Origin: Gracilibacillus suaedae
Lineage (GTDB): Bacteria; Bacillota; Bacilli; Bacillales; Amphibacillaceae
Direction of reading: 5' to 3'
Assembly (NCBI RefSeq): GCF_017599345.1
Contig: NZ_JAGFVL010000051.1
Location: forward strand, 1 to 64,000
Length of the DNA: 64,000 nucleotides
Below, in pieces: positions 1-64,000 of this stretch (positions are counted from its first letter, which is position 1; each line of letters starts with the position of its first letter). The position numbers and the translations under genes are program-made. The notes beneath the pieces are model-generated. The model did not search any database. It saw nothing but the letters and a program-made list of their open reading frames with translations, and was not told the DNA's origin.

Positions 1-420
1 ATACTCCCTCTATATACTAACGTATTCTCTTGATTACTCTGTTTTTCTTAGAATTTCATCTACATATCAAGGACTACTTCACATCATAACTGGAGTCAAC
101 CAAATCATTTAGGGAATGATGGTGAAAAAGGGTGTACTTAATAAGCCATTCTTTCTGTTTTGAAAAAAATGGTAATTAGTTGTGCTATGATCGCACTCCA
201 TTCCCACAGTACTCATGGCGACAAACCCTCCCATATCTCACAGCGTCTTTGCGCATACATTCCTTCGTTCGGTCTATCCATGAAGTGGGGCCGGCGATGC
301 TTTCCTCCAGGGTCATTGCCCGATCGTATATAAGTTTGCCGGCTGCTCCGTGGCTTCAGATGTTGTGTTTGTTTTCTTGATGTCATTCATGTGTTTCTAT
401 TTAAGATAATCTTTCATTCA

Positions 421-628
421 TACGCTACTATCGTCTGTAGTCTTTCTTTCACTACACTCTATTCATTGCACGGCTTGATGTGGAGAGGTGGGCATGATAC
501 CCTGATCCAACAGAGCCAATTTTTTACCATTTGATTCCTTGGCGAGGAGATCATGCCCATAGAGGCTCCATGTCAAGCCACTTAGGTATAACTGTCATTC
601 CATGAAGAGAACATTACCAAATCTTTTG
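421..628 (-). ncRNA. Candidate IS110 guide (bridge/seek) RNA region
   Basis: The DNA just beyond the transposase stop has no plausible gene but contains a 9-bp inverted repeat, GGGCATGAT at 490-498 and its complement at 550-558, that would form a stem with an internal loop of about 50 nt. IS110-family recombinases are known to use an element-encoded structured RNA that reads target and donor DNA. The position, the absence of coding potential and the stem fit such an RNA; the transcript limits and the loops are not resolved. The rest of 1-420 shows nothing I can support. Confidence 0.35.
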
Positions 629-1912
629 TTATACGGCATCTTTTAAACGAAAATGTGGGATATCCTGTAACATCTTTTCTGGACGAAAGGCTACTTGTTT
701 CTTTCCAATGGCAAATAATACACGAATTAACTTACAACATAATGCAATTAAGGATTGTTTTTTCTTCAATGGATTTTCTTTTCTTGTCGTAAAATATTCA
801 TGTATTGCCTTAAATGCAGGATTGTGATTCACCAATGGCAGAATGACTTTAAACAACAGAGCACGTAATTTCGGGCGCCCTCTCTTCGTGATGATGGTTC
901 TGCCTTTCCATTTACCGGACGTGGCCAGTTTCAAATTTAATCCTGCCAATTTAATGATTTGTTCAGGATGCGTATAGTTGCTTATATCGCCCACTTCTGC
1001 ATAGAATGATGCGATCGTTACCTTGCCAACCCCTTTCATATCATCCATTTCTTTCACGCCTGGGATGGTATCTAGAAACTCCTCTACCACTTCCCATGCC
1101 TCTTCTATTTTCTCTTGAAGCAGGACATATTGTTCCATTAATGTTTTCAGTTTTAACCTAGCTAGGGTTTTTCCTTCTTGTATGCCAACAGAATGTCCGG
1201 CAACTTCTTTTAATTGTCGGATCTTTTTCAATCCCACTCCTTTTTTGACTGCTTTACGAATTTCATGCAAGATGGTAATGTCCTCTGTTTGGACGATTTC
1301 ATCCGGAAACAATCCCATCTTGAGGACTTCCAAAGAGGCTTTTCCTTCCCAGTTGGAAAAGACCGTTGTATATTCAGGAAAATACCGGTCAATCCATTGA
1401 TGAACACGACCTTTTACTGCTTGAAAATCCTTTATTAATTGCTCGTACAAATTCATACCTTCTCGCAGTTCTGCATAGATACCTTCTGGTAAATTCGGTT
1501 CCGAATAACGCCCATCTTGGATGAGACGGGATATTACTCTGGCATCTTTTACATCATTTTTGGTTGGTGAATTATCATCCAATTCTTTTGATTTCTTGAC
1601 ATGAGCCGGGTTGACAACAACGACTTTTAGCTGTTTTCCTTTTAACCAATAAGTTAAAGGTAACCAATAATGTCCCGTTGGTTCCATCCCCATGATAATA
1701 TCCGTTTTTTCATGCTGGACGCATAATTCATCTTTCCAACACATGAGGCTCTCAAAGCCTTCCCATGAGTTATCAAAGTATAAAGCTTTTCCAAACTGTA
1801 TGCCACGAAAATCTTGCGCACGTGCAACGTGTTTGTTTTTGGCGATATCAATCCCGATAATTAATGTTTGTTCCGTTACTTGTGATATTTTTTCATTTTG
1901 TTTATAATACAT
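629..1912 (-). CDS. IS110-family transposase (DEDD recombinase)
   Basis: A 427-residue recombinase that would move its element by a RuvC-like DEDD mechanism together with a C-terminal catalytic serine domain. The N-terminal part shows the acidic residues expected: GIDIAK near residue 20, the Glu in MGMEPTGHYW near 75, and Asp residues in the KNDVKDARV segment near 120. The C-terminal transposase_20-type domain holds KGVGKVTIASF and the serine in ATSGKWKGR near residue 330. The start is supported by AGGAGG six bases upstream. The reading frame is intact and full length, so the element may be active. Confidence 0.93.
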   Translation of the reverse strand: MYYKQNEKISQVTEQTLIIGIDIAKNKHVARAQDFRGIQFGKALYFDNSWEGFESLMCWKDELCVQHEKTDIIMGMEPTGHYWLPLTYWLKGKQLKVVVVNPAHVKKSKELDDNSPTKNDVKDARVISRLIQDGRYSEPNLPEGIYAELREGMNLYEQLIKDFQAVKGRVHQWIDRYFPEYTTVFSNWEGKASLEVLKMGLFPDEIVQTEDITILHEIRKAVKKGVGLKKIRQLKEVAGHSVGIQEGKTLARLKLKTLMEQYVLLQEKIEEAWEVVEEFLDTIPGVKEMDDMKGVGKVTIASFYAEVGDISNYTHPEQIIKLAGLNLKLATSGKWKGRTIITKRGRPKLRALLFKVILPLVNHNPAFKAIHEYFTTRKENPLKKKQSLIALCCKLIRVLFAIGKKQVAFRPEKMLQDIPHFRLKDAV

Positions 1913-2036
1913 AATAGTCCTCCTTGGTTCTAATTAAGGGTCCTTTTCGCTGATCAGCTTTGGACACCTCGTATCATACCAAGGGGGTATTTTTTATTCA
2001 ATACCCATTTTGCTTTATTACAGGAATGCTTTCCTT

Positions 2037-2062
2037 ACAAAAAAAAGGAGGTCTACCTCCCT
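2037..2062 (-). terminator. Terminator of the holin/endolysin pair
   Basis: On the minus strand a GGAGG-TAGA-CCTCC stem is followed by a run of eight T. It lies immediately after the endolysin stop codon and separates it from the insertion sequence. Confidence 0.75.
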
Positions 2063-2923
2063 TTAAAATAACTTTTGCCATGTTTCAGGACCTACAATTC
2101 CATCCACTTTTAAATTATTCCGTTTTTGATATTGTTGCACTTTTCGCTCTGTCTCTGGTCCGAAAATGCCATCTACTTTAGCACCTACTTTACGTTGTAT
2201 AATTTCAACAATATCTCCTTTGCTTCCTCTTCTGATAATACCAGGATAATTAGCTACTAATGTGGTATTTTTGTCCAGTCTTGCTCTTGTTACTGGACCT
2301 ACAATTCCATCTACTTTTATACCCTCAGATCGCTGAAATGCTTTTACAGCTGATTCTGTTTCATCTCCAAACACTCCATCTGCCCCATATTTATTTAAGT
2401 TAAAACCAAGTTTTATTAACTCTCTTTGAAGATTTCTTACTTCCGTTCCCTCACTTCTTTCTTTTAGTGTTTTATTTGAACTAAACTGATTTAAATAAGA
2501 CATCGGATTTACGGTAGATGATGGTTTATCAGCACGATATCCATATGGAGGAGCAGCTTCTACTTTTTTACGTATTTCGTAATGCAAATGTGATCCTGTT
2601 ACATATCCGGTTTGTCCTTGGTAACCAATTACTTGATTATGTGATACTGTTTGGCTACCCTTTACGGCGACAGAATCGAGGTGCGCATAAAGCTGTGCTC
2701 TGTTATTCCTATCTCGGATTAACACTACATTCCCATATCCTCCTAAGCCTGTACCATTTTTACCAAAGCCGGCATAGATAACGGTTCCTGAAGTAAAGGC
2801 CCGAATTGGTGCTCGATGAGATTTTACTAAATCAACACCTGCATGAAAGTCTCTTGAACCCCTTATTGGATGAATTCTATAACCATACGGACTCGTAATT
2901 CGATATCCACGAAATTCTGCCAT
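2063..2923 (-). CDS. M23 peptidase endolysin with two peptidoglycan-binding domains
   Basis: A 286-residue cell-wall hydrolase without a signal peptide. Residues 1-140 form an M23 (LytM/lysostaphin-type) zinc endopeptidase domain: HPIRGSRDFHAGVDL contains the His and Asp zinc ligands and SHLHYEI the HxH motif. Two PG_binding_1 domains follow (about 155-215 and 220-286), each with the repeated DGxxGPxT(E/R) signature. Lack of an export signal plus a holin-like gene 16 bp upstream indicates a phage-type lysis protein released through the holin. No other phage gene is visible nearby, so the pair may be a prophage remnant or a domesticated lysis cassette. Confidence 0.88.
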   Translation of the reverse strand: MAEFRGYRITSPYGYRIHPIRGSRDFHAGVDLVKSHRAPIRAFTSGTVIYAGFGKNGTGLGGYGNVVLIRDRNNRAQLYAHLDSVAVKGSQTVSHNQVIGYQGQTGYVTGSHLHYEIRKKVEAAPPYGYRADKPSSTVNPMSYLNQFSSNKTLKERSEGTEVRNLQRELIKLGFNLNKYGADGVFGDETESAVKAFQRSEGIKVDGIVGPVTRARLDKNTTLVANYPGIIRRGSKGDIVEIIQRKVGAKVDGIFGPETERKVQQYQKRNNLKVDGIVGPETWQKLF

Positions 2924-2939
2924 TGGCTTCCCTCCCTTA

Positions 2940-3200
2940 TTATTCCTTTGCTCTATTACAAGTCTGCTTTACTATTTGATGACTAAATACAGCCAAACCA
3001 GTTGCAATAATACCTTCTGAAATGGATCGTATGTTCCAACCATACAAATTACATGCTGCTAGGACTCCAATGGTTAATAAAATCCAAATAATCAGCCAAT
3101 CAGGTATAAATGGTGTTCTTTTGCAGGCGTATCCGATAAACCAGAGTGCTGGTACGATAAACTGAAAACCCTCCGGTAGCAAATGCCATAAATCATCCAT
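2940..3200 (-). CDS. Phage-type holin
   Basis: An 86-residue protein with about three hydrophobic segments (residues 10-25, 32-52 and 60-75) and a short charged tail, resembling small phage holins of Gram-positive bacteria. It starts with ATG behind GAGGAGGTG and is followed directly by the M23 endolysin, the usual lysis-module order. Function is inferred from size, membrane pattern and neighbour; no catalytic residues exist in this class. Confidence 0.72.
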   Translation of the reverse strand: MDDLWHLLPEGFQFIVPALWFIGYACKRTPFIPDWLIIWILLTIGVLAACNLYGWNIRSISEGIIATGLAVFSHQIVKQTCNRAKE

Positions 3201-3323
3201 CGAACGAACACCTCCTCTGATCTCTTCATTCGAGTCACTAACCAGTCGAGTTCTTCCGCTTCTAGCAGTATAAAGAAAGACTCATATTACAATATGTATC
3301 GACCTCCAATCATGATTTGGCGT

Positions 3324-3353
3324 TTGACATGGATGCTCTCTTATTTTTATAAT
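3324..3353 (+). promoter_or_regulatory. Near-consensus sigma-A promoter
   Basis: TTGACA and TATAAT are both perfect and separated by 18 bp. The transcript would start near 3360 and run over a short interrupted reading frame toward the dsbA-like gene. The interval between the holin gene and this promoter (3201-3323) shows nothing else. Confidence 0.7.
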
Positions 3354-3487
3354 CGGTGAGATACTAAAGAAAGTGTCTAAATTAATTTATTATTTTCAAA
3401 AAAATGTCTATGCTAAAAAATAGTAGATTAATGTAATTAAATGAGGGAATACCTATTTAAATTAACGCAACAAAGGAAGGGGGAACT

Positions 3488-3604
3488 ATGTCATTAATTA
3501 GACATAGGTACATATGAAAAAAGAGGAATCGATTAGCGATAAGGTTGGAAATTGAAGAAATAACTGACGAAGATAACACAGAGAAAGATAAGCCAGACAA
3601 ATAA
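3488..3604 (+). pseudogene. Small 38-codon ORF interrupted by one in-frame TGA
   Basis: An ATG eight bases behind AAGGAAGGGGG opens a frame that would encode MSLIRHRYI, then TGA, then a basic segment (KKRNRLAIRLEIEE) and an acidic/lysine-rich tail ending KDKPDK before TAA. Apart from the single TGA (one C-to-T change from CGA would give Arg) the frame is open for 39 codons, and it follows a perfect promoter. I do not recognise the protein. It may be a recently inactivated small gene, a real 9-residue peptide, or a chance open frame. Confidence 0.35.
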
Positions 3605-3674
3605 ACAAAGGGGATTCTTATAAACCGACAGCGCTGTGTAACAAGTAAACACCTTCTTAAGCAAAATGCTTTCT

Positions 3675-3704
3675 TTGACAGATGTATTTATGTCAGAATA
3701 GGAT
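3675..3704 (+). promoter_or_regulatory. Promoter of the dsbA/frnE-like gene
   Basis: TTGACA is followed after 18 bp by TAGGAT (four of six consensus bases). The predicted start lies about 17 nt before the ATG, giving a very short leader that consists mainly of the ribosome-binding site. Confidence 0.5.
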
Positions 3705-3727
3705 AGAAGCTTAAGAGAGGTGTTTTT

Positions 3728-4429
3728 ATGCAAATTGAAATATGGTCCGATTTTGTTTGTCCATTTTGTTATATTGGTAAAACAAGATTAGAGCAAGCTT
3801 TGGAAAGATTTCCACAAAATTTAGATGTTACGATTCAATATAAAAGCTTTGAATTAGATCCAAATGCAGCTAAATATTCAGGGAAAAATATACATGAATC
3901 TTTGGCAGCTAAATACAATATGACAATTGAACAAGCAAAAGAAGCCAATCAACAAATTGGTGAACAAGCTAAAGCTGTCGGTTTGGATTTTGTTTTTGAC
4001 ACAATGAAACCAGGTAACACGTTTGATGCACATCGGTTAAGCAAGTATGCACACACACTGAACCGTGAGGCAGAATATATAGATATGATGCTTTATCATT
4101 ACTTCACTTTATCAAAAGATCTCAGTGATAAACAAACACTTCAGTCCATTACGGATGAGCTTGGTTTTGATCAACAAGAAGTTCAACGTATTTTAGAGGA
4201 TGAAACAATCCATGCCGAATTAGTCAGGCAAGATGAAGCAGATGCACAACAATTAGGTGTAACAGGTGTTCCATTTTTTGTAATCAACAAAAAATATGCT
4301 ATTTCTGGTGCTCAACCTATTGAAACATTTATGCAAGCATTAGAAAAAGTAGCAGAAGAAGAAAATAATCAGTTAGAAAATTTAAATCTTCAACATGGTA
4401 GTTTTTGCGACGGAGATCATTGCAAATAA
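3728..4429 (+). CDS. DsbA-family thiol oxidoreductase, FrnE-like
   Basis: A 233-residue cytoplasmic thioredoxin-fold protein of the DsbA/2-hydroxychromene-2-carboxylate isomerase superfamily, acting as a thiol-disulfide oxidoreductase or isomerase. The active-site CPFC is near the N-terminus (WSDFVCPFCYIG), the helical insertion occupies about 60-160, and the cis-Pro loop is in GVTGVPFFVINKKYAI near 180. An extra pair of cysteines ends the protein, CDGDHC, i.e. a C-terminal CX4C. The combination CXXC plus CX4C is what is described for Deinococcus radiodurans FrnE. No signal peptide is present. It is transcribed alone, bounded by its own promoter and terminator. Confidence 0.87.
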   Translation: MQIEIWSDFVCPFCYIGKTRLEQALERFPQNLDVTIQYKSFELDPNAAKYSGKNIHESLAAKYNMTIEQAKEANQQIGEQAKAVGLDFVFDTMKPGNTFDAHRLSKYAHTLNREAEYIDMMLYHYFTLSKDLSDKQTLQSITDELGFDQQEVQRILEDETIHAELVRQDEADAQQLGVTGVPFFVINKKYAISGAQPIETFMQALEKVAEEENNQLENLNLQHGSFCDGDHCK

Positions 4430-4446
4430 ACTATCGCTATAGTGCG

Positions 4447-4490
4447 AAAATAGGCGCTTTCCATTTGAATGGAACAGAGCCTATTTTTTT
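4447..4490 (+). terminator. Terminator of the dsbA/frnE-like gene
   Basis: AATAGGC pairs with GCCTATT around an inner TTCCATT/AATGGAA stem, followed by a run of T. Confidence 0.85.
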
Positions 4491-4548
4491 GCGTTGAATT
4501 TAGTTCTTTAGTCCTGATTTTAAGGTAAGGTAAAAAGTTTGCTATTTC

Positions 4549-4580
4549 TTGTCGTTTATTGAACGAAAACATGTTATAAT
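4549..4580 (+). promoter_or_regulatory. Extended -10 promoter of the chemoreceptor gene
   Basis: TGTTATAAT is a perfect extended -10 element. A weak TTGTCG lies 20 bp upstream as a possible -35. No clear sigma-D (TAAA-N15-GCCGATAT) signature is present, although such promoters often drive chemoreceptor genes. Confidence 0.4.
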
Positions 4581-4692
4581 CTATTTGAACTAATCCTTAA
4601 TGATTATATACCAATTATCCACCAAGAATATTTACCTACATCAATTATGAAAACCCTTACTAATAAATACTAGAAGTATGGAGGATTTGATT

Positions 4693-6855
4693 ATGACAAA
4701 CAAATTTATACGCAGAAGTAAAAGCGCTGTCATGAAAACAAAGCAAGTATTGCTAAACACATCAAAAAAAATAGGAAAAGGCGCAAGTAGACTAAAAATA
4801 AAAATTCCAAAAAAGAAAGCTAAAGACGCACAACAAGCACTGCAAAACAGTAATGTATCGAGAAAAGATTCGATCAGTACAAAAATACTAATTAGTATAT
4901 TAGCAACGGTACTTATCAGTGTTTTGATCGTTGGGATTGCTTCTTATTTTATATCTAATAATATTATTAAAGATAAAGTAACAGAAGCTTCCGAGCAAAC
5001 AATTGTCCAATCTGGGGATAAACTCGATTATCTAATGAATCAATATAAAGATCGGGTAACAGAGATTTTAATGGCTGATAATTTCAGCAATACATTAGCA
5101 GAGCTAGATCGCTATGAAGAAACAAATAATTTTGATTATTTCAATTTAAAAAGTACGATTGATGATGCGCTAACACAAATTACTATGATTGATAATAATG
5201 TTAGTCTCTACCTCATACATACCGAAAAAGAAAGATTAATCTCTTCTTCGGAAACACTTCCTGAGGAATCCGTTTTTAGTTCTGACTGGTATCAGGGTGC
5301 TGTTGAAACAGAAGGTTCGACTGCATGGATTGGTGGTCTTGCTCAAGGAGTTAATGGTACCTCGGAAGAACCTACTGTTGCTTTTGGACAAAAATTAAGA
5401 ATCAGTGGTACTGAATATATTTTAATAGTTGAATTAGATACTGCCGTATTTAAAGATGCTCTACAGGATGTTAGATTTGGTGAAGAAGGCCTAGTAAGCA
5501 TGGTAGATCGGGATAATGAAGTCGTCTTTTCTTTCGATCCTGAAGATATAACGCAACCATATGCTTACCAAATCGCCGTTGATTCGGAAGAGAACATGAC
5601 CGAAGATGATGGGCAACTCATTTTTCAACATGATTCAGATGTAACAGATTGGTATTTAGTAGGCTCTGTCCCTGAAGCAGAATTGACAAAAGATACAACC
5701 ATTATCTTTTATGTAACAGCAGGTATTGTCCTATTATCGTTAATTATTTCTCTTTTCATTGCGAATGGAATAGTGAAAACAATTGCTCGTCCAATTGCTG
5801 ATGTTTCTAGTCTGATGGCTTCAGCAGAAAAAGGTGATCTTACTGTGAGATCGAATCATACCTCACGCAAGGATGAAATAGGAGAACTGGCAGAAAGCTT
5901 TAATAAAATGCTTGAAAATATTTCCGGAATGATGCATCAAACAAGAGAATCTGCAAACAAAGTATTACATGCTGCTATTGAATTAACTGATATTTCCCAA
6001 ATGCAATCTCAATCAGCTAAAGAAGTAGCTGCTGCATCAGAAGAAATTGCCAGTGGTGCTACAGGCTTAACAGATGAAGCTGAAAAAGGTAATTCTTTAG
6101 CATCCAACATACACGATGAAGTGGAAAATGTCTTCGAAAATAATAGTGAAATGGAAAATCATGCGGTAGAAGTGCTAGAGCGAAGTCATGAAGGTTTAGA
6201 AAAAATGAACGAGTTAGTAAGCAAAACAAAAGATGGCGAGCAAATGACAAATGCACTAGTCGAAAAAGTAGATACTTTAAAAGAAAGTACAGAGCAAATC
6301 AATCAAGTAATGGAAATGCTCACGAACATAGCTCAGCAAACGAATCTACTTTCGCTCAATGCTGCTATTGAAGCTGCGCGTGCTGGTGAAGCTGGTCAAG
6401 GCTTCGCAGTGGTTGCAGACGAAATCAGAAAACTTTCAACTCAATCTAAAGATTCAATTGATAAGGTGGAAGAAATTACGACAGGTATCGTGAATGAAGT
6501 AAATGAAACGTTAGAAGTTTTAGAAGAAGCTACACCTCGTTTTAAAGAACAAGTAACACAAGCAGAAGATACACAGATAATTCTAAATGGTGTCGGAGAA
6601 AGTATGGGTGCGTTTACTGGTAAGATTCAGCAGGTTACTCAATCTATCCAGCAATTAAGAGATTCACAGGAAGTATTAACTTCAACCATTCACCAAGTAA
6701 GTGCAACAGCACAACAGTCTTCTGCGATTAGTGAAGAAGTTTCTGCCACTACAGAAGAGCAATTAAAAGTAAGTGAATCACTTGTTACTACTTCTGATGA
6801 GCTAAAACAGCTTTCTGAAGAATTACAAGAAATGATGAAGAAATTTCAGGTGTAG
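4693..6855 (+). CDS. Methyl-accepting chemotaxis protein, dCache type
   Basis: A membrane chemoreceptor of 720 residues that senses an extracellular ligand and signals to CheA/CheW. After an unusually long basic cytoplasmic N-terminus (about 55 residues rich in Lys) come a first transmembrane segment (about 60-85), an extracellular sensor of about 240 residues that looks like a double Cache domain, a second transmembrane segment (about 330-355), HAMP, and a signalling domain with the hairpin-tip sequence [20 protein letters not shown]. The start five codons into the longest open frame is chosen because GGAGG lies eight bases before it. The ligand cannot be told. It appears monocistronic. Confidence 0.92.
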
Positions 6856-6923
6856 GAGTAGAATATGACTCAGAGGTTAAAAACTACTGAAAATTTTGTC
6901 TTATGTGCTAACGTTTGGTTACC

Positions 6924-7103
6924 CGGACATTTAGTGCGTTATTTGACGGAATAACATCCTTTTTTCGATGTTGGTGGACATTTAATCCCTTATTCAGGTA
7001 CTTTCGATGAAAATTAGTACTTTTTTCAATGAATAGCGGAATAGATGTCCACCGCATCCTAAAAAAAACCACTTTTATCACAAATAGCGGAACAAATGTC
7101 TGC
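6924..7103. repeat. Palindromic intergenic repeat, copy 1
   Basis: Two forward motifs (CGGACATTTAGTGCGTTATT at 6924, GTGGACATTTAATCCCTTAT at 6974) and two inverted motifs (starting at 7031 and 7082) enclose a central spacer. The core is GCGGACATNTNTTCCGTTATT or its complement. Starts are spaced 50, 57 and 51 bp. A second copy with nearly the same spacing sits at 55.5 kb. Transcribed, it would fold as a long two-part stem. It fills most of the gap between the chemoreceptor and the esterase gene; no protein is likely here. Confidence 0.85.
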
Positions 7104-7174
7104 ACCCAATCCGAATTTACCGGTGGATCGTGTTTATGTATTTTGTGCATTGGACTATCTCTATTATTTAATCA

Positions 7175-7224
7175 AAAAATGGTATAAATCTGTTTTATAA
7201 CAAGAAACGATTTATACCATTTTT
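7175..7224 (-). terminator. Terminator of the rhamnogalacturonan operon
   Basis: A 16-bp perfect stem (AAAAATGGTATAAATC and its complement) with an 18-nt loop and T-rich flank lies just after the last gene of the operon. It is symmetrical enough to work in both directions. Confidence 0.75.
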
Positions 7225-7237
7225 GTATTCAAGATAC

Positions 7238-7873
7238 TTATTTTTTATTATCAACTAAAGCTTCGAATTGAAGCGCTATGATTTTAGCCATTTGATCGGC
7301 ACCTTTTTCTGTAAAGTGCGTGTGATCTTCTCCATTATGTGCAATCATAAAATATGCTTTGGCAGCTTGATAGCCAATGGACTGTATATGAGCATTGCTA
7401 AGATTCATTAAATCTATTAAAGCTACATTTTCTTCAGCTGCTACTTCTTTCATAGCATTACAATAATCACCGAAATCCTGCAAAAATTCTCCCTTGACGT
7501 AATGTAACCTAGTTACAGGTGTCAACAGTAACGGTATAGCTCGCTTAGCTCTTGCTCCTTCTATATACTGACGAAGAAAATGCTTGTATTCTTGATAAGG
7601 CTCTGTATACCTAGCAGGTTTTTCTTTAGTAGAATCATTATGCCCCATCTGAATAAACAAATAATCCTTCTCCCTTATTTCTACTAATATTTCATCCAGT
7701 CTTCCTTCTTCTATAAAAGTCTTGGAGCTTCTTCCACCAATAGCATGATTATGGATATCATATCCCTTCAAATACAGACCAAGAAACTGTCCCCATCCTG
7801 CTTGAGGATAATCTTGTTTTGGATACATCTGACAGGTAGAATCACTTGCTAGGTAAATACTAGTTTTATTCAT
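7238..7873 (-). CDS. Rhamnogalacturonan acetylesterase-like SGNH hydrolase (CE12)
   Basis: A 211-residue SGNH/GDSL esterase that removes acetyl groups from pectic rhamnogalacturonan fragments. Block I is ASDST with the nucleophile Ser near residue 11, block II is AIGGRSS, block III is MGHNDST, and the Asp-x-x-His pair is in EDHTHFTEKG near the C-terminus. No signal peptide is present, so it acts on imported oligosaccharides in the cytoplasm, like B. subtilis YesT/RhgT. It is the last gene of the operon and overlaps the yesL-like gene by eight bases. Confidence 0.88.
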   Translation of the reverse strand: MNKTSIYLASDSTCQMYPKQDYPQAGWGQFLGLYLKGYDIHNHAIGGRSSKTFIEEGRLDEILVEIREKDYLFIQMGHNDSTKEKPARYTEPYQEYKHFLRQYIEGARAKRAIPLLLTPVTRLHYVKGEFLQDFGDYCNAMKEVAAEENVALIDLMNLSNAHIQSIGYQAAKAYFMIAHNGEDHTHFTEKGADQMAKIIALQFEALVDNKK

Positions 7874-8546
7874 AACTCCATTCCCTTTTCTTTGTTTTCA
7901 TTTCTGCTTCCAGTTGTTCTTCTATCATTTTTTGTTTATGTTCAATCTTCACAAACGTAACATACGTAATATACATGACGACCATACTCGTTAAACTCCC
8001 GCCAAATAAAAAGATAAAGACCGGAAATGTTGCAAGTACATAATACAATGTAAATAGTGCCGCTAAAGCATAGATCGTCCTTAAAGGTTGATAAATGGCA
8101 ATTATAAAGGCATTCTTGAAATATTGTTGAAAACTATTTTGATAATGGACATATAAAGGTAATAAGTACACTACCATTATGAAAAATAGAAATGCAAAAA
8201 ATAGAAACACACCTTTTATTATCAGATTCCACATGGGATCTGGTAACGAGAAATACTGTAAATTCGTTAACAGCATTAAACCAAACAAACCGGTAATCCA
8301 TGTTATGCCATTGGCTCTTAGGAATTCTTTTCGATATGTTTGCCAAAATAACTTCCCAATATGGTAGCCTTGATCCCCCATCACCCATTTACGAAACACG
8401 GTAAACATGGCTACCGTACTCGGACCTAAACCTAATAAAATCAGCCCGATACAGGAAAAGACGATCCACAAAAAATTGACATATAATAAAAAAAGTACTG
8501 CTTCACCAAATTGATAAAATTTCCCTATCCAGCTATCACTATTCAT
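7866..8546 (-). CDS. YesL-like DUF624 membrane protein
   Basis: A 226-residue integral membrane protein with about five or six hydrophobic segments, of the DUF624/YesL family found in carbohydrate ABC transporter operons. The longest open frame runs upstream into the hydrolase gene, but the sequence MNSDSWIGKFYQFGEAVLFL is the family-type N-terminus, so the ATG 15 bases after the hydrolase stop is taken as start. Function is unknown; in B. subtilis the homologue sits in the rhamnogalacturonan gene cluster, as here. Confidence 0.83.
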   Translation of the reverse strand: MNSDSWIGKFYQFGEAVLFLLYVNFLWIVFSCIGLILLGLGPSTVAMFTVFRKWVMGDQGYHIGKLFWQTYRKEFLRANGITWITGLFGLMLLTNLQYFSLPDPMWNLIIKGVFLFFAFLFFIMVVYLLPLYVHYQNSFQQYFKNAFIIAIYQPLRTIYALAALFTLYYVLATFPVFIFLFGGSLTSMVVMYITYVTFVKIEHKQKMIEEQLEAEMKTKKREWSYE

Positions 8547-8560
8547 TTGATCACCAACTT

Positions 8561-11077
8561 TTAAGTATGTTCTATGATTAATTGTATAGGACCAAGTAAT
8601 CCAGATGGTAATGCTAATTGATCCATTTGATTTGCACTGTTGTTTGTTACTCTTACTTCTAATTGGTTGGTCCCTTCTTTTAAAGCATGTATTGGAATGC
8701 TCATCTGATAAGGAGCCCAAAATTGTACATCCGTAAAATGATCATTGAAAATAATTTCCGCTATTTCATAAACTTCACCTAAGTCAAGGATTGCATCCGC
8801 TATCGGAAAAATATCTTTTTTTAAATCAAACTCGAAATAGTAACTTATTGTCCCAGAATAATGACGGAGCTTATCGACTGTAGTCCAACTGACTAATTTA
8901 TCCTTTGACCACTGGAGATAATTTGACTTTTTCGGTGTTTTTTCGGGATCCCATTTAATAGATAATGAACTCAGCCTTGTTTCTCTGTCTAAAGCTTTTT
9001 TTACAATTGAAATATTAGGGTCCACTGCAATGATAAGCGAAGATCTTCTTTCTAACTCTAAATATAGCTGCTCATTTTGAAAATACGCTTCTTTTTGTTT
9101 TCCAGTCCACGGGTCCCATATTGCAGTTCCACCTTCTTCTTTCAATCCAACTGTACCTTTAAATTGTTCTTCACCTTCATTGACTATTAGATAGAAATAA
9201 ATTCCTTGTTTTTCTACTAGACTCACTCTGATATCAGGATAGTATTCGTCCAATTGGACCGTTTGATAACGTTTAATATGCTCTATCATTTCAGCTGAGT
9301 GATCTAGCTGAGTGATACCGTCCACTTCAGCTTCTCTGCCAACTCTAATAAGTTCTCCGCCTTGATTAACCCATTCCAATAATGTATCCCTTACTTTAGG
9401 ATGATATTTTCCCCAAGCTATCTGGTCTAATATAACAACCTTATAATACTGATTGGCAATCTTTAAACTGTCACTTACTTCAACTGATTCATCCACAAAT
9501 AATTTTTCATTTACATAATTAAATTCAATCTGGTTTTGAAATAATTCTTTTGCTGCTTTCCACGGCAAATAGTCATCTTTCGTTAGTATGGCAACTTCAG
9601 CTTGATTAACACTATCTGTCATCAGCCAGCTTAACCTCTTCATGTAGGTGCTAAAATATTGATAATATGGCCACCAAACATTATTAGGTCCCACATCTGG
9701 CGGTCGTTCATGACTTCTATGCTGACCTTCTATCGAATAATAAAAAGCATGTGGGCAAAACAAATTAACACCCCGAACCGCTAACCAGTCTATATACCAT
9801 TTCATATCAGCTGCAGACAAATTCCAATTATTATCTACGCCACAAACACCTAAAAATTCATTTATATTTCTTCGGCGACGATAATGTCTCGCAATATCTG
9901 CACCACATTTTCCTGCAGTGGAATGAGTGCCTTGTATTCCCTTCTCATCTTCAGGAGCTGCCCACCTCCAAACTACATCCTGCCCTGGTATATGGAATGA
10001 TTTTAACAAACCAATGTCATCACTTGCAGCTGGATGACCAGTCAATGACAGATTATTTTGCTCACACCATTCACTAATAGGACGGTAATAACTATCGAGC
10101 AGTCTTTTATGAAGCGCACGTTTATACCCTTCTTCCACTTCTTCTGCCTTTTTATCTAGCTCAAAAAATAATGCTAGTAAGTCCTCGATATGAAAACCTT
10201 CGGCGAAGAAATTATTTTCAAAACCAGATGTCCATGGTATTAATCCTTTCTGAGCATTTCTCCCCAGCATATCTGGTTCATCGGTAAACATCGCAAATAC
10301 AGTAGTACCAAAATAGTTTCCTACCACTTCTTTGTAACGCTCATGAGTAATATCAATAAACATTCTAACAGCTTCTGGATTTAACAAATCGGCTGACCTT
10401 GGAGCATGAATTTCACCGTCATCTTGACCTTCATGAACCCCTCTTATCGTACCCTCTGACTCCATTTCAACAAGTGCAACTAACATCCATTCATCTATGT
10501 TACGATTGTTACTTTGGAAAAACTGATCAACAAGCTCATCACGTAAAGTAAACTCTAGCTTATTCTCAACATGTTTCTGTTCTACAATTTCCACATTTAA
10601 TGGATACTGACAATAAATTTCTTTACTATCAATCACTTGCTCTATTTTACGTACTAAAAATAAAGCTACTAACCGGTCTGATCTTTTGATTGTAAATTTA
10701 TTATTTTGAAATGTCAGCTGTTGTTCAAAAGCTTTTAAGCCTCGGCTTGCAAAATTTGGATTTCTTTCTACCACTTTACCATTAGCTGCACCTGATGGAT
10801 ACATCGCTTCATCGTATAAAATAACATGCATACCTAATTTACCTGCTTCTATAACAGCAAATTTCACAAATTCCATAAATGCATCTGATAAATATTCCAA
10901 ATTATCTGGTATGCCTATCCGTGGATGAAGTACAAACCCTTCCACACCTTTTTCTTTAAAATCGTGTATTTGCTTTTTTAGTTCGGTTTTGGATAATTGA
11001 TCATTCCAGAACCAAAATGGCATTGGCGAATACTCAGATCCTGGATTTTTAAATTGGTTCCATGATAGCTGACTCAA
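8561..11077 (-). CDS. Glycoside hydrolase, GH106-like (probable alpha-L-rhamnosidase)
   Basis: An 838-residue cytoplasmic glycosidase. The N-terminal (beta/alpha)8-type part starts with MPFWFWNDQLSKTELKKQI and continues with GFVLHPRIGI and LYDEAMYPSG, sequences of the kind seen in GH106-related hydrolases. The C-terminal 150 residues resemble the galactose-binding-like beta-sandwich of GH2 enzymes (LEVRVTNNSANQMD). GH106 enzymes are alpha-L-rhamnosidases, which agrees with neighbouring rhamnogalacturonan genes. Substrate assignment is inference from family and context. No signal peptide, so it acts on imported oligosaccharides. It follows the regulator gene by 21 bp. Confidence 0.75.
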   Translation of the reverse strand: MSQLSWNQFKNPGSEYSPMPFWFWNDQLSKTELKKQIHDFKEKGVEGFVLHPRIGIPDNLEYLSDAFMEFVKFAVIEAGKLGMHVILYDEAMYPSGAANGKVVERNPNFASRGLKAFEQQLTFQNNKFTIKRSDRLVALFLVRKIEQVIDSKEIYCQYPLNVEIVEQKHVENKLEFTLRDELVDQFFQSNNRNIDEWMLVALVEMESEGTIRGVHEGQDDGEIHAPRSADLLNPEAVRMFIDITHERYKEVVGNYFGTTVFAMFTDEPDMLGRNAQKGLIPWTSGFENNFFAEGFHIEDLLALFFELDKKAEEVEEGYKRALHKRLLDSYYRPISEWCEQNNLSLTGHPAASDDIGLLKSFHIPGQDVVWRWAAPEDEKGIQGTHSTAGKCGADIARHYRRRRNINEFLGVCGVDNNWNLSAADMKWYIDWLAVRGVNLFCPHAFYYSIEGQHRSHERPPDVGPNNVWWPYYQYFSTYMKRLSWLMTDSVNQAEVAILTKDDYLPWKAAKELFQNQIEFNYVNEKLFVDESVEVSDSLKIANQYYKVVILDQIAWGKYHPKVRDTLLEWVNQGGELIRVGREAEVDGITQLDHSAEMIEHIKRYQTVQLDEYYPDIRVSLVEKQGIYFYLIVNEGEEQFKGTVGLKEEGGTAIWDPWTGKQKEAYFQNEQLYLELERRSSLIIAVDPNISIVKKALDRETRLSSLSIKWDPEKTPKKSNYLQWSKDKLVSWTTVDKLRHYSGTISYYFEFDLKKDIFPIADAILDLGEVYEIAEIIFNDHFTDVQFWAPYQMSIPIHALKEGTNQLEVRVTNNSANQMDQLALPSGLLGPIQLIIEHT

Positions 11078-11098
11078 ATTTATTCCCCCTCTATATAT

Positions 11099-13432
11099 TT
11101 AAGAGCTATTTGATTTTATTTTTCTATACTGACTTGGAGGTACACCTACATGTTTTTTAAAAATACGATTAAAATAACTATGGCGATATCCAACACTTTC
11201 TGCTATTTCACTAATTTTCAAGTTTGAATTCAGTAATACTTCCTTCGCTTGATCAAGTCGTACTGTTGTTAAATAGTCAATAAAATTAATACCTAGTACT
11301 TTCTTAAATGCTTTACTTAATGTATATGCATTTGTATCAACTTGATCCGCACAACTTTCTAAAGAGATATCTTCCATGTAATGTTCATGTATATATAATG
11401 CAACTTCATCTACCAGCTGTTTCATTTCAATATTCATATTATTCTCTACAAAATCCACATATGGTTGTATCACCTTATCTACTAACCATCTTACAATCCA
11501 TTCTCTTTCTCTTATTTGTGCTAGTTCTTCATACATATTTCGGCCATTATAGAGTACAGTAGGATCAATTCCAGAATGTAATATTTCATGTTGAATCGTA
11601 CTATATAATTGCATATTACTTGCTTGCACATTCAATTCTTTATTACCGTTCTCAACTAAATAATTGAAAAATTGACGAATGAACGCTTCAGCTTCCTTCG
11701 TACGACCTCTTCTTACACATTGAATGATCTCCTTTTCCAATTCGAACGGATAGTACAATTTCTTCTTATATTCTCTTTCTTGCAAATCATTTAAATGGAT
11801 AATTTGATTTTGATTTTCAAACTCTCGATATCTTTTTCCACGCCCTATTTCCTCAAACAAATGACTGATTTGTTTCACTTGCTCTGTTTTAGAACTAATC
11901 GTTATCGTCGCCTTCAAAGCTAAAACTTTATTTATAGCTTCTGTAATTTTTTCTGCTAACACATGCAACGATGTCGGTAAACTCTCTTTATTATTGGGAA
12001 CGATTAAAAAGATTCCCGCTGAAAGGTCATAATTATTTAAAATCGTGTATTGTTGAAACTGTTCTTTGGTAATATCTTCTGCAATATTAGCCATAGCGAA
12101 TGTTAGCAAGCTGTCATCTTCTTCATTTATTTTATCTGAGTCATACATCCCTGTAAGCTGAATATCTAAAAGGACAAAAGTATGATCCTTCACACTCCAA
12201 CCATATTTCTCCATTCTTTGCCTTAAAGAGCCTTCGCTATAATCGTATAAGTATCCCTTGGTTAATTGAACTAAAAAATTTTGTCTTAGTTGTGGTATTT
12301 GTTCTGATAATCTTTTTTCTAAATGGCGCCTTTCATCTGTCAAAGCATGAAACTGCTCATGAATTTGTTTAAACTCATCTCTTTTATCTTTTACCCTCTG
12401 TTTATCTGGTGTTGTAAGTGTATTGACCAAATTACGAACCGGCTTATATAATCGATTAGATGCAAACCAAGTCATCAAAAATGCTAAAATTAATATCGAC
12501 AAGCTAGCGACCATGATCACTTTCGATATGGTAACGATAGGTGATGTAATAGCAGATATTGGGGCCGCCGAAACATAAGTCCATGTTGAGCCAATTCGAT
12601 CAAACTGACCGGATGACACAGAAAAAGTTTCATCCTCCCAGTCTAATTGAAAGGAACTACTACCATTTTGGTTTTTGTTAAGTTCATTTGATAAAACATT
12701 CGCTAAATCCTTGTGATTACTGTTTGCCGTAGATAGTAGCACTTCATTTTCCTGATTAAATAGCATTGTAAATCCGTCGCTATATGGAGTTAAAGTTTCG
12801 ATTAATGAAGCCAACTTCTGTTTATCAATTTTAACTATAATAGCACCAAATGGATGATTAACAACACCTGGAATTTGGTGTGTTAGTACAATATCTTTGG
12901 TATACTTGGTATTTTCAGTAAATGGGTCTTCTTGGTCCCAGGTGACATTCTGCCTACCCAAAAGTAATGATTGGTAAGCATCTTCAATACTATTATCCTG
13001 GATAAAACTTAAGTATGGTGATAATAATATCGGTTCTCGACCGTTTACAAACAGCTCTACTTCATCAATTAGTGGATGACTCCCTTGTAATATCAGCAAT
13101 TTTTGCTTTAAGTCTCTAGTTTTCTGAAATTCGCTGACATAATCCATATTTATTAACTGCGAATTAAAAATCGGTTCAAATGCCCAATAGCTTAAAGATT
13201 CCTCTAGATAGTTAAATTGATCATCAATGTTCTGGGCTCGATCATTAATTTCCTCCACATGGATTTTTCGTAATTCTTCTTCAGTCGAATATAATCCGAA
13301 AGTATAAATTCCAATAGCGGAAACAATACCTGGTATGGACGTGATAAAAAGAATCATTAAAAAACTTCTGCGAAAATATTTACTGCTCCACCGATTATCA
13401 ACCCAATTTCTAATCTTTGTCCAAAAATTCAT
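11099..13432 (-). CDS. Membrane-bound AraC-family regulator, YesS-like
   Basis: A 777-residue one-component regulator. A transmembrane segment at about 22-45 and another near 300-322 bracket an extracellular Cache-like sensor. A long cytoplasmic linker leads to a C-terminal AraC-type double HTH (about 680-775: SLESCADQVDTNAYTLSKAF and ISEIAESVGYRHSYFNRIFK). The architecture matches B. subtilis YesS, which controls rhamnogalacturonan genes. It lies inside the operon it probably regulates, after the transporter genes. The sensed ligand is presumably an external oligosaccharide or the loaded binding protein. Confidence 0.88.
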   Translation of the reverse strand: MNFWTKIRNWVDNRWSSKYFRRSFLMILFITSIPGIVSAIGIYTFGLYSTEEELRKIHVEEINDRAQNIDDQFNYLEESLSYWAFEPIFNSQLINMDYVSEFQKTRDLKQKLLILQGSHPLIDEVELFVNGREPILLSPYLSFIQDNSIEDAYQSLLLGRQNVTWDQEDPFTENTKYTKDIVLTHQIPGVVNHPFGAIIVKIDKQKLASLIETLTPYSDGFTMLFNQENEVLLSTANSNHKDLANVLSNELNKNQNGSSSFQLDWEDETFSVSSGQFDRIGSTWTYVSAAPISAITSPIVTISKVIMVASLSILILAFLMTWFASNRLYKPVRNLVNTLTTPDKQRVKDKRDEFKQIHEQFHALTDERRHLEKRLSEQIPQLRQNFLVQLTKGYLYDYSEGSLRQRMEKYGWSVKDHTFVLLDIQLTGMYDSDKINEEDDSLLTFAMANIAEDITKEQFQQYTILNNYDLSAGIFLIVPNNKESLPTSLHVLAEKITEAINKVLALKATITISSKTEQVKQISHLFEEIGRGKRYREFENQNQIIHLNDLQEREYKKKLYYPFELEKEIIQCVRRGRTKEAEAFIRQFFNYLVENGNKELNVQASNMQLYSTIQHEILHSGIDPTVLYNGRNMYEELAQIREREWIVRWLVDKVIQPYVDFVENNMNIEMKQLVDEVALYIHEHYMEDISLESCADQVDTNAYTLSKAFKKVLGINFIDYLTTVRLDQAKEVLLNSNLKISEIAESVGYRHSYFNRIFKKHVGVPPSQYRKIKSNSS

Positions 13433-13519
13433 TTACGCTCACCTCTTATTCATATAAGCATACCACATTTTGTAAGCGTTATCATGCAGTGAAGAACAAT
13501 TAAGGAATATAGAACTAGA

Positions 13520-14395
13520 TTATCCTTTCACAGATCCTAGTAAGATTCCTTTCGCAAAATGTTTTTGTAAAAATGGATAGAATACAAGAATCGGGAGTGT
13601 TGCTACTACTACTACAGCCATTTTTAAAGACTCTTCAGGTGGATCGGTGAGCATCGTATCCATTGTACCAAAATCTACATTGGCGACCATTATTAATTGT
13701 TGTAATAATAATTGCACTGGCCATTTTGCACTATCACTAATATATAGTAATGCATTAAAGAAATCATTCCAGTAAAATACCGCATAGAACAGCGTAAATG
13801 TTGCGATTACTGGCTTTGACAGTGGAATGACTATTCTCCAAAACACACCCATATCTGAACAGCCATCAATACGTGCTGCCTCTTCCAATTCAGTTGGGAG
13901 GTTTTGAAAGAAACTTTTGACAATGATCAGATAGAATGGATTGATTGCGACTGGTAATATTAATGCCCATAAGGAATCTAATAATCCTAAACTTCGAACA
14001 ACGATATAGGTTGGAATCATACCACCATTAAATACCATCGTAAATACAACCAAGTTTAAGATGATATTTCGCCCTAACAAATTTTTCCTGGATATTGGAT
14101 AAGCCATAGACATCGTTAATAATAAACTTACTAATGTACCTAATATAGTGACGAGGACAGAAACACCGATACTGCGAACAAATGTATTGGTCGAAAATAT
14201 ATAATCATACGCCGCAGTAGTAATCGTTTCAGGTACTAGAAAAAAAGGTCTGGCTGCTATTTCTGCTTCTGTAGCAAATGATGCTGCGATTACATAAACA
14301 AATGGTATAAATGTTACTAACCCCATTAAAATTAATACGATATGGTTAAACACATCAAATACACGTCCTAATGGCGTGTTGTGCATCTTGTGCAT
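13520..14395 (-). CDS. Carbohydrate ABC transporter permease (LplC/YtcP-like)
   Basis: A 291-residue inner-membrane permease with six predicted segments and the EAA-loop motif LEEAARIDGCSDMGVFWRIVIPLSKP typical of CUT1-class sugar importers (about 190-215). The N-terminus MHKMHNTPLGRVFDVFNHIV and end KHFAKGILLGSVKG are those of LplC/YtcP proteins, which import oligosaccharides together with an LplB-type partner. The ATP-binding subunit is not encoded here; such systems share an MsmX-type ATPase. Confidence 0.9.
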   Translation of the reverse strand: MHKMHNTPLGRVFDVFNHIVLILMGLVTFIPFVYVIAASFATEAEIAARPFFLVPETITTAAYDYIFSTNTFVRSIGVSVLVTILGTLVSLLLTMSMAYPISRKNLLGRNIILNLVVFTMVFNGGMIPTYIVVRSLGLLDSLWALILPVAINPFYLIIVKSFFQNLPTELEEAARIDGCSDMGVFWRIVIPLSKPVIATFTLFYAVFYWNDFFNALLYISDSAKWPVQLLLQQLIMVANVDFGTMDTMLTDPPEESLKMAVVVVATLPILVFYPFLQKHFAKGILLGSVKG

Positions 14396-14425
14396 GTGAG
14401 CTTCCCCCTTTGATTAACACTTCTA

Positions 14426-15391
14426 TTAGAATAGACCTGTTTGCCCCATTTTCTTGGCAAAATAATCGGCACCATATATCAGGATAATACCAACAACTGC
14501 TTTAAATAAACCAACTGCTGTACTATAACTAAACATACCTTGGGTTATCCCTACAAAATAAACATACGTGTCAAATACATCTGCAACATCTCTGTTTAAT
14601 GAATTGGTCATTAAGTAGATTTGCTGGAAACCTTGATCTAAAAAATTCCCTAATCGTAATATTAATAAAATCACAATGGTACTTCTTAATGCTGGTAATG
14701 TAACGTGCCACATTCTTCTGAACCGTCCTGCACCATCCATAATTGCTGCCTCATATTGTTCAGCACTAACACTTGCTAATGCAGCTAAAAAGATAACCGT
14801 TCCCCAGCCTGTTTCTTTCCAAATAACTTGTGCGATAATCATGGGCCGAAACCAGTCTGGACTCGAAAGAAAGTTAATTTTCTCACCGGTAAAAAATTCT
14901 ACCACTGCGTTCACTGCACCACCACTAGTTGTCAAAAATACATACGTTATACTAGCGATGATAACCCATGACATAAAGTGTGGTACATAAACCAATGTCT
15001 GAATCGTACGTTTGAAAAATTGCATTCTTACTTCATTTAATAATAACGCGACGATAATCGGAGCCGGAAAAAAGAATATTAAATCATAAAAGGCTAAGAT
15101 TAATGTGTTGCGTAACAATCGGATAAAATCAGGGTTTTGAAAGAAATTGATAAAATGATCAAATCCAACCCAATCACTAGACCAAAAACCTCTAAATGGT
15201 GAATAGTCTTGGAAGGCCATCAATACTCCCCACATTGGTAAATATTTAAATAGAATAAAATATAAAGCACCTGGAATCAATAAAAAATACAGCCATTTAT
15301 CACGCAATATTCTTTGCATATTCGTTAATTGACTTGTCGAGACAACGACATCGTTTTTTGCTTTTTTAGACTTCATACTCAGTTGTGTCAA
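14426..15391 (-). CDS. Carbohydrate ABC transporter permease (LplB/YtcO-like)
   Basis: A 321-residue inner-membrane permease, partner of the LplC-like protein encoded 30 bp downstream. It has a cytoplasmic N-terminus, six predicted membrane segments and the EAA motif YEAAIMDGAGRFRRMWHVTL (about 217-236). LplB-type proteins carry uronate-containing or pectic oligosaccharides. Confidence 0.9.
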   Translation of the reverse strand: MTQLSMKSKKAKNDVVVSTSQLTNMQRILRDKWLYFLLIPGALYFILFKYLPMWGVLMAFQDYSPFRGFWSSDWVGFDHFINFFQNPDFIRLLRNTLILAFYDLIFFFPAPIIVALLLNEVRMQFFKRTIQTLVYVPHFMSWVIIASITYVFLTTSGGAVNAVVEFFTGEKINFLSSPDWFRPMIIAQVIWKETGWGTVIFLAALASVSAEQYEAAIMDGAGRFRRMWHVTLPALRSTIVILLILRLGNFLDQGFQQIYLMTNSLNRDVADVFDTYVYFVGITQGMFSYSTAVGLFKAVVGIILIYGADYFAKKMGQTGLF

Positions 15392-15412
15392 TGGTTTCCC
15401 CCCTGAATAAGC

Positions 15413-15456
15413 GGATATCTGTTATTTACGCTATCAAGCATAGATAACAGATATCC
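15413..15456 (-). other. Intercistronic stem-loop between binding protein and permease genes
   Basis: A perfect 14-bp-class inverted repeat (GGATATCTGTTAT and complement) with an 18-nt loop and no T-run. In sugar ABC operons such structures usually protect the upstream mRNA part or attenuate read-through, giving more binding protein than permease. That role is inferred. Confidence 0.6.
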
Positions 15457-15475
15457 AACCCAACATTATAAGAAA

Positions 15476-17014
15476 TTATTGTGTTGCTTGGTATAATTCA
15501 TTTATTTCTTCGATATATTCTTTACCACCAGAGTTCATCCACAATTCTTCTGCTTCATCTAGTCCTGCTTCATCTATCTGACCAACAATATATTGAATTT
15601 TTGCATCTAAAATAATGTTATCCAGTTGTTCGCCTTGTCGACTATATATTTCAGAAACAAAAGGTTCTGCAGGGTTTCCGACAACTATCTCCTCATTCGT
15701 TTCTAATACTTCCTCTTCTTTTTCTTCCAGTTCTTGCAGTGGCTTTTCTAAATATCGATCTTCTGGGACAAAGGTTAGCAATTGGTTCGTGTCTTCATGT
15801 TCATAAATCAACGACTGATCAGTGGTTGGTGTATATACACCATCTTCCATCTCATAATGTCTACCTTCAATTCCATTGAACGCTAGTGTCTGACCTTCTT
15901 CCGAACTCATATCATCCATAAATTGTAATACTTTATGCAGCTCTTCTTCCGTTTCAACAGCCTGCTTAGAAATGGCATACATCATGCTATATCCGGAAGT
16001 AGGTAGATTATATAAACCATTTGGTCCTTCAACAGCACCAAATACATCTACCGTCCCTTCTAATGATGGATCTGCATCTATCATTTGATCTTGGTTTCTG
16101 CTTGCAGCATCTACCACATCGACAATGATTCCTGCTTCTCCATTCACAAAAGCGTCATGCCACTTGGCAGGATCCATTACTGCAAAATCTTCATTTACTA
16201 ATCCTTCATCATACATTTTTTTAAAGAAATCTAAGGCTTCTCGATAGTTAGGGTCCTGGAAGTGTGGATAGAGTGTACCGTCATCTGCAACTCCCCATTT
16301 ATTTGGAACACCAAACCATGTTTGCATGATATCCCAAGGTCCCTCATATTCTGATACAATCGTACCAAGTGTATCGTCCTGACCGTTACCATCAGGATCA
16401 TCATGTGTAAAGGCATACATCACATCATAAAATTCGTCAATTGTAGTTGGTGTTTCCAGTCCTAAATTGTCGAGCCAATCTTGTCTAATTGTAACTCCCA
16501 TACGTCCTAATGGTCTGGAACGATAAATACCATAAATCTTTCCGTCAATAGATATGTTATTTAGCACAATATCATTCATTTGACTTAAATTTTCATAATC
16601 ATCAAGATAATCTGTTAAATCCCAAAATGCACCGTCATGAACAGCATTTATAAAACTTGATGTTTTTCCCGTTAAAATTAATGAAGGAAGATCTCCAGAT
16701 GCAAGTGTGATATTAAAACGTTCATCATAATTACTATTTGGAACAAACGTAATATCTAAATTTGTGTTTGTGAATTCTCCAATTGCTTCTACAACAGGAC
16801 TATCATTACCAGGTGGTTCTGGTGAATGCGATGTCGTCATAATGGAGATGTCATATGCATCTTCAGATCCATCACCTGAGTTGGTTTCAGATGACGCATC
16901 GTCCCCGCCCTCATCTGTAGAACTACTAGTATCACTATCGTCACTACACGCGACTAATATGGAACTAAGTAATAAACTAAATAATAACAATAACAGACTC
17001 TTTTTCATTTTCAA
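15476..17014 (-). CDS. Extracellular solute-binding lipoprotein of oligosaccharide ABC transporter
   Basis: A 512-residue lipoprotein that captures sugar oligomers for the two permeases downstream. The signal peptide ends in the lipobox LVAC, followed by a Ser/Asp/Gly-rich linker. The mature part resembles LplA/YtcQ binding proteins (DITFVPNSNYDERFNITLAS, WGVADDGTLYPHFQDPNYREAL). A TTG start is preferred over the ATG two codons later because GGGAGG lies eight bases before TTG. It heads the operon of seven genes that ends with the CE12-like esterase. Confidence 0.9.
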   Translation of the reverse strand: MKMKKSLLLLLFSLLLSSILVACSDDSDTSSSTDEGGDDASSETNSGDGSEDAYDISIMTTSHSPEPPGNDSPVVEAIGEFTNTNLDITFVPNSNYDERFNITLASGDLPSLILTGKTSSFINAVHDGAFWDLTDYLDDYENLSQMNDIVLNNISIDGKIYGIYRSRPLGRMGVTIRQDWLDNLGLETPTTIDEFYDVMYAFTHDDPDGNGQDDTLGTIVSEYEGPWDIMQTWFGVPNKWGVADDGTLYPHFQDPNYREALDFFKKMYDEGLVNEDFAVMDPAKWHDAFVNGEAGIIVDVVDAASRNQDQMIDADPSLEGTVDVFGAVEGPNGLYNLPTSGYSMMYAISKQAVETEEELHKVLQFMDDMSSEEGQTLAFNGIEGRHYEMEDGVYTPTTDQSLIYEHEDTNQLLTFVPEDRYLEKPLQELEEKEEEVLETNEEIVVGNPAEPFVSEIYSRQGEQLDNIILDAKIQYIVGQIDEAGLDEAEELWMNSGGKEYIEEINELYQATQ

Positions 17015-17132
17015 TTCTAATTCCTCCCCTTTTTCATCATGAATTAATAATCAACTCTTTAGTGAAATTGTGATGAGTTATTCACCCCCACCTATTTAAT
17101 CTCGTCACATCCTGTAACGGCTTAGATAAAAT

Positions 17133-17147
17133 ATAAAACGCTTTCAT
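17133..17147 (-). promoter_or_regulatory. cre site (CcpA) upstream of the pectin operon
   Basis: ATGAAAGCGTTTTAT on the minus strand fits the Bacillus cre consensus WTGAAARCGYTTWNN at every defined position. It is about 120 bp before the binding-protein start, so carbon catabolite repression of the operon is likely. I see no other gene or clear promoter in the 360-bp gap. Confidence 0.7.
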
Positions 17148-17317
17148 TTTTCCTACAATAGTCATTTTTTGTCCTCCAAACTGAATAGTTGAGAAAAGTC
17201 GATTCTTATTATGTATCCAAAAAATTAATATCACTTTTTTATCCTATTATCACTTTTTTGCAATCCGTTTCATATTAAGAATAGTCTGCTCTTCAATAAA
17301 ATATATACCATCTTCCC

Positions 17318-17346
17318 CAAACAAAAACCTCCATGTAGATGGAGGT
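17318..17346 (-). terminator. Terminator after the lipid kinase gene
   Basis: ACCTCCAT and ATGGAGGT form a perfect 8-bp stem with a 4-nt loop, followed on the minus strand by TTTTTGTTT. Confidence 0.85.
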
Positions 17347-17372
17347 CAATGGTAATTCTAAATCCAATCTGT

Positions 17373-18266
17373 TTAGCTCTTTTGAAATAATACTTTTATG
17401 TGTTTCTCTAGAATTGACAAAGACAGAGGGGTGGCATGACCTTCATCCCCATCTATATTAGTTACCTTTTTAGGATTTGCATCAATCTTGATAGATTTAG
17501 CCTTCCAATAAGCTACCTGTTCATGATCCTTAAGCATTCCATTCCATAAATTTGAAAGCATCGAAACACTATCAAAACCCGAGATCTCTTTAATCGCATA
17601 TACATGCAAGTAGCCATCATCTGCTTTCACTTCTTTCATTACATGTTGCAAGCCAGCTACAGTATCGGTGACTGTAATAAGAACAAGCATCGCTTCTAAC
17701 TGCTTCAGTTCATTTTCATATTCTACTGTGACAGTAAATGTGTCTTGTTTAGTATATTGCTTCACACCCTCAATGAAGTATGCAAGTGAACCAAGCTTGG
17801 ATTTTTGCTCTGAAGTAACTTCATAAGTTGCTTCTGCAATTGCCCCTAAATTAACAAGGTTCATAAAATAAGTGTTATTAATTTTACCAATGTCCGTTAA
17901 TCTTTCGACAGGATTTTCTAACACTTGTATTGCCTCTTTTGGCTTTAAGGGGATATCAAGAGCTTTAGCAAAGTTATTTACGGTACCCAATGGAATTATA
18001 TGTATTACTGGTCGGTATTCTTTCTCTGCAATACCACTTAATACTTCATTTACCGTTCCATCTCCACCCATTACCGAGATGATGTCCATCATTTTTTTAC
18101 ATGCTTCTGCAGCAAAATTTTCCGCATCATTTTCATTCTTAGTTTCTTTCACTGTGACATGGTATCCCATTGTAATTAGCATATTTTCTGTATCATCTAT
18201 AAATACAGTACTCTTTTCTTCACCAGAACTAGGATTAACGATTATCATTGCCTGTTTTGATATCAA
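17373..18266 (-). CDS. Diacylglycerol/lipid kinase family protein
   Basis: A 297-residue cytoplasmic kinase of the DAGK catalytic family that phosphorylates a lipid alcohol with ATP. The nucleotide-binding motif is MGGDGTVNEVLSG near residue 65, followed by PLGTVNNFAKAL near 95; the beta-sandwich C-terminal half contains DDGYLHV. It resembles YtlR/BmrU-type proteins rather than the larger DgkB. The start is TTG eight bases behind AAAGGAG. It is 17 bp downstream of the ykuI-like gene and probably co-transcribed. Confidence 0.85.
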   Translation of the reverse strand: MISKQAMIIVNPSSGEEKSTVFIDDTENMLITMGYHVTVKETKNENDAENFAAEACKKMMDIISVMGGDGTVNEVLSGIAEKEYRPVIHIIPLGTVNNFAKALDIPLKPKEAIQVLENPVERLTDIGKINNTYFMNLVNLGAIAEATYEVTSEQKSKLGSLAYFIEGVKQYTKQDTFTVTVEYENELKQLEAMLVLITVTDTVAGLQHVMKEVKADDGYLHVYAIKEISGFDSVSMLSNLWNGMLKDHEQVAYWKAKSIKIDANPKKVTNIDGDEGHATPLSLSILEKHIKVLFQKS

Positions 18267-18283
18267 TCAGTTTTCTCCTTTCA

Positions 18284-19501
18284 TTACCACAACAAATCTT
18301 CGTTCTCATCCATATACATCGGCGAAATATCCATAAATAAATATAAGGAATCAGCTAACGGATAGGAGAAAGTACGAATCCTATCACCTGTTTCAATATC
18401 ATTGTACAGATCAGAAAGAATCCCAGATTGTTCCTCTTTCATGCGAATAACATTTTCGATAAAATACGGACGCCAACTCCAATTTTTCCCTTTTATCGTC
18501 TCATCCCATACCCAACCTTGATCCATATGAACAAAGTTAACGGTTTTTTGAAACCCATCTTCATCAGTTACATAAATTCGAAAAAAGATATGTTCCATTT
18601 CTTTTGCAAGACTATCAACTTGTTCATCTAAACTCTTATTCTTCTTCACTAGCTGCCATTTTTCTTGAACCTGTTGATTTAGTGTGGCTGTCAGCTGGTA
18701 TTTAGTAGTCAGTTTGGATCTTTCCACCTCAATAAACTGTTGAATATTTTGACGAAAACGTTCTTTCAATACGTCTTTTGCTACGAAAGCAACCGACGTT
18801 TCGGCGAGAAAGCTCCCTTGGTAAAATCGACCATTGTTCCTCCATGCATAATGAAAGTGGTAATTGGACGTAATACCGTCAAATAATAATTCGGCTCCAA
18901 GCTTACGTGCAAGTAATGATAAGGAATAAATGATGCCATGAAAACCATTAGAATTTGATTCACTTTGAAGTGCTTGCAAATCAACTTTTAAAATATCAGG
19001 TTCCATGAGGTTAATCCGATCTAAATTACTTGCTCCTGTTCCCAGATCATCAATGGCTACTTTCACCCCCATCGTTTTTAAATATTTGAATGTATGTATC
19101 ACCAGCTCAATATCTCCACGAAATTGATGTTCGGTGATTTCGATTACAATTTTGGAAAGATCAAGACCTTTTTCCTGATACTTTAATAGATGATTTAGAA
19201 ACTGATCTTCTTTATCTAAGAGAAAATAATTCGCATGCACATTCAAATACAAATGCTCTTCCATTCCTTGCTCAACATACTGTCTTAATGCCTTGTCTTG
19301 AACCTTTTGATCGATTTCCATTTTGAAATCATCCGGCACATTCGTATCATGGAAAAATGAACCTAAAGGAATAACTTGATTATCTATTTCCAATCTACCT
19401 AACACTTCATAACCAGTCACTTCATGACTATCCGCACTGAAAATTGCTTGGAAATAAGGTTTCACTTTATCTACATGCATCATTACATCTAAAGGATCCA
19501 T
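18284..19501 (-). CDS. ykuI: EAL-domain protein, YkuI-like
   Basis: A 405-residue cytoplasmic protein with an N-terminal EAL (c-di-GMP phosphodiesterase-type) domain, about residues 15-250, and a C-terminal YkuI_C PAS-like domain. The signature is EVL instead of EAL (GYEVLGRL); DDLGTGASN and the metal-binding NVHAN and EITEHQ segments are present. B. subtilis YkuI has the same two-domain layout and binds c-di-GMP but showed little hydrolysis, so a sensor or effector role is possible. ATG behind GAGAGGGG. It leads a two-gene unit with the lipid kinase. Confidence 0.87.
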   Translation of the reverse strand: MDPLDVMMHVDKVKPYFQAIFSADSHEVTGYEVLGRLEIDNQVIPLGSFFHDTNVPDDFKMEIDQKVQDKALRQYVEQGMEEHLYLNVHANYFLLDKEDQFLNHLLKYQEKGLDLSKIVIEITEHQFRGDIELVIHTFKYLKTMGVKVAIDDLGTGASNLDRINLMEPDILKVDLQALQSESNSNGFHGIIYSLSLLARKLGAELLFDGITSNYHFHYAWRNNGRFYQGSFLAETSVAFVAKDVLKERFRQNIQQFIEVERSKLTTKYQLTATLNQQVQEKWQLVKKNKSLDEQVDSLAKEMEHIFFRIYVTDEDGFQKTVNFVHMDQGWVWDETIKGKNWSWRPYFIENVIRMKEEQSGILSDLYNDIETGDRIRTFSYPLADSLYLFMDISPMYMDENEDLLW

Positions 19502-19552
19502 CTTGATTCCCCTCTCTTACATTAATTGTAACCGCACATATTGTTTTATTCA

Positions 19553-19588
19553 AAAAAATAGTCTGAATCCGATTGGAATTCAGACTAT
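19553..19588 (-). terminator. Terminator of glnA
   Basis: ATAGTCTGAATtCC-type stem of about 12 bp followed on the minus strand by seven T. Confidence 0.88.
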
Positions 19589-19600
19589 TCACTACTTTGT

Positions 19601-20971
19601 TTAAAATTTCGCTTGATATCGATCTAATTCCCATTCTGTAACCGCGATACGATAACTATCCCACTCATCTTGTTTCAATGATAAGTATTCATTTAACGCA
19701 TAATCACCAAGAACTTTTTTCCCAATTGCACCAGCTTTTAATGCTTGAATAGACTCACCTAATGTTGTTGGTAAGTTTTCAATACCGCGCTCTTCACGTT
19801 CTTCATCACTCATGCTAAAAATATCATCGACTGTTTCTACAGGTGCTTGTAATGATTTTTCTACACCATCGATACCAGCCGCTGCAATACTAGCATAAGC
19901 GTAGTAAGGGTTAGCACTTGGATCTGGACAACGAATTTCGACACGAGTTCCTGCACCGCGAGTAGCTGGAATACGAACTAATGCAGAACGGTTGGACGCA
20001 GACCATGCGATGTAACAAGGCGCTTCATAACCTGGTACTAGACGTTTATAAGAATTTACTAGCGGATTTGTAAATGCAACAAATGATGGTACGTGGTGCA
20101 ACAACCCCGCGATAAATGAATATGCGGTTGCTGATAGTTCACGAGAATCAGATTCATCATAGAAAGCATTTTTTCCTGCTTTTTCATCGAATAGAGACAT
20201 ATTCACGTGCATTCCGTTGCCATTTTCACCAAATACCGGTTTCGGCATGAATGTAGCACGTAAACCGAATTGCTGTGCTACAGTTTTTACAACCCATTTA
20301 AATGTAGTAGCATTATCTGCAGTTGTTAATGCATCATCGAATTTAAAGTTGATCTCGTGCTGCCCTTGCGCAACCTCATGGTGAGAAGCTTCAATAGTAA
20401 AGCCCATTTTTTTCAATGTTTTATAGATTTCCAAACGAACGCGTTCACCTAAATCGTACGGTGCTGGTTCGAAATATCCACCTTGGTCATGTACTTGTTG
20501 AGTTGGCTGACCTTTTTCATCTGCTTCAAATAAAAAGAACTCCAATTCTGGCCCTACGTTAACTGAAAAACCTTTTTCTTTTGCTTTATCTATTGTTTTT
20601 TTTAGAATATTTCGCGGGTCTCCTTCGAACAAAGAACCATCAGGGTTTGTAACACTGCATAAAAAACGCGCTTCTGAGTAATCTGATTCTTCTGTCCACG
20701 GTAATACTGCGAATGAGTTTAGATCCGGTAATAAATATAAGTCTGATTTATTAATCGGTGTAAACCCTGTGATAGATGAACCGTCGAACATTGTTTTTCC
20801 TTCGACAACATCATCTAATTGTTCTGCTGTTACCGTCACTTGTTTTAATGTTCCTTCGATATCAACGAATTGTAAATGTAGTAATTCTACATGTTTTGTT
20901 TTGATTTCTTCTTTAATCGTTTCTAGTTGTGAGACAGTGTCCACTGTTTTCTCTGGAGCAATTGTTGCCAT
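19601..20971 (-). CDS. glnA: Type I glutamine synthetase
   Basis: A 456-residue glutamine synthetase making glutamine from glutamate, ammonium and ATP in a cytoplasmic dodecamer. Signatures: FDGSSITGF, NVGPELEFFLF, the HHEVAQGQHE metal site, GNGMHVNMSLF, KRLVPGYEAPCYIAWS and SALVRIPATRG. Relative to B. subtilis GlnA it has about 12 extra N-terminal residues, a diverged C-terminal third, and Pro where the feedback-control Arg62 should be (GFTPINKSD against GFVRIEESD). No glnR lies next to it. It is probably a second glutamine synthetase with altered control. It is monocistronic behind a GlnR/TnrA box. Confidence 0.95.
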   Translation of the reverse strand: MATIAPEKTVDTVSQLETIKEEIKTKHVELLHLQFVDIEGTLKQVTVTAEQLDDVVEGKTMFDGSSITGFTPINKSDLYLLPDLNSFAVLPWTEESDYSEARFLCSVTNPDGSLFEGDPRNILKKTIDKAKEKGFSVNVGPELEFFLFEADEKGQPTQQVHDQGGYFEPAPYDLGERVRLEIYKTLKKMGFTIEASHHEVAQGQHEINFKFDDALTTADNATTFKWVVKTVAQQFGLRATFMPKPVFGENGNGMHVNMSLFDEKAGKNAFYDESDSRELSATAYSFIAGLLHHVPSFVAFTNPLVNSYKRLVPGYEAPCYIAWSASNRSALVRIPATRGAGTRVEIRCPDPSANPYYAYASIAAAGIDGVEKSLQAPVETVDDIFSMSDEEREERGIENLPTTLGESIQALKAGAIGKKVLGDYALNEYLSLKQDEWDSYRIAVTEWELDRYQAKF

Positions 20972-21060
20972 TCTTCATTTCCCCTTTTCCATGTAACTTT
21001 ATTTAACATCTTTTGTTATTAACAATCCTACAATAGGCCGAAATAAATCGTCATGACTTT

Positions 21061-21077
21061 TGTAAGAAAATCTGACA
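21061..21077 (-). promoter_or_regulatory. GlnR/TnrA box upstream of glnA
   Basis: TGTCAGATTTTCTTACA matches the nitrogen-control consensus TGTNAN7TNACA at every fixed base. It lies about 90 bp before the glnA start. The rest of the gap between glnA and the next gene shows only the following terminator. Confidence 0.8.
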
Positions 21078-21345
21078 AACTTTTTTAATAAAATTTAGCT
21101 TTCTTCCAATCTATTACGGGTTCTGATGACTGTCACATCGCCTGACTTGAGAATTTATCAAATACTATAAAAAATTCATAAAAAGGAAAAGAGTTTTATA
21201 TGTAGCAGGTTCAATAGAGAATCAAATTACTATTTACTTTTTTCGAAAGAACCTCTCGGAGACAAAGGTACACTACATATCAAGCAAACTTAAGCTATCA
21301 AGCACTTTGGAACACACCCTATAACCGGCAAGAATGAATTTTCGT

Positions 21346-21385
21346 AAAATTAAAAACCCGGCTCCTCATTATGGATACCGGGTTT
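21346..21385 (-). terminator. Terminator after the ydbC-like gene
   Basis: AAACCCGG pairs with CCGGGTTT across a 16-nt loop that contains a second short stem; a T-rich tract follows on the minus strand. Confidence 0.78.
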
Positions 21386-21392
21386 ACACTCA

Positions 21393-21605
21393 TTAACCTT
21401 GAACAAATGCTTTTAATGCTTGCCATTCCTCTGAGGTAAGGGTTACACCTTTTCCCATTTTTTCGTGATCTGGTGACCAATCACGAATATCGTATTTTGG
21501 CTCACGATCATTCCAGCTAATAAGATTAACTTCTTTACGCCATCCCTTTGGTGATTCAGAAAGGACAGTCACTTGTTCTATAATCTCATATTTAATACCT
21601 GCCAA
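21393..21605 (-). CDS. YdbC-like PC4-family single-stranded nucleic acid-binding protein
   Basis: A 70-residue protein resembling the YdbC/PC4 (transcriptional coactivator p15) family, which binds single-stranded DNA or RNA as a dimer. Conserved sequence includes GWRKEVNLISWNDREPKYDIR and SPDHEKMGKGVTLT. The longest frame begins ten codons earlier, but TTG nine bases behind AGGAGG gives the family-type start LAGIKYEIIE and is preferred. Confidence 0.8.
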   Translation of the reverse strand: MAGIKYEIIEQVTVLSESPKGWRKEVNLISWNDREPKYDIRDWSPDHEKMGKGVTLTSEEWQALKAFVQG

Positions 21606-21787
21606 GTTTAAAAACCTCCTGTTATGATTCCACATTCAAAAATCCGTTTATTAAGGGAGACTTATCAGGTTTTTAGCGTCTGTTATTCCTCACTTAGCTT
21701 TCTTGTGTTACCTCAATCTTGAAGCGGGGATCTTACAGACGTATAGTAACGTGATAAAAAAGGAAAGCAAAGGCTGCTACTAAATAT

Positions 21788-21827
21788 CTCCCTGTCTTCT
21801 CTATATTTTAATTGAAGAAACAGGGAG
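21788..21827 (-). terminator. Probable terminator of the second chemoreceptor gene
   Basis: CTCCCTGT and ACAGGGAG form an 8-bp stem with an inner TTCT/AGAA pair. No long T-run follows, so it is a weaker candidate. Confidence 0.45.
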
Positions 21828-21855
21828 CTTCAACCATTATGTGAAGTACACATGG

Positions 21856-23595
21856 TTAGGATAGTTTGTATTTATCAATTAAATCTCTTAAATCCTGATT
21901 CAAGCTTGTTAAAGTTTCTGCTGAGCTTGCAACATTACTGATAGCATTTATTTGTTCATCTATGGTAGAAGTAATTTCTTCAATTGATGCTGCTGTTTCT
22001 TGAGACACACTTGAGATACTCTCTACATTTTCATTCATTTTCTCTGCTTCTGTTGAAATTCCACCTATTTCTTCTTTCACCTTAGTAATAGCTTTAACAA
22101 TGTCCTTTACTGCTTGTTGCATATCCATAAACCTTGTTTCCGTCAGCTTCACATCATTATTTAGTCCCTCTGATAACATACGATTCTCTTCTACAGCTTT
22201 TACCGTTTTTTCTGTTTCTGACACAATGGTTGACACAACATTTTGGACATTATGTGTCCCCTCTTTAGATTGTTCTGCAAGCTTACGAATCTCATCTGCT
22301 ACGACAGCAAATCCTTTTCCATATTCACCAGCTCTAGCTGCTTCAATACTTGCATTTAAAGCTAGAAGATTCGTTTCTTCCGCTACATGCTCAATCGTAT
22401 CCATAACCTCTGTTATGTTTTGAACTTTTTGATGTAATTGACGAATGTCATTCGAAATTTCATTCGCTCTAGTGACTGAATGTTGGTTTGATTCCTGAAG
22501 CTTTGCAACAATATCAATACCTTCATTTGATAAAGATTCTGTTTTATGTGAGATGTCGTCCATTTTTTCGGTTTGTTTCCTCATCTGATGAATGGCTTCT
22601 GTTAACTTCTCTACGCGATAGTGGATATCTTCTAGATCATTCGCTTGTTCTTGTGTACCTTTTGAGATTTCGTTCATCGCATCACCAACTTCTTCACTAC
22701 TTGCCGACGTTTCTTCCGAAATAGCTGATAAATCAGTTGCTGAATCTAATAACTGATCGCTAGATTTCTGAACATTTGTAACAAGGTTCCTCAACTCTGT
22801 AGACATTTGATTAAAGGAACGAGCTAATATCCCAATTTCATCTGTTGATTCTGGTAAATCAGATTCACTAATGTTTCCATTTGCAATATTGGTTGCTTGT
22901 GACGTTACTTCTTTTAATAACTTTAATTTCTTTCTTGTTAAAAAATAAAACAATATAGAGCTTGTTATAATAATTATTATTGTAATTGCGAAAATAACAA
23001 ATTGTAATACATTTAACCCTTCATATAACTCATCTTGAAATACCGCAACACCAACTGTCCAGTCCCATGGTTCAAAATACCTCATATAAGCGGTCTTATT
23101 ACGATAGCTACCGTCTGGTTGTTCGTCATTATATTCTGCAAATCGATTTGAAGGATCACTATTTGCTCCTGCCGCTATCAAACGAGCGCGATTATTCCTG
23201 TTTAATTCATCAGCTGGTTCTCCCCCAATTTTACTAGGGTGAAGTTGCAATACTAAATCTTGATCATAAGCAAGTACATAACCACGATCTTTATAAACAA
23301 AATTTGTCTGTGTATAATCATACTCATTATTTTCATTAACAGGTCCATTTAATATTTCTCTTGCTTTATCTTTCGCTTCTGCTTCTGTTAAATCTCCTGC
23401 TTCCACTTCTTCATTCAAAAACTCTAGAACAGTGTATGCACCATCCGTAATTTTCTGTAATTCACTTTCTCCTGATTCTAGAAGTTGATCTTTGGCTACT
23501 TGATAACTGAAGATACCGATGACGATACCGGTAACTGCTGTAATTACTGTAATTAATGCGATTAACTTTACTGAGATACTTTGCATTTTTTTCAT
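21856..23595 (-). CDS. Methyl-accepting chemotaxis protein, single Cache type
   Basis: A 579-residue chemoreceptor. First membrane segment at 9-30, then an extracellular single-Cache domain with the sequence [26 protein letters not shown] and [14 protein letters not shown] (about 95-190), second membrane segment at 198-220, HAMP, and a signalling domain with [21 protein letters not shown]. Single-Cache sensors of this type often bind small carboxylic acids. It is monocistronic. Confidence 0.92.
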
Positions 23596-23672
23596 GTTGT
23601 ACTCCCCCTCCTATGCTTTATATCGACAAATTTCTCGAAATTTCAATGAAGGGAGAATAAAATCAATCGAAG

Positions 23673-24839
23673 TTAATCATTATTATAATGTCTATTTAAA
23701 AAAGTAAATAATAATAAAATCATGAGCACAAAAACGGTAAGAAAGATAAACATTTGTGAAAAGCTAGTATAATTAATGATCACCCCTAAAACAAAGGAGC
23801 CTAGGGCTATCCCTGTATCATATAATGTATAAAACGTTGCAGTAGCATGGCCGCTTCGATGCATTTTCACATTCGAAACTGCTATCGTTAAGAAAAATGG
23901 TAACAATGAACCATAACCGACACCGATCACAGCAGCAGCGATCAAAAACGTTATCGCATGATTAGAAAAGCTTAACATGAATAACCCAAAAGAAAATAAA
24001 ACCATACAAGGAATAATGATCGGCTTTGGTCCTCGAAGATCGAACTGTTTTCCTAAATAAGGTCTTGATAAAAGCATCGTTACTGCAAACACAACAAAGA
24101 AGTAATTGGATACATGATCTAATCCACGTGCATTAGCATAAACAGAGATAAAGGAAACAATACTTGCATAAGCAAAAGCAATCAGCAAGCCGATAAATGA
24201 AATAGAGACTGCTTCTTTCTCAAGTAATTCCTTCCACTTAAATGAAGTGCCTTTTGGCTGATCGGTAGGTTTTACCTCTTTCGCTTGAACGAAAAAGCTA
24301 GAGATCACACTTAAAACCGTAAACAGGTTAAGCATAATAAATAAGTTATAATACGAAGTAAACTGGATTACTGTAAGACCTATAAAGGGACCAAAGACAA
24401 CTGCTAAATTCATTGCCATTGTAAAATATCCAAGTCCTTCTCCACGCCTTTTAGCTGGAACAATATCTGCAGCAATTGCAGATGTTACGGTTGTAACAAT
24501 CGCAAATGATAGTCCGTGAATAAAACGAAGTACTAGCATTGTCATAAAAGAGTCTACAAATAAATAAAAAATCATCGTCATCGCAAACAGGATACTACTG
24601 ATTAATAACATTTTACGTTTGCCAAATTTATCGAGAATAGTACCAGAAAATGGTCTTAACAATATTGCAGCCAACAGCATGGCAGTGACAACGAGACCAC
24701 TTTGTGCCTCCGTAGCATCCCACTTATCGATCACATACAACGGTAATGTGGTTAGTAACGAATAAAAAGTGATAAAAATAAACAGATTCACTGCCGCTAT
24801 ACTTATAAAATTCTTCGTCCATATTCTTGGTTGGGACAT
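23673..24839 (-). CDS. MFS transporter
   Basis: A 388-residue, 12-segment major facilitator protein. The loop 2-3 motif is present as GTILDKFGKRKMLL near residue 65. It resembles YfkF/YwoG-type drug-efflux members; the substrate is unknown. It follows a MarR regulator by two bases and is certainly in the same operon, which points to export of a compound sensed by that regulator. Confidence 0.88.
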   Translation of the reverse strand: MSQPRIWTKNFISIAAVNLFIFITFYSLLTTLPLYVIDKWDATEAQSGLVVTAMLLAAILLRPFSGTILDKFGKRKMLLISSILFAMTMIFYLFVDSFMTMLVLRFIHGLSFAIVTTVTSAIAADIVPAKRRGEGLGYFTMAMNLAVVFGPFIGLTVIQFTSYYNLFIMLNLFTVLSVISSFFVQAKEVKPTDQPKGTSFKWKELLEKEAVSISFIGLLIAFAYASIVSFISVYANARGLDHVSNYFFVVFAVTMLLSRPYLGKQFDLRGPKPIIIPCMVLFSFGLFMLSFSNHAITFLIAAAVIGVGYGSLLPFFLTIAVSNVKMHRSGHATATFYTLYDTGIALGSFVLGVIINYTSFSQMFIFLTVFVLMILLLFTFLNRHYNND

Positions 24840-24841
24840 AC

Positions 24842-25258
24842 TTATTCATCTCTTTCTATTGATAGTTTTTCTAGAAGGTGTTGTAAAGTGAGTTTTTCCT
24901 GTTTTGATAATTGTTCCAGAAATAATTCTTCTGTCTGTTTCACAGCTTGAATAATTTCCGGATAGGTTGATATTGCTCTTTCCGTTAATGTGACAATCCG
25001 TTCTCGTTTGTCGGTTCCAATTTTTCGCTCAACCCACCCTCTTTGCTCCATCTTTACTAATGTTCTAGTGATGGTTGGAGCTTCGACCTTTAAATATTGC
25101 CATATTTCGGTCTGTGTTATGTTCCCCTTTTGATATAAGGTATAAAGGATTGTCCATTGAGAATGATACAATCCAAACTGGTTTAAGGTTATGTTTAATT
25201 CATTTTGAAACATTCGCAGTTTTTGATGATATAAGTGCAACAAATGACTCGTATCCAT
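24842..25258 (-). CDS. MarR-family transcriptional regulator
   Basis: A 138-residue winged-helix repressor. The recognition region is TQTEIWQYLKVEAPTITRTL (about 52-71) and the wing is RKIGTDKRERIVTLTERA. MarR proteins usually repress their own operon and a linked transporter until a phenolic or other ligand binds. A perfect palindrome directly upstream is the obvious operator. Confidence 0.9.
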   Translation of the reverse strand: MDTSHLLHLYHQKLRMFQNELNITLNQFGLYHSQWTILYTLYQKGNITQTEIWQYLKVEAPTITRTLVKMEQRGWVERKIGTDKRERIVTLTERAISTYPEIIQAVKQTEELFLEQLSKQEKLTLQHLLEKLSIERDE

Positions 25259-25277
25259 GTTCTTACTCCCCTCTAAA

Positions 25278-25301
25278 ATTATTTACCTAGGTAAATAATT
25301 A
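25278..25301. promoter_or_regulatory. MarR operator palindrome
   Basis: A perfect 24-bp palindrome whose half-site is AATTATTTACCT. It begins 20 bp before the marR start codon, overlapping the probable transcription start, the usual layout for autorepression. Confidence 0.75.
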
Positions 25302-25332
25302 ACTTTATAAGTATAAGATATAACTGATAAAA

Positions 25333-25368
25333 AGTAAAGAAGCAGCCAGTGATAACCCGACTACTTCT
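25333..25368 (-). terminator. Terminator of the symporter operon
   Basis: AGAAGTAGTC and GGCTGCTTCT form a 10-bp stem with G-U pairs; TTACTTTTT follows on the minus strand. It overlaps the last codons of the symporter gene. Confidence 0.7.
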
Positions 25369-26830
25369 TGCTTTTCATTCGTTCTTTTATATAATCAATG
25401 AATTCATTTGCTTTTTGTTCCGGTGGTTGAGTCATTAAACTGACAACCATAAATAAAACAGTTGCAACCACGATTCCCCAGATGCCAGATTTCAAGCCAA
25501 GTAATAATCCACCAGTTGCCTCAATATAAATCACCAGAATACTACTAATAGTGACACTTACGATAACTCCAGCCGCTGTACCTTGTTTCCAGAAGAAGGT
25601 CCCGATGATTGCTGGAACAACAACAATTAATCCGGCAGAAGAAGCAACAGAAAGAACAGCAATTAAGTCAAGCTCCAATTGGGCAAATAAAAAGGCTAAT
25701 ACAGCAATTACAGGGATAACGATTTTACCGATCAATAATTGCTTACGATCGTCCACGTCTCCTTTCACATTACGATACACGTCTCGTGAAAATAAAGATG
25801 ATAATGTTAATAAAATCGAATCAATGGTTGAAATCGCGGCTGCCATAATTCCGACCATTACGATCACACCTAAAATCGGTGGAACGACTTCAGAAGATAA
25901 TAACATAGGAGTAGCTAAATCAGCATTTTCTAAACCAGGGAACAGAATAGATGCTGACAAACCCCATACAACAGATACAACGGTATAAATAAGTCCAAAA
26001 ACTAAAAACCCCATTAACATATGACGCATACTTTTTAAAGAAGCTGGCATAAATAAGCGCTGACTTACTTGTGGATTGGATATACTAAAGAAAAACCACG
26101 GTAATGTTAAACCTAAAAATGTCCAGAAATTAAAAAATCCGTTCCCCGGCACTGCTAAAGCTTGTGGATCATTCGCTTCAATCGATGCAAAAAATCCACT
26201 CAACCCACCTAGACTATTGACAATCAAAATGACAACAATGGTTGAAGTAATGATCATGATTAATGATTGTAAAGAATCGGTCCATGCCACCGATCGAATC
26301 CCAGCAATATAGGAAAAGATAAGTGCCAATACCGTTGCAATAATAACACCTGTGGTATACGGTATCGCGTCATTCGTCACACCTTGCAGCAAATATCCGA
26401 TTCCTGTTAACTGAACAGCACTGTACGGAATCAAAAATAAACAGCTGGCAATTGCCGAAACGATAGCTACCCATCTATTTTGATAACGGTCACCTAACAT
26501 TTCGGATGGTGTTACATAACCATACTTATTACCAACCAGCCAAAAGCGTGGACCAAATATAGCAACAAGAGAGACCCCCATAAAATAAATAATTTCAAAT
26601 CCGAACGCACCGACACCACCATTGTAAGTAAGGCCTGCCAATCCTACTAACATAAAAGCACTATAAGTCGTAGCACTGTAACTTAAAGCTGATACAAAAC
26701 CATTTAATTTTCGTTCTCCTAAAAAGTATCCAGACATACTGTTTTGTCTGCCATTTCTTGATAAATAAGCAATTACAATAGCAATCACCACATAAATGGT
26801 AATCGTTGACCAAACCAATGTTGTGCTCAT
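25361..26830 (-). CDS. Sodium:solute symporter (SSS family)
   Basis: A 489-residue, 13-segment Na+/solute symporter of the PutP/PanF class. Signature sequences include FFLGERKLNGFVSALSYSAT near residue 35, AGIRSVAWTDSLQS near 175 and SISNPQVSQRLFMPAS near 248. The substrate is not decided by sequence: monocarboxylates, pantothenate or amino acids are possible. A small membrane protein gene overlaps its start by four bases (ATGA), the arrangement seen for symporters with small accessory subunits. Confidence 0.87.
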   Translation of the reverse strand: MSTTLVWSTITIYVVIAIVIAYLSRNGRQNSMSGYFLGERKLNGFVSALSYSATTYSAFMLVGLAGLTYNGGVGAFGFEIIYFMGVSLVAIFGPRFWLVGNKYGYVTPSEMLGDRYQNRWVAIVSAIASCLFLIPYSAVQLTGIGYLLQGVTNDAIPYTTGVIIATVLALIFSYIAGIRSVAWTDSLQSLIMIITSTIVVILIVNSLGGLSGFFASIEANDPQALAVPGNGFFNFWTFLGLTLPWFFFSISNPQVSQRLFMPASLKSMRHMLMGFLVFGLIYTVVSVVWGLSASILFPGLENADLATPMLLSSEVVPPILGVIVMVGIMAAAISTIDSILLTLSSLFSRDVYRNVKGDVDDRKQLLIGKIVIPVIAVLAFLFAQLELDLIAVLSVASSAGLIVVVPAIIGTFFWKQGTAAGVIVSVTISSILVIYIEATGGLLLGLKSGIWGIVVATVLFMVVSLMTQPPEQKANEFIDYIKERMKSKK

Positions 26831-27024
26831 TCCTCGTCACTCCAATCCGTCGTTAAAAAGTAATTCGCCAAAATGGTGATAACTGCTAAGATCGACCAGA
26901 ACAAAAAGCTGCCATACCATTTCGTGACATCACTGAGGAATGTGTAAGGAATCACATAACCAAGAATGACAACAAGCAAAATAATAAGTCCCCAAAATTT
27001 CTCTTTTTGATTCACTTCGCTCAC
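26827..27024 (-). CDS. Small membrane partner of the symporter
   Basis: A 65-residue protein with two hydrophobic segments (residues 11-30 and 37-58) and acidic ends. It is translationally coupled to the symporter and resembles short proteins encoded before SSS transporters (YhdT/DUF997 or DUF3311-like groups). It starts with GTG behind AAAGG. A role in assembly or stability of the symporter is inferred from the pairing. Confidence 0.7.
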   Translation of the reverse strand: MSEVNQKEKFWGLIILLVVILGYVIPYTFLSDVTKWYGSFLFWSILAVITILANYFLTTDWSDEE

Positions 27025-27145
27025 CTATCCTTTCGTGTCATGCTTCTTATTATACAGATAATTATACATGTGTAAAGACACCTGTTAAAGATTTTTGTTC
27101 TTATAAAGAGAGACTATGATCAATGTTAAGCACCACAATAAAAAA

Positions 27146-27173
27146 GCACGACCAGCTTCATAGCTGATCGCAA
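27146..27173 (-). terminator. Terminator of the BCCT transporter gene
   Basis: GCGATCAGCT and AGCTGGTCGT form a stem with a short loop, followed by six T on the minus strand, just after the stop codon. Confidence 0.83.
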
Positions 27174-27177
27174 CTTT

Positions 27178-28806
27178 TTAATCTTCTGGTGGATCTGGAT
27201 TTTGGTCTTTTAATACTTCTAACGGAGAACGTTTCTTCTTTTTCTTTTTCCAACGTTTAATATAAATGGTTGGTGACTCATAATCGTCAGATGCGGTAAT
27301 ATCACGATTCGATGCTCGCATAAACGACCATGCTAATAAGAACATAATGAAAATTAATGGAAAGCCACCCACAATACTTGCTGTCTGTAATGTATCTAAA
27401 CCACCAACAAACATTAATGTAAGTGGCAAAATACATAATGTGAATGCCCAGAATAGTCGGTTCCATCTAAGTGGCTCATTTTCTACTTCCTTTTGCGCAA
27501 CAGATGCTAAGATAAATGAGGATGAATCAAATGTCGTTGCCAGAAAGATGACTGCCAGAATCGTAAAGGTTGCAACCATTAATCCTGGAAGTGGAAGTTG
27601 ACCAATAATCGCAATAATTGTTGCTGGTGCGCCAAAGTCATTAATATAACTCATGGCGTCAAATTGCCCTGATAACTGTAAATGTAAACCAAAGTTACCC
27701 ATGATACCAAAGAAGAGTACACAGCCTAATGTCCCGTATACCATTGTACCAAATATCATCTCACGGATTGTTCGCCCTCTGGAGATACGGGCAACAAACA
27801 AGCCAACGAACGGTGCATACACTAGCCACCATGCCCAATAAAACACAGTCCATGCTTCTGGGAATCCAGATTCAGTGAACTCATCTAAATCCCCAAATGG
27901 TTCTACCCAAGTTGCCATTTTAAAGAAATTATCTAACAAAATACCTATGGAGTTGAAGGTTGTTTCTACAATAAAACGGGTAGGACCAAGTACGAGAATA
28001 AAGGCTAAAATAAAAAGTGCTAACCATAAGTTTATATCACTTAACAATTTGATTCCTCGGCGTAAGCCGGAATAAGCACTTACTGCAAAAATGGTCGTAC
28101 AGACAAGCATAATAACTGCTTGTAGCCATAAGGTAACAGGCCATCCAGTCAAATAGTGAACCCCTTCCGCAATCATGGGAGTTCCCAAAGCTAGTGTAGT
28201 TCCTGCTCCACCTAACAATCCAAAAATAAAGAAAATATCAATAATTTTCCCTAATGGTCCATCTACCAAACCACCTAAAACTGGCCTAACCGCTTCACTT
28301 ACTTTTAGTACAGGTTTCTTACGTACATAAAAAAAGTAAGCAATTGGTAATGCCGGTAATGTATAAATCGCCCAGGCTATCGGTCCCCAGTGAAAGATAC
28401 CATAGGCAGTTGCCCATTGAATTGCTTCTGTTGATTCTCCGGCCAAGCCGAACGGAGGTCCTTGAAAGTAGTATACCCATTCAATAACAGACCAGTACAA
28501 AATACTGGAACCAATACCAGCTGCAAATAACATGGCGGCCCATGAAAAAGAATTAAATTCAGGTTTTTGACCCTCATCACCTAATTTCACATGACCATTC
28601 TTACTAAATGCAACATATAAAAGAAAAGCAAATATAATGAGACCCATCGCTAAATACAACACACCAAAATTAGTGGTCATAAAAGTATTAGCCATGCCAA
28701 CCATTTCTTTTCCTTCTTCAGGGAAGAAAACTAGCGGTAATACTACTGCTAGTAACAGTAAAAACGCTCCAATAAATGTCGGCCAATCAATCAGTCGATG
28801 TCTCAT
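27178..28806 (-). CDS. BCCT-family betaine/carnitine/choline-type transporter
   Basis: A 542-residue, 12-segment transporter importing trimethylammonium or related compatible solutes, as expected for a salt-tolerant bacterium. The substrate-site segment reads AAGIGSSILYWSVIEWVYYF, nearer to the GIG form than to the GMG form of Na+-coupled BetP-type glycine betaine carriers. The C-terminus is rich in Lys and Asp/Glu, often involved in osmosensing. ATG is preferred over an in-frame GTG three codons earlier because AGGAAGG touches the GTG. Confidence 0.9.
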   Translation of the reverse strand: MRHRLIDWPTFIGAFLLLLAVVLPLVFFPEEGKEMVGMANTFMTTNFGVLYLAMGLIIFAFLLYVAFSKNGHVKLGDEGQKPEFNSFSWAAMLFAAGIGSSILYWSVIEWVYYFQGPPFGLAGESTEAIQWATAYGIFHWGPIAWAIYTLPALPIAYFFYVRKKPVLKVSEAVRPVLGGLVDGPLGKIIDIFFIFGLLGGAGTTLALGTPMIAEGVHYLTGWPVTLWLQAVIMLVCTTIFAVSAYSGLRRGIKLLSDINLWLALFILAFILVLGPTRFIVETTFNSIGILLDNFFKMATWVEPFGDLDEFTESGFPEAWTVFYWAWWLVYAPFVGLFVARISRGRTIREMIFGTMVYGTLGCVLFFGIMGNFGLHLQLSGQFDAMSYINDFGAPATIIAIIGQLPLPGLMVATFTILAVIFLATTFDSSSFILASVAQKEVENEPLRWNRLFWAFTLCILPLTLMFVGGLDTLQTASIVGGFPLIFIMFLLAWSFMRASNRDITASDDYESPTIYIKRWKKKKKKRSPLEVLKDQNPDPPED

Positions 28807-28871
28807 TTTTTTCACACCTTCCTATTCAATATTACTTTTAACTTTCCCATATTAATCTAAAACAAACAAAG

Positions 28872-28899
28872 AAGAGGACAATTTTTCATTGTCCTCTTT
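28872..28899. terminator. Stem-loop after the small membrane gene
   Basis: GAGGACAA and TTGTCCTC form an extended stem at the 3' end of the small membrane protein gene. T-runs on either side are short. Confidence 0.55.
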
Positions 28900-29083
28900 A
28901 CTTTCTCTTATTTTTATTATGTTGATTCGATACATTTCTTCGAATATGGATGTTATACCACAGTAACGCAATCGCAATGATGAAAATAACGATCGCTGGA
29001 ACATGAATAACACCTGTTAAGTCTAAAATCATCATCACAACTAACACTGTCAGCAATGGTATACGAATTTTGTTATAGCTCAT
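28898..29083 (-). CDS. Small hypothetical membrane protein
   Basis: A 61-residue protein with two hydrophobic stretches (about 7-25 and 29-46) and a basic tail rich in Asn and Lys. The ATG six bases after AAGGGGG is used instead of the longer frame. No family recognised. It stands alone between the BCCT gene and the DUF59 operon. Confidence 0.6.
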   Translation of the reverse strand: MSYNKIRIPLLTVLVVMMILDLTGVIHVPAIVIFIIAIALLWYNIHIRRNVSNQHNKNKRK

Positions 29084-29104
29084 GACATCCCCCTTTAAGA
29101 GCGT

Positions 29105-29142
29105 GTTCAAAAAGTTATCAAATTAGAAGTGGCTTTTTGAAC
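29105..29142 (-). terminator. Possible terminator of the DUF2249 operon
   Basis: GTTCAAAAAG and CTTTTTGAAC form a 10-bp stem about 60 bp after the DUF59 gene; no clear T-run. Confidence 0.4.
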
Positions 29143-29201
29143 AAATCATTTAACCGTTTTCACTCATTAATCCTACCATAAGTAGAGGGGAATTCATAAT
29201 G

Positions 29202-29498
29202 TTAACCAAATAATTGCTTTTTGGCTGCTAAACTCATCTGTGATGGATTCCATACAGGCTCCCATACTAACTCAACGGTAACAACCTCTATTTCATCTAT
29301 TTGCAGTAATCGGTTTTTGACACCATTTAAAATACTATCATGCATAGGGCAACCTGGTGTCGTTAATGTCATTTTTATAAAAACTTCATTTGACTCAGCT
29401 ATTTGAATGTCATAGACCAACCCTAAATCAACAATATTTATTGCTAATTCCGGATCTATTACCTCATATAAAGCTTCTTCTATCACTTCACGTTCCAT
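29202..29498 (-). CDS. DUF59/MIP18-family Fe-S assembly protein (PaaD/SufT-like)
   Basis: A 98-residue protein of the DUF59 family, which helps mature Fe-S or other metal cofactors. It shows the DPELxxNIVDLGLVYDI signature and the conserved TTPGCPMHD cysteine. It is the last gene of a four-gene operon with two DUF2249 proteins and an NnrS/subunit I-like membrane protein. The same neighbours occur near NO-metabolism genes in other bacilli as I recall, so service to an NO-related or respiratory metalloenzyme is likely but not shown. Confidence 0.85.
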   Translation of the reverse strand: MEREVIEEALYEVIDPELAINIVDLGLVYDIQIAESNEVFIKMTLTTPGCPMHDSILNGVKNRLLQIDEIEVVTVELVWEPVWNPSQMSLAAKKQLFG

Positions 29499-29512
29499 CG
29501 CTTCCCACTCCT

Positions 29513-30760
29513 CTATTTAAATAAAACCAATATCATTGATTGCGCATATACCATAGACACAATCATCATAACGCCTTGCGCTAACCACACACCTACTCCA
29601 ATTTGAGCTAACATCGATCCAATCAATCCGACTACACTAATGGTTAAAACTGCAAAAAGTACTACTGCTAATTTCTCATTGATCATCTCTTTTAAAGTCG
29701 GTACTTTTTCTTTCCCTATATAGTCTGCATATTGTTTGGTCCACCATAAAAACGGGACAATTTTATATAAATAACCTAAAATACTGAAGACAATCCAACA
29801 CATAATATAACTAAATAAAAGAATACCCCAATGAAAGGCTGATTGTAGACCTATAAAAGCAAAAATCACAGCAATAATGTGGATAACGTTCCCAATTAAA
29901 ATTGCAAACAAGGAAAAAACAAAGGCTTTGTCTAATTTTCTTTTCAAACGATTTCGATAGATTATCTTCATATTATAGGTGAATAATGTGAAACCACTTG
30001 CTAATAAAAGAAAACCGATTGCTTGTACATATGCTATTTGTATCCAAAACGAAACAGATACAAATAGCAATCCCATGATATAACTGCAGATCGCATATTT
30101 GCCGTAATGAGTAGGATAATCATGTGATAAACTGAACATAGGAACCAATTTATAAGAAAAGCCAAAGATCAGCAGACTAAACCATCCCACTACTCCGAAC
30201 AAGATATGGGTATAAAAAATCGATTCATGGAATGGCATACCTTTTGTTGCAAAACTATAAGCGAGCAAAAAACCGGCTGCGATTGTAAAAAAGAGCATAA
30301 CTAGCGCTGTCAGAATAAAGGCATACATAATTGATTTTTTCTCTGTTTGACGAAGCGTAATAGCCATTTGTAGCAAAAACATACATATCCCCATTACAAC
30401 AATGACCGCTCCATAAATGGATTGGGCAGGACTTATTGCTAATAAACCGGCAAAGATAACCACACCAGAACAACTGCATAATAATGGGAAATACCCTAGT
30501 TTTTCTCGCCAAATACTTGTTAAAAACACAACAGGAACAAGTTGGTACATTGCTCCCATCGCAACAATCATCGCAAATCCTAGTAGCAATAGATGGACTG
30601 CAGACCAAATTTCAGGTATGCGAAATTGCCCCTGTAAAAGCGATGCACTGTTCCAAAAAAAGATAATCTGTGCAACTACAAAAGCCACTAAACCAAAAAC
30701 AATAAAACTTAACGGCAGGCGAATATCTGTCGTACTCTTGATGTTTCCAGTTGGCATCAT
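29513..30760 (-). CDS. NnrS/heme-copper subunit I-like 12-segment membrane protein
   Basis: About 416 residues, almost all membrane, with roughly 12 segments. Repeated elements such as AVHLLLLGFAMIVAMGAMYQL, THILFGVVGWFSLLIFGFSY and YKLVP(M/F) place His and Tyr in positions like those of NnrS proteins or heme-copper oxidase subunit I relatives, but the full set of six metal-ligand His of a true oxidase is absent. NnrS proteins protect against NO-derived stress. Translation probably begins at one of two adjacent ATG codons behind GGTGAG inside the end of the upstream gene. Function is inferred from context. Confidence 0.65.
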   Translation of the reverse strand: MMPTGNIKSTTDIRLPLSFIVFGLVAFVVAQIIFFWNSASLLQGQFRIPEIWSAVHLLLLGFAMIVAMGAMYQLVPVVFLTSIWREKLGYFPLLCSCSGVVIFAGLLAISPAQSIYGAVIVVMGICMFLLQMAITLRQTEKKSIMYAFILTALVMLFFTIAAGFLLAYSFATKGMPFHESIFYTHILFGVVGWFSLLIFGFSYKLVPMFSLSHDYPTHYGKYAICSYIMGLLFVSVSFWIQIAYVQAIGFLLLASGFTLFTYNMKIIYRNRLKRKLDKAFVFSLFAILIGNVIHIIAVIFAFIGLQSAFHWGILLFSYIMCWIVFSILGYLYKIVPFLWWTKQYADYIGKEKVPTLKEMINEKLAVVLFAVLTISVVGLIGSMLAQIGVGVWLAQGVMMIVSMVYAQSMILVLFK

Positions 30761-30761
30761 T

Positions 30762-30980
30762 TTACTCACCACGCTTTGTAATGATTATCTTAAAACTGCC
30801 ATCTTGTTGGGGTCCTGTTACATAATCAAAGCCCAGTTCATCTAATTCCGCATATAAAAACATTGGTCTTCGGTCATTGATAATCATCAGCTGCTCACCA
30901 ACTGTCATCGCTTCTAATTGTTTCAAGGTGCGAACCATTGGTTGAGGTGGCTCCATCCCTCTATTATCCAATATGATCAT
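30762..30980 (-). CDS. DUF2249 protein (TusA-like fold), second copy
   Basis: A 72-residue DUF2249 protein with the typical start IILDNRGMEPPQPMVRTLKQL. The family has a TusA/SirA-like fold and is often encoded beside NO reductase or hemerythrin-type genes. It overlaps the upstream DUF2249 gene by 17 bases and the downstream membrane gene, so the operon is tightly coupled. Confidence 0.85.
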   Translation of the reverse strand: MIILDNRGMEPPQPMVRTLKQLEAMTVGEQLMIINDRRPMFLYAELDELGFDYVTGPQQDGSFKIIITKRGE

Positions 30981-31218
30981 CAGCCTTCACCTCTTTTCGA
31001 TAGATGACTTTCCAATGTTTCCTTTCGATTTTCTCAACTTGATAAGTAAATCCTTTACGTCCTAATAGTTTATGCAATGGTATCGGATTGAATGGCGCAT
31101 GTAGTATCAAAGCTTGATTCTCTTTTAAACCTTTAACAGTTCCCATAATTTTATCGAATGGTTCTTTTTTTAACGCTAAATCTTCACGGACATCTAGTTC
31201 AACATATTCTTCCGTCAT
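30964..31218 (-). CDS. DUF2249 protein, first copy
   Basis: An 84-residue protein with a DUF2249-type domain (ELDVREDLALKKEPFDKIMG, LILHAPFNPIPLHKLLGRKG). The open frame extends 38 codons further upstream, but AGGAGGG six bases before the chosen ATG fixes the start. It is the first gene of an operon driven by a promoter with Fnr and Fur type sites. Confidence 0.8.
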   Translation of the reverse strand: MTEEYVELDVREDLALKKEPFDKIMGTVKGLKENQALILHAPFNPIPLHKLLGRKGFTYQVEKIERKHWKVIYRKEVKADDHIG

Positions 31219-31290
31219 CATTATCCCTCCTGCCCTCTTTAACAAGGTGTTAATTATCCATAAGACACCCACTAATGGAAGTCTCCCTCT

Positions 31291-31333
31291 ATGATAATCA
31301 TTATCAATTAAAAAAGAAGTGATTTTGGTCACA
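31291..31333 (-). promoter_or_regulatory. Fnr-type promoter of the DUF2249 operon
   Basis: AGTGA-TTTTGG-TCACA (31318-31333) differs by one base from the Bacillus Fnr consensus TGTGA-N6-TCACA. On the minus strand TATCAT sits at 31296-31291, exactly where a -10 element belongs if the box is centred at -41.5. This predicts activation under oxygen limitation. The same box lies upstream of the divergent ctaA gene, for which I see no equally well-placed -10. Confidence 0.7.
31292..31306. promoter_or_regulatory. Fur box overlapping the DUF2249 promoter
   Basis: TGATAATCATTATCA is a perfect 7-1-7 Fur site. It covers the predicted -10 element of the Fnr-type promoter, so iron-dependent repression of the operon is expected. 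Confidence 0.78.
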
Positions 31334-31410
31334 TTTTTACGCTATGAGTGTTTGAGATCACAATTCCGTTCATCAAAACATGATATGTTATCGCAGAAGG
31401 AGGGAATGAT

Positions 31411-32247
31411 TTGTTGAAGATTAAATTACTTGTAGTCATTGTTTTAACGTATTTGTTGATTGTATTTGGCGGTTATGTAGCATCGTCGGAATCAGGAATG
31501 GGATGTGGACCGGAATGGCCATTATGTAATGGAGCGGTAATACCCGAATTACAGGGTGATACTTTAATCGAGTTTGCCCATCGTGTGATTGGACTTGTTT
31601 TGTTTTTACTCTTCAGCCAGATTGTCCTACATATCTATAAGAAGAAACGATACCATCATCTTAAAACTATTACGTTAAACAGTTATTTGTTACTCCTATT
31701 TCAAATTCTAGCTGGTGCTGTCGTAGTCATCTTAGATTTACCTGCTCTTGTTGTAACACTACACCTTGTATTAGCCATGATTTTTTCCGGATTATTAATT
31801 TACCTCTATCACCATACAAATGGCACTTTTCTTAAAGGAAAAAAGACAATACATTTGCCGATATTGTTATTGGCGCTACTTAGCACAATAGGATTGGGCG
31901 CCTATGTCAAACATACATCAATTGGTCTAGCGTGTAGTTGGTTGGATTGTCACGGCACATTTATGCCAAACTCCTTAGTAGAATGGATACAAACCATTCA
32001 TCGAGTTTTTGCGCTTATTAGTTTTGTTTATCTCATTTTTGTCGCTTTTATCTATCGCAACCGTTCCATACTGATTGCAATCCTTTTATTCGTTATCCAA
32101 ATGGCGGCTGGTATTATCACTATCTTGACCCAGATAGATATGCTCTGGGGGGTGTTACATTTAGCCCTTGCCACTGCTGTTTACTATTTTGTGTTAGATG
32201 CATGGCTGCAACCAAATAAGGAAAACAGTAAACGCTCATGTTCATGA
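31411..32247 (+). CDS. ctaA: Heme A synthase (COX15/CtaA family)
   Basis: A 278-residue, 8-segment membrane enzyme oxidising heme O to heme A. Conserved elements: the ESGMGCGPEWPLCNG cysteine pair after helix 1, EFAHRVIGL, THLVLA-like VTLHLVLAM, a second cysteine pair in GLACSWLDCHG, and TIHRVFAL. The start is TTG behind GAAGGAGGG. It is isolated from ctaB/ctaCDEF genes but next to a heme-copper reductase cluster, suggesting that the cluster needs heme A. Confidence 0.9.
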   Translation: MLKIKLLVVIVLTYLLIVFGGYVASSESGMGCGPEWPLCNGAVIPELQGDTLIEFAHRVIGLVLFLLFSQIVLHIYKKKRYHHLKTITLNSYLLLLFQILAGAVVVILDLPALVVTLHLVLAMIFSGLLIYLYHHTNGTFLKGKKTIHLPILLLALLSTIGLGAYVKHTSIGLACSWLDCHGTFMPNSLVEWIQTIHRVFALISFVYLIFVAFIYRNRSILIAILLFVIQMAAGIITILTQIDMLWGVLHLALATAVYYFVLDAWLQPNKENSKRSCS

Positions 32248-32267
32248 TGAACTTGAGCGTTTACTGT
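32225..32267. terminator. Bidirectional stem-loop between ctaA and the luciferase-like gene
   Basis: A 14-bp perfect stem (ACAGTAAACGCTCA and complement) spans the ctaA stop codon and separates convergent genes. T-tracts are poor. Confidence 0.6.
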
Positions 32268-32275
32268 CGGATCCG

Positions 32276-33313
32276 TTATTTATTTGGTGTATCTTTCAAC
32301 CTTCGCTTTACTTCTGGTACAACTTTATGGACTAGTAAATCCATCGTTTGTTTGACTGATTCGATCGGTTGCCCACCAAAATCAACTTGTGCATGAAATC
32401 GATCATGATGAAACAACTGATGTTGGTAAATAATTTTTTCTACCATTTGTTCTGGTGTACCTACAAATAACGTCGATTCTTTACTTGTGATAAATTCTAA
32501 ATCTGTTCGAGCAGTGCCCATTGCACCACCGATTCCTTGTTTCGTTAAATGTTTCCAATAGTTAGCATAATAGGGATAGAAGTCCTGTTCTAACTCCAAT
32601 TCGGTTTCACGAATCATCGTATGACCTGCTATAGCAACTGCTGGGCTTTCCCCTTGATAGACTTCATGATAACGGTGAACTAATCGTTGATACTTTTTAG
32701 CAATTCCACCAATCATCACAACTGTTAAACCGCAACTATTGCGACCTGCACGTTCAGCACTCTCAATTGTTCCACCAACTCCGATCGAAATTGGTAATCT
32801 GTTCTGTAGTGGACGTGGTGCAATCTCTGCCGCTTGTATAGCTGGTCGGAATTTACCTTTCCATGTTACTCTTTCTTGTTGATTCAGCTGTAAAAATAGT
32901 TGTAAATGTTCGTCAAAGAGTTCGTCGTAATCCTTTTCACTGTACCCAAACAATGGAAAGGATTCGACAAATGCACCTCTCCCTGCCGTAAATTCCACAC
33001 GACCGCCTGACAGCAAATCTAAGGTCGCAAAATCTTCGAATAACCGTACGGGATCTGCTGTATTTAATAAGGAGGTCAACGCTGTTAATTTGATCTTACT
33101 TGTTTGCTGGGAAATAGCAGAAAGAAGCATTTGTGGCGAGGAAACCGCGTAATCTAAGCGATGATGCTCTCCCACACCAAAAAGGTCTAATTCTAACTGA
33201 TCTGCATATCGGGCCATTTCCACTAACATATTGACACGTTCTTTTGTCGTTATCGTTTGCTTGGTTTTCGGGTTTTCTAAAATTTCAGATAAACTATACA
33301 CTCCAAACTCCAT
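32276..33313 (-). CDS. LLM-class flavin-dependent oxidoreductase
   Basis: A 345-residue TIM-barrel flavoprotein of the bacterial luciferase-like superfamily. Typical sequence includes MEFGVYSLSEI, GVGEHHRLDYAVSSP, FATLDLLSGGRVEFTAGRG and ISIGVGGTIESAERAGR. The specific substrate is unknown. The ATG behind GAGAGGAAG, 14 bp after the pseudouridine synthase stop, is used rather than the longer frame that runs into that gene. The two genes are probably co-transcribed. Confidence 0.87.
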   Translation of the reverse strand: MEFGVYSLSEILENPKTKQTITTKERVNMLVEMARYADQLELDLFGVGEHHRLDYAVSSPQMLLSAISQQTSKIKLTALTSLLNTADPVRLFEDFATLDLLSGGRVEFTAGRGAFVESFPLFGYSEKDYDELFDEHLQLFLQLNQQERVTWKGKFRPAIQAAEIAPRPLQNRLPISIGVGGTIESAERAGRNSCGLTVVMIGGIAKKYQRLVHRYHEVYQGESPAVAIAGHTMIRETELELEQDFYPYYANYWKHLTKQGIGGAMGTARTDLEFITSKESTLFVGTPEQMVEKIIYQHQLFHHDRFHAQVDFGGQPIESVKQTMDLLVHKVVPEVKRRLKDTPNK

Positions 33314-33327
33314 ACTGTTCTTCCTCT

Positions 33328-34011
33328 CTATTTTGTAAGCAGAGCTTTCCAATTTGACCATGGGAACTGATCAGGTGGAAAGGAAACCGCACTGATGTCC
33401 TCTTTACGAACCGGATGAATAAGTCGTAATTCATGCGACCATAACGCAATTTGCTGACCAGGCTTGTTTACCTTTGCCCCATATTTCTGATCGCCATATA
33501 GTGGATATCCCCGTGAAGCAAACTGAACTCGAATCTGATGTGGGCGGCCAGTATGTAAATTGATTTTTACCAAGCTCAAACCTTTATCACTTGCTATAAG
33601 TTGATAATCCAGTACAGCTTTTTTTGCTTTTGAATTATTTTTTGACGAAACCGTGACAATATTGTGACGACGATCTTTCCACAAAAAATCGACCCACTCC
33701 TCAGCAGGCGCCGGAACTCCTCTGACAACAGCCAAATATGTTTTGTTTAATTCATTTTTTCGGATTGAATTAGATAATCGGGATGCAGCCTTTGATGTTT
33801 TCGCAAATACCATAACACCACCAACTGGCCGATCTAACCGATGGACTAGCCCTAAATAAACATTACCAGGCTTCTGATAGCGGATTTTGATATCTTCTTT
33901 TAAAATAGTGAGAAAATCCTCATCATTACTTTGATCTTTCTGCACAGGTACATTGACAGGTTTTTCCACCATTAGCAAGTGATTGTCTTCATATAGAATA
34001 TGGATATTCAT
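33328..34011 (-). CDS. RluA-family RNA pseudouridine synthase
   Basis: A 227-residue enzyme converting uridine to pseudouridine in rRNA or tRNA. The catalytic Asp is in LVHRLDRPVGGVMVFAKT near residue 60; TGRPHQIRVQFASRGYPLYGD follows near 155. It lacks an S4 domain, so it belongs to the short RluA-type group. The target site is unknown. Confidence 0.92.
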   Translation of the reverse strand: MNIHILYEDNHLLMVEKPVNVPVQKDQSNDEDFLTILKEDIKIRYQKPGNVYLGLVHRLDRPVGGVMVFAKTSKAASRLSNSIRKNELNKTYLAVVRGVPAPAEEWVDFLWKDRRHNIVTVSSKNNSKAKKAVLDYQLIASDKGLSLVKINLHTGRPHQIRVQFASRGYPLYGDQKYGAKVNKPGQQIALWSHELRLIHPVRKEDISAVSFPPDQFPWSNWKALLTK

Positions 34012-34118
34012 AGAAAACCCCTTTTTTGTAGATAGTCGTTCGTACTACATATTCTAACATAAGAAAAGTGGAGAGCGCCTACTTCAAAATTTTCATTTTC
34101 TTATATGTTTTCTAAAGC

Positions 34119-34147
34119 AAAAAAAGACCCCCTAATACTAGGAGACC
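34119..34147 (-). terminator. Terminator of the CuA-like lipoprotein gene
   Basis: CTCCTA and TAGGGG around GTAT form the stem, followed by seven T on the minus strand. Confidence 0.75.
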
Positions 34148-34159
34148 TTTTATGCATTA

Positions 34160-34540
34160 TTATTCTACTATCAATGTTGCCACCATATCTTCGTGACCAG
34201 CACCACAGGGCACTGAACATCTGATCGTATACTCGCCTGCTTCTAAAGTTGCTGTTTCAGAACCTGCATCATCCAATGCAATATCAGTACCTTCTATTTC
34301 AATACCGTGGAAACCTTCTTCGTTCGTTAGGTTTACTGTAACTTCACCAGCTGGTACCGTATATTCTTCTTGATCAAATTGCCAGTTAGATGCCTGAATA
34401 TCTACTGTTTCACCATCACCGCTTGCAGTTTCTCCAGCTTCTCCATCATTATTTGAACTTCCTTCATTATCACCGCCACCACAAGCTGCAAGTACAAGTG
34501 CTAATGATAATGTCATCATGCTTAAAAGTATTTTTTTCAT
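34160..34540 (-). CDS. Cupredoxin lipoprotein with a CuA-like site
   Basis: A 126-residue exported lipoprotein (lipobox LAAC) with an acidic Gly/Ser/Glu linker and a single cupredoxin domain. The metal loop RCSVPCGAGHEDM keeps the CuA spacing C-x3-C-x3-H-x2-M, and an upstream His is in EGFHGIEIEG, so all CuA ligands except the usual Glu/backbone position are there. A soluble CuA-type electron carrier is rare. It is divergent from the heme-copper reductase cluster and shares its Fnr-type box, so it is probably an electron donor or copper-handling partner. ATG behind AAAGGGG. Confidence 0.8.
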   Translation of the reverse strand: MKKILLSMMTLSLALVLAACGGGDNEGSSNNDGEAGETASGDGETVDIQASNWQFDQEEYTVPAGEVTVNLTNEEGFHGIEIEGTDIALDDAGSETATLEAGEYTIRCSVPCGAGHEDMVATLIVE

Positions 34541-34636
34541 GATTGTTTTTCCCCTTTCTATTCCATTTAGTTTGTCAACCACTTACATCATAAACGATTA
34601 CACACAACATTAATATGATTTTAATCACACTCAGAT

Positions 34637-34679
34637 TGTGATATGGCTCACTTTATATCCAATCAAAATATCCTATGCT
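34637..34679 (+). promoter_or_regulatory. Fnr-type promoter of reductase cluster 1
   Basis: TGTGA-TATGGC-TCACT (34637-34652) is an Fnr-type box. TATGCT at 34674-34679 is the -10 predicted by class II (-41.5) geometry; a start near 34686 would give a leader of about 27 nt. On the other strand TATTAA at 34615-34610 has the mirrored spacing, so the same box may also serve the divergent lipoprotein gene. Confidence 0.7.
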
Positions 34680-34712
34680 TGAGTCAAATCCAATAGATAG
34701 GAGGTTCACAAA

Positions 34713-34838
34713 ATGTATTCCAACACAAAGAAATCAAAGCATTCCATGTCAGGAACGATCGCCTCTGTCACTATTGTTGCTTTAATCATTATTTTAATGT
34801 GGGCAGGTGTATTTGCAATTTATATGGCTAGAGTGTGA
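34713..34838 (+). CDS. Cytochrome c oxidase subunit IIA-like single-span protein
   Basis: A 41-residue protein with a polar N-terminus (MYSNTKKSKHSMSGTIASV) and one transmembrane helix (about 17-38). This is the size and layout of subunit IIa of ba3-type (B-family) heme-copper reductases, where it supplies the helix missing from subunit II. It begins 9 bp after GATAGGAGG and is the first gene of the cluster. Its stop overlaps a spurious upstream extension of subunit II. Confidence 0.78.
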   Translation: MYSNTKKSKHSMSGTIASVTIVALIIILMWAGVFAIYMARV

Positions 34839-34933
34839 TCTATGACTCCATTATAACGATTGGTTTCTTTATTTATCTACTATTACGTTATATTCTTCAC
34901 AAAACATTCATATTTGAAGGAGGGAATAAATTA

Positions 34934-35395
34934 ATGAGTAAGTTAGAAGAAATTTGGATGACAGTTAGTGTTGGGATTCTCGTTATCTTTATGGTAATTG
35001 TCGGTTACCAAACCTATGCTTTAGGGATGGGGCCACCAAGCCATAAAGAAACGATCGATCCACAAAAAGTTGAACAAACCGCTCCATTTGATAATCCGGG
35101 CTTAATTGATCTTGGGGACAACAAATATGAACTAGTTATGACATTAGAAGCTTTTGCGTTTAACCCTGGAAATGTCGAAGTGCCGGTTGGAGCAGAGGTC
35201 GAATTTACGATGACCTCGAAAGATGTGTCACACGGTGTTCAAATTCCGGGAACCAATCTAAATGCGATGGTTTTACCTGGCCATATTCAAAAAATTACAC
35301 AAACATTTGATGAACCTGGTGAGTATTTAGTTTTATGTAATGAATATTGTGGCGCTGGACATCAAGCAATGTTTACAACCATTACAGTGAAGTAA
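34934..35395 (+). CDS. Heme-copper reductase subunit II with CuA centre (cluster 1)
   Basis: A 153-residue membrane-anchored subunit. One N-terminal helix (about 8-28) precedes a cupredoxin domain facing outward. CuA ligands are complete: the His in KDVSHGVQIPG and the loop CNEYCGAGHQAM. It receives electrons from a cytochrome c or similar donor and passes them to subunit I. The start is the ATG nine bases behind AAGGAGGG; the frame upstream of it is part of the preceding region. Confidence 0.92.
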   Translation: MSKLEEIWMTVSVGILVIFMVIVGYQTYALGMGPPSHKETIDPQKVEQTAPFDNPGLIDLGDNKYELVMTLEAFAFNPGNVEVPVGAEVEFTMTSKDVSHGVQIPGTNLNAMVLPGHIQKITQTFDEPGEYLVLCNEYCGAGHQAMFTTITVK

Positions 35396-35407
35396 GGAGG
35401 GGCAAAA

Positions 35408-37087
35408 ATGGAACAGGCAAAAAATGTTGGATTTAAAGAAAATGTATTAAGTAAATTAGGAGTTAACCCTCAAGATGCTAAAATTTCGCTCACTTATTTC
35501 ACCATTTCATTTGCAACATTATTAATTGGTGGTTTATTAGGGTTAATTCAAGGTTTAGAGCGCGCCGGTCTTTATTCGTTACCGGGAGGATTTAATTATT
35601 ATCAAGTCTTAACCGCACACGGACTTTTATTGTTAGTTGTATTTACTGCTACATTCACAATCGGGTACCAACTTGCCAATCTCTCCCATTCTTTTAATGG
35701 GTTATTACTAAAAGTTCGTAAAATGATATGGATGGGTATCGCCTTTAAGGTTGTTGGTGTTGTGCTTACCGTAACCATGATTGTTTTAGGTGAAGCATCT
35801 GTACTATACACTTTCTACCCACCTTTAGCAGCACACCCAGTATTTTACATCGGATTAGTTCTAATAGTGTTAGGTATTTGGTCTGTAGATTTTGGTGTAT
35901 TTATCAACTATCGTCATTGGCGAAGAGAAAATCCGGGCCAACCAACACCGATTCTAGCTTTCTTTGCAATGGGTGTGTTTGTACTATGGTTTTTCGCAAG
36001 TCTCGGTGTAACTATTGAAGTATTTATGATTATCCCATGGGTATTAGGATGGGTGGAAACGATTAATGTAATGGTAACAAGAACATTATTTTGGTGGTTT
36101 GGTCATACCCTTGTTAACATTTGGTATCTTGTTGCTATCTCTGCATGGTATATTATTGTGCCGAAAATTGCGGGAGGCAAACATTTCAATGAAAAATTAA
36201 TTCGACTAGTGGTTATTTTACTTGTTGTATTAAACATTCCAGGTGGTTTCCACCATCAAATTATTGATCCTGCTATTTCAACATCGATTAAATTCTTACA
36301 CGTCTTCATGAGCCTGTCGATTGCAGTTCCTTCCTTGATGACTGCCTTTGCCATGTTCTATGTATTAGAAAAAGCAGGACGTAAAAAAGGTGGAAAAGGA
36401 TTATTTGGGTGGTTTAAGAAGCTACCATGGGGAGATGTTCGTTTCCTTGCCCCAATGATAGCGATGATCGCCTTTATCCCAGGTGGTGCAGGTGGAATCG
36501 TCAACACTAGTAATCAAATGAACCAAGTCATTCATAATACGATGTGGGTGGTCGGACACTTCCACGTCACCGTGGGGGTATCAGTTGTGCTTACATTCTT
36601 CGGTATTTGTTACTGGTTAATCCCGCACTTATCTAAACGCCAATTAACACCGAAAATGAATAAGATTGGTGTAATTCAAACTTGGATTTGGACGATTGGC
36701 ATGACGATTATGGCTGGTTCCATGCATTTAGCTGGCTTAGTCGGAGATCCTCGTCGTACTTCTGATACAACCTATGCTGGTCATGATACTGCCTTAAGCT
36801 GGTTGCCATATGAGTATGTCTTCGCTACTGGTGCGACCCTGCTTTTAATCGGTGTCATTATTCAGGTGTTTGCCGTGTTTAATATGATGTTCTTTGCTCC
36901 AAAAGGCAAAACAGAATATCCAGTCGCAGAGCCTGAAGATAATCAACCAAAAGTACCGATGTGGACAGAACGTTGGGGATTATGGGCTATTGTCTTACTT
37001 GCTGTTGTTGCAATGGCATACGTGATTCCAATTGTAGACATGATTGTTAATGCACCTCCGGGATCTCCACCGATCAAAACGTGGTAA
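35408..37087 (+). CDS. B-family heme-copper reductase subunit I, b(o/a)3-like, Asn at the active-site Tyr position
   Basis: A 559-residue, about 13-segment catalytic subunit, of the type usually named b(o/a)3-type cytochrome c oxidase subunit 1. All six ligand histidines are present: TAHG, FGHTLV, FHHQI and GHFHV. In O2 reductases of this family the first CuB His is followed four residues later by the cross-linked Tyr (HPIVY); here the sequence is HTLVN. In NO reductases this position is Glu or another residue. NO reduction rather than O2 reduction is therefore a serious possibility. It lies 12 bp after subunit II. Confidence 0.88.
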   Translation: MEQAKNVGFKENVLSKLGVNPQDAKISLTYFTISFATLLIGGLLGLIQGLERAGLYSLPGGFNYYQVLTAHGLLLLVVFTATFTIGYQLANLSHSFNGLLLKVRKMIWMGIAFKVVGVVLTVTMIVLGEASVLYTFYPPLAAHPVFYIGLVLIVLGIWSVDFGVFINYRHWRRENPGQPTPILAFFAMGVFVLWFFASLGVTIEVFMIIPWVLGWVETINVMVTRTLFWWFGHTLVNIWYLVAISAWYIIVPKIAGGKHFNEKLIRLVVILLVVLNIPGGFHHQIIDPAISTSIKFLHVFMSLSIAVPSLMTAFAMFYVLEKAGRKKGGKGLFGWFKKLPWGDVRFLAPMIAMIAFIPGGAGGIVNTSNQMNQVIHNTMWVVGHFHVTVGVSVVLTFFGICYWLIPHLSKRQLTPKMNKIGVIQTWIWTIGMTIMAGSMHLAGLVGDPRRTSDTTYAGHDTALSWLPYEYVFATGATLLLIGVIIQVFAVFNMMFFAPKGKTEYPVAEPEDNQPKVPMWTERWGLWAIVLLAVVAMAYVIPIVDMIVNAPPGSPPIKTW

Positions 37088-37165
37088 CCATTTGATTATA
37101 TGAAGGGAAGGACATTTCATGATTTTCGTATAGATAGTTTGAATAGCTAGATAGGTTCTCAACTC

Positions 37166-37363
37166 TTCCTTGGATATTTTCATTTATCCATGGAAGAGAG
37201 AGTTTTTTCTAGGGAAAGATTTTCTCTTACCGGGATATATGTTCCGCTTCCATGGATATCTTCACTTATCCATGGAAGAGAGAGCTTTTTCCAGGGAACA
37301 GAAATTCTCTTCACGGGATATGTGTTCCACTTCCAGGCATATTTTCACTTATCCTATGAAACA
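37166..37363 (+). repeat. 82-bp tandem hairpin repeat in reductase cluster 1
   Basis: About 2.4 copies of an 82-83 bp unit fill the gap between subunit I and the SCO gene. Unit starts are near 37166, 37249 and 37331. Each full unit holds an inverted repeat with arms CTTCCATGGAT and ATCCATGGAAG around a 10-nt loop, followed by AGAGAG and a T-rich stretch; the first copy has one mismatch. The hairpin plus T-run looks like a terminator. It may reduce expression of the SCO part of the cluster. Short open frames across it are repeat artefacts. Confidence 0.85.
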
Positions 37364-37466
37364 AAACACATAACTAGCGAACCAAAACTTGTATATGGTT
37401 ATGGATGTCTTATCAAATAATTCGTCTTAGTCTCTACTCAATCTATAGCAAAAGGTGGTGCTTGGT

Positions 37467-38093
37467 TTGACTAATCATGAAAGAATCGCAGTTGTTGTTA
37501 TCATACTTTTTGGGTTGGCTGTTTTCTTGGTTGGCACAGATGGCTTTCAAGCTTTTACAACGGAACAAGCACGCACAAACCAATTAATCAAAGAACAACC
37601 TCAAGTACCTAACGTAGTCTTAGAAGATAGCAAAAGTCGTACCTATTCAATGGAGGAGTTACAACAAAATAAATATTTATTTATTACGTTTATGTATACT
37701 AATTGTGCTACTGTCTGTCCACAATTAGAACGTAATATGCAAGAGGTTTATCAGCAATTACCAGTTTCCATGATCAAAAATGACATTCAATTTTTAAGTA
37801 TTAGCTTTGACACCGAACATGATGATCCAGAAACACTTGAAAAATATCGGAGTTATTTTGACAGTGATGGTGAAACATGGCGTATGGCACGAATAAATGA
37901 GCAGCAAGCATTAGATAAGTTACTAGACCAACTTGGTGTTATCGTGATTCCAGATGATTATGGTAATTTCCAACACAATACAGCTTTTTATTTAGTTGAC
38001 AGGGATGGTTATTTAATCGATGTAATGGATTACACCGAAATTGATCAGGCAGTAGAACGAATTAAATCTGTGATCGGAGGAGATTCAGCATGA
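37467..38093 (+). CDS. SCO-family copper chaperone (cluster 1)
   Basis: A 208-residue membrane-anchored thioredoxin-fold protein that delivers copper to the CuA site of subunit II. One N-terminal helix, then the CxxxC motif in TNCATVCPQLE and the distal copper ligand His in FQHNTAFYLVD. TTG eight bases behind AAGGTGG is preferred as start, which aligns with the start of the paralogue in cluster 2. It overlaps the next gene by ATGA. Confidence 0.9.
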   Translation: MTNHERIAVVVIILFGLAVFLVGTDGFQAFTTEQARTNQLIKEQPQVPNVVLEDSKSRTYSMEELQQNKYLFITFMYTNCATVCPQLERNMQEVYQQLPVSMIKNDIQFLSISFDTEHDDPETLEKYRSYFDSDGETWRMARINEQQALDKLLDQLGVIVIPDDYGNFQHNTAFYLVDRDGYLIDVMDYTEIDQAVERIKSVIGGDSA

Positions 38094-38644
38094 AACAGGC
38101 AAAGTATGGTCTTCTATTATTTATTTTTTTAATATTACCTCCTGTTGCTAATTTATTAGAGTCGATTATGATCTTTCATATGCACACACAAATGCCTTTA
38201 TTTGTTTTTGCTGGGTTTCTGATGACACCTTTTTATCACAAGAAGTTTCCAAGCTTTTTCATGAAATGGAATCATTCAGGAATTCCAGGCATCTTGTTAG
38301 TTATCTTAATCTGGTCCTATTGGCAAATTCCTCGGGCAATGGATGATGCTTTAGCCCATTCCTATGTAGAAATCTTTAAGTTTATCAGTCTGCCTTTTTT
38401 AGTAGGTATACCGCTTCGTGATAGCTGGCGAAAGATCAGAAACCATGGACAATTTATTTTTTTGATCTATTTATTTGCTACTTTGATCGTCACTGGTTTT
38501 CTTTATATTTGGGTAGATGAGCAAATTTGCAATAATTATTTAATTATTGAACAACAAACTCTTGGCTGGGGTTCCTTAGCTATGGCTGCCTGTTTGTTAT
38601 TATATTTAGTTTACCGTCAGTTCGAGAATGATGAAGAAGTTTAA
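38090..38644 (+). CDS. Uncharacterised membrane protein linked to heme-copper cluster 1
   Basis: A 184-residue protein with about five hydrophobic segments. It is paralogous to the last gene of cluster 2: both share LES(I/V)M-x2-HM-x2-Q-(M/L)PL, PR-x2-DDAL, KF-x-SLP, SWRKI and QICNNYLI. The His/Met-rich first motif recalls the assembly factor CtaG (caa3 type), so copper insertion is a reasonable guess, not more. Translationally coupled to the SCO gene (ATGA). Its stop codon overlaps that of the convergent ydcF-like gene. Confidence 0.75.
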   Translation: MKQAKYGLLLFIFLILPPVANLLESIMIFHMHTQMPLFVFAGFLMTPFYHKKFPSFFMKWNHSGIPGILLVILIWSYWQIPRAMDDALAHSYVEIFKFISLPFLVGIPLRDSWRKIRNHGQFIFLIYLFATLIVTGFLYIWVDEQICNNYLIIEQQTLGWGSLAMAACLLLYLVYRQFENDEEV

Positions 38645-39207
38645 AATATAAGATATTTATAAAAAGCAGGAAATTCACGAATGGTAGAGTAAATATCTCG
38701 CCATTCAAAATATTCTGCATGTCCACCATATACTTCCTCAAAACCTTGCTGTTTCATAGCCAGTTTAGTCCTAGAAATATGAAAAAATTGCGTAATAACC
38801 GTTATATTGTCTGTTGACAAATCATGTTGTTGAACGATCTCCAAGCTGTTCTCCGCCGTCATTCTCGTATTATAGCCATTATTATCAGTTATGACCGATG
38901 TTTCAGGTACACCTTTTTCGATTAAATATGCTTTCATTACTACTGCTTCATCATACCCTTCTCTCCCTACACCACCACTGACAATAATCGTGTCTAGTAA
39001 ATTATTAATATACAAATTATAAGCTTTATCAAGACGAGCTTGCAGTCTTGGTGAAGGTGTGCCATCTTCATTAACTTTATTACCAAGGACTACACCAACT
39101 TCAGATCGTTCATCTTCATCGGTTAATCCATCAATAATAATAACGATCGTATGTATAACAAAAAAAGTGAATGCCAGTCCAATCAGAATGATAACTATTT
39201 TTCTCAT
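38641..39207 (-). CDS. YdcF/SanA-family DUF218 protein
   Basis: A 188-residue protein with one N-terminal membrane helix and an extracytoplasmic DUF218 domain: VGVVLGNKVNEDGTPSPRLQ, TIIVSGGVGREGYDEA and NGYNTRMTAENSLEI. The family is linked to cell-envelope functions (vancomycin sensitivity in E. coli SanA) but its reaction is unknown. Convergent with cluster 1, separated by zero bases. Confidence 0.87.
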   Translation of the reverse strand: MRKIVIILIGLAFTFFVIHTIVIIIDGLTDEDERSEVGVVLGNKVNEDGTPSPRLQARLDKAYNLYINNLLDTIIVSGGVGREGYDEAVVMKAYLIEKGVPETSVITDNNGYNTRMTAENSLEIVQQHDLSTDNITVITQFFHISRTKLAMKQQGFEEVYGGHAEYFEWRDIYSTIREFPAFYKYLIF

Positions 39208-39314
39208 TATATACTCCTTTCCCTTCCTATCATAACTGAAAAAAGGCTTTTAAACTATCCCTCCATATAGTAAACTTATTTTCAGAGATGAAGAAGACAA
39301 CAGGGGGATACATC

Positions 39315-40100
39315 ATGTTGATGAAAAAATGGTTGATCAGTTTACTTTTTGTTATGATGATACTAGCTGGGTGTGGTACTGCGACGATCGAAGAGGACCA
39401 AGCTGAAACACCAGCAGCGGACAATACTACCGAAGAAACAATGTCTCAGGATAGCGAGACACCTGTAAAAGAGCCTGAAGCTTTAAAAACAGCAAAAGAT
39501 GAAAATTTCGCCACGGCTACTGTCAATCGTGTAGTTGACGGGGATACAGTCCATATTGAATTAGATGGTCAGGAAGAAACTGTAAGACTTTTATTAGTCG
39601 ATACACCTGAAACCAAACACCCTAACCTTCCTGTTCAACCTTATGGTCCGGAAGCATCTGATTTTGCAGTGGAAAAACTGGCAGGAAAAGAAATTCAAAT
39701 CGAATTCGATGGACCAGAACGAGATAACTATGATCGACTTCTTGGCTATATTTGGGTGGATGGGGAAAATTTTAATCAACTATTATTAGAAGAAGGATTA
39801 GCACGCTATGCTTATGTCTATGACCCGCCTTACACTCATCAAGATGAAATGAAGCAAGCAGAACAACGAGCACGCGAAGCAGGGATTGGAATCTGGAGTA
39901 TCGATGGATATGTAACGGAAGATGGCTTCAACCATGAAGATGCTTCTACAGAAAAACAAGAAGAAGAGACTCCAGATGAGGATGTTTATTATGCTAATTG
40001 CTCAGAGGCACGTGAAGCCGGTGTAACTCCTTTGCATGAAGATGATGCTGGGTATGGTAGCCATATGGATGGCGATGGTGATGGTGTAGCTTGTGAGTAG
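39315..40100 (+). CDS. Lipoprotein thermonuclease with excalibur domain
   Basis: A 261-residue surface nuclease. A lipoprotein signal (LAGC) and an acidic linker precede a staphylococcal-nuclease-like domain (about 60-205): the catalytic Arg, Asp and Glu lie in VRLLLVDTPETKHP and the second Arg in NYDRLLGYIW. The C-terminal excalibur domain has the Ca-binding end DGDGDGVACE. It degrades extracellular DNA/RNA near the cell surface, for nutrients or biofilm control. ATG seven bases behind AGGGGG. Confidence 0.9.
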   Translation: MLMKKWLISLLFVMMILAGCGTATIEEDQAETPAADNTTEETMSQDSETPVKEPEALKTAKDENFATATVNRVVDGDTVHIELDGQEETVRLLLVDTPETKHPNLPVQPYGPEASDFAVEKLAGKEIQIEFDGPERDNYDRLLGYIWVDGENFNQLLLEEGLARYAYVYDPPYTHQDEMKQAEQRAREAGIGIWSIDGYVTEDGFNHEDASTEKQEEETPDEDVYYANCSEAREAGVTPLHEDDAGYGSHMDGDGDGVACE

Positions 40101-40109
40101 TGAAGGAAA

Positions 40110-40150
40110 GCCCGAAAGGTCATCAGATGACCTTTCGGGCATATTTTTAT
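40110..40150. terminator. Bidirectional terminator between nuclease and thi operon
   Basis: GCCCGAAAGGTCAT pairs with its complement; T-rich tracts flank it on both sides, TATTTTTAT on the plus strand. Confidence 0.88.
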
Positions 40151-40914
40151 CACTGATTGTATATGCGATAAAATAATTTTGTATTCTGTTCTACTTGGTC
40201 TTTTACATGTTGTATGGGTAACTGTTTAATTTTTGCTATTTGTTTAATCACTTCTTTGATCATATTCGGATGTGTCATTTCCCCCTGAAATCGCCCTTCA
40301 AACGGCCATGGACCATCCGTTTCTACCATCATCAATTCAATAGGGTAGCTTTCCATTAAATCCTGAATCTCTTTTTCATAGAAACAATCTGGTGTCACAG
40401 AGATCATATAATTTGCCTCGATCATCCGCTTAATTGTAGCAGCATCTCCTTTAAACCAATGAAAATGGGCACGCTTTACACCATACCTTGCTAATAAATC
40501 ACATACTAATGCAGCATCATCATACACAGCATGCAATACAATCGGCAAATCATATTGTACAGCGTGGGCCATGAATCGCTCTAATATGTCGATATATGGT
40601 TGAAGATCGAGACTAGGTTCATCTTTTCTTTTGTAAAAAGGAAGTCCGACTTCTCCAATGGCAACTATCTTCTCATGATGCTCATGAATCAAAGTTTCAA
40701 TGTGCGCTATTTCTTGATCAGTCGGGAGTGATTGTTCCGGATGCCAGCCAAACGCTGGATAAACAGTTGGATATTGCTCCGCTAATTGCCAAACTTTTTC
40801 ACAGCTTGTTAGATTACTGGATACTGCAATCATTCCATCCACTTCTAACGTATCCATGATCTTTTTTTGCTCATTGGGCTGATACCAATCCAAGTGAATA
40901 TGTGCATCAATCAT
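40150..40914 (-). CDS. TatD-family metal-dependent hydrolase
   Basis: A 254-residue TIM-barrel hydrolase with the HIHLD start, catalytic Glu in AIGEVGLPFY, His residues in LPIVLHAVYDDA and HFHWFKG, and Asp in METDGPWPFEG. TatD proteins are DNases or proofreading hydrolases; the substrate here is open. It overlaps the thiZ-like gene by eight bases, so it belongs to the thiamine-precursor operon and might process a pyrimidine precursor; that is only an inference from context. Confidence 0.85.
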   Translation of the reverse strand: MIDAHIHLDWYQPNEQKKIMDTLEVDGMIAVSSNLTSCEKVWQLAEQYPTVYPAFGWHPEQSLPTDQEIAHIETLIHEHHEKIVAIGEVGLPFYKRKDEPSLDLQPYIDILERFMAHAVQYDLPIVLHAVYDDAALVCDLLARYGVKRAHFHWFKGDAATIKRMIEANYMISVTPDCFYEKEIQDLMESYPIELMMVETDGPWPFEGRFQGEMTHPNMIKEVIKQIAKIKQLPIQHVKDQVEQNTKLFYRIYNQ

Positions 40915-41650
40915 CTAATACACCTCGTAATGTCTGATAGATTTCCTTCTTTTTTTCGAGGAATTCCTGCGTTAAAGTTAATTCTTCATTTCTCGGACGT
41001 TTGAAATCAATCGTGAATTCCTTGATAACATTGGCAGGCTTAGAACCTAAAACAAGCACTCGGTCTGATAAAAAAATCGCTTCTTCAATATGATGGGTAA
41101 CAAATAAAACAGATGGCCTTTCTTGTTCCCAAATAGTTAATAACCATTTTTGCATTTCTAACCTTGTGAACTCATCTAATGCTGAAAAAGGTTCATCTAA
41201 ACAGATAAAAGATTGTGGGCTTAAAAGACTTCGAACAAACGCAACACGTTGACGCATCCCACCAGATAATTCGTGCGGATATGCGTTGGCATAATCTTTT
41301 AACCCTGCTCTTTCTAACATCTCTAGCGCTTTTTGTTTATCTGGCTTTTGATGTAACTCCACACTCAACACCACATTTTCAAGAACAGTACGCCAAGGAA
41401 AAAGCGATGGGGTTTGTGGCATATAGCTAATCGATCCTTTTTTACCATTGATCGCTTCGTTATCTAGTAGAATCGTTCCGTGATCGGCTTGATAGAGTCC
41501 ACCAATCATATGAAAAATAGTACTTTTCCCACTACCAGACGGTCCGAGTAAAGAAACGAATTCGCCATCGTTCACGCGTAAATCCAAGTGATCAAGAATG
41601 TTTTTTTCACCAAAGCTTTTCGAAATATTTTCGAGTTCTAGTGTGCTCAT
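40907..41650 (-). CDS. thiZ: ABC transporter ATP-binding protein, ThiZ-like
   Basis: A 247-residue ATPase energising uptake of a thiamine pyrimidine precursor. Walker A GPSGSGKST, Q-loop YMPQTPS, signature LSGGMRQR, Walker B FICLDEPFSALD and H-loop THH are all intact. It belongs to the NitT/TauT/SsuB-like subfamily. It abuts the permease gene end to end. Confidence 0.87.
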   Translation of the reverse strand: MSTLELENISKSFGEKNILDHLDLRVNDGEFVSLLGPSGSGKSTIFHMIGGLYQADHGTILLDNEAINGKKGSISYMPQTPSLFPWRTVLENVVLSVELHQKPDKQKALEMLERAGLKDYANAYPHELSGGMRQRVAFVRSLLSPQSFICLDEPFSALDEFTRLEMQKWLLTIWEQERPSVLFVTHHIEEAIFLSDRVLVLGSKPANVIKEFTIDFKRPRNEELTLTQEFLEKKKEIYQTLRGVLDD

Positions 41651-42405
41651 TACTGTTCCTCCTTACCCGGATGCCATTTTAAGATAATTTTTTCCATAGC
41701 AATAATAATCGTGAAAAAAATCAGACATAAGATCATAATAAATAAAATCGCTACAAAAACTCGATCAGTACGGAATGATGATGAGGCTAGCGTCATGTAT
41801 ACACCAATTCCTTTGTTAGCACCTAACCATTCCGAGATAACAGCCCCCATCACACTATAGGTAGCGGAAATTTTCAGTCCGGAAAACATTTGTGGAACTG
41901 CATGAGGCAGTTCCAGCTTAGTGAAAATTTGTTTCTTCGTTGCACCAGCCATTTTCATATAATGAATTAATTCCGGATTTGTATGTCTTAATCCATCGAT
42001 TGTCGATACAGCAACCGGGAAGAAACATACTAATGTAATAATTAATAGTTTAGGCGTAATACCAAATCCAAACCAAATAACAAGTAAAGGTGCGAGTACA
42101 ATAATCGGAATATTTTGCGACATAATCAGCAATGGATAGAGTGCTTCACGGATTTTAGGCAATAGATGAAGCATAACCGCAATGAGTAAGCCTACACTTA
42201 CACCAATGGCAAATCCGCTCACAGTTAAAAATACAGTTGAAAAGATATGATGCTGATAATTACTCCAGCCATTGATCGCCTCTTGCATAATGACAGTTGG
42301 TGCAGGAAGAATCCAGGTCGGAATAGCTAATATCCGACTGGACAATTCCCATATAATTAAAATACTGACGATCACACTAACTGGTAAAAAAGACTTTCTA
42401 AACAT
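41650..42405 (-). CDS. thiX: ABC transporter permease, ThiX-like
   Basis: A 251-residue, six-segment permease with the subfamily EAA motif LIHYMKMAGATKKQIFTKLELPHA. The open frame extends 31 codons further into a 21-bp repeat array, which would give an odd basic KVSRK-type repeat peptide. ATG eight bases behind AGGAG is a much better start and leaves the array non-coding. Partner of ThiZ and ThiY. Confidence 0.87.
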   Translation of the reverse strand: MFRKSFLPVSVIVSILIIWELSSRILAIPTWILPAPTVIMQEAINGWSNYQHHIFSTVFLTVSGFAIGVSVGLLIAVMLHLLPKIREALYPLLIMSQNIPIIVLAPLLVIWFGFGITPKLLIITLVCFFPVAVSTIDGLRHTNPELIHYMKMAGATKKQIFTKLELPHAVPQMFSGLKISATYSVMGAVISEWLGANKGIGVYMTLASSSFRTDRVFVAILFIMILCLIFFTIIIAMEKIILKWHPGKEEQ

Positions 42406-42423
42406 AGAGCATGCTCCTATTGG

Positions 42424-42503
42424 TTTACTGGACACTTTTCGTGATTTATTGGACACTTTTGATCTTTTTCTGGACACTTTCGGAAGTTTTCTGGACACTT
42501 TTC
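42424..42503. repeat. Four-copy 21-bp intergenic repeat
   Basis: TGGACACTTT occurs four times at exact 21-bp spacing (42429, 42450, 42471, 42492), each followed by a variable 11-bp part. It fills the space between the thiamine-binding gene and the ThiX-like gene. On the minus strand the core is AAAGTGTCCA. Confidence 0.9.
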
Positions 42504-42507
42504 AAAT

Positions 42508-42801
42508 TTAACGATATTTCTTCGTCAATTCACTCATGGAAGCTTCATGATCTTTTTGTGAATAAATCTTCACTTGTGAGATAACACTTGGGCAATCTAA
42601 TTCATGCATACGTTGATTCATGTTTTCGATAACAGATAATAATGCTGCTAGATCGCCCTCCATTGTGGTTTCTAGTGGATTAACTTGATATTTGACACCT
42701 GATTCTTCAATAATTTTGATTGCTTCATCAACGAAAGGTATTGAATCTTCCCCTTTAGGTGTCTTAGGAATGATTTGGATACTAACTAATGCTTCAGCCA
42801 T
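42508..42801 (-). CDS. MTH1187/YkoF-type thiamine-binding protein
   Basis: A 97-residue protein of the DUF77/thiamine-binding family: VSIQIIPKTPKGEDSIPFVD, NPLETTMEGDL and PSVISQVKIY. These small cytoplasmic ferredoxin-fold proteins bind thiamine or HMP. It lies between the ThiY and ThiX genes, a common arrangement in bacilli. Confidence 0.87.
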   Translation of the reverse strand: MAEALVSIQIIPKTPKGEDSIPFVDEAIKIIEESGVKYQVNPLETTMEGDLAALLSVIENMNQRMHELDCPSVISQVKIYSQKDHEASMSELTKKYR

Positions 42802-42814
42802 TCATAACCCTCCA

Positions 42815-43789
42815 TTATTCTGGTAAAAATTCGTTTGTAAATGCTACGTTGACTTCTAGTTCTCGTTCTAACAGGTCATTTTCAAACATGAATTCTGCAT
42901 AATTGCTCCAAACTTCTTCTGATTGTTCGCCCCATTTATCCGCGTCGTCTTGGTACCTTGGTGATATCCATTCCTGACTGGCATGAACTAATTCTTCGTC
43001 TAAATCTGGCTGTGCTTCTAATAAAATATCAGCTGCTTCTTCTGGATTGTCTATCGCATCCTGATAACCACGACTAACTGCAGCCATAAATTTTTTGATT
43101 GTTTCCGGATTTTCTTCGATCATCTCTTCATTTGTTGTAATAACCGGTGTATAGTAGTCTAGTTTTTCTGAATAGTCCGTGAGATAGATCATATCAATTT
43201 CTTTACCGCGAAGTTCTGCTTCAATTCCAGTCCAACCATAGTAAATCCAAGCAAAGTCTACATCACGCTCTACTGCTGTAAAAAAGTCGGTATTGCCCAT
43301 ATTCACAATCTCGACATCTTCGACAGATGCCTCTTCCTGTTTCATTAATGCATCGATAACTGCTGATTCAACAGGAGCCCCCCAACCACCATACGTTTTT
43401 CCGGCAAAATCAGCAGGTGATGTAATTTCTTTTTCTACTGGTGCTGCAAATCCCGAGGTATTGTGTTGGATTACTGCAGCAATTGAAACGAGCGGAATAT
43501 CTTGAGTACGTGCTTCTGTTACTTGTTCCTGATAGCTGATCCCAAATTCCGCTTGCCCTGAAGCTACAGTCTGATCTGCTCCTGCTTCACCTGGCATGAC
43601 TATATCCACATCTAATCCTTCATCTTCGAAATATTCTTTTGATTCCGCAACATAAAGGCCGGTATGATTAGTATTAGGCGTCCAATCTAATACTAAGGTA
43701 ACTTCTTCCAATTCTGCTGGTGTGCTTTCTTCGTTCCCGCAACCCGCGAGTATAAACATACCAATTATTGCAAATAAAAACTTTTTCAT
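42815..43789 (-). CDS. thiY: Thiamine-pyrimidine (HMP/formylaminopyrimidine) binding lipoprotein, ThiY-like
   Basis: A 324-residue lipoprotein (lipobox LAGC) of the NMT1/THI5-like family. The substrate-site signature VLDWTPNTNHTGLYVA is at about 34-49, and YGGWGAPVESAVID follows near 125. It binds a thiamine pyrimidine precursor outside the cell for the ThiX/ThiZ transporter. It is the first gene of the operon, directly after a TPP riboswitch. Confidence 0.9.
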   Translation of the reverse strand: MKKFLFAIIGMFILAGCGNEESTPAELEEVTLVLDWTPNTNHTGLYVAESKEYFEDEGLDVDIVMPGEAGADQTVASGQAEFGISYQEQVTEARTQDIPLVSIAAVIQHNTSGFAAPVEKEITSPADFAGKTYGGWGAPVESAVIDALMKQEEASVEDVEIVNMGNTDFFTAVERDVDFAWIYYGWTGIEAELRGKEIDMIYLTDYSEKLDYYTPVITTNEEMIEENPETIKKFMAAVSRGYQDAIDNPEEAADILLEAQPDLDEELVHASQEWISPRYQDDADKWGEQSEEVWSNYAEFMFENDLLERELEVNVAFTNEFLPE

Positions 43790-43833
43790 GATGAATCCCC
43801 CTATTTTATCTTTTTAGAGGAACATATAAGAAA

Positions 43834-43860
43834 GCGCCCTAGACTTATAGCCTAGGGCGC
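43834..43860 (-). terminator. Expression-platform terminator of the TPP riboswitch
   Basis: GCGCCCTAGG pairs with its complement around a short loop, followed on the minus strand by TTTCTTAT. It lies between the riboswitch aptamer and thiY, so TPP binding most likely causes premature termination. Confidence 0.75.
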
Positions 43861-43879
43861 ATATAGATAGTTAATCTCA

Positions 43880-43975
43880 TATGTTCCCTACGCTGGTGCT
43901 AACCAGATCAGGTTCTAAGGGTCAGCATCTTACGGATACAGTCTCAACCGGCAACACCGGTCCCCCTACATTTCA
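43880..43975 (-). ncRNA. TPP riboswitch (THI box)
   Basis: On the minus strand the element contains AGGGGGACCGG, the J2/3 segment TTGAGA, and the hallmark tail ACCTGATCTGGTTAGCACCA followed by GCGTAGGGAA. This is the thi-box aptamer that binds thiamine pyrophosphate and controls the thiY operon. P3 is the CCGGTGTTGCCGG hairpin. The TTGAGA instead of CTGAGA is a minor variation. Confidence 0.93.
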
Positions 43976-44035
43976 TATAATATTGCTAACTTCTACTTTG
44001 ACATAATTCGTGTTTTTCTTCAAGTTTTGACCATT

Positions 44036-44073
44036 AAATAAACGAACCTCTAATGAAAGAGATTCGTTTATTT
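44036..44073. terminator. Terminator of wrbA
   Basis: AAATAAACGAA and TTCGTTTATTT form an 11-bp stem extended by AGAGATT/AATCTCT-like pairing, immediately downstream of wrbA. Confidence 0.8.
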
Positions 44074-44077
44074 ATTA

Positions 44078-44677
44078 TTATCCATGAATTTTACTTGCTA
44101 CTTCAACGACACGTTTTGCCTGATGTTTAACTGCATCTTGAACATTTTCAACCATGGAGCCGTCTTCCTGGCTTTGGGTAACACTTGTTCCATAAGGGTT
44201 ACCGCCAGCGGCAAAAATGGAATCATTAGAATACCCTGGAGGAACGATGATAGCACCCCAATGCATCATAGATGTATAAAGGCTTAACACAGTTGCTTCC
44301 TGTCCACCATGGGGATTAGAAGCTGAAGTCATGGCACTTACTACTTTGTTTACAGTCTTACCTGATGCCCATAGACCACCTTGTGTGTCAATAAATTGTT
44401 TCATTTGGGAAGCAACATTTCCAAAACGTGTTGGCGTGCTAAAGATAATGGCATCTGCCCATTCTAAGTCTTCAGTTGTTGCAACAGGAACATCTTTTGT
44501 TTCTTCCACGTGCTTTTGCCAGCCTGGATTCTGAGCAATCGCTTCTTTTGGTGCTGTTTCAGCAACTCGTACCACTCTTACTTCTGCTCCTGATTCTTTT
44601 ACCGCGTCTGCTGCCCAGTTTGCTAATTGATAGTTTATACCTGTAGAACTATAATAAACTACTGCCACTTTTACCAT
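44078..44677 (-). CDS. wrbA: NAD(P)H:quinone oxidoreductase WrbA
   Basis: A 199-residue flavodoxin-like FMN enzyme reducing quinones by two electrons, protecting against redox cycling. FMN site YYSSTGINYQLA at the N-terminus, then IIFSTPTRFGNVASQMKQFID and SAMTSASNPHGGQEAT. Two MhqR-like inverted repeats sit upstream, matching the role in quinone stress. Monocistronic. Confidence 0.92.
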   Translation of the reverse strand: MVKVAVVYYSSTGINYQLANWAADAVKESGAEVRVVRVAETAPKEAIAQNPGWQKHVEETKDVPVATTEDLEWADAIIFSTPTRFGNVASQMKQFIDTQGGLWASGKTVNKVVSAMTSASNPHGGQEATVLSLYTSMMHWGAIIVPPGYSNDSIFAAGGNPYGTSVTQSQEDGSMVENVQDAVKHQAKRVVEVASKIHG

Positions 44678-44744
44678 ATAGATAAAACTCCTTTTCTTGT
44701 TAGATATTATTTGGTTTGCCCAATTTGATAAAATGTATACTTTT

Positions 44745-44800
44745 ATCTCGAAGATGAGATGCTTTTAATTTATCACACAATTATCTCAGTTTCAAGATAA
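44745..44800. promoter_or_regulatory. Two MhqR-like operators upstream of wrbA
   Basis: ATCTCGAAGATGAGAT (44745-44760) has perfect ATCTC/GAGAT arms and resembles the MhqR operator TATCTCGAATTCGAGATA of B. subtilis. TTATCTCAGTTTCAAGATAA (44781-44800) is a second, less perfect copy 36 bp away. A quinone-sensing MarR-type repressor is predicted; none is encoded beside it. Confidence 0.6.
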
Positions 44801-44805
44801 ATAAA

Positions 44806-44835
44806 CTAAAAAAACATGGAGCGACTCTCCATGTT
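44806..44835 (-). terminator. Terminator of the DUF3221/DUF4362 lipoprotein gene
   Basis: AACATGGAG and CTCCATGTT form the stem; seven T follow on the minus strand. It overlaps the stop region of the gene. Confidence 0.85.
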
Positions 44836-45812
44836 TAATCAAATGTTAACCCTGCCTCAACCAAAGTATTGTAGCGAATCACATTTCCTGCTTCCTGATA
44901 ATCAAAATGAATGATTGCTTGCTTACCATATAAAATAATTTCCCCTTCTGGTGCCATCATGGTCATCGCCATTACAGATTGTGGTGTACCTTCACGTATT
45001 TTTGTTATAATCTCTTTTTTTTCGGATTCGTCAGTTGTATCCAATACAACCTCCTCACCTACGATTACCTCAACACGGTGATAGATGTCCTCAGGAACTA
45101 TCATATCTGCAAAGGGCAGATTTGCTATAACTAATCCTCCAGTGTCATTATCGCAACCTGTTAGTTCGAACATAATGTTTTGATCCTCTGTTAAGTAATA
45201 TTCTAATTGTTGACAGGATACTTCGCTTATTGTTTCTACTTCAACAAAGTTATCTTGAGTTGCATCTTCTTTTACGATATACTCTCCATTCTGAAAAATA
45301 TAATGATCAAACACCGAGCCACCTTCAGCAGTAATGTTTACTCCTCGCATGATGGCTTCTTCATTGTTTTCTGTTTTTTGTATAAATTGTTCTAAAGTGA
45401 CTAAGTTTACCGTTTCATCAGGTGCTATGACCATATCATGTTCTTCATCAACGATCCGTTTTATTGCAACTGCACTACTTTGTCCTGGATAGGATTCTGC
45501 AACTGCACCATGGGTGACTTGAATTTTTTCGCCTCTCATAAGTGAGTCAGCCATGCTATCTTCTATATTGTCGAGGCTGAAACTAATTGCATCCCCTGCC
45601 TCTTCCTGCTGTTCTGGATGGAACTCAGATATGGATGGATCCAATCGATTCTCGACAACTAATACACGATTATCTCCTATGTTAGCGACATAACCTTCCA
45701 TCACATTTTGCACATCATTATTTTGATCCGCTTGCATTTTATTCCCGTTATCCAAATTTGTACCACAAGCAGTTACGAATAATATCGCTATAAGACCGAG
45801 TACATATTTCAA
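44835..45812 (-). CDS. Lipoprotein with DUF3221 and DUF4362 domains
   Basis: A 325-residue lipoprotein (lipobox VTAC) of unknown function. A DUF3221-type domain (EGYVANIGDNRVLVVENR to GAVAESYPGQSSAVAIKRI, about 35-120) is followed by a DUF4362-type domain (LEQFIQKTENNEEAIMRGVN to FELTGC, about 135-215) and a further 100 residues without a match I recognise. Two cysteines in DUF4362 could pair. TTG eight bases after GGGAGG is used as start. Confidence 0.72.
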   Translation of the reverse strand: MKYVLGLIAILFVTACGTNLDNGNKMQADQNNDVQNVMEGYVANIGDNRVLVVENRLDPSISEFHPEQQEEAGDAISFSLDNIEDSMADSLMRGEKIQVTHGAVAESYPGQSSAVAIKRIVDEEHDMVIAPDETVNLVTLEQFIQKTENNEEAIMRGVNITAEGGSVFDHYIFQNGEYIVKEDATQDNFVEVETISEVSCQQLEYYLTEDQNIMFELTGCDNDTGGLVIANLPFADMIVPEDIYHRVEVIVGEEVVLDTTDESEKKEIITKIREGTPQSVMAMTMMAPEGEIILYGKQAIIHFDYQEAGNVIRYNTLVEAGLTFD

Positions 45813-45868
45813 TACAATCGCCTCCCTTTTTCTATTAGTCGTCATCCTTTGGAAAAGGTTACATCAAA

Positions 45869-45900
45869 AAAAGAATGGACAATCAAACGTCCATTCTTTT
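45869..45900. terminator. Terminator of the ars operon
   Basis: A 12-bp perfect stem, AAAAGAATGGAC and complement, with an 8-nt loop and T-runs both ways, overlapping the arsC stop. Confidence 0.88.
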
Positions 45901-46318
45901 ATTCTCCTGTTTCAGCGAAATGTTTTACCCGTTCCCCAATCTCATCACGTACTCGACGGAAAACTTCCCACTTCTCTTCGTCTGTTCCTTCTGCTTTGGC
46001 TGGGTCATCAAATCCCCAATGTTCATTGCGGATACCAAATGGGATAACCGGGCACTTATCACGTGCATCGCCACATAACGTTACAACCATATTCGAATTT
46101 CGCAGTATTTCCAAATCAATTTTGTCAGATGTTTGTTTAGAAATATCTATACCTACTTCATTCATCGCTTTGACAGCGTTTGGATTTAAACCATGTGTTT
46201 CAATTCCAGCACTGTAAACATTCCAGTAATCACCTAAATATTGTTTCCCCCATCCTTCTGCCATTTGACTGCGGCAAGAGTTACCTGTACATAAAAAATA
46301 AATAGTTTTTTTCGCCAT
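45899..46318 (-). CDS. arsC: Thioredoxin-coupled arsenate reductase
   Basis: A 139-residue low-molecular-weight phosphatase-fold arsenate reductase. The P-loop is [15 protein letters not shown] with nucleophile Cys10, and the shuttle cysteines are in [11 protein letters not shown] (about 82 and 89). It reduces arsenate to arsenite for export by ArsB. Last gene of arsRBC. Confidence 0.95.
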
Positions 46319-46336
46319 TTTAGATTCCTCCTATAG

Positions 46337-47632
46337 TTAAAATAATAATAGTGTCAGATATAGACCCACTAATGTAATAAATAAAATGGGTATCGTAAGA
46401 ATAATTCCTGTCTTAAAATAAGTACCCCATGAGATTTTCACACCTTTTTGGGATAGAACATGTAACCATAACAGTGTTGCTAACGAACCGATCGGAGTGA
46501 TTTTTGGACCTAAGTCAGAACCTATTACATTCGCATAGACCAGCGCTTCGCGTACAACTCCAGATGTATTTGTTTCGGCAATTGCCAGTGCATCAATCAT
46601 GACGGTAGGCATATTATTCATCACGGAAGATAAAATTGCTGCTATAAATCCCATGGCAACAGTAGCACTGAACAGACCTTGATCTGCACTCCATTGAATA
46701 AGTCCTGCCAAAACATCAGTAAGTCCGGCGTTACGAAGACCATAGACAACCACATACATCCCGATCGAGAAAAAGACAATTTCCCATGGTGCTACTTTGA
46801 CTACTGCTGTTGTGTTAACAGCAGAGCTGTTTCGTGCCATCATTAAGAAAAAGATTGCAATAATACCAGCAATAATTGAAACTGGTACAGCAATAAATTC
46901 ACTGACAAAATAGCCAACTAATAATATTGCAAGGACATACCATGACAGATGGAACATTTTAATATCTTTTAATGCTTCAGCTGGCTGTTTTAAATGATCG
47001 ATCTGATAGTTTTTCGGAATATTTTTTCTAAAGTATAAATACAATACCGTAATCGTAGCAATGATCGAAAATATATTGGGAATGACCATTCTCGATGCGT
47101 ATTCGACAAAACCTATTTCGAAAAAATCTGCTGAAACAATGTTCACTAAGTTACTAACAATCAATGGCAATGAGGTGGTATCAGCAATAAAACCGCTCGC
47201 CATGATGAAAGGAAAGACCATTTTCTCTTTAAATTGCAAATTACGAACCATAGCCAGAACGATTGGTGTTAAGATCAAAGCTGCTCCATCATTTGCGAAA
47301 AAGGCTGCTACTAAGGCACCTAGTAAACTGACATAAATAAACATTTTAATACCATGACCTTTTGCGAGACGGGCCATATGTAAGGCAGCCCACTCAAAAA
47401 AGCCGATTTCATCTAAGATTAACGAAATAATGATAATTGCCACAAATGCTAATGTTGCATTCCAGACGATTCCAGTTACTTCTAAGACATCCTGAAATCC
47501 GACGACGCCAACAAGCAGTGCCACTATTGCACCGCCGATTGCCGACCAACCAATCGATAAATTTTTAGGCTGCCAGATCACAAGTACTAATGTCACTAAA
47601 AAAATAAGAATAGCTAAAATTACGTCAAACAA
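46337..47632 (-). CDS. arsB: Arsenite efflux protein ArsB
   Basis: A 431-residue, about 12-segment arsenite/H+ antiporter of the ArsB/NhaD group: [20 protein letters not shown] near residue 110 and [15 protein letters not shown] near 335. TTG start eight bases behind AGGGGG. Between arsR and arsC; no ArsA or ACR3 present. Confidence 0.92.
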
Positions 47633-47647
47633 AGTATTGTCCCCCTA

Positions 47648-47995
47648 CTAACAACAAGTAATCCTTGCTCCGTTTTTCTCTAATTCTATTAACTTTTCTT
47701 CCTGACTAGGTAATTGCTCTAAAATAGACTTCATGAATACGAACCATTCACTTTCATGATTTAGAGAATAAAATACCCATTGCCCTTTCCGTTCTTCCTT
47801 GATTAAGCCTACATCTCGTAATTTACGCAAATGCTGACTGATTGATGGTTGACTCATTTGAAAAATTTCAACAAATTCGCAAACACAACAAGTCTGGTTT
47901 TCGATTAATTTCATCATGGTAAGCCTTGTTTTATCACCTAACACCTTAAAAATTGGTGCGGCTTTTTCAATTTGAAATTCCGTTTTGGTCGTCAT
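47648..47995 (-). CDS. arsR: ArsR/SmtB-family repressor
   Basis: A 115-residue winged-helix repressor. As(III) would bind at cysteines in ENQTCCVCEFVE on helix alpha-3, in front of the recognition helix SQPSISQHLRKL. A terminal Cys pair (TCC) may add to metal binding. It controls the arsRBC operon that it heads. Confidence 0.93.
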   Translation of the reverse strand: MTTKTEFQIEKAAPIFKVLGDKTRLTMMKLIENQTCCVCEFVEIFQMSQPSISQHLRKLRDVGLIKEERKGQWVFYSLNHESEWFVFMKSILEQLPSQEEKLIELEKNGARITCC

Positions 47996-48019
47996 TCTTA
48001 TGCCCCCTTCACATTTGTA

Positions 48020-48045
48020 TATAAATATATAACAATATACTTATA
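48020..48045. promoter_or_regulatory. ArsR operator candidate
   Basis: TATAAGTATAT and ATATATTTATA form an 11-4-11 inverted repeat with one mismatch, 25 bp upstream of the arsR start. It is AT-rich, so chance is not excluded. Confidence 0.5.
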
Positions 48046-48074
48046 TGCGCAATGCGTAAATCTCACATTTACAA

Positions 48075-48110
48075 AAAATTAATAAAGGAAGAGGCTATTC
48101 TGCCTCTTCC
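48075..48110 (-). terminator. Terminator of reductase cluster 2
   Basis: GGAAGAGGC pairs with GCCTCTTCC over a 6-nt loop, followed on the minus strand by TTTATTAATTTTTT; it overlaps the stop codon of the last gene. Confidence 0.85.
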
Positions 48111-48640
48111 CCCAATCCTCTAAAAAAAACAATATACAATAAATTAAGCAATAATACCAGCACACTGGACAGGTACACTGCCCCAACTATGTGTTGCTCG
48201 TTAATCAAGTAATTATTACAAATTTGCACAGGTGTTCCGAGATACAGCCATGCCAATAAACCGAACATGGATAAAAAATTGATATAAAGAAAACTCTTGA
48301 ATATCCCCCCTATTTTTCGCCAACTATTCTTCCATAAAAATCCAAGCAGTGGAAGTGATGCAAACTTCCAAATTTCTAGTTCTATCTCTGTTAAAGCATC
48401 ATCCAATGACCGCGGTAGCATCCAGAAAATTAAAACCCCCACTGCAAGTAACATGCCAGCTACACCATTATCATTCCATTTTTCTAGAAAACGCCAATTA
48501 CGATTGCCATGTAATAAAACACCCACTAAAATGAGCAAAGGTAATTGAAGAAACATATGCAGTACCATTACCGATTCAAGACTTTCTCTAATAACAGGGG
48601 CTAGTAAGAGAATAAAAAATAAGATGGCCAGTTTCATCAT
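48095..48640 (-). CDS. Uncharacterised membrane protein linked to heme-copper cluster 2
   Basis: A 181-residue paralogue of the last gene of cluster 1, sharing LESVM-x2-HM-x2-Q-LPL, PRSLDDAL, KFASLP, SWRKI and QICNNYLI, with about five membrane segments. It is coupled to the SCO gene by an ATGA overlap, exactly as in cluster 1. The conserved pairing suggests an assembly partner of SCO and the CuA/CuB enzyme, possibly CtaG-like. Function unproven. Confidence 0.75.
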   Translation of the reverse strand: MMKLAILFFILLLAPVIRESLESVMVLHMFLQLPLLILVGVLLHGNRNWRFLEKWNDNGVAGMLLAVGVLIFWMLPRSLDDALTEIELEIWKFASLPLLGFLWKNSWRKIGGIFKSFLYINFLSMFGLLAWLYLGTPVQICNNYLINEQHIVGAVYLSSVLVLLLNLLYIVFFRGLGEEAE

Positions 48641-49263
48641 ATCTCCCTCTCTAACCTTCCAACGACATATTCTGAAGCAGCTTTAATATCAGTATAATCT
48701 AGAACATTCTCTAAATATCCATCCTTATTAACAAAGTAAAAAGCAGAATTGTGGGAAAAGCCATCGTACTTATCCGGGATAACAATCACCCCAAAAGCGT
48801 CTAATAAAGATTCTAGCTGCAGCTGATCTGGAATCCTTGCCATTCGCCATGTTTCTCCATCACTATGAAAGTATTGTCTGTAGTTTTCTAATGTTTCTGG
48901 ATCATCTCGTTCTGGATCAAAACTTATCGTTAGAAAGATGAGCTCTTCCCCAATATAAGATGGGGGAATGCTTTGATATACCTCGGCAAAATTTCTTTCT
49001 AATTCTGGGCAAACTGTCGTACAAGCTGTATAAACAAAGGTTATAAACACATTTTTCCCACGAAACGCCTCCATCGTATACGTTCGTTCTTTGCTATCTT
49101 CCAATATCACCTCAGGAAACTTCGGTTTCGTCTCTATCAAATTGTTCTTTCGAGCTGTTTCTGCTGTAAAAGCAGTAAATCCATCTGTTCCAATAAACCA
49201 CATCCAAACAACTAAAATAATCGATACAATAATAGCTATTCTATTACACCATTTTTTCGTCAT
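48637..49263 (-). CDS. SCO-family copper chaperone (cluster 2)
   Basis: A 208-residue SCO protein with one N-terminal helix, CxxxC in TACTTVCPELE and the copper-ligand His in FSHNSAFYFVN. It is a clear paralogue of the cluster 1 SCO (shared GTDGFTAFTAE/GTDGFQAFTTE and DGETWRMARI). Predicted to load copper on subunit II. Confidence 0.9.
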   Translation of the reverse strand: MTKKWCNRIAIIVSIILVVWMWFIGTDGFTAFTAETARKNNLIETKPKFPEVILEDSKERTYTMEAFRGKNVFITFVYTACTTVCPELERNFAEVYQSIPPSYIGEELIFLTISFDPERDDPETLENYRQYFHSDGETWRMARIPDQLQLESLLDAFGVIVIPDKYDGFSHNSAFYFVNKDGYLENVLDYTDIKAASEYVVGRLEREI

Positions 49264-49278
49264 ATTGATCGTTCCTTT

Positions 49279-50694
49279 TTACGTTTCGTTGCATACATAG
49301 CGAACAAAATGAACGATAAATAAAGTAGTAGCAATTACTAGAAACACACCGGCGATTCCTCCAAATAAGGCCGGCCCCATCCATTCAGGAGTATGTGTTG
49401 CCCAACGTCTAGGTGTACTTAATGCACCTGAAACTAAAAATTGAACACTAACAGCAGCCATTGTTACGATATAACTAAAAAAGGCAATCCAGTCTAATTT
49501 CGTTATTTTTAGACCACCATCTACTTTTGCTAAATAATACATAAAGGCAAAAATCATCACAACTGCACCAAGCCCCATATACATATGGAAATGTCCCGGT
49601 ACCCATTTGGTATTATGCATAACATGGTTCACAACAATCGTCGCATCTATGATTGCAGGAACGACTCCAACTGTCCAGCCAAACATGGATAAAAAGGCTA
49701 ACCCGGATGACATATCCCACTTAATTCCTGATTTATATACAATCATCAGCGTACCATAAGCGGTGACAATTAATACCGGTAATCCATTTGCATAAGAGAA
49801 CACCTGTCCAATTATTAACATCCATTTGGGCATCACGGAATCCATTAACATGTGGTGTGTATAAATCATTAACGTGAATATGGTTGACATGGACCATGCA
49901 ATTAGAAAGACTTTATTCGCTTTCCATGATCTATTTGTATATTTAGCTAACAGTTCATAGACGACAATAACACTCATATAAATAATCGAATTAGCAAAAA
50001 CATGACCAAATGCATACGTTAAATTTTTTGCTAACAGTGGATCAAAGGTAAATGCTGGATTAATGGTATGAATGATGTTCATCATAATCACAGTTGCTCC
50101 GGCAATCAATGCTGTTACATTAACGATCGTTACCATTGTACCAGCAATAATCGCAGGTTCTGGTGCATCTTTTTCAGCCTTTTTACCGGCAATCACATCC
50201 CAGCCTAAACCTTTTGCAAGACTGCCTTTCTTCCTAATGATTGCCCGGCCAGTATCAATGAATAATAGTAAAAAGCCAATACCAATAATCAACATACCAA
50301 ATAGATACAACAATGCACCAATTATTCCCCATGCTTTGGCAGATAAGGTTGGTAGTGGATACAAAAACGTCCAGGCACTTGCATAATCAAAGGAGAAAAC
50401 ACCAATAATGACAAGCACTAGTCCGATTAAAAATAATATCAAGTTAGCCTTAAAAATTCTCTTTGATAATGTTACATGTTGACTTAAAAAATACCACATC
50501 ACAGCAGATGCTGCTAATGCAGCCGCACCTATCATTCCTGTCCCATGAATGGTCATGAATTGATAAAATGTCGGCGGACTAAGAGATAAACCACCACCTT
50601 GAGCAAGTAACATTAAAATACCAAATACCATCATCAATAAAATCACTATTCCGCCAATGACTAAATAATTTTTAATTAATCGGTTATGGACCAT
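49279..50694 (-). CDS. Heme-copper reductase subunit I (cluster 2), Asn at the active-site Tyr position
   Basis: A 471-residue, about 12-segment catalytic subunit, shorter than and only distantly similar to that of cluster 1. The six ligand His are in TIHGTG, FGHVFA, THHML and GHFHM. Four residues after the first CuB His stands Asn (HVFAN) where O2 reductases have Tyr and classical NO reductases Glu. Automatic tools will probably call it a cbb3- or ba3-type oxidase; the active site argues for an NO reductase-like member of the B-type lineage. ATG behind AGAAGGAG. Confidence 0.85.
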   Translation of the reverse strand: MVHNRLIKNYLVIGGIVILLMMVFGILMLLAQGGGLSLSPPTFYQFMTIHGTGMIGAAALAASAVMWYFLSQHVTLSKRIFKANLILFLIGLVLVIIGVFSFDYASAWTFLYPLPTLSAKAWGIIGALLYLFGMLIIGIGFLLLFIDTGRAIIRKKGSLAKGLGWDVIAGKKAEKDAPEPAIIAGTMVTIVNVTALIAGATVIMMNIIHTINPAFTFDPLLAKNLTYAFGHVFANSIIYMSVIVVYELLAKYTNRSWKANKVFLIAWSMSTIFTLMIYTHHMLMDSVMPKWMLIIGQVFSYANGLPVLIVTAYGTLMIVYKSGIKWDMSSGLAFLSMFGWTVGVVPAIIDATIVVNHVMHNTKWVPGHFHMYMGLGAVVMIFAFMYYLAKVDGGLKITKLDWIAFFSYIVTMAAVSVQFLVSGALSTPRRWATHTPEWMGPALFGGIAGVFLVIATTLFIVHFVRYVCNET

Positions 50695-50710
50695 CTAAAA
50701 CACTCCTTCT

Positions 50711-51235
50711 CTAATTCGTTACCGTAATTTGATAAGTCATCGCATGATGTGCAAGACCGCAATATTCCAAACATAACACTTCATACGTACCAGGTTCGGT
50801 AAACGTCAAATAGACAACATTGGTATATTCTGGCATTGCTTGTGTTTGCGCAATTATGTTCATTTCCTCATCGTATAGTCCGAACCCGTGGTTAACATCT
50901 TGACTTGTCACATGAAATTCTATAGCCTCTCCTACTTTAAATTCTGATTGACTTAACTCCCAACCAAATTGCAACGCTTCCACATCAACAATTGTTGGGT
51001 CTTCACCCTTTCCGTAAACTGGCTGATCATAAGGAAGTTCTCTCAGTGTGTAAATCGTGATGATGAGCATAAATACCACCAGAGTAACACCATAAAATGT
51101 CCTTGCTTTGTACCATTTCTTTTTAATCGGTTCATAATCTCTTTTTTCAGTCGATTTCATAGCTACACACAAAAAAATAAAAGTAATCAATAACATAAAA
51201 ACAAGACTTGTTATCCACGCAACTGTTTGAACCAT
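50711..51235 (-). CDS. Heme-copper reductase subunit II with CuA centre (cluster 2)
   Basis: A 174-residue subunit with two N-terminal membrane helices (about 5-25 and 47-65) and an external cupredoxin domain. CuA ligands: His in SQDVNHGFGLYD and the loop CLEYCGLAHHAM. It differs from cluster 1 subunit II in having two anchors, so no separate IIA protein is needed and none is seen. The ATG seven bases behind AGGAGG is chosen over an upstream in-frame start. Confidence 0.9.
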   Translation of the reverse strand: MVQTVAWITSLVFMLLITFIFLCVAMKSTEKRDYEPIKKKWYKARTFYGVTLVVFMLIITIYTLRELPYDQPVYGKGEDPTIVDVEALQFGWELSQSEFKVGEAIEFHVTSQDVNHGFGLYDEEMNIIAQTQAMPEYTNVVYLTFTEPGTYEVLCLEYCGLAHHAMTYQITVTN

Positions 51236-51268
51236 CCTACTACCTCCTAAAATCAATATCTATGTCAC

Positions 51269-51311
51269 AATGTATGACAATTTATTTATGTTACGTGTGA
51301 TACAGATCACG
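51269..51311 (-). promoter_or_regulatory. Fnr-type promoter of reductase cluster 2
   Basis: TGTGA-TACAGA-TCACG (51296-51311) is an Fnr-type box, extended by flanking ACG/CGT symmetry. TACATT at 51274-51269 on the minus strand has four of six -10 bases and sits at the spacing of a box centred at -41.5. The remaining 130 bp up to the next terminator are AT-rich and show nothing else. Confidence 0.63.
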
Positions 51312-51454
51312 TTAAAGGCTTTTTTATTGACAAAAAACAAAACTTTTAATATATTTAAATATTAAACTTTTATTTATGTAAAATAAAATAAATGAGTAGT
51401 ATCAGGGGTATTTTTAATACAATAAATTACAGTTCTTCTCCCTTCTCATAACAA

Positions 51455-51487
51455 TAAAAAACACGGAGTGTCACTCCGTGTTTTTAT
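51455..51487. terminator. Terminator of the zinc-binding lipoprotein gene
   Basis: AAAAACACGGAG pairs perfectly with its complement across TGTCA; T-runs occur both ways. Confidence 0.88.
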
Positions 51488-51546
51488 TTAATAGTATAAA
51501 ATTTGGGTATATGTCTAGCTTCGATCGCCCAGAAACTAGGTACTCT

Positions 51547-52626
51547 TTAATAATCTACTGCTTCTGTTAATACGTCTAGATTCCGTTCCATTAAGCTAAA
51601 ATATGTTTCGCCATTTTCAATATCTTCATCAGTCAAAATGGATAAGTTATGCAATTGTAATGATTCGACGTTTGTTTCTGCTTGAATCACTTCTGCTACT
51701 TTTGGTTCTATATTTTGTTCAAATAATAAGTATTGGATATTATTATTCTCTACGCGATCCAAAATTCCTTCCAACTGTTTCTGAGAAGGTTCCTCAGATG
51801 GCGACACCCCTGATATTGCAATTTGTTCAATACCATAGCTCTGTTCCCAATAGCCATAAGCTGCATGTGTAACAAGAATTTCATTATTTGGGGCAGACTC
51901 TAATTGTTGATGAAATTCATCATCTAAAGCAATCAATCCTTCTTCAAGGTCACGAAAATTTGCTTCAAAAGTTTCCTCTTGTTTTGGATTTAATTCGATT
52001 AGTCCATCTTTAATATTGCGTGCTAATTCTATGGCACGAATAGGGTCTAGCCAAAGGTGTGGATCCTCATCACCATGGTCATGATCATGTGCCTCATCCT
52101 CTTCGTGCGCATCTTCTTCCTCATGCTCTTGTTCTTCTTCGTGACTATGATCGTCTTCTTCATGTACATGCTCTTCTTCATGACTATGTTCGTCTTCTTC
52201 ATGTGCATGCTCTTCTTCATGACTATGTTCCTCAGCTTCATTACCGTGAACATGCTCAACTAGTGAAACTCCTTTAGCTGCTTCTAACATTAATACATCT
52301 TCACCAACAAGTGCTTCTTCTATTTGTTCTGCATATGCTTCTAGATTAGCTCCGTTATATAAAAACATATCCCCTTCTGCGATATCTACCATCATTTTAG
52401 AAGTAGGTTCAAAGTTATGTGGATCAGATCCAGGTGGTAAAATCGTTTCTACTTCCACAAACTCCCCACCAATTTCTTCTGTAAAATAGGCTAATGAATA
52501 CAAGGTTGAATAAATTTGTAGTGTATCGTTCTCTGACTCTTGTTGGTTTGCTTGGGAATTTTCCTCAGCATTACAACCTAGTAATAGAAATAATATAGAT
52601 AAAATGACTATACTCATCTTTTTCAT
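51547..52626 (-). CDS. His-rich zinc-binding lipoprotein (ZnuA/AdcA-like)
   Basis: A 359-residue metal-binding lipoprotein (lipobox LLGC) of the cluster A-I ABC family. Zn ligands: His in PPGSDPHNFEPT, His in DPHLWLDP, His in VTHAAYGYW and a C-terminal Glu/Asp. Between the first two lies a loop of about 75 residues made of HSHEEEHAHEEDE-type repeats, which buffers Zn. No znuB or znuC gene is nearby, so it must use a transporter encoded elsewhere. ATG behind GGGGG. A Zur-like box covers its promoter. Confidence 0.9.
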   Translation of the reverse strand: MKKMSIVILSILFLLLGCNAEENSQANQQESENDTLQIYSTLYSLAYFTEEIGGEFVEVETILPPGSDPHNFEPTSKMMVDIAEGDMFLYNGANLEAYAEQIEEALVGEDVLMLEAAKGVSLVEHVHGNEAEEHSHEEEHAHEEDEHSHEEEHVHEEDDHSHEEEQEHEEEDAHEEDEAHDHDHGDEDPHLWLDPIRAIELARNIKDGLIELNPKQEETFEANFRDLEEGLIALDDEFHQQLESAPNNEILVTHAAYGYWEQSYGIEQIAISGVSPSEEPSQKQLEGILDRVENNNIQYLLFEQNIEPKVAEVIQAETNVESLQLHNLSILTDEDIENGETYFSLMERNLDVLTEAVDY

Positions 52627-52715
52627 TAAAAAATATCCCCCTTCATTCTTACGTATAAAAATATAAATACAATTAATCACACAAAAACAAACCGTAATCG
52701 ATACGGTTTAATAGT

Positions 52716-52763
52716 ATTATAGATGATTAGCTTTATAATGTAAATAATAATTGTTACGATTTG
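52716..52763 (-). promoter_or_regulatory. Promoter with Zur-like box upstream of the zinc-binding protein
   Basis: On the minus strand TTTACA (52744-52739), 17 bp, TATAAT (52721-52716). The sequence at 52741-52763 (ending GTTACGATTTG on the plus strand) matches about 18 positions of the Bacillus Zur consensus built on the half-site TTACGATTTA and touches the -35 element. Repression in Zn-replete cells is predicted. A further AAACCGTA/TACGGTTT hairpin (52689-52710) begins the leader. The rest of the divergent gap is unremarkable. Confidence 0.65.
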
Positions 52764-52921
52764 ATTTGTTTTTAGCTCCATTATTAACACATAATAAATA
52801 AAAACAGTTTTATCAACCTAAGATGAAGCGCAGTTGTTAAATGTCATACATTGTTCATTGATTATTCCTGTTCATAGTCGTATAGTAATATTAAATAAAA
52901 ATGTATCTACGGAGGATCATA

Positions 52922-53686
52922 ATGAAAAAAATCTATATCCTAATCACTTTATTAACGCTATTATTAGTGGCTTGTAACAATCAAACAGAGAATGATGAAC
53001 AAGAACATGAAGAAGTAAAAGGTATTCAGGTAGATTTTGAACTTCCTAAAGAAGCAGAAGTAGGTGAATCCGTATCGCTACAAACTACCGTTACTTACGG
53101 TGAAGATGAACTGGTAACAGATGCGGAAGAAATGACCTTTGAGTATTGGAATGTAGAAGATGAGGACAATACAGTCAATGTGGATGCTACTAATCACGAA
53201 GATGGCACTTATTCAGCAGAAGTGACCTTCGAAGAACCTGGCACTTATGAGATTTATGCGCATACGACAGCTAGAGATATGCATTCGATGCCAAAAAAAT
53301 CCATTACTATCAATGGTGAGGAAGCTGAACATCATGATCATGAGTCGCATGATGAAACAGAAAGTACAGAACACGAACATGAGCATCAGCATGGTTTTGA
53401 AATAAAACTAAATCCATTGGAAAGTATAACTGTCAATCAGGAGAAAGACATCACTGTAGAACTTACCATGGATGAGGAACCATATGAGAACGCACGAGTA
53501 CGTTACGAAATCATACTAGAAAATAAGGCGGAACATGACTGGGTCGAGACAGAGGAAGTTGATACTGGTAAATACGTAGCTTCTTACTCTTTTGAAGATG
53601 CTGGACAAGTAGAGATGGTCGTCCATGTAACAGATGATACTGGACTACACGAACATGAAGAATTTGAATTTGAAATAGAAGAATAA
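52922..53686 (+). CDS. Lipoprotein with two YtkA/FixH-like domains and His-rich linker
   Basis: A 254-residue lipoprotein (lipobox LVAC). Two beta-sandwich YtkA-like domains, each ending in (E)DGTYSAEVTFEEPGTYEIYAH or TGKYVASYSFEDAGQVEMVVH, flank a linker with EAEHHDHESHDETES and EHEHEHQHG. The His clusters suggest metal binding outside the cell. It is divergent from the His-rich zinc-binding protein, so a zinc (or copper) role is inferred. ATG behind ACGGAGG. Confidence 0.78.
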   Translation: MKKIYILITLLTLLLVACNNQTENDEQEHEEVKGIQVDFELPKEAEVGESVSLQTTVTYGEDELVTDAEEMTFEYWNVEDEDNTVNVDATNHEDGTYSAEVTFEEPGTYEIYAHTTARDMHSMPKKSITINGEEAEHHDHESHDETESTEHEHEHQHGFEIKLNPLESITVNQEKDITVELTMDEEPYENARVRYEIILENKAEHDWVETEEVDTGKYVASYSFEDAGQVEMVVHVTDDTGLHEHEEFEFEIEE

Positions 53687-53692
53687 TTTGAG

Positions 53693-53742
53693 AAAGGTAT
53701 ACGTCATTTCAATGTATAGTTGAAACGACGTATACCTTTATT
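53693..53742 (+). terminator. Terminator of the YtkA-domain lipoprotein gene
   Basis: AAAGGTATACGTC pairs with GACGTATACCTTT, with an inner TTTCAA/TTGAAA pair; TTTATTT follows. Confidence 0.83.
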
Positions 53743-53769
53743 TACCATCTTGTCAATAAATAGAGCAAC

Positions 53770-54093
53770 TTATTTGATAAAACGGATTACAAGCGGGATT
53801 CGATATTCCTCCCCGTTGAACGCTTTAAATAAGGCGATAAGGGTAAATATAAATGCTAGAACACCTACAATCGGCAGTAGTACAAAACCTATCAACAATA
53901 GCACAAGAATCCCACTTACTATGCTATAAATCGTAAAGGAAATAAAGAAATTGAAGTATTCTTTTCCGTGAAAGTCAATAAATGCTGACTCATCACGTTT
54001 GATCATCCAAATAATTAATGGACCGATAATTGCCGTAAAGAAACTTAGTAAATAAATTAACATTCCAAACAATCTTTCGTCACTGTTCGTCAT
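53770..54093 (-). CDS. DUF4870-type small membrane protein
   Basis: A 107-residue protein with three hydrophobic segments (about 8-28, 48-68 and 70-92). The sequence KRDESAFIDFHGKEYFNFFISF is typical of DUF4870 (Tic20-like) proteins of bacilli. Function unknown. The ATG behind GGAGGAGG replaces a longer frame. Confidence 0.8.
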   Translation of the reverse strand: MTNSDERLFGMLIYLLSFFTAIIGPLIIWMIKRDESAFIDFHGKEYFNFFISFTIYSIVSGILVLLLIGFVLLPIVGVLAFIFTLIALFKAFNGEEYRIPLVIRFIK

Positions 54094-54208
54094 TATCCAC
54101 ACCTCCTCCTTCGATATTGTACCATATCTTGTCATTTTTTGTTGATAAATAGATAATTCTTCTTGTAACGTATATAATAAGAGGAAATGATTAAAAAAGG
54201 GGTATACT

Positions 54209-55501
54209 ATGGAACAATATGATCTTATCGGAATAGGGATTGGTCCCTATAACCTTGGACTCGCAACATTAACAGCTGAAAAAACAAATCTGAGAGCAAT
54301 CTTTTTTGATCAGAATGGGCAATTTGCCTGGCATCCCGGAATGCTGATTGAAGGCTCTGATTTACAGGTTTCTTTTCTGGCAGATCTTGTGACATTTGCG
54401 AACCCTACTAGTAAGTATACGTTCTTAAATTATTTGCATGAACACAATCGCCTGTATAAATATTTCTTTTTTCATAAATTTGAAATGCCTCGCGCTGAAT
54501 ACGCAGCATATTTAAAATGGGTAGTCGATCAAATGCCAAATTGCCACTTTAAATCTCAAGTAAAAGATGTCATTGATCATGGTGATCATTTTGAAGTGGT
54601 TGTCAACCATTGGGGTGAACAAAAAGAACGTTCTTACTATACTAAACATGTCACATTAGGAACTGGTAGTACCCCAGTGATTCCATTCGAATTAGATGAT
54701 ATCGGCTCAGAACATGTTCACCATTCCAGTCAATATTTATACCATAAAAAACGAACTCTTCAAGCGAAGCATATTACCGTTGTAGGATCAGGACAAAGCG
54801 CATCAGAAATATTTTTTGACTTACTAAAACTTCAAGAGCATTTTGATTACCACTTATCTTGGTATACAAGATCTCCTGCATTCTTACAGTTAGATAACAG
54901 TAAATTAGGGCAAGAAGTATTTACACCAGATTATGTTGACTATTTTCATCAGTTACCTTATCAAGAAAGAAAAGATTCTCTAGATCTCCTAGGCCAGTTA
55001 CGAAAAGGAATTGACCGGGAAACCTTACATAAAATTCATGAGCTACTTTATCATCGTTCCGTTGATAACAATAAACTGCCAGTTACCATTCAACCACTAA
55101 CAGAGATTCAGAAAGTTGTACAGGATAACTCACATTTAAAAGTCGAGGCAAAACAATGGCAGGTAGGTAAAGATGTTACTTTTGAAACGGAGAAAGTGAT
55201 ACTAGCTACTGGGTATAGACCAAACATTCCAGACTGGTTCTACCAGCGTTTTGAAAACAAAATTGAATGGAATGATGACAAACATTTCAAAGTGGATAAT
55301 AATTTTAAGCTTGTGTTTAAACTAGGGCAAAGAAAGCATCACTTTTACACCTTAACGAATTTGGAACAATCACATGGAACAGGAGCGACTAATTTAGAAT
55401 TGGCCGTAGACCGCAATATCCAAATTATTAATGAAATTGCCGGAGAAACAGTCTATGAAGAAAAAAGAGGTACGATTTTTACACAGTTTGATTCGGAATA
55501 G
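54209..55501 (+). CDS. Lysine/ornithine N-monooxygenase (IucD/SidA family)
   Basis: A 430-residue flavin monooxygenase that N-hydroxylates the side-chain amine of lysine or ornithine, the first step toward hydroxamate siderophores. FAD site GIGIGPYNLGLA at the N-terminus, NADPH site VVGSGQSASEIFFDLL near 195, and the late ATGYRPNIP motif near 335. No NIS synthetase, NRPS or siderophore transporter is in the window, so the gene is isolated. No convincing Fur box upstream. ATG behind AAAAGGGG. Confidence 0.87.
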   Translation: MEQYDLIGIGIGPYNLGLATLTAEKTNLRAIFFDQNGQFAWHPGMLIEGSDLQVSFLADLVTFANPTSKYTFLNYLHEHNRLYKYFFFHKFEMPRAEYAAYLKWVVDQMPNCHFKSQVKDVIDHGDHFEVVVNHWGEQKERSYYTKHVTLGTGSTPVIPFELDDIGSEHVHHSSQYLYHKKRTLQAKHITVVGSGQSASEIFFDLLKLQEHFDYHLSWYTRSPAFLQLDNSKLGQEVFTPDYVDYFHQLPYQERKDSLDLLGQLRKGIDRETLHKIHELLYHRSVDNNKLPVTIQPLTEIQKVVQDNSHLKVEAKQWQVGKDVTFETEKVILATGYRPNIPDWFYQRFENKIEWNDDKHFKVDNNFKLVFKLGQRKHHFYTLTNLEQSHGTGATNLELAVDRNIQIINEIAGETVYEEKRGTIFTQFDSE

Positions 55502-55508
55502 ATTTTAA

Positions 55509-55689
55509 GCGGACATCTGTTCCGCTATTTCACGGAAAAAGGGGTAATTTTAGCTGTTTGCGGACATCTATTCCCTTATTTATAAGAAATTCTCCAAATA
55601 CAAGCCAAATCTCGATGAATAACGGAATAGATGTCCGCATCCCCCTTATAATGAGTCATTTTTGTAAAAATAACGGAATAAATGTCCGC
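55509..55689. repeat. Palindromic intergenic repeat, copy 2
   Basis: Forward motifs start at 55509 (GCGGACATCTGTTCCGCTAT) and 55560; inverted motifs start at 55617 and 55668 (ending ATGTCCGC). Spacings are 51, 57 and 51 bp, almost the same as in the copy near 7 kb. It begins right after the N-monooxygenase stop and ends just before the HAD remnant. Confidence 0.88.
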
Positions 55690-55699
55690 TGACTTCTTG

Positions 55700-56374
55700 T
55701 CATTTCGTTTCAATCATAGTTAATTCTGTAAGACTATGTATTACTTTTACACTTGAAGTAGTTTCATGACTTATTCTGTTTAGCCATACGCCAATCATTC
55801 CTGCTTGTTTACTACCTATTGCGTCTGTTTCAAATCTATCACCTACATAATAACATTTATGAACCTGAGCATTTGCTAGTAGACATGCTTTTTGAAAAAT
55901 AATAGGATTAGGCTTAGCAACGCCTATTTCACTTGAGGTAATGATATACTCAAAATAATGCTTAATCTCTAAATTCTCTAATTTTTCAATTTGTTGCTGA
56001 TATTCACCATTGCTTATTATCCCAAGTCGAATCCCTTTTTGTTTTAACGATTTTAAGCAAGGGATTACATCTTCAAAAGAAGACCAATTTCTTTTATACA
56101 AAGCCAAATAATGGTTGAATTTGTTATCTGCTTGTTGGTCATTTAAATGATGACCATATAAGTCTTTTATACGTAATCTTCTTGTTCCTGGAATGTTACT
56201 TCACCCGATAAAAATTTCTCGAAATACTTTTTGGATAATGCAAACCACAAATCTACAAATTCCATTTCGTTACACGCTAGCTCATCGTTAAACTTTTTAT
56301 AGAAATCGATTGCTGCCAATCTTTCCGCTTTGTCGTGGTCGAGTAGTGTTTGAATCAATATCGAAGAATATCAC
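55700..56374 (-). pseudogene. HAD-superfamily hydrolase broken by two frameshifts
   Basis: Joined across frames, the segment gives a YjjG-type HAD phosphatase of about 225 residues. The N-terminus reads VIFFDIDS then, after one extra A near 56355, TLLDHDKAERLAAI (DxDxT motif I). A second one-base shift near 56175 separates GEVTFQEQ from RRLRIKDLYG. The C-terminal part keeps motif II (GIISNGEY), motif III Lys (GVAKPNP) and motif IV (YVGDRFETDAIG). The start would be GTG. Either a decaying gene or a sequencing problem; the two shifts compensate each other. Confidence 0.75.
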
Positions 56375-56406
56375 TTGGAATTTCCCCCATGTAAATAGCA
56401 GATAAG

Positions 56407-57168
56407 CTATATTTTTTTAGCTATACAAAACATTTCCGCAAAATCATTGACAATTGTTTTGTTAGGATTAGTTTTTATATCAGCTCTCATGCTTTCTAAT
56501 CCTTTCTCATAATCTTCATCATTGATTAAAGTAAGTACGGAAATATCTCTATTTTTAGCGTGTTCTATATATTCTACCACCTTTATATTTTCCATTCGGT
56601 ACACGATTTTAAGATCCACTTCAAAACCTTTTGATGTAAGCTTGTTAAACATAACATCTTTACTCCAAAATCTCTTAAAATCTTCATCATAAGCTGACAG
56701 AAAATAATAGTAAACCCACCATTTAGGCATATCATGTATGGCTATATTATGTAATTTATAAATGCCACCTTTTTTCAGTACACGTTGTATCTCATTCAAT
56801 GCCTTATCCTTCTTCATATAATGATGAAATGCATAGTTATTGGAAATAAAATCGAATGTTTCTGAAGCATAAGGCATATCCACAACATCTGCTTGAATCA
56901 ACTCGACATTCTTTACCTTTTCCTTCGCCTTACTCAACATTTGATCTGATAAATCTAATCCGCTCCATTTTATATCTGAGCCATTAAAATAATTGGTTTG
57001 TTTTGCAAGGTAAAGACCGGTTCCACAGGATAAATCCAGTACGTCGTATTCTTTTTGCCTATTGTTTTTCATGTATTCTTTTAAATCATCATCAAAGCTT
57101 ATTTCATCAACTCTATATTGATTATTGTCGTACTTTTCGGCGATTTTTGAATAATTAGTTGTTTTCAT
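56407..57168 (-). CDS. Class I SAM-dependent methyltransferase
   Basis: A 253-residue Rossmann-fold methyltransferase. Motif I VLDLSCGTGLYLA, motif II region SGLDLSDQMLSKA, motif post-I LIQADVVDMPYAS and the Methyltransf_11-type NNYAFHHYMKKDKAL. The substrate is unknown. Second of two adjacent ATG codons preferred for spacing from GAGAGG. Confidence 0.82.
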   Translation of the reverse strand: MKTTNYSKIAEKYDNNQYRVDEISFDDDLKEYMKNNRQKEYDVLDLSCGTGLYLAKQTNYFNGSDIKWSGLDLSDQMLSKAKEKVKNVELIQADVVDMPYASETFDFISNNYAFHHYMKKDKALNEIQRVLKKGGIYKLHNIAIHDMPKWWVYYYFLSAYDEDFKRFWSKDVMFNKLTSKGFEVDLKIVYRMENIKVVEYIEHAKNRDISVLTLINDEDYEKGLESMRADIKTNPNKTIVNDFAEMFCIAKKI

Positions 57169-57209
57169 CATCTTACCTCTCTAATTTCCTTTTGCAGCAT
57201 AATTAATTT

Positions 57210-57746
57210 TTAGTTAGATTTTAAATAATCCAAGACCATATCAACTCTTTCTGACACGGTATAATCTCCTTCGATCCTTAAAATTGGACAAGTTAAATCA
57301 TCCATCCAATGTTCATGTAAAGTTTTACTTCTAACGTCCATACCGCCATTATCATATAAGGAAGCCCATTCCATAAATTTTTTTGATTGCTCGTATTTAC
57401 TACCACCAGCTAATATCTCTTTTCCATACCTTTGAAATTCTCTTTGTCGTAACCTTTCCAGTCTAATGTCTGAAGGAATCCATAGAAATATAACCAGATC
57501 AAAACAATCTTTAAAGGTATCTCCCCACCCACAAACTGCCCCGGATAAAATCCAGTTTTCATTTTGCGATAAATCCTTTTTAAGCATGTTTATTCTTTCT
57601 GGAACTTGTCTTTGTTCTGTAAATTTGGTTATCCAAAAATAATCATCCGTATCAAGATATTTATGAGGTAAAGCGTCTGACAATGAAGCACCAAGTGTTG
57701 AAGTTCCAGCACCAGCAGCTCCCAATATATGAATGTTCCTGTACAA
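57210..57746 (-). CDS. P-loop adenylate kinase-like protein
   Basis: A 178-residue nucleotide-binding protein. The P-loop is GAAGAGTST at the N-terminus; LDTDDYFW and LRQREFQRYGKEI recall adenylate/shikimate kinase-like proteins of the AAA_18 type. Substrate unknown. TTG seven bases behind AGGAGG is used as start, giving LYRNIHILGAAGAG. Confidence 0.72.
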   Translation of the reverse strand: MYRNIHILGAAGAGTSTLGASLSDALPHKYLDTDDYFWITKFTEQRQVPERINMLKKDLSQNENWILSGAVCGWGDTFKDCFDLVIFLWIPSDIRLERLRQREFQRYGKEILAGGSKYEQSKKFMEWASLYDNGGMDVRSKTLHEHWMDDLTCPILRIEGDYTVSERVDMVLDYLKSN

Positions 57747-57817
57747 TTTTTCTCCTCCTGTGTGACGACCTTTATAAATTATCATCATCTAATGCTAAAT
57801 AAGAACAGCTAATGTAG

Positions 57818-58852
57818 TTAACCGTTTACAATTATGATTTCATTTTCTATTTCTTTCATAATATCGTATGCGCCTTCCGACTTGTTCGAGCAGACTACAA
57901 CCTTATAATCACTTTCTGGATAATAGGCAGAATGAAAACTAACACCTGGATCATACCCCATAACGTGATACTTATTAATATTGCCATGATTTTTTTCAAT
58001 CCAGACACCGTATCCATAATAACTATTCTGCTCATCTGTTTTCACATGAGGTATGAACAGTTTTTTCGTGTATTCTACAGCTAAAAGTTGATTACGTATT
58101 AGTGCATCCCACAACTTAATCATATCTTTCACTGTAGTGTATGCTCCTCCGTCAGATCCACCTTTTACTGGAAGCGAATAAATATTTGTCTTCCAACTAC
58201 CATCCGGGAAGTCCATATACCCTAGCGCTGTGTTTTGTGGTAAAGCATCCAATTCAAAATATCCTGATTGATCCATCCCTGCTTTGTTAAAAATATGTTC
58301 TTGAATATAATCTGAAAAGCTAAGGTTGCTTGCCTGTTCAACAATTAAACCGAGTAAAATATATCCTGCATTATTGTAATGAAACCTCTCACCAACTCGA
58401 AGTTTCATAGCATTTTGATGAAATAATGGCAAAAAATCCTCTAACCTTCTGATCGTGTACATCGGGTATTTAATCCATAATTCTTCAAAATCATCCATTA
58501 TCTCTTCATCAAAATAGTCAGGTATTCCAGAAGTATGTGTGAGTAGATGATGAATGGAAATGGATTGATCGAAATGAGGAAACGAGATGTCCAGACAGTC
58601 GTTCAACTTGGACTCAAACAACAGTTCACCGCTTTCAACTAGTTGACAAATAGCTATAGACGTGAACAGCTTACAGCCTGATGCGATACCAAATCTAGTA
58701 TCAACTTTATTTTCCAGCTGTTCTGAGCGATTTGCAAAACCATAACTCTTCTCCGCCACAATATTATTTTCATCTTGCACAATAACGGTTCCCGAAAAAT
58801 CAATCTTTTCCATAGCATCATTAATACGGTTGACAACATTTTCCTCCATCAT
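57818..58852 (-). CDS. Serine hydrolase of the class C beta-lactamase/PBP4* family
   Basis: A 344-residue beta-lactamase-fold hydrolase without a signal peptide. The SxxK motif is SGCK in FGIASGCKLFTS near residue 58; the YxN motif is YNNAGY near 160; GGSDGGAY is near 230. Intracellular members are esterases or D-amino peptidases rather than resistance enzymes. Substrate unknown. Confidence 0.85.
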   Translation of the reverse strand: MMEENVVNRINDAMEKIDFSGTVIVQDENNIVAEKSYGFANRSEQLENKVDTRFGIASGCKLFTSIAICQLVESGELLFESKLNDCLDISFPHFDQSISIHHLLTHTSGIPDYFDEEIMDDFEELWIKYPMYTIRRLEDFLPLFHQNAMKLRVGERFHYNNAGYILLGLIVEQASNLSFSDYIQEHIFNKAGMDQSGYFELDALPQNTALGYMDFPDGSWKTNIYSLPVKGGSDGGAYTTVKDMIKLWDALIRNQLLAVEYTKKLFIPHVKTDEQNSYYGYGVWIEKNHGNINKYHVMGYDPGVSFHSAYYPESDYKVVVCSNKSEGAYDIMKEIENEIIIVNG

Positions 58853-59056
58853 AAATTTGTTCCCTTCTATTTAGTTTTCCGCAAAGAGTCGTGCTGGCTC
58901 TATAGCTATCACTTTAATACTAACATAATATTCCAAAAAAGATGACATTTTTGGAATATTGATTAAGTGTTTGAAAATAAGAATATTTCCCTGCCTTTGT
59001 AGTAAATTGTTGTTAAATGTGCCAAGTGTAGCTTTAATAAATGTTTAATCAAAAAC

Positions 59057-59107
59057 AAAGAAAGCATCCATTTTAAATAAAAACTAATCAAAATGGATGC
59101 TTTCTTT
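59057..59107. terminator. Bidirectional terminator in the gap before the serine hydrolase and Uma2 remnant
   Basis: AGAAAGCATCCATTTT pairs with its exact complement across a 15-nt loop. The remaining part of the 320-bp gap shows no other feature. Confidence 0.75.
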
Positions 59108-59174
59108 CTATAGTATTTTTATATTTGAACCTATTCAATTACAATCACGCATTTATGTTGGAAATTATTATTTT

Positions 59175-59615
59175 CTAAACAAATATTTGATTGAGATCTA
59201 CTTTTAATCCAGTTATGATATTTACAGAAATTGTGTCATCTTTCGTAAAGACTCCTTGAAATTTATATTGATCACCTACTAAAAGATGTATTTCTACAGA
59301 ATCGTTTACCGGATCAACAAGCCAGTACTCTTTTATCCCCGCTTTTTCATAAAGATGATATTTCTTCCAGCGATCTAACTTTACAGAGGACGGTGAAAGG
59401 ATTTCGATAATCATATCTGGTGATCCGTTACAACCTTTGTCATCAAGTTTTTCCTGATCACATACTATCGATAAATCCGGTTGAACAACATTATTTATAT
59501 CATCATCGTGTTTATTATCTACTAACAGGCGTACATCAAAAGGCGCGAAAAATACTTCACATTCCTTTTCTCGCAAGAAAACAGAAAAAGCTGTAGATAA
59601 TTCCCTCAGAAACAC
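59175..59615 (-). pseudogene. Uma2-family (DUF820) nuclease, N-terminally truncated
   Basis: The 146 residues correspond to the C-terminal three quarters of a Uma2-type restriction-endonuclease-like protein (usual length about 185-190). The catalytic-type residues remain: Asp in VQPDLSIVCD, Glu in MIIEILSPSS and Lys in EKAGIKEYWLVDP. The N-terminal helix-strand part with the usual ELIDGxxY sequence is absent; a stop codon lies 14 codons upstream in frame. GTG would be the only start. Probably a decayed gene. Confidence 0.68.
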
Positions 59616-59725
59616 CTTGAAATTTTTAATAAAACATTCATCTTTAGAGCGGTATTACTTAATTCTCTATGTATCTTTTATTTTTCTGATTACATTTTCC
59701 ATCCTTTTTAGTGATAAGTAAATGA

Positions 59726-60241
59726 TTAGGATAATGTGTTAGTACTAAGTGCTACTTGCACGATTTGTTTTTCTCCATTTTCCTCAAAGACTTTATATTT
59801 CTGCATCCCTATTTTTTCTGCTACCCTTTGTGACGGTATATTCTTCATGGTGGTGTATGAAAAGACCTTTGGATAATGTAAAACTTCAAATGCATATTCT
59901 TTGCAGGCTGATGCAGCTTCTGTCGCATATCCTTTATTCCAGTAGTCCTTGATAATATGAAACCCAATCTCAGGCACTGTTTCATTTCCAATATTTTGCA
60001 TTGTAATGCCACAATCTCCAATGAATGTATCATCATTTTTTAAAACAACCGCCCATAACCCGTGATTATATTTTTGGTAATTTTCCATATTCCATTGAAT
60101 CCACTTTTCTACCTTTTTCATATGTAATGGCTCAGGATAGTATTGCATCGATTCTGGATCTGAAAGAACCCTTGACAACTTTTCTGTATCCTCCAGTTTT
60201 AATTCTCTTAAATAAAGCCTTTCTGTTTCCATTATTTTCAT
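59726..60241 (-). CDS. GNAT acetyltransferase, RimJ/RimL type
   Basis: A 171-residue N-acetyltransferase. METERLYLRELKLEDTEKL at the N-terminus, GYATEAASACKEYAFE as the acetyl-CoA loop and VAEKIGMQKYKVFEENG near the end are typical of the RimJ/RimL group, which acetylates protein N-termini or small amines. The target is unknown. ATG behind GTAGGTG. Confidence 0.85.
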   Translation of the reverse strand: MKIMETERLYLRELKLEDTEKLSRVLSDPESMQYYPEPLHMKKVEKWIQWNMENYQKYNHGLWAVVLKNDDTFIGDCGITMQNIGNETVPEIGFHIIKDYWNKGYATEAASACKEYAFEVLHYPKVFSYTTMKNIPSQRVAEKIGMQKYKVFEENGEKQIVQVALSTNTLS

Positions 60242-60475
60242 ACCGTTCACCTACTTTCTAAACTAAAACTGACTTCCTAAGTATTTCTATCTGACCACTC
60301 CAATATTAGTATAATATTCCAAAGTGTTTAATGGATTCATACAAAAAAGAACAATCATCCGCAGTTGTGTTATAGATATTACGGGACATATTCAACAGAT
60401 GATTTGTTTAAAGTAATAAATAATAGTTGGTGTTATTTTTTGTTTATAATGCCGGTATTAAATAATAAACTAACT

Positions 60476-61210
60476 CTACCTTAGGTATCCTCCGTTATTA
60501 ATATCAAATGTTGCCCCTGTGTAATGCTTAGATTTGTCTGATAATAAGAAGACAACCGTTTCAGCAACATCTTCAGGCATTACAGGCGTATCGATGAGTT
60601 GATCACTTAAATATTCCTTTTTTCGCCAATTGGGTATCGTATGCATCAGCGGAGTGTCAACCATGGTTGGAGCAACAGTATTTACTCGGATATAAGGTGA
60701 GAAGTTCTTTGCACAGCTTTTAGTAAGTCCAAGTATAGCAGCTTTTGATACTCCATATATTGCATCTGAACTACCTTCTATTCCTGATACGGAAGACATG
60801 TTCACAATCACTCCATTACATTGACTGTGGAGCAATTTCTTGCCAAACATTTGAGAAAAATAAATATATCCCTTTACATTTATATCAAGTACTTGATCAA
60901 CATCAACAACTTGATAGTCCAATATATTTTTCGCTAAATAAATCCCAGCATTGTTAACTAAACTATCTACATTACAATGCTCTGTTTCAACATATACAAA
61001 AAACTTAGCAACCTCTTTATAATTACTTACATCTAACGGATACGTATGTAGAACACACTGATCATTAGTTGCTCGCTTTAACTCTTGTAAGGCCTGTTTA
61101 TTAATATCACATGCAATTACTGAAGCACCTTCATCTAAACATTTTTTTACAATTTCTTTGCCGATTCCAGAAGCTGCACCTGTTACTATTACTTTTCTAT
61201 TTTTGAGCAC
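60476..61210 (-). CDS. Short-chain dehydrogenase/reductase
   Basis: A 244-residue classical SDR. Cofactor loop TGAASGIG, DINKQ at the end of beta-2 suggesting NAD(H), NNAG, catalytic Ser in VNMSSVSG, and YGVSK. The substrate is unknown. GTG eight bases behind AGGGGAG is a better start than the upstream ATG within that region. Confidence 0.85.
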   Translation of the reverse strand: MLKNRKVIVTGAASGIGKEIVKKCLDEGASVIACDINKQALQELKRATNDQCVLHTYPLDVSNYKEVAKFFVYVETEHCNVDSLVNNAGIYLAKNILDYQVVDVDQVLDINVKGYIYFSQMFGKKLLHSQCNGVIVNMSSVSGIEGSSDAIYGVSKAAILGLTKSCAKNFSPYIRVNTVAPTMVDTPLMHTIPNWRKKEYLSDQLIDTPVMPEDVAETVVFLLSDKSKHYTGATFDINNGGYLR

Positions 61211-61335
61211 ATGGAAAACTCCCCTCATCTCAACAATTTACTAAATGCACCAGGAACGTTACCCTTTACCTTATGGCTTACTATCACGATAGTCACCTTC
61301 ACTGATCGCCTCTTTCAGTTAATATACTTTTTGTA

Positions 61336-61944
61336 TTATAAAGAATCAGGAAGGTGATTCTTGTACATTTCGATAACATTTGTATTTGCTTGTAATGTTG
61401 CAATAGTGTTGTGATTGGGCTTCGAATAAATAATTGGATAATCTTCTTCACCGAATTCTTCTTGAACTGAGAATGCTAATTTTTCTTCTTCTAAAGAAAA
61501 ATCTGCTTGTACTCCTGGTTTATTTCCCCGAGCGTCTACTCTTATCCAACGATTTACCGAACGGAGAAAAACACCATTTAATGCATGTAATGAGTAACCC
61601 TTTTCTGGTGTGTCAAAGATCATTAACTTTTGATAACTAAATCCGGTAGGGATCCCTTCAGCACGTAATATCGCTGCTAACAAATTAGCTTTTGCATAAC
61701 ATATACCTTCTTTAACTCTTAGAACATCTGAAGCTTGACAGGTTACGATTGAGCCTTGAATATCCCATGAATGAGATATTTCATCCCTAACAAATTCAAA
61801 AGCTGTTTTTACCTTTTCGGTTTCTGTCTGATCTTTGTTATATAATTCATTCTTCTTGCTTTGAATAATAGAATGGGAATAGTCAACCATATCGAGCTCT
61901 TTGAGATACTCATCCATATTATAAGATTCTGGTATCAGTTTCAT
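61336..61944 (-). CDS. Transglutaminase-like cysteine protease-fold protein
   Basis: A 202-residue protein with a transglutaminase-like core. Catalytic Cys in KEGICYAKANLLAA (near 85), His in YSLHALNGVFL (near 117), Asp in WIRVDARGNK (near 135). Members are often peptidases or peptide N-glycanase-like; the substrate is unknown. Monocistronic. Confidence 0.82.
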   Translation of the reverse strand: MKLIPESYNMDEYLKELDMVDYSHSIIQSKKNELYNKDQTETEKVKTAFEFVRDEISHSWDIQGSIVTCQASDVLRVKEGICYAKANLLAAILRAEGIPTGFSYQKLMIFDTPEKGYSLHALNGVFLRSVNRWIRVDARGNKPGVQADFSLEEEKLAFSVQEEFGEEDYPIIYSKPNHNTIATLQANTNVIEMYKNHLPDSL

Positions 61945-62004
61945 CTTCTCACCCCTTTGTATAATTATACATTAATAAGTATATTAATACAATAATCAAC
62001 TAAA

Positions 62005-62478
62005 TTACTCTAAGCATTTTTTAAATAACACTCTACCTTGAGTGGATCCATCATAATTGGTGTGAACTGGTACACCATCCACTTCACTATCGCCTTCTTC
62101 TATTTCAAACCCCATTTTTTTGTGGTAAGCAATCGAAACTTTATTCACTGGCGAGGTGACAGCACGAACAATATTTCTATCATGTTTTTGAACCACTTCA
62201 AAAAACTTCTTATAAAGTTGATTTCCTATCCCATATTTTCGATAATGAGGGTGAACCCCGACGACGTGAATATATGCTTCATTAACGTAAGATTGGGATA
62301 AAAATCCAATTAAAAAACCAACGATTTCGCCATCCTTTTCTACGATAAAACTTGTATTATTGAAATGGACAAAAAATAATTTGGGTAGCATATCAGACAT
62401 TTGTCTACCGCCCCACCAATCATTGATTAGGGGAGATATGATATTATAATCTGAGCTTTTCACTAAACGTATTTCCAT
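62005..62478 (-). CDS. GNAT acetyltransferase
   Basis: A 157-residue GNAT-fold protein with the acetyl-CoA-binding stretch VVGVHPHYRKYGIGNQLYKKF and a late AYHKKMGFEIEEG segment. Substrate unknown. Confidence 0.87.
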   Translation of the reverse strand: MEIRLVKSSDYNIISPLINDWWGGRQMSDMLPKLFFVHFNNTSFIVEKDGEIVGFLIGFLSQSYVNEAYIHVVGVHPHYRKYGIGNQLYKKFFEVVQKHDRNIVRAVTSPVNKVSIAYHKKMGFEIEEGDSEVDGVPVHTNYDGSTQGRVLFKKCLE

Positions 62479-62549
62479 AGCTTTTACAACTCCTAATTAA
62501 TATAATCTAGTTCCAATCTATTATCTTACATTGTAAAATAAAGGTATAA

Positions 62550-62735
62550 AAACTTAAAGGAGATATAGAAGCAGTAAAAGAAATTATACATTGGGCGTTT
62601 ACATCCAATAGTGTAAAAAGAATCACTGCTGAATGCGAGAATAACAATGTTGCATCAATCAGAGTATTAGAAAAATTAGGCTTTAATAGATTAGGTTCAG
62701 AAAAAAATTTGTTGAAATGGCAATTCGAGAAATAA
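62550..62735 (+). pseudogene. C-terminal remnant of a RimJ/RimL-type acetyltransferase
   Basis: An open segment without a start, preceded by TAA, encodes about 61 residues ending in SVKRITAECENNNVASIRVL followed by EKLGFNRLGSEK: the final beta-strands of a GNAT enzyme (V-x-R-I-x-A-x-(C)-x-x-x-N-x-A-S-x-R-V-L-E-K-L-G-F). The N-terminal two thirds are missing. It lies on the opposite strand to its neighbours. Confidence 0.75.
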
Positions 62736-62750
62736 TTTGGAATTATACTA

Positions 62751-62785
62751 ACCAAGACGTGCATAAAATTGCACGCCTTGGTTGG
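62751..62785. terminator. Terminator of the queuosine operon
   Basis: ACCAAGaCGTGCA pairs with TGCACGcCTTGGT with one internal mismatch, directly after queE. Confidence 0.78.
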
Positions 62786-62788
62786 TTT

Positions 62789-63517
62789 TCACACACCTCT
62801 TTTATTCCCCCATACCAAAGTATGGATCTGTGGTAACACACGGACATTGTTTAAAGCACTGGAGTTCATCACCTGCTCAATTAACCACTCATATTTCGTT
62901 AATAAATGACTCGCTAATTCGTTCGGTGCTACTGCTTCCAAATTATCATTACCTACCTGTACGAAAAAGGGAACCTCTGGATATCTATTATGAACGTTAG
63001 TTGCATAATCCATGTCTTTATCATCAAAAATAACCACTTTTATACTTGTATGGGCAAGACGTCCGTGCTTTTCTAGTTGGACTAAAATGTCATCCAACAT
63101 CGTCCAGTTGGTTTTCATCATAGAGCTTGGTGGTTTGGGAGATATCGTTAAGTCGTCTACTTCCACAAACCAGTCCTGCCAACGACTCCCTTGCGTTTCC
63201 AGTGCTACTTCCATATCGTTCGAGTGTAACAAATCTATTAATTCACCTACATGTTTCAGAAGTGCCGGATTCCCGCCTGAAATCGTGACATGATCAAACT
63301 GATCACCACCGATTTCTTTTAATCGATTAAAAATTTCTTCACTAGTCATCTTGACAATATCTTCTTTGGCACTGCCATCCCAAGTAAAAGCAGAATCACA
63401 CCATGCACAGCTGTAATCACAGCCAGCAGTACGAACGAACATTGTCTTACGGCCAATTACCATGCCTTCCCCTTGGATAGTTGGACCGAATATTTCCAAA
63501 ACAGGGAGCTTATTCAC
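62789..63517 (-). CDS. queE: 7-carboxy-7-deazaguanine synthase
   Basis: A 242-residue radical SAM enzyme making 7-carboxy-7-deazaguanine from 6-carboxy-tetrahydropterin for preQ0/queuosine. The cluster cysteines are in RTAGCDYSCAWCDSAF near residue 33, preceded by GPTIQGEGMVIG; the SAM site SGGNPAL follows near 80. It overlaps queD by eight bases. Confidence 0.95.
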   Translation of the reverse strand: MNKLPVLEIFGPTIQGEGMVIGRKTMFVRTAGCDYSCAWCDSAFTWDGSAKEDIVKMTSEEIFNRLKEIGGDQFDHVTISGGNPALLKHVGELIDLLHSNDMEVALETQGSRWQDWFVEVDDLTISPKPPSSMMKTNWTMLDDILVQLEKHGRLAHTSIKVVIFDDKDMDYATNVHNRYPEVPFFVQVGNDNLEAVAPNELASHLLTKYEWLIEQVMNSSALNNVRVLPQIHTLVWGNKRGV

Positions 63518-63977
63518 TGATCATCCACTCCCTTCTTGCTTCCGCATAGCTAGTTGGCGTTTCAAATAAACGGACAAACTCTACCCGGCATTGATTCGGT
63601 AAATCCTGTACTGCTTCTTCCATCATCTCAAAAATCCAAACAACCATATTTTCTGCTGTCGTGTTCATCTTTGGCAATGTTTCGTTTAAATAACGATGAT
63701 CGAGATGGATTTCAATTTTTTCTTTCCAAATGTTTTTGATATCGCCAAAGTCGATAACAATACCAATATCATCAACAAAGCCACTAATACCAAATACGAC
63801 TTTATAAGTGTGTCCATGCAAATTTTTGCATTTTCCTTCATAACAATGAAGGTGATGTGCTGCATCAAAGGTGAACTCTTTACTTACCATGACACGTTTT
63901 TGGTGATATTTTAATTGATCGCGTTTTATGTCCTGGTCTATTTTCTGTAAATCATCGACAATTCGAAAGCCGTACAT
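63510..63977 (-). CDS. queD: 6-carboxy-5,6,7,8-tetrahydropterin synthase
   Basis: A 155-residue QueD converting 7,8-dihydroneopterin triphosphate to 6-carboxy-tetrahydropterin. Zn His residues are in FDAAHHLHCYEG and NLHGHTYKV; the catalytic Cys is in the GKCKNLHGH segment and the Asp/His pair in HLDHRYLNE. The N-terminus is about 30 residues longer than in short QueD proteins, but ATG at the end of a preceding gene fits the operon. Confidence 0.94.
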   Translation of the reverse strand: MYGFRIVDDLQKIDQDIKRDQLKYHQKRVMVSKEFTFDAAHHLHCYEGKCKNLHGHTYKVVFGISGFVDDIGIVIDFGDIKNIWKEKIEIHLDHRYLNETLPKMNTTAENMVVWIFEMMEEAVQDLPNQCRVEFVRLFETPTSYAEARREWMISE

Positions 63978-64000
63978 TATTGATTCACTCCATTACGCTT
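63977..64000 (-). CDS. queC: Probable 3' end of queC (partial, runs off the window)
   Basis: In the frame overlapping the queD start (TAATG) the last visible codons read RNGVNQ and a stop. In bacilli queC usually precedes queD and queE, so this is likely its end. The few codons alone do not prove it. Confidence 0.35.
   Translation of the reverse strand, partial: KRNGVNQ

Follow-up and report, generated by a model that had tools for sequence, protein, structure and literature searches.

Two heme-copper reductase operons in the window

The window, a 64,000-nucleotide stretch of Gracilibacillus suaedae DNA, contains two operons, each built around a heme-copper catalytic subunit I (Table 1). We refer to them as bNOR and sNOR, after the families to which they are assigned below. 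The bNOR subunit I is a plus-strand protein of 559 aa that contains WWFGHTLVNIWYL. About 12 kb away, the sNOR subunit I is a protein of 471 aa that contains YAFGHVFANSIIY and is read from the minus strand; on the plus strand the same interval has stops throughout. Both proteins matched COX1 (PF00115), with 268.8 bits for bNOR and 163.1 bits for sNOR against a cut-off of 34.8.

We found that the bNOR operon has a CuA subunit II, a IIa peptide, a SCO protein and a membrane protein, as expected of a CuA-NOR. Short ORFs matching IIa lie upstream in five loci (L037-L039, L041, L042), and one of 46 aa was found in Bacillus (Schinkia) azotoformans, here also written B. or S. azotoformans. A separate, divergent gene for a CuA-type lipoprotein (34160-34582) is located upstream of bNOR; across 37 loci it was confined to Gracilibacillus. 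The sNOR subunit II has two N-terminal hydrophobic stretches, as judged by eye.

Table 1. Genes of the two operons and Fnr-type boxes in the window
Feature	Position	Strand	Basis
Fnr-type box between DUF2249 gene (30964-31332, -, likely start further in) and ctaA (31411-32247, +)	31318..31333	-	pattern scan; flanking genes assigned to DUF2249 and COX15-CtaA by profile search
Fnr-type box TGTGA-N6-TCACT upstream of bNOR operon	34637..34652	+	pattern scan
bNOR subunit IIa, small (41 aa) and CbaC-like, with a single hydrophobic stretch	34713..34838	+	read from sequence
bNOR subunit II (CbaB), 153 aa, CuA ligands CNEYCGAGHQAM	34934..35395	+	profile matches (query one codon shorter at start)
bNOR subunit I (CbaA), HTLVN	35408..37087	+	PF00115, alignment, tree
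SCO1/SenC copper-insertion protein, bNOR operon	37455..38093	+	PF02630
Membrane protein, bNOR operon, position of CbaD	38090..38644	+	no Pfam family; position as in PMC3475470
Membrane protein, sNOR operon, weak sub-cut-off DUF1404	48095..48640	-	ORF at same place in S. azotoformans
SCO1/SenC copper-insertion protein, sNOR operon	48637..49263	-	PF02630
sNOR subunit I, HVFAN (Asn235) and IYTHH (Tyr278 just before CuB His pair)	49279..50694	-	PF00115, alignment, tree
sNOR subunit II, CuA ligands CLEYCGLAHHAM, start taken as ATG at 51235	50711..51235	-	profile matches
Fnr-type box CGTGA-N6-TCACA upstream of sNOR operon	51296..51311	-	conserved in G. lacisalsi and one further genome (G034)

An asparagine replaces the active-site tyrosine in both catalytic subunits

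The preliminary description had reported intact metal ligands and an Asn in place of the active-site Tyr, and alignment to Thermus ba3 confirmed both points. All six ligand columns (H72, H233, H282, H283, H384 and H386) are His in both proteins, and the column of Tyr237 is Asn in both, within HTLVN and HVFAN. The residue alignment consisted of 204 translated rows less 4 spurious frames; of the 59 bNOR-level matches 46 entered it, as did 30 of the 31 match rows for sNOR and 80 of the 97 relatives; a split sNOR gene (L190/L191) was omitted. Counting the window rows and near-copies, column 237 is Asn in 55/55 bNOR and 111/111 sNOR rows, the latter spanning several phyla, and Tyr in the remaining B-family rows (32/32) and in the two A-family rows from the Gracilibacillus genome. 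When identical rows were dropped there remained 53 bNOR, 91 sNOR, 32 other B-family and 2 A-family rows. Because Asn is invariant on one side of this comparison and Tyr on the other, the replacement is not a matter of chance, and its conservation throughout the clades ruled out a sequencing error.

The genome encodes five COX1 proteins, two of the A family, one of the B family with Tyr (HPLVY), bNOR and sNOR, and none of the five is a qNOR or cNOR. The nearest relatives of both subunits I are B-family proteins, and the bNOR subunit is 49% identical to the Tyr-bearing B-family copy of its own genome. NCBIfam, a standard annotation source, gave only matches far under the cut-offs, the best being CtaD/CoxA, so the earlier remark that standard annotation would miss these enzymes was fair. 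The predicted structure of the sNOR subunit has 12 long helices (mean pLDDT 70.6), and its best 36 matches in the PDB, down to E 0.017, were all heme-copper oxidases; at residues 284-307 and 348-366, which adjoin the active site, pLDDT falls below 50 and the model is too weak to judge the site.

The two enzymes fall in separate clades, one of NO reductases and one of proposed NO reductases

Phylogenetic analysis used a reference set without eNOR, gNOR, nNOR and Nitrosomonas NorY, and the final tree was built without Thermus ba3, whose inclusion gave a warning of joined long branches. The bNOR clade comprises 22 rows on one side of its branch, including the B. azotoformans CuA-NOR subunit, and the sNOR clade 26 rows, including the azotoformans type II copy; support was 100/100 for each. 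The two enzymes thus belong to different lineages, as had been proposed.

As far as sequence can tell, the first enzyme is bNOR (CuA-NOR), an ortholog of the B. azotoformans enzyme, and it is read as an NO reductase because of this orthology (63% identity) and the shared operon. The second belongs, by its sequence, to the proposed sNOR ('qCuANOR type II') family, for which NO activity is predicted. It matches the type II traits in its short subunit I of 471 aa, 12 helices (in the model), Asn235, CuA subunit II, SCO and membrane protein. The earlier view of both as NO reductase-like enzymes rather than terminal oxidases is therefore well supported for bNOR and has to be qualified for sNOR, for which a role with O2 is possible. 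The tree topology favours independent origins of Asn in the two families; we do not claim this, since an AU test did not reject a single clade (p-AU 0.152).

An apparent 'CuA-less sNOR clade' in Neobacillus and Cytobacillus proved to be an artefact of the search pattern (C.EYC then G or A). The subunits II inspected there read CLEYCS and retain the ligands, except for a cut-off one in N. bataviensis; a truncation of this kind had been reported for that strain (PMC3475470).

We found bNOR in 29/30 genomes that hold sNOR, compared with 59/159 genomes overall. Among 17 genomes of the genus, 8 have bNOR, 8 have narG over the cut-off and 7 have both.

Fnr-type boxes precede both operons

Each operon is preceded by a box of a pattern which we take to be the Bacillus Fnr consensus. 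The box lies ahead of bNOR in 28/28 family loci tested and in 6/7 loci of named genomes, and was present in 2/11 Tyr-oxidase operons and 84/1540 random 700-base stretches. It provides a checkable marker separating bNOR from its oxidase sisters. Ahead of sNOR it was found in just 26/74 loci, and upstream of the bNOR operon of S. azotoformans itself no box was found. In the Gracilibacillus genome the box also precedes narG and NirB-, NarK-, MoaA-, NrdD-like (anaerobic ribonucleotide reductase) and ScdA-like genes. Across the whole genome the pattern shows no enrichment against a reversed control (29 vs 40 matches), and a scan of the window that tolerated one mismatch gave 15 boxes against a shuffle mean of 10.4, which does not set it apart from shuffled sequence; only the positions of the boxes therefore carry weight. 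The CRP/FNR protein taken for Fnr scored 42.7 bits, far under the NCBIfam Fnr cut-off of 228.

Family-specific tyrosines on helices VI and VII

B-family oxidases carry helix VI tyrosines at columns 237, 244 and 248 of Thermus ba3. In both NOR families 237 is Asn, Tyr244 is lost and Tyr248 is retained, and each family has an invariant new Tyr of its own, three residues beyond the Asn in bNOR and four in sNOR (Tyr239 of the window protein). Column 240 is Tyr in 53/53 distinct bNOR rows and Leu in all 32 oxidases; column 241 is Tyr in 91/91 distinct sNOR rows and never Tyr among the oxidases. Of the remaining K-type path columns, bNOR retains S309 and T312 and has lost T315, with Thr at column 244 in 18/53 rows, and sNOR has lost S309, its T312 column bordering a gap. 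A Tyr at column 87 that seemed common to both NORs was not upheld for sNOR, where a second alignment places Val or Ile.

The preliminary description had held that a Tyr supplied from another helix, together with O2 reduction, would count against its reading. sNOR has a candidate for such a residue: column 280 in helix VII, which precedes the CuB His-His pair by two positions, is Tyr in 91/91 distinct rows and also in Ruegeria pomeroyi and Thermomicrobium. At this column every bNOR and B-oxidase row has Gly and the two A-family rows have Trp; the A-family Trp beside the CuB His pair (W272/Trp272) has a redox role. These patterns suggest, tentatively, that both NOR families re-plumbed helix VI in parallel, and that a moved Tyr, rather than a simple loss, might set NO versus O2 chemistry and proton supply, the second Tyr of sNOR perhaps even conferring O2 reductase activity. 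The shifted tyrosines offer point mutations for probing what makes heme-copper enzymes reduce NO rather than O2.

Given this invariant Tyr beside the CuB histidines, in the place of the A-family Trp, sNOR may be able to reduce O2. On that reading sNOR would be mainly a high-affinity O2 reductase, or act on both gases, with the helix VII Tyr supplying the electron and proton of the helix VI Tyr. In Nitrosomonas, sNOR transcription increases when O2 is limiting, and the authors of that work favour a terminal oxidase role (PMC6967387), although the same paper cites indirect evidence for NO reduction in Nitrococcus. However, Gracilibacillus sNOR lies near bNOR and has a box of the type found ahead of the nitrate genes, and the Ruegeria and Thermomicrobium sNOR operons include a formate/nitrite transporter gene. 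We consider this reading unlikely.

Proposed role in NO removal

From the sequences, clades, operons, boxes and gene inventory we infer the activity, substrate, electron donor and regulation of both enzymes as follows. In each enzyme the CuA domain of the cognate subunit II would hand electrons to the low-spin heme, from which they would go on to the heme/CuB site, where two NO would be joined to N2O and Asn would stand for the cross-linked Tyr needed by O2 reductases. In bNOR the K-type proton path of the B family appears to be partly retained, whereas sNOR appears to have lost more of it. Like its B. azotoformans counterpart, bNOR should be electrogenic, CuANOR having been described as such (PMC5826923).

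When oxygen is low, an Fnr-type regulator would turn on both operons along with nitrate reductase and NirB. The genome holds no nosZ over the cut-off and no nirK match, and no nirS was found; the cell would be a nitrate ammonifier, neither an NO-forming nitrite reductase nor an N2O reductase having been detected in it. The role in NO removal is drawn from this shared low-oxygen regulation: both enzymes would remove NO that leaks from nitrite reduction and release N2O, and bNOR would also respire NO. Taken together, it is probable that the two enzymes are bNOR and sNOR and that they serve Fnr-controlled removal of NO as N2O during nitrate ammonification.

Another reading is that both mainly remove NO with some oxygen present, rather than in anaerobic respiration. 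bNOR has been suggested for aerobic NO reduction in micro-oxic settings (PMC11388526), and the genome retains its two A-family oxidases and the Tyr-bearing B-family one. The boxes shared with narG, nirB and the anaerobic ribonucleotide reductase gene nevertheless point to low-oxygen expression, and we consider this reading unlikely. A last reading takes the two for normal O2 reductases of the ba3 type in which the change is harmless or results from a sequencing error. It fits their B-family relatives, CuA subunit II and sub-threshold CtaD/CoxA matches but is extremely improbable, given the invariance of Asn in both clades and of Tyr in the other B-family rows, one of them from the same genome.

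Comparison with known systems

Both enzymes belong to NOR families that have already been described, and bNOR is biochemically proven elsewhere. A 2012 paper on B. azotoformans (PMC3475470) had reported such a pair and its Tyr-to-Asn changes, so the Gracilibacillus enzymes are new members and not a new kind; a 2024 survey (PMC11388526) covered genomes that hold both and lists sNOR as proposed, not characterised. Our literature search returned no paper joining Gracilibacillus with 'nitric oxide reductase'. The present analysis adds the box distribution and the family-specific invariant tyrosines, for which we do not claim a first report. Since KEGG labels such NO reductases cytochrome c oxidase (PMC11388526) and NCBIfam missed them here, such bacteria can be credited with less N2O-forming capacity than they have.

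The closest system is the bNOR (qCuANOR type I, BAZO_06394-06409) of B. azotoformans, whose subunit I falls in the same clade and shares Asn for Tyr and the CuA ligands. Its gene order, IIa-II-I-SCO-membrane protein, is that of Gracilibacillus and is as given in PMC3475470, and the S. azotoformans subunit I locus at 105563-107230 fits cbaA1 of that paper (contig42 105527-107233). Gracilibacillus differs in its divergent CuA-type lipoprotein gene and in its upstream box, none having been found ahead of the B. azotoformans operon. For sNOR, subunit I is 60% identical to the type II enzyme of B. azotoformans (contig40) and 46% identical to that of Ruegeria pomeroyi, and all three share the order II-I-SCO-membrane or hypothetical protein, the Asn and the three tyrosines at 241, 248 and 280. 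Ruegeria sNOR adjoins nitrite transporter and Rrf2 genes, whereas Gracilibacillus sNOR has neither beside it and is situated 12 kb from bNOR. With the B-family ba3 and b(o/a)3 O2 reductases both enzymes share the six His and the CuA subunit II, but they lack the cross-linked Tyr237 and the Tyr244 that those oxidases keep. With cNOR and qNOR they share the proposed NO reductase function, carrying Asn where those enzymes have Glu (PMC8756737, Table A4).

Results

Both subunit I genes located in a preliminary description were found, the second on the minus strand, and its observation that each carries Asn in place of the Tyr cross-linked to a CuB His in O2 reductases proved right. The genome (4.65 Mb, 64 contigs) encodes five COX1 proteins, none of them a qNOR or cNOR: two of the A family (L001, L002), both with HPEVY, one of the B family with Tyr (L003, HPLVY), and the bNOR and sNOR. 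The last two are 94-95% identical to their Gracilibacillus lacisalsi counterparts.

Features of the window
Group	Feature	Position	Strand	Remark
bNOR operon	41-aa peptide	34713-34838	+	read from sequence
bNOR operon	subunit II	34934-35395	+	CuA ligands
bNOR operon	subunit I	35408-37087	+
bNOR operon	SCO1	37455-38093	+
bNOR operon	membrane protein	38090-38644	+
sNOR operon	subunit II	50711-51235	-	CuA ligands, two hydrophobic stretches
sNOR operon	subunit I	49279-50694	-
sNOR operon	SCO1	48637-49263	-
sNOR operon	membrane protein	48095-48640	-
Other	transposase-like ORF near window start	629-1912	-	IS110 type by eye
Other	419-aa polytopic membrane protein	29513-30772	-	adjoins DUF2249 gene and Fnr-type box
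Other	DUF2249 gene	30964-31332	-
Other	lipoprotein-like ORF	34160-34582	-	divergent from bNOR operon
Other	apparent arsenic set (ArsR, ArsB-like transporter, ArsC)	45899-47995	-	between the NOR operons; by eye
Fnr-type boxes	TGTGA-N6-TCAC	31319; 34637; 51296

In a careful tree of 66 rows (70 picked, 3 identical dropped, Thermus excluded), bNOR (22 rows) and sNOR (26 rows) formed separate clades, each with support of 100/100, which bears out the two different lineages proposed earlier. Schinkia azotoformans L197 lies within the bNOR clade, where its position fits cbaA1 in the accessible text of PMC3475470, and L135 of the same species lies within the sNOR clade. A quick tree placed bNOR amid Tyr-bearing B-family oxidases. 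Since forcing bNOR and sNOR into a single clade was not rejected (AU test, p-AU 0.152), one or two losses of the Tyr are both compatible with the trees. Two B-family oxidases with GHALVY (L080, L081; genomes G110, G112) keep the Tyr and have Ala for the Pro following the CuB His. In the quick tree L080 groups as the sister of bNOR with support 92; it shares the Tyr of bNOR at column 87 and resembles an intermediate.

We then compared active-site columns (Thermus ba3 numbering) over 204 aligned rows; 4 spurious frames were removed, and window duplicates, long neighbourhood loci and one split sNOR had been excluded beforehand. Asn237/Tyr280 was found in 111/111 sNOR rows (91 distinct), Asn237/Gly280 in 55/55 bNOR rows (53 distinct), Tyr237/Gly280 in all 32 other B-family rows (32 distinct) and Tyr237/Trp280 in both A-family rows (2 distinct). 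In the distinct-row tally these two columns themselves set the groups, so their evidential weight lies in the match with the fetching search and the clades. Along the K path, Y248 is retained in both NOR families and Y244 is lost from both (Thr in 18 of 53 distinct bNOR rows); T315 is Ala in bNOR and Gly in 90/91 distinct sNOR rows, and S309 is retained in bNOR and Val in 90/91 sNOR rows. Tyr240 is invariant in bNOR (53/53 distinct rows; Leu in 32/32 oxidases), as are Tyr241, Tyr280 and Tyr388 in sNOR (91/91), positions where Tyr was not found in oxidases. On an ideal helix, by arithmetic, 237, 240/241, 244 and 248 would share one face. Fourteen columns discriminate bNOR (≥95% fixed) from oxidases (≥90% fixed for a different letter), 11 of them within 234-305, round active-site helices VI-VIII.

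Seven plasmid-borne relatives were fetched, six with a full alignment row. Ruegeria pomeroyi, which we take to be the Silicibacter of a published list, and Thermomicrobium roseum carry Asn237, Tyr241, Tyr248 and Tyr280 as in sNOR; therefore, the sNOR signature crosses phyla. Those from Caballeronia, Deinococcus, Haloarcula and Natrialba have Tyr237. The plasmid sNOR operons of R. pomeroyi (L239), T. roseum (L240) and Parasedimentitalea marina (L241) include a formate/nitrite transporter gene, and in Ruegeria and Parasedimentitalea an Rrf2-type regulator is divergent from the operon. Inspection by eye of the 1.8 kb that follow subunit I showed no co-oriented SCO-like ORF in ten sNOR loci of Neobacillus, Cytobacillus and kin (L146, L147, whose stretch ends before 1.8 kb, L148, L154, L158, L163, L170, L171, L177, L179). 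The sNOR subunit I is in two pieces at G049:C7:180580-181976 (stops; bNOR match intact) and G396:C4:175436-176835 (split match).

The genome has a narG match above cut-off and no nirK match; across 17 genus genomes there was no nosZ above cut-off and no nirS match. Four sub-cut-off nosZ matches in the window's genome all fell on CuA domains of subunits II. Among 159 family genomes, bNOR (match >700 bits) occurs in 59, sNOR in 30 and both in 29; a sparse sampling of the class showed sNOR in 3/398 genomes, the window's own counted. Where both lie on a single contig, their starts are <75 kb apart in 8/12 genomes, and 14-16 kb apart in three Gracilibacillus. Ammonium production together with N2O formation via CuANor has a precedent, as B. 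vireti is so described in the accessible text of PMC4719734.

The Fnr-type box occurs at 22 distinct places genome-wide (29 rows), three of them in the window. One lies 85 bases ahead of the narG match, and six precede genes matching NirB, NarK family, MoaA, NrdD, the iron-sulfur repair protein RIC/ScdA and U32 peptidase. For NirB, NarK and NrdD, the gene was truncated at the edge of the fetched stretch, and the match stays under the full-length NCBIfam cut-off. The other 12 comprise six within long ORFs and six before genes without clear link or before none. Because the box is not commoner genome-wide than its reversed control (29 vs 40), the signal is its position. Allowing one free base per end, 500-1200 bases upstream of bNOR subunit I, we found it in 28/28 family loci (29 given; L049 too short) and in 6/7 named genomes, at least two of which duplicate genomes of the 29-locus set; S. 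azotoformans is the miss. Tyr-oxidase operons had it in 2/11 and random 700-base stretches in 84/1540. For sNOR, 26 of 74 usable loci (80 total) had the box vs 40/1600 random 290-base stretches. A CRP/FNR-family protein (L210) ends in CENCPIEVC, the C-terminal cysteine pattern of Bacillus Fnr.

The lipoprotein-like ORF divergent from the bNOR operon has a complete CuA-type ligand string, CSVPCGAGHEDM, and is without the subunit II membrane helix. Such ORFs were present in 8/37 loci, Gracilibacillus only, with L192 and L038 from the same genome, within the ~1.5 kb covered upstream of bNOR; the protein is possibly a copper carrier or electron donor. The 419-aa membrane protein matched no Pfam family, and relatives occur in 5/17 genus genomes, every one with bNOR.

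Discussion

The earlier reading of both enzymes as NO reductase-like largely stands: they are of the bNOR and sNOR types, both already described, and form a new pair of members. In the accessible text of PMC11388526, bNOR and sNOR are discussed for Bacillota, both bear the KEGG name coxA, sNOR is proposed rather than characterised, and qNOR, bNOR and sNOR co-occur in 26 genomes. N is listed for sNOR and CuANor in the accessible part of Table A4 of PMC8756737, which has Silicibacter among sNOR holders. Our own additions are the statistics on the box and the pattern of shifted Tyr residues, both offered as predictions and with no claim that they are absent from print. From its clade and the published lists, we read qCuANOR type II as sNOR. 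In composition, the bNOR operon matches the type I and the sNOR operon the type II qCuANOR cluster of Bacillus azotoformans in the accessible text of PMC3475470.
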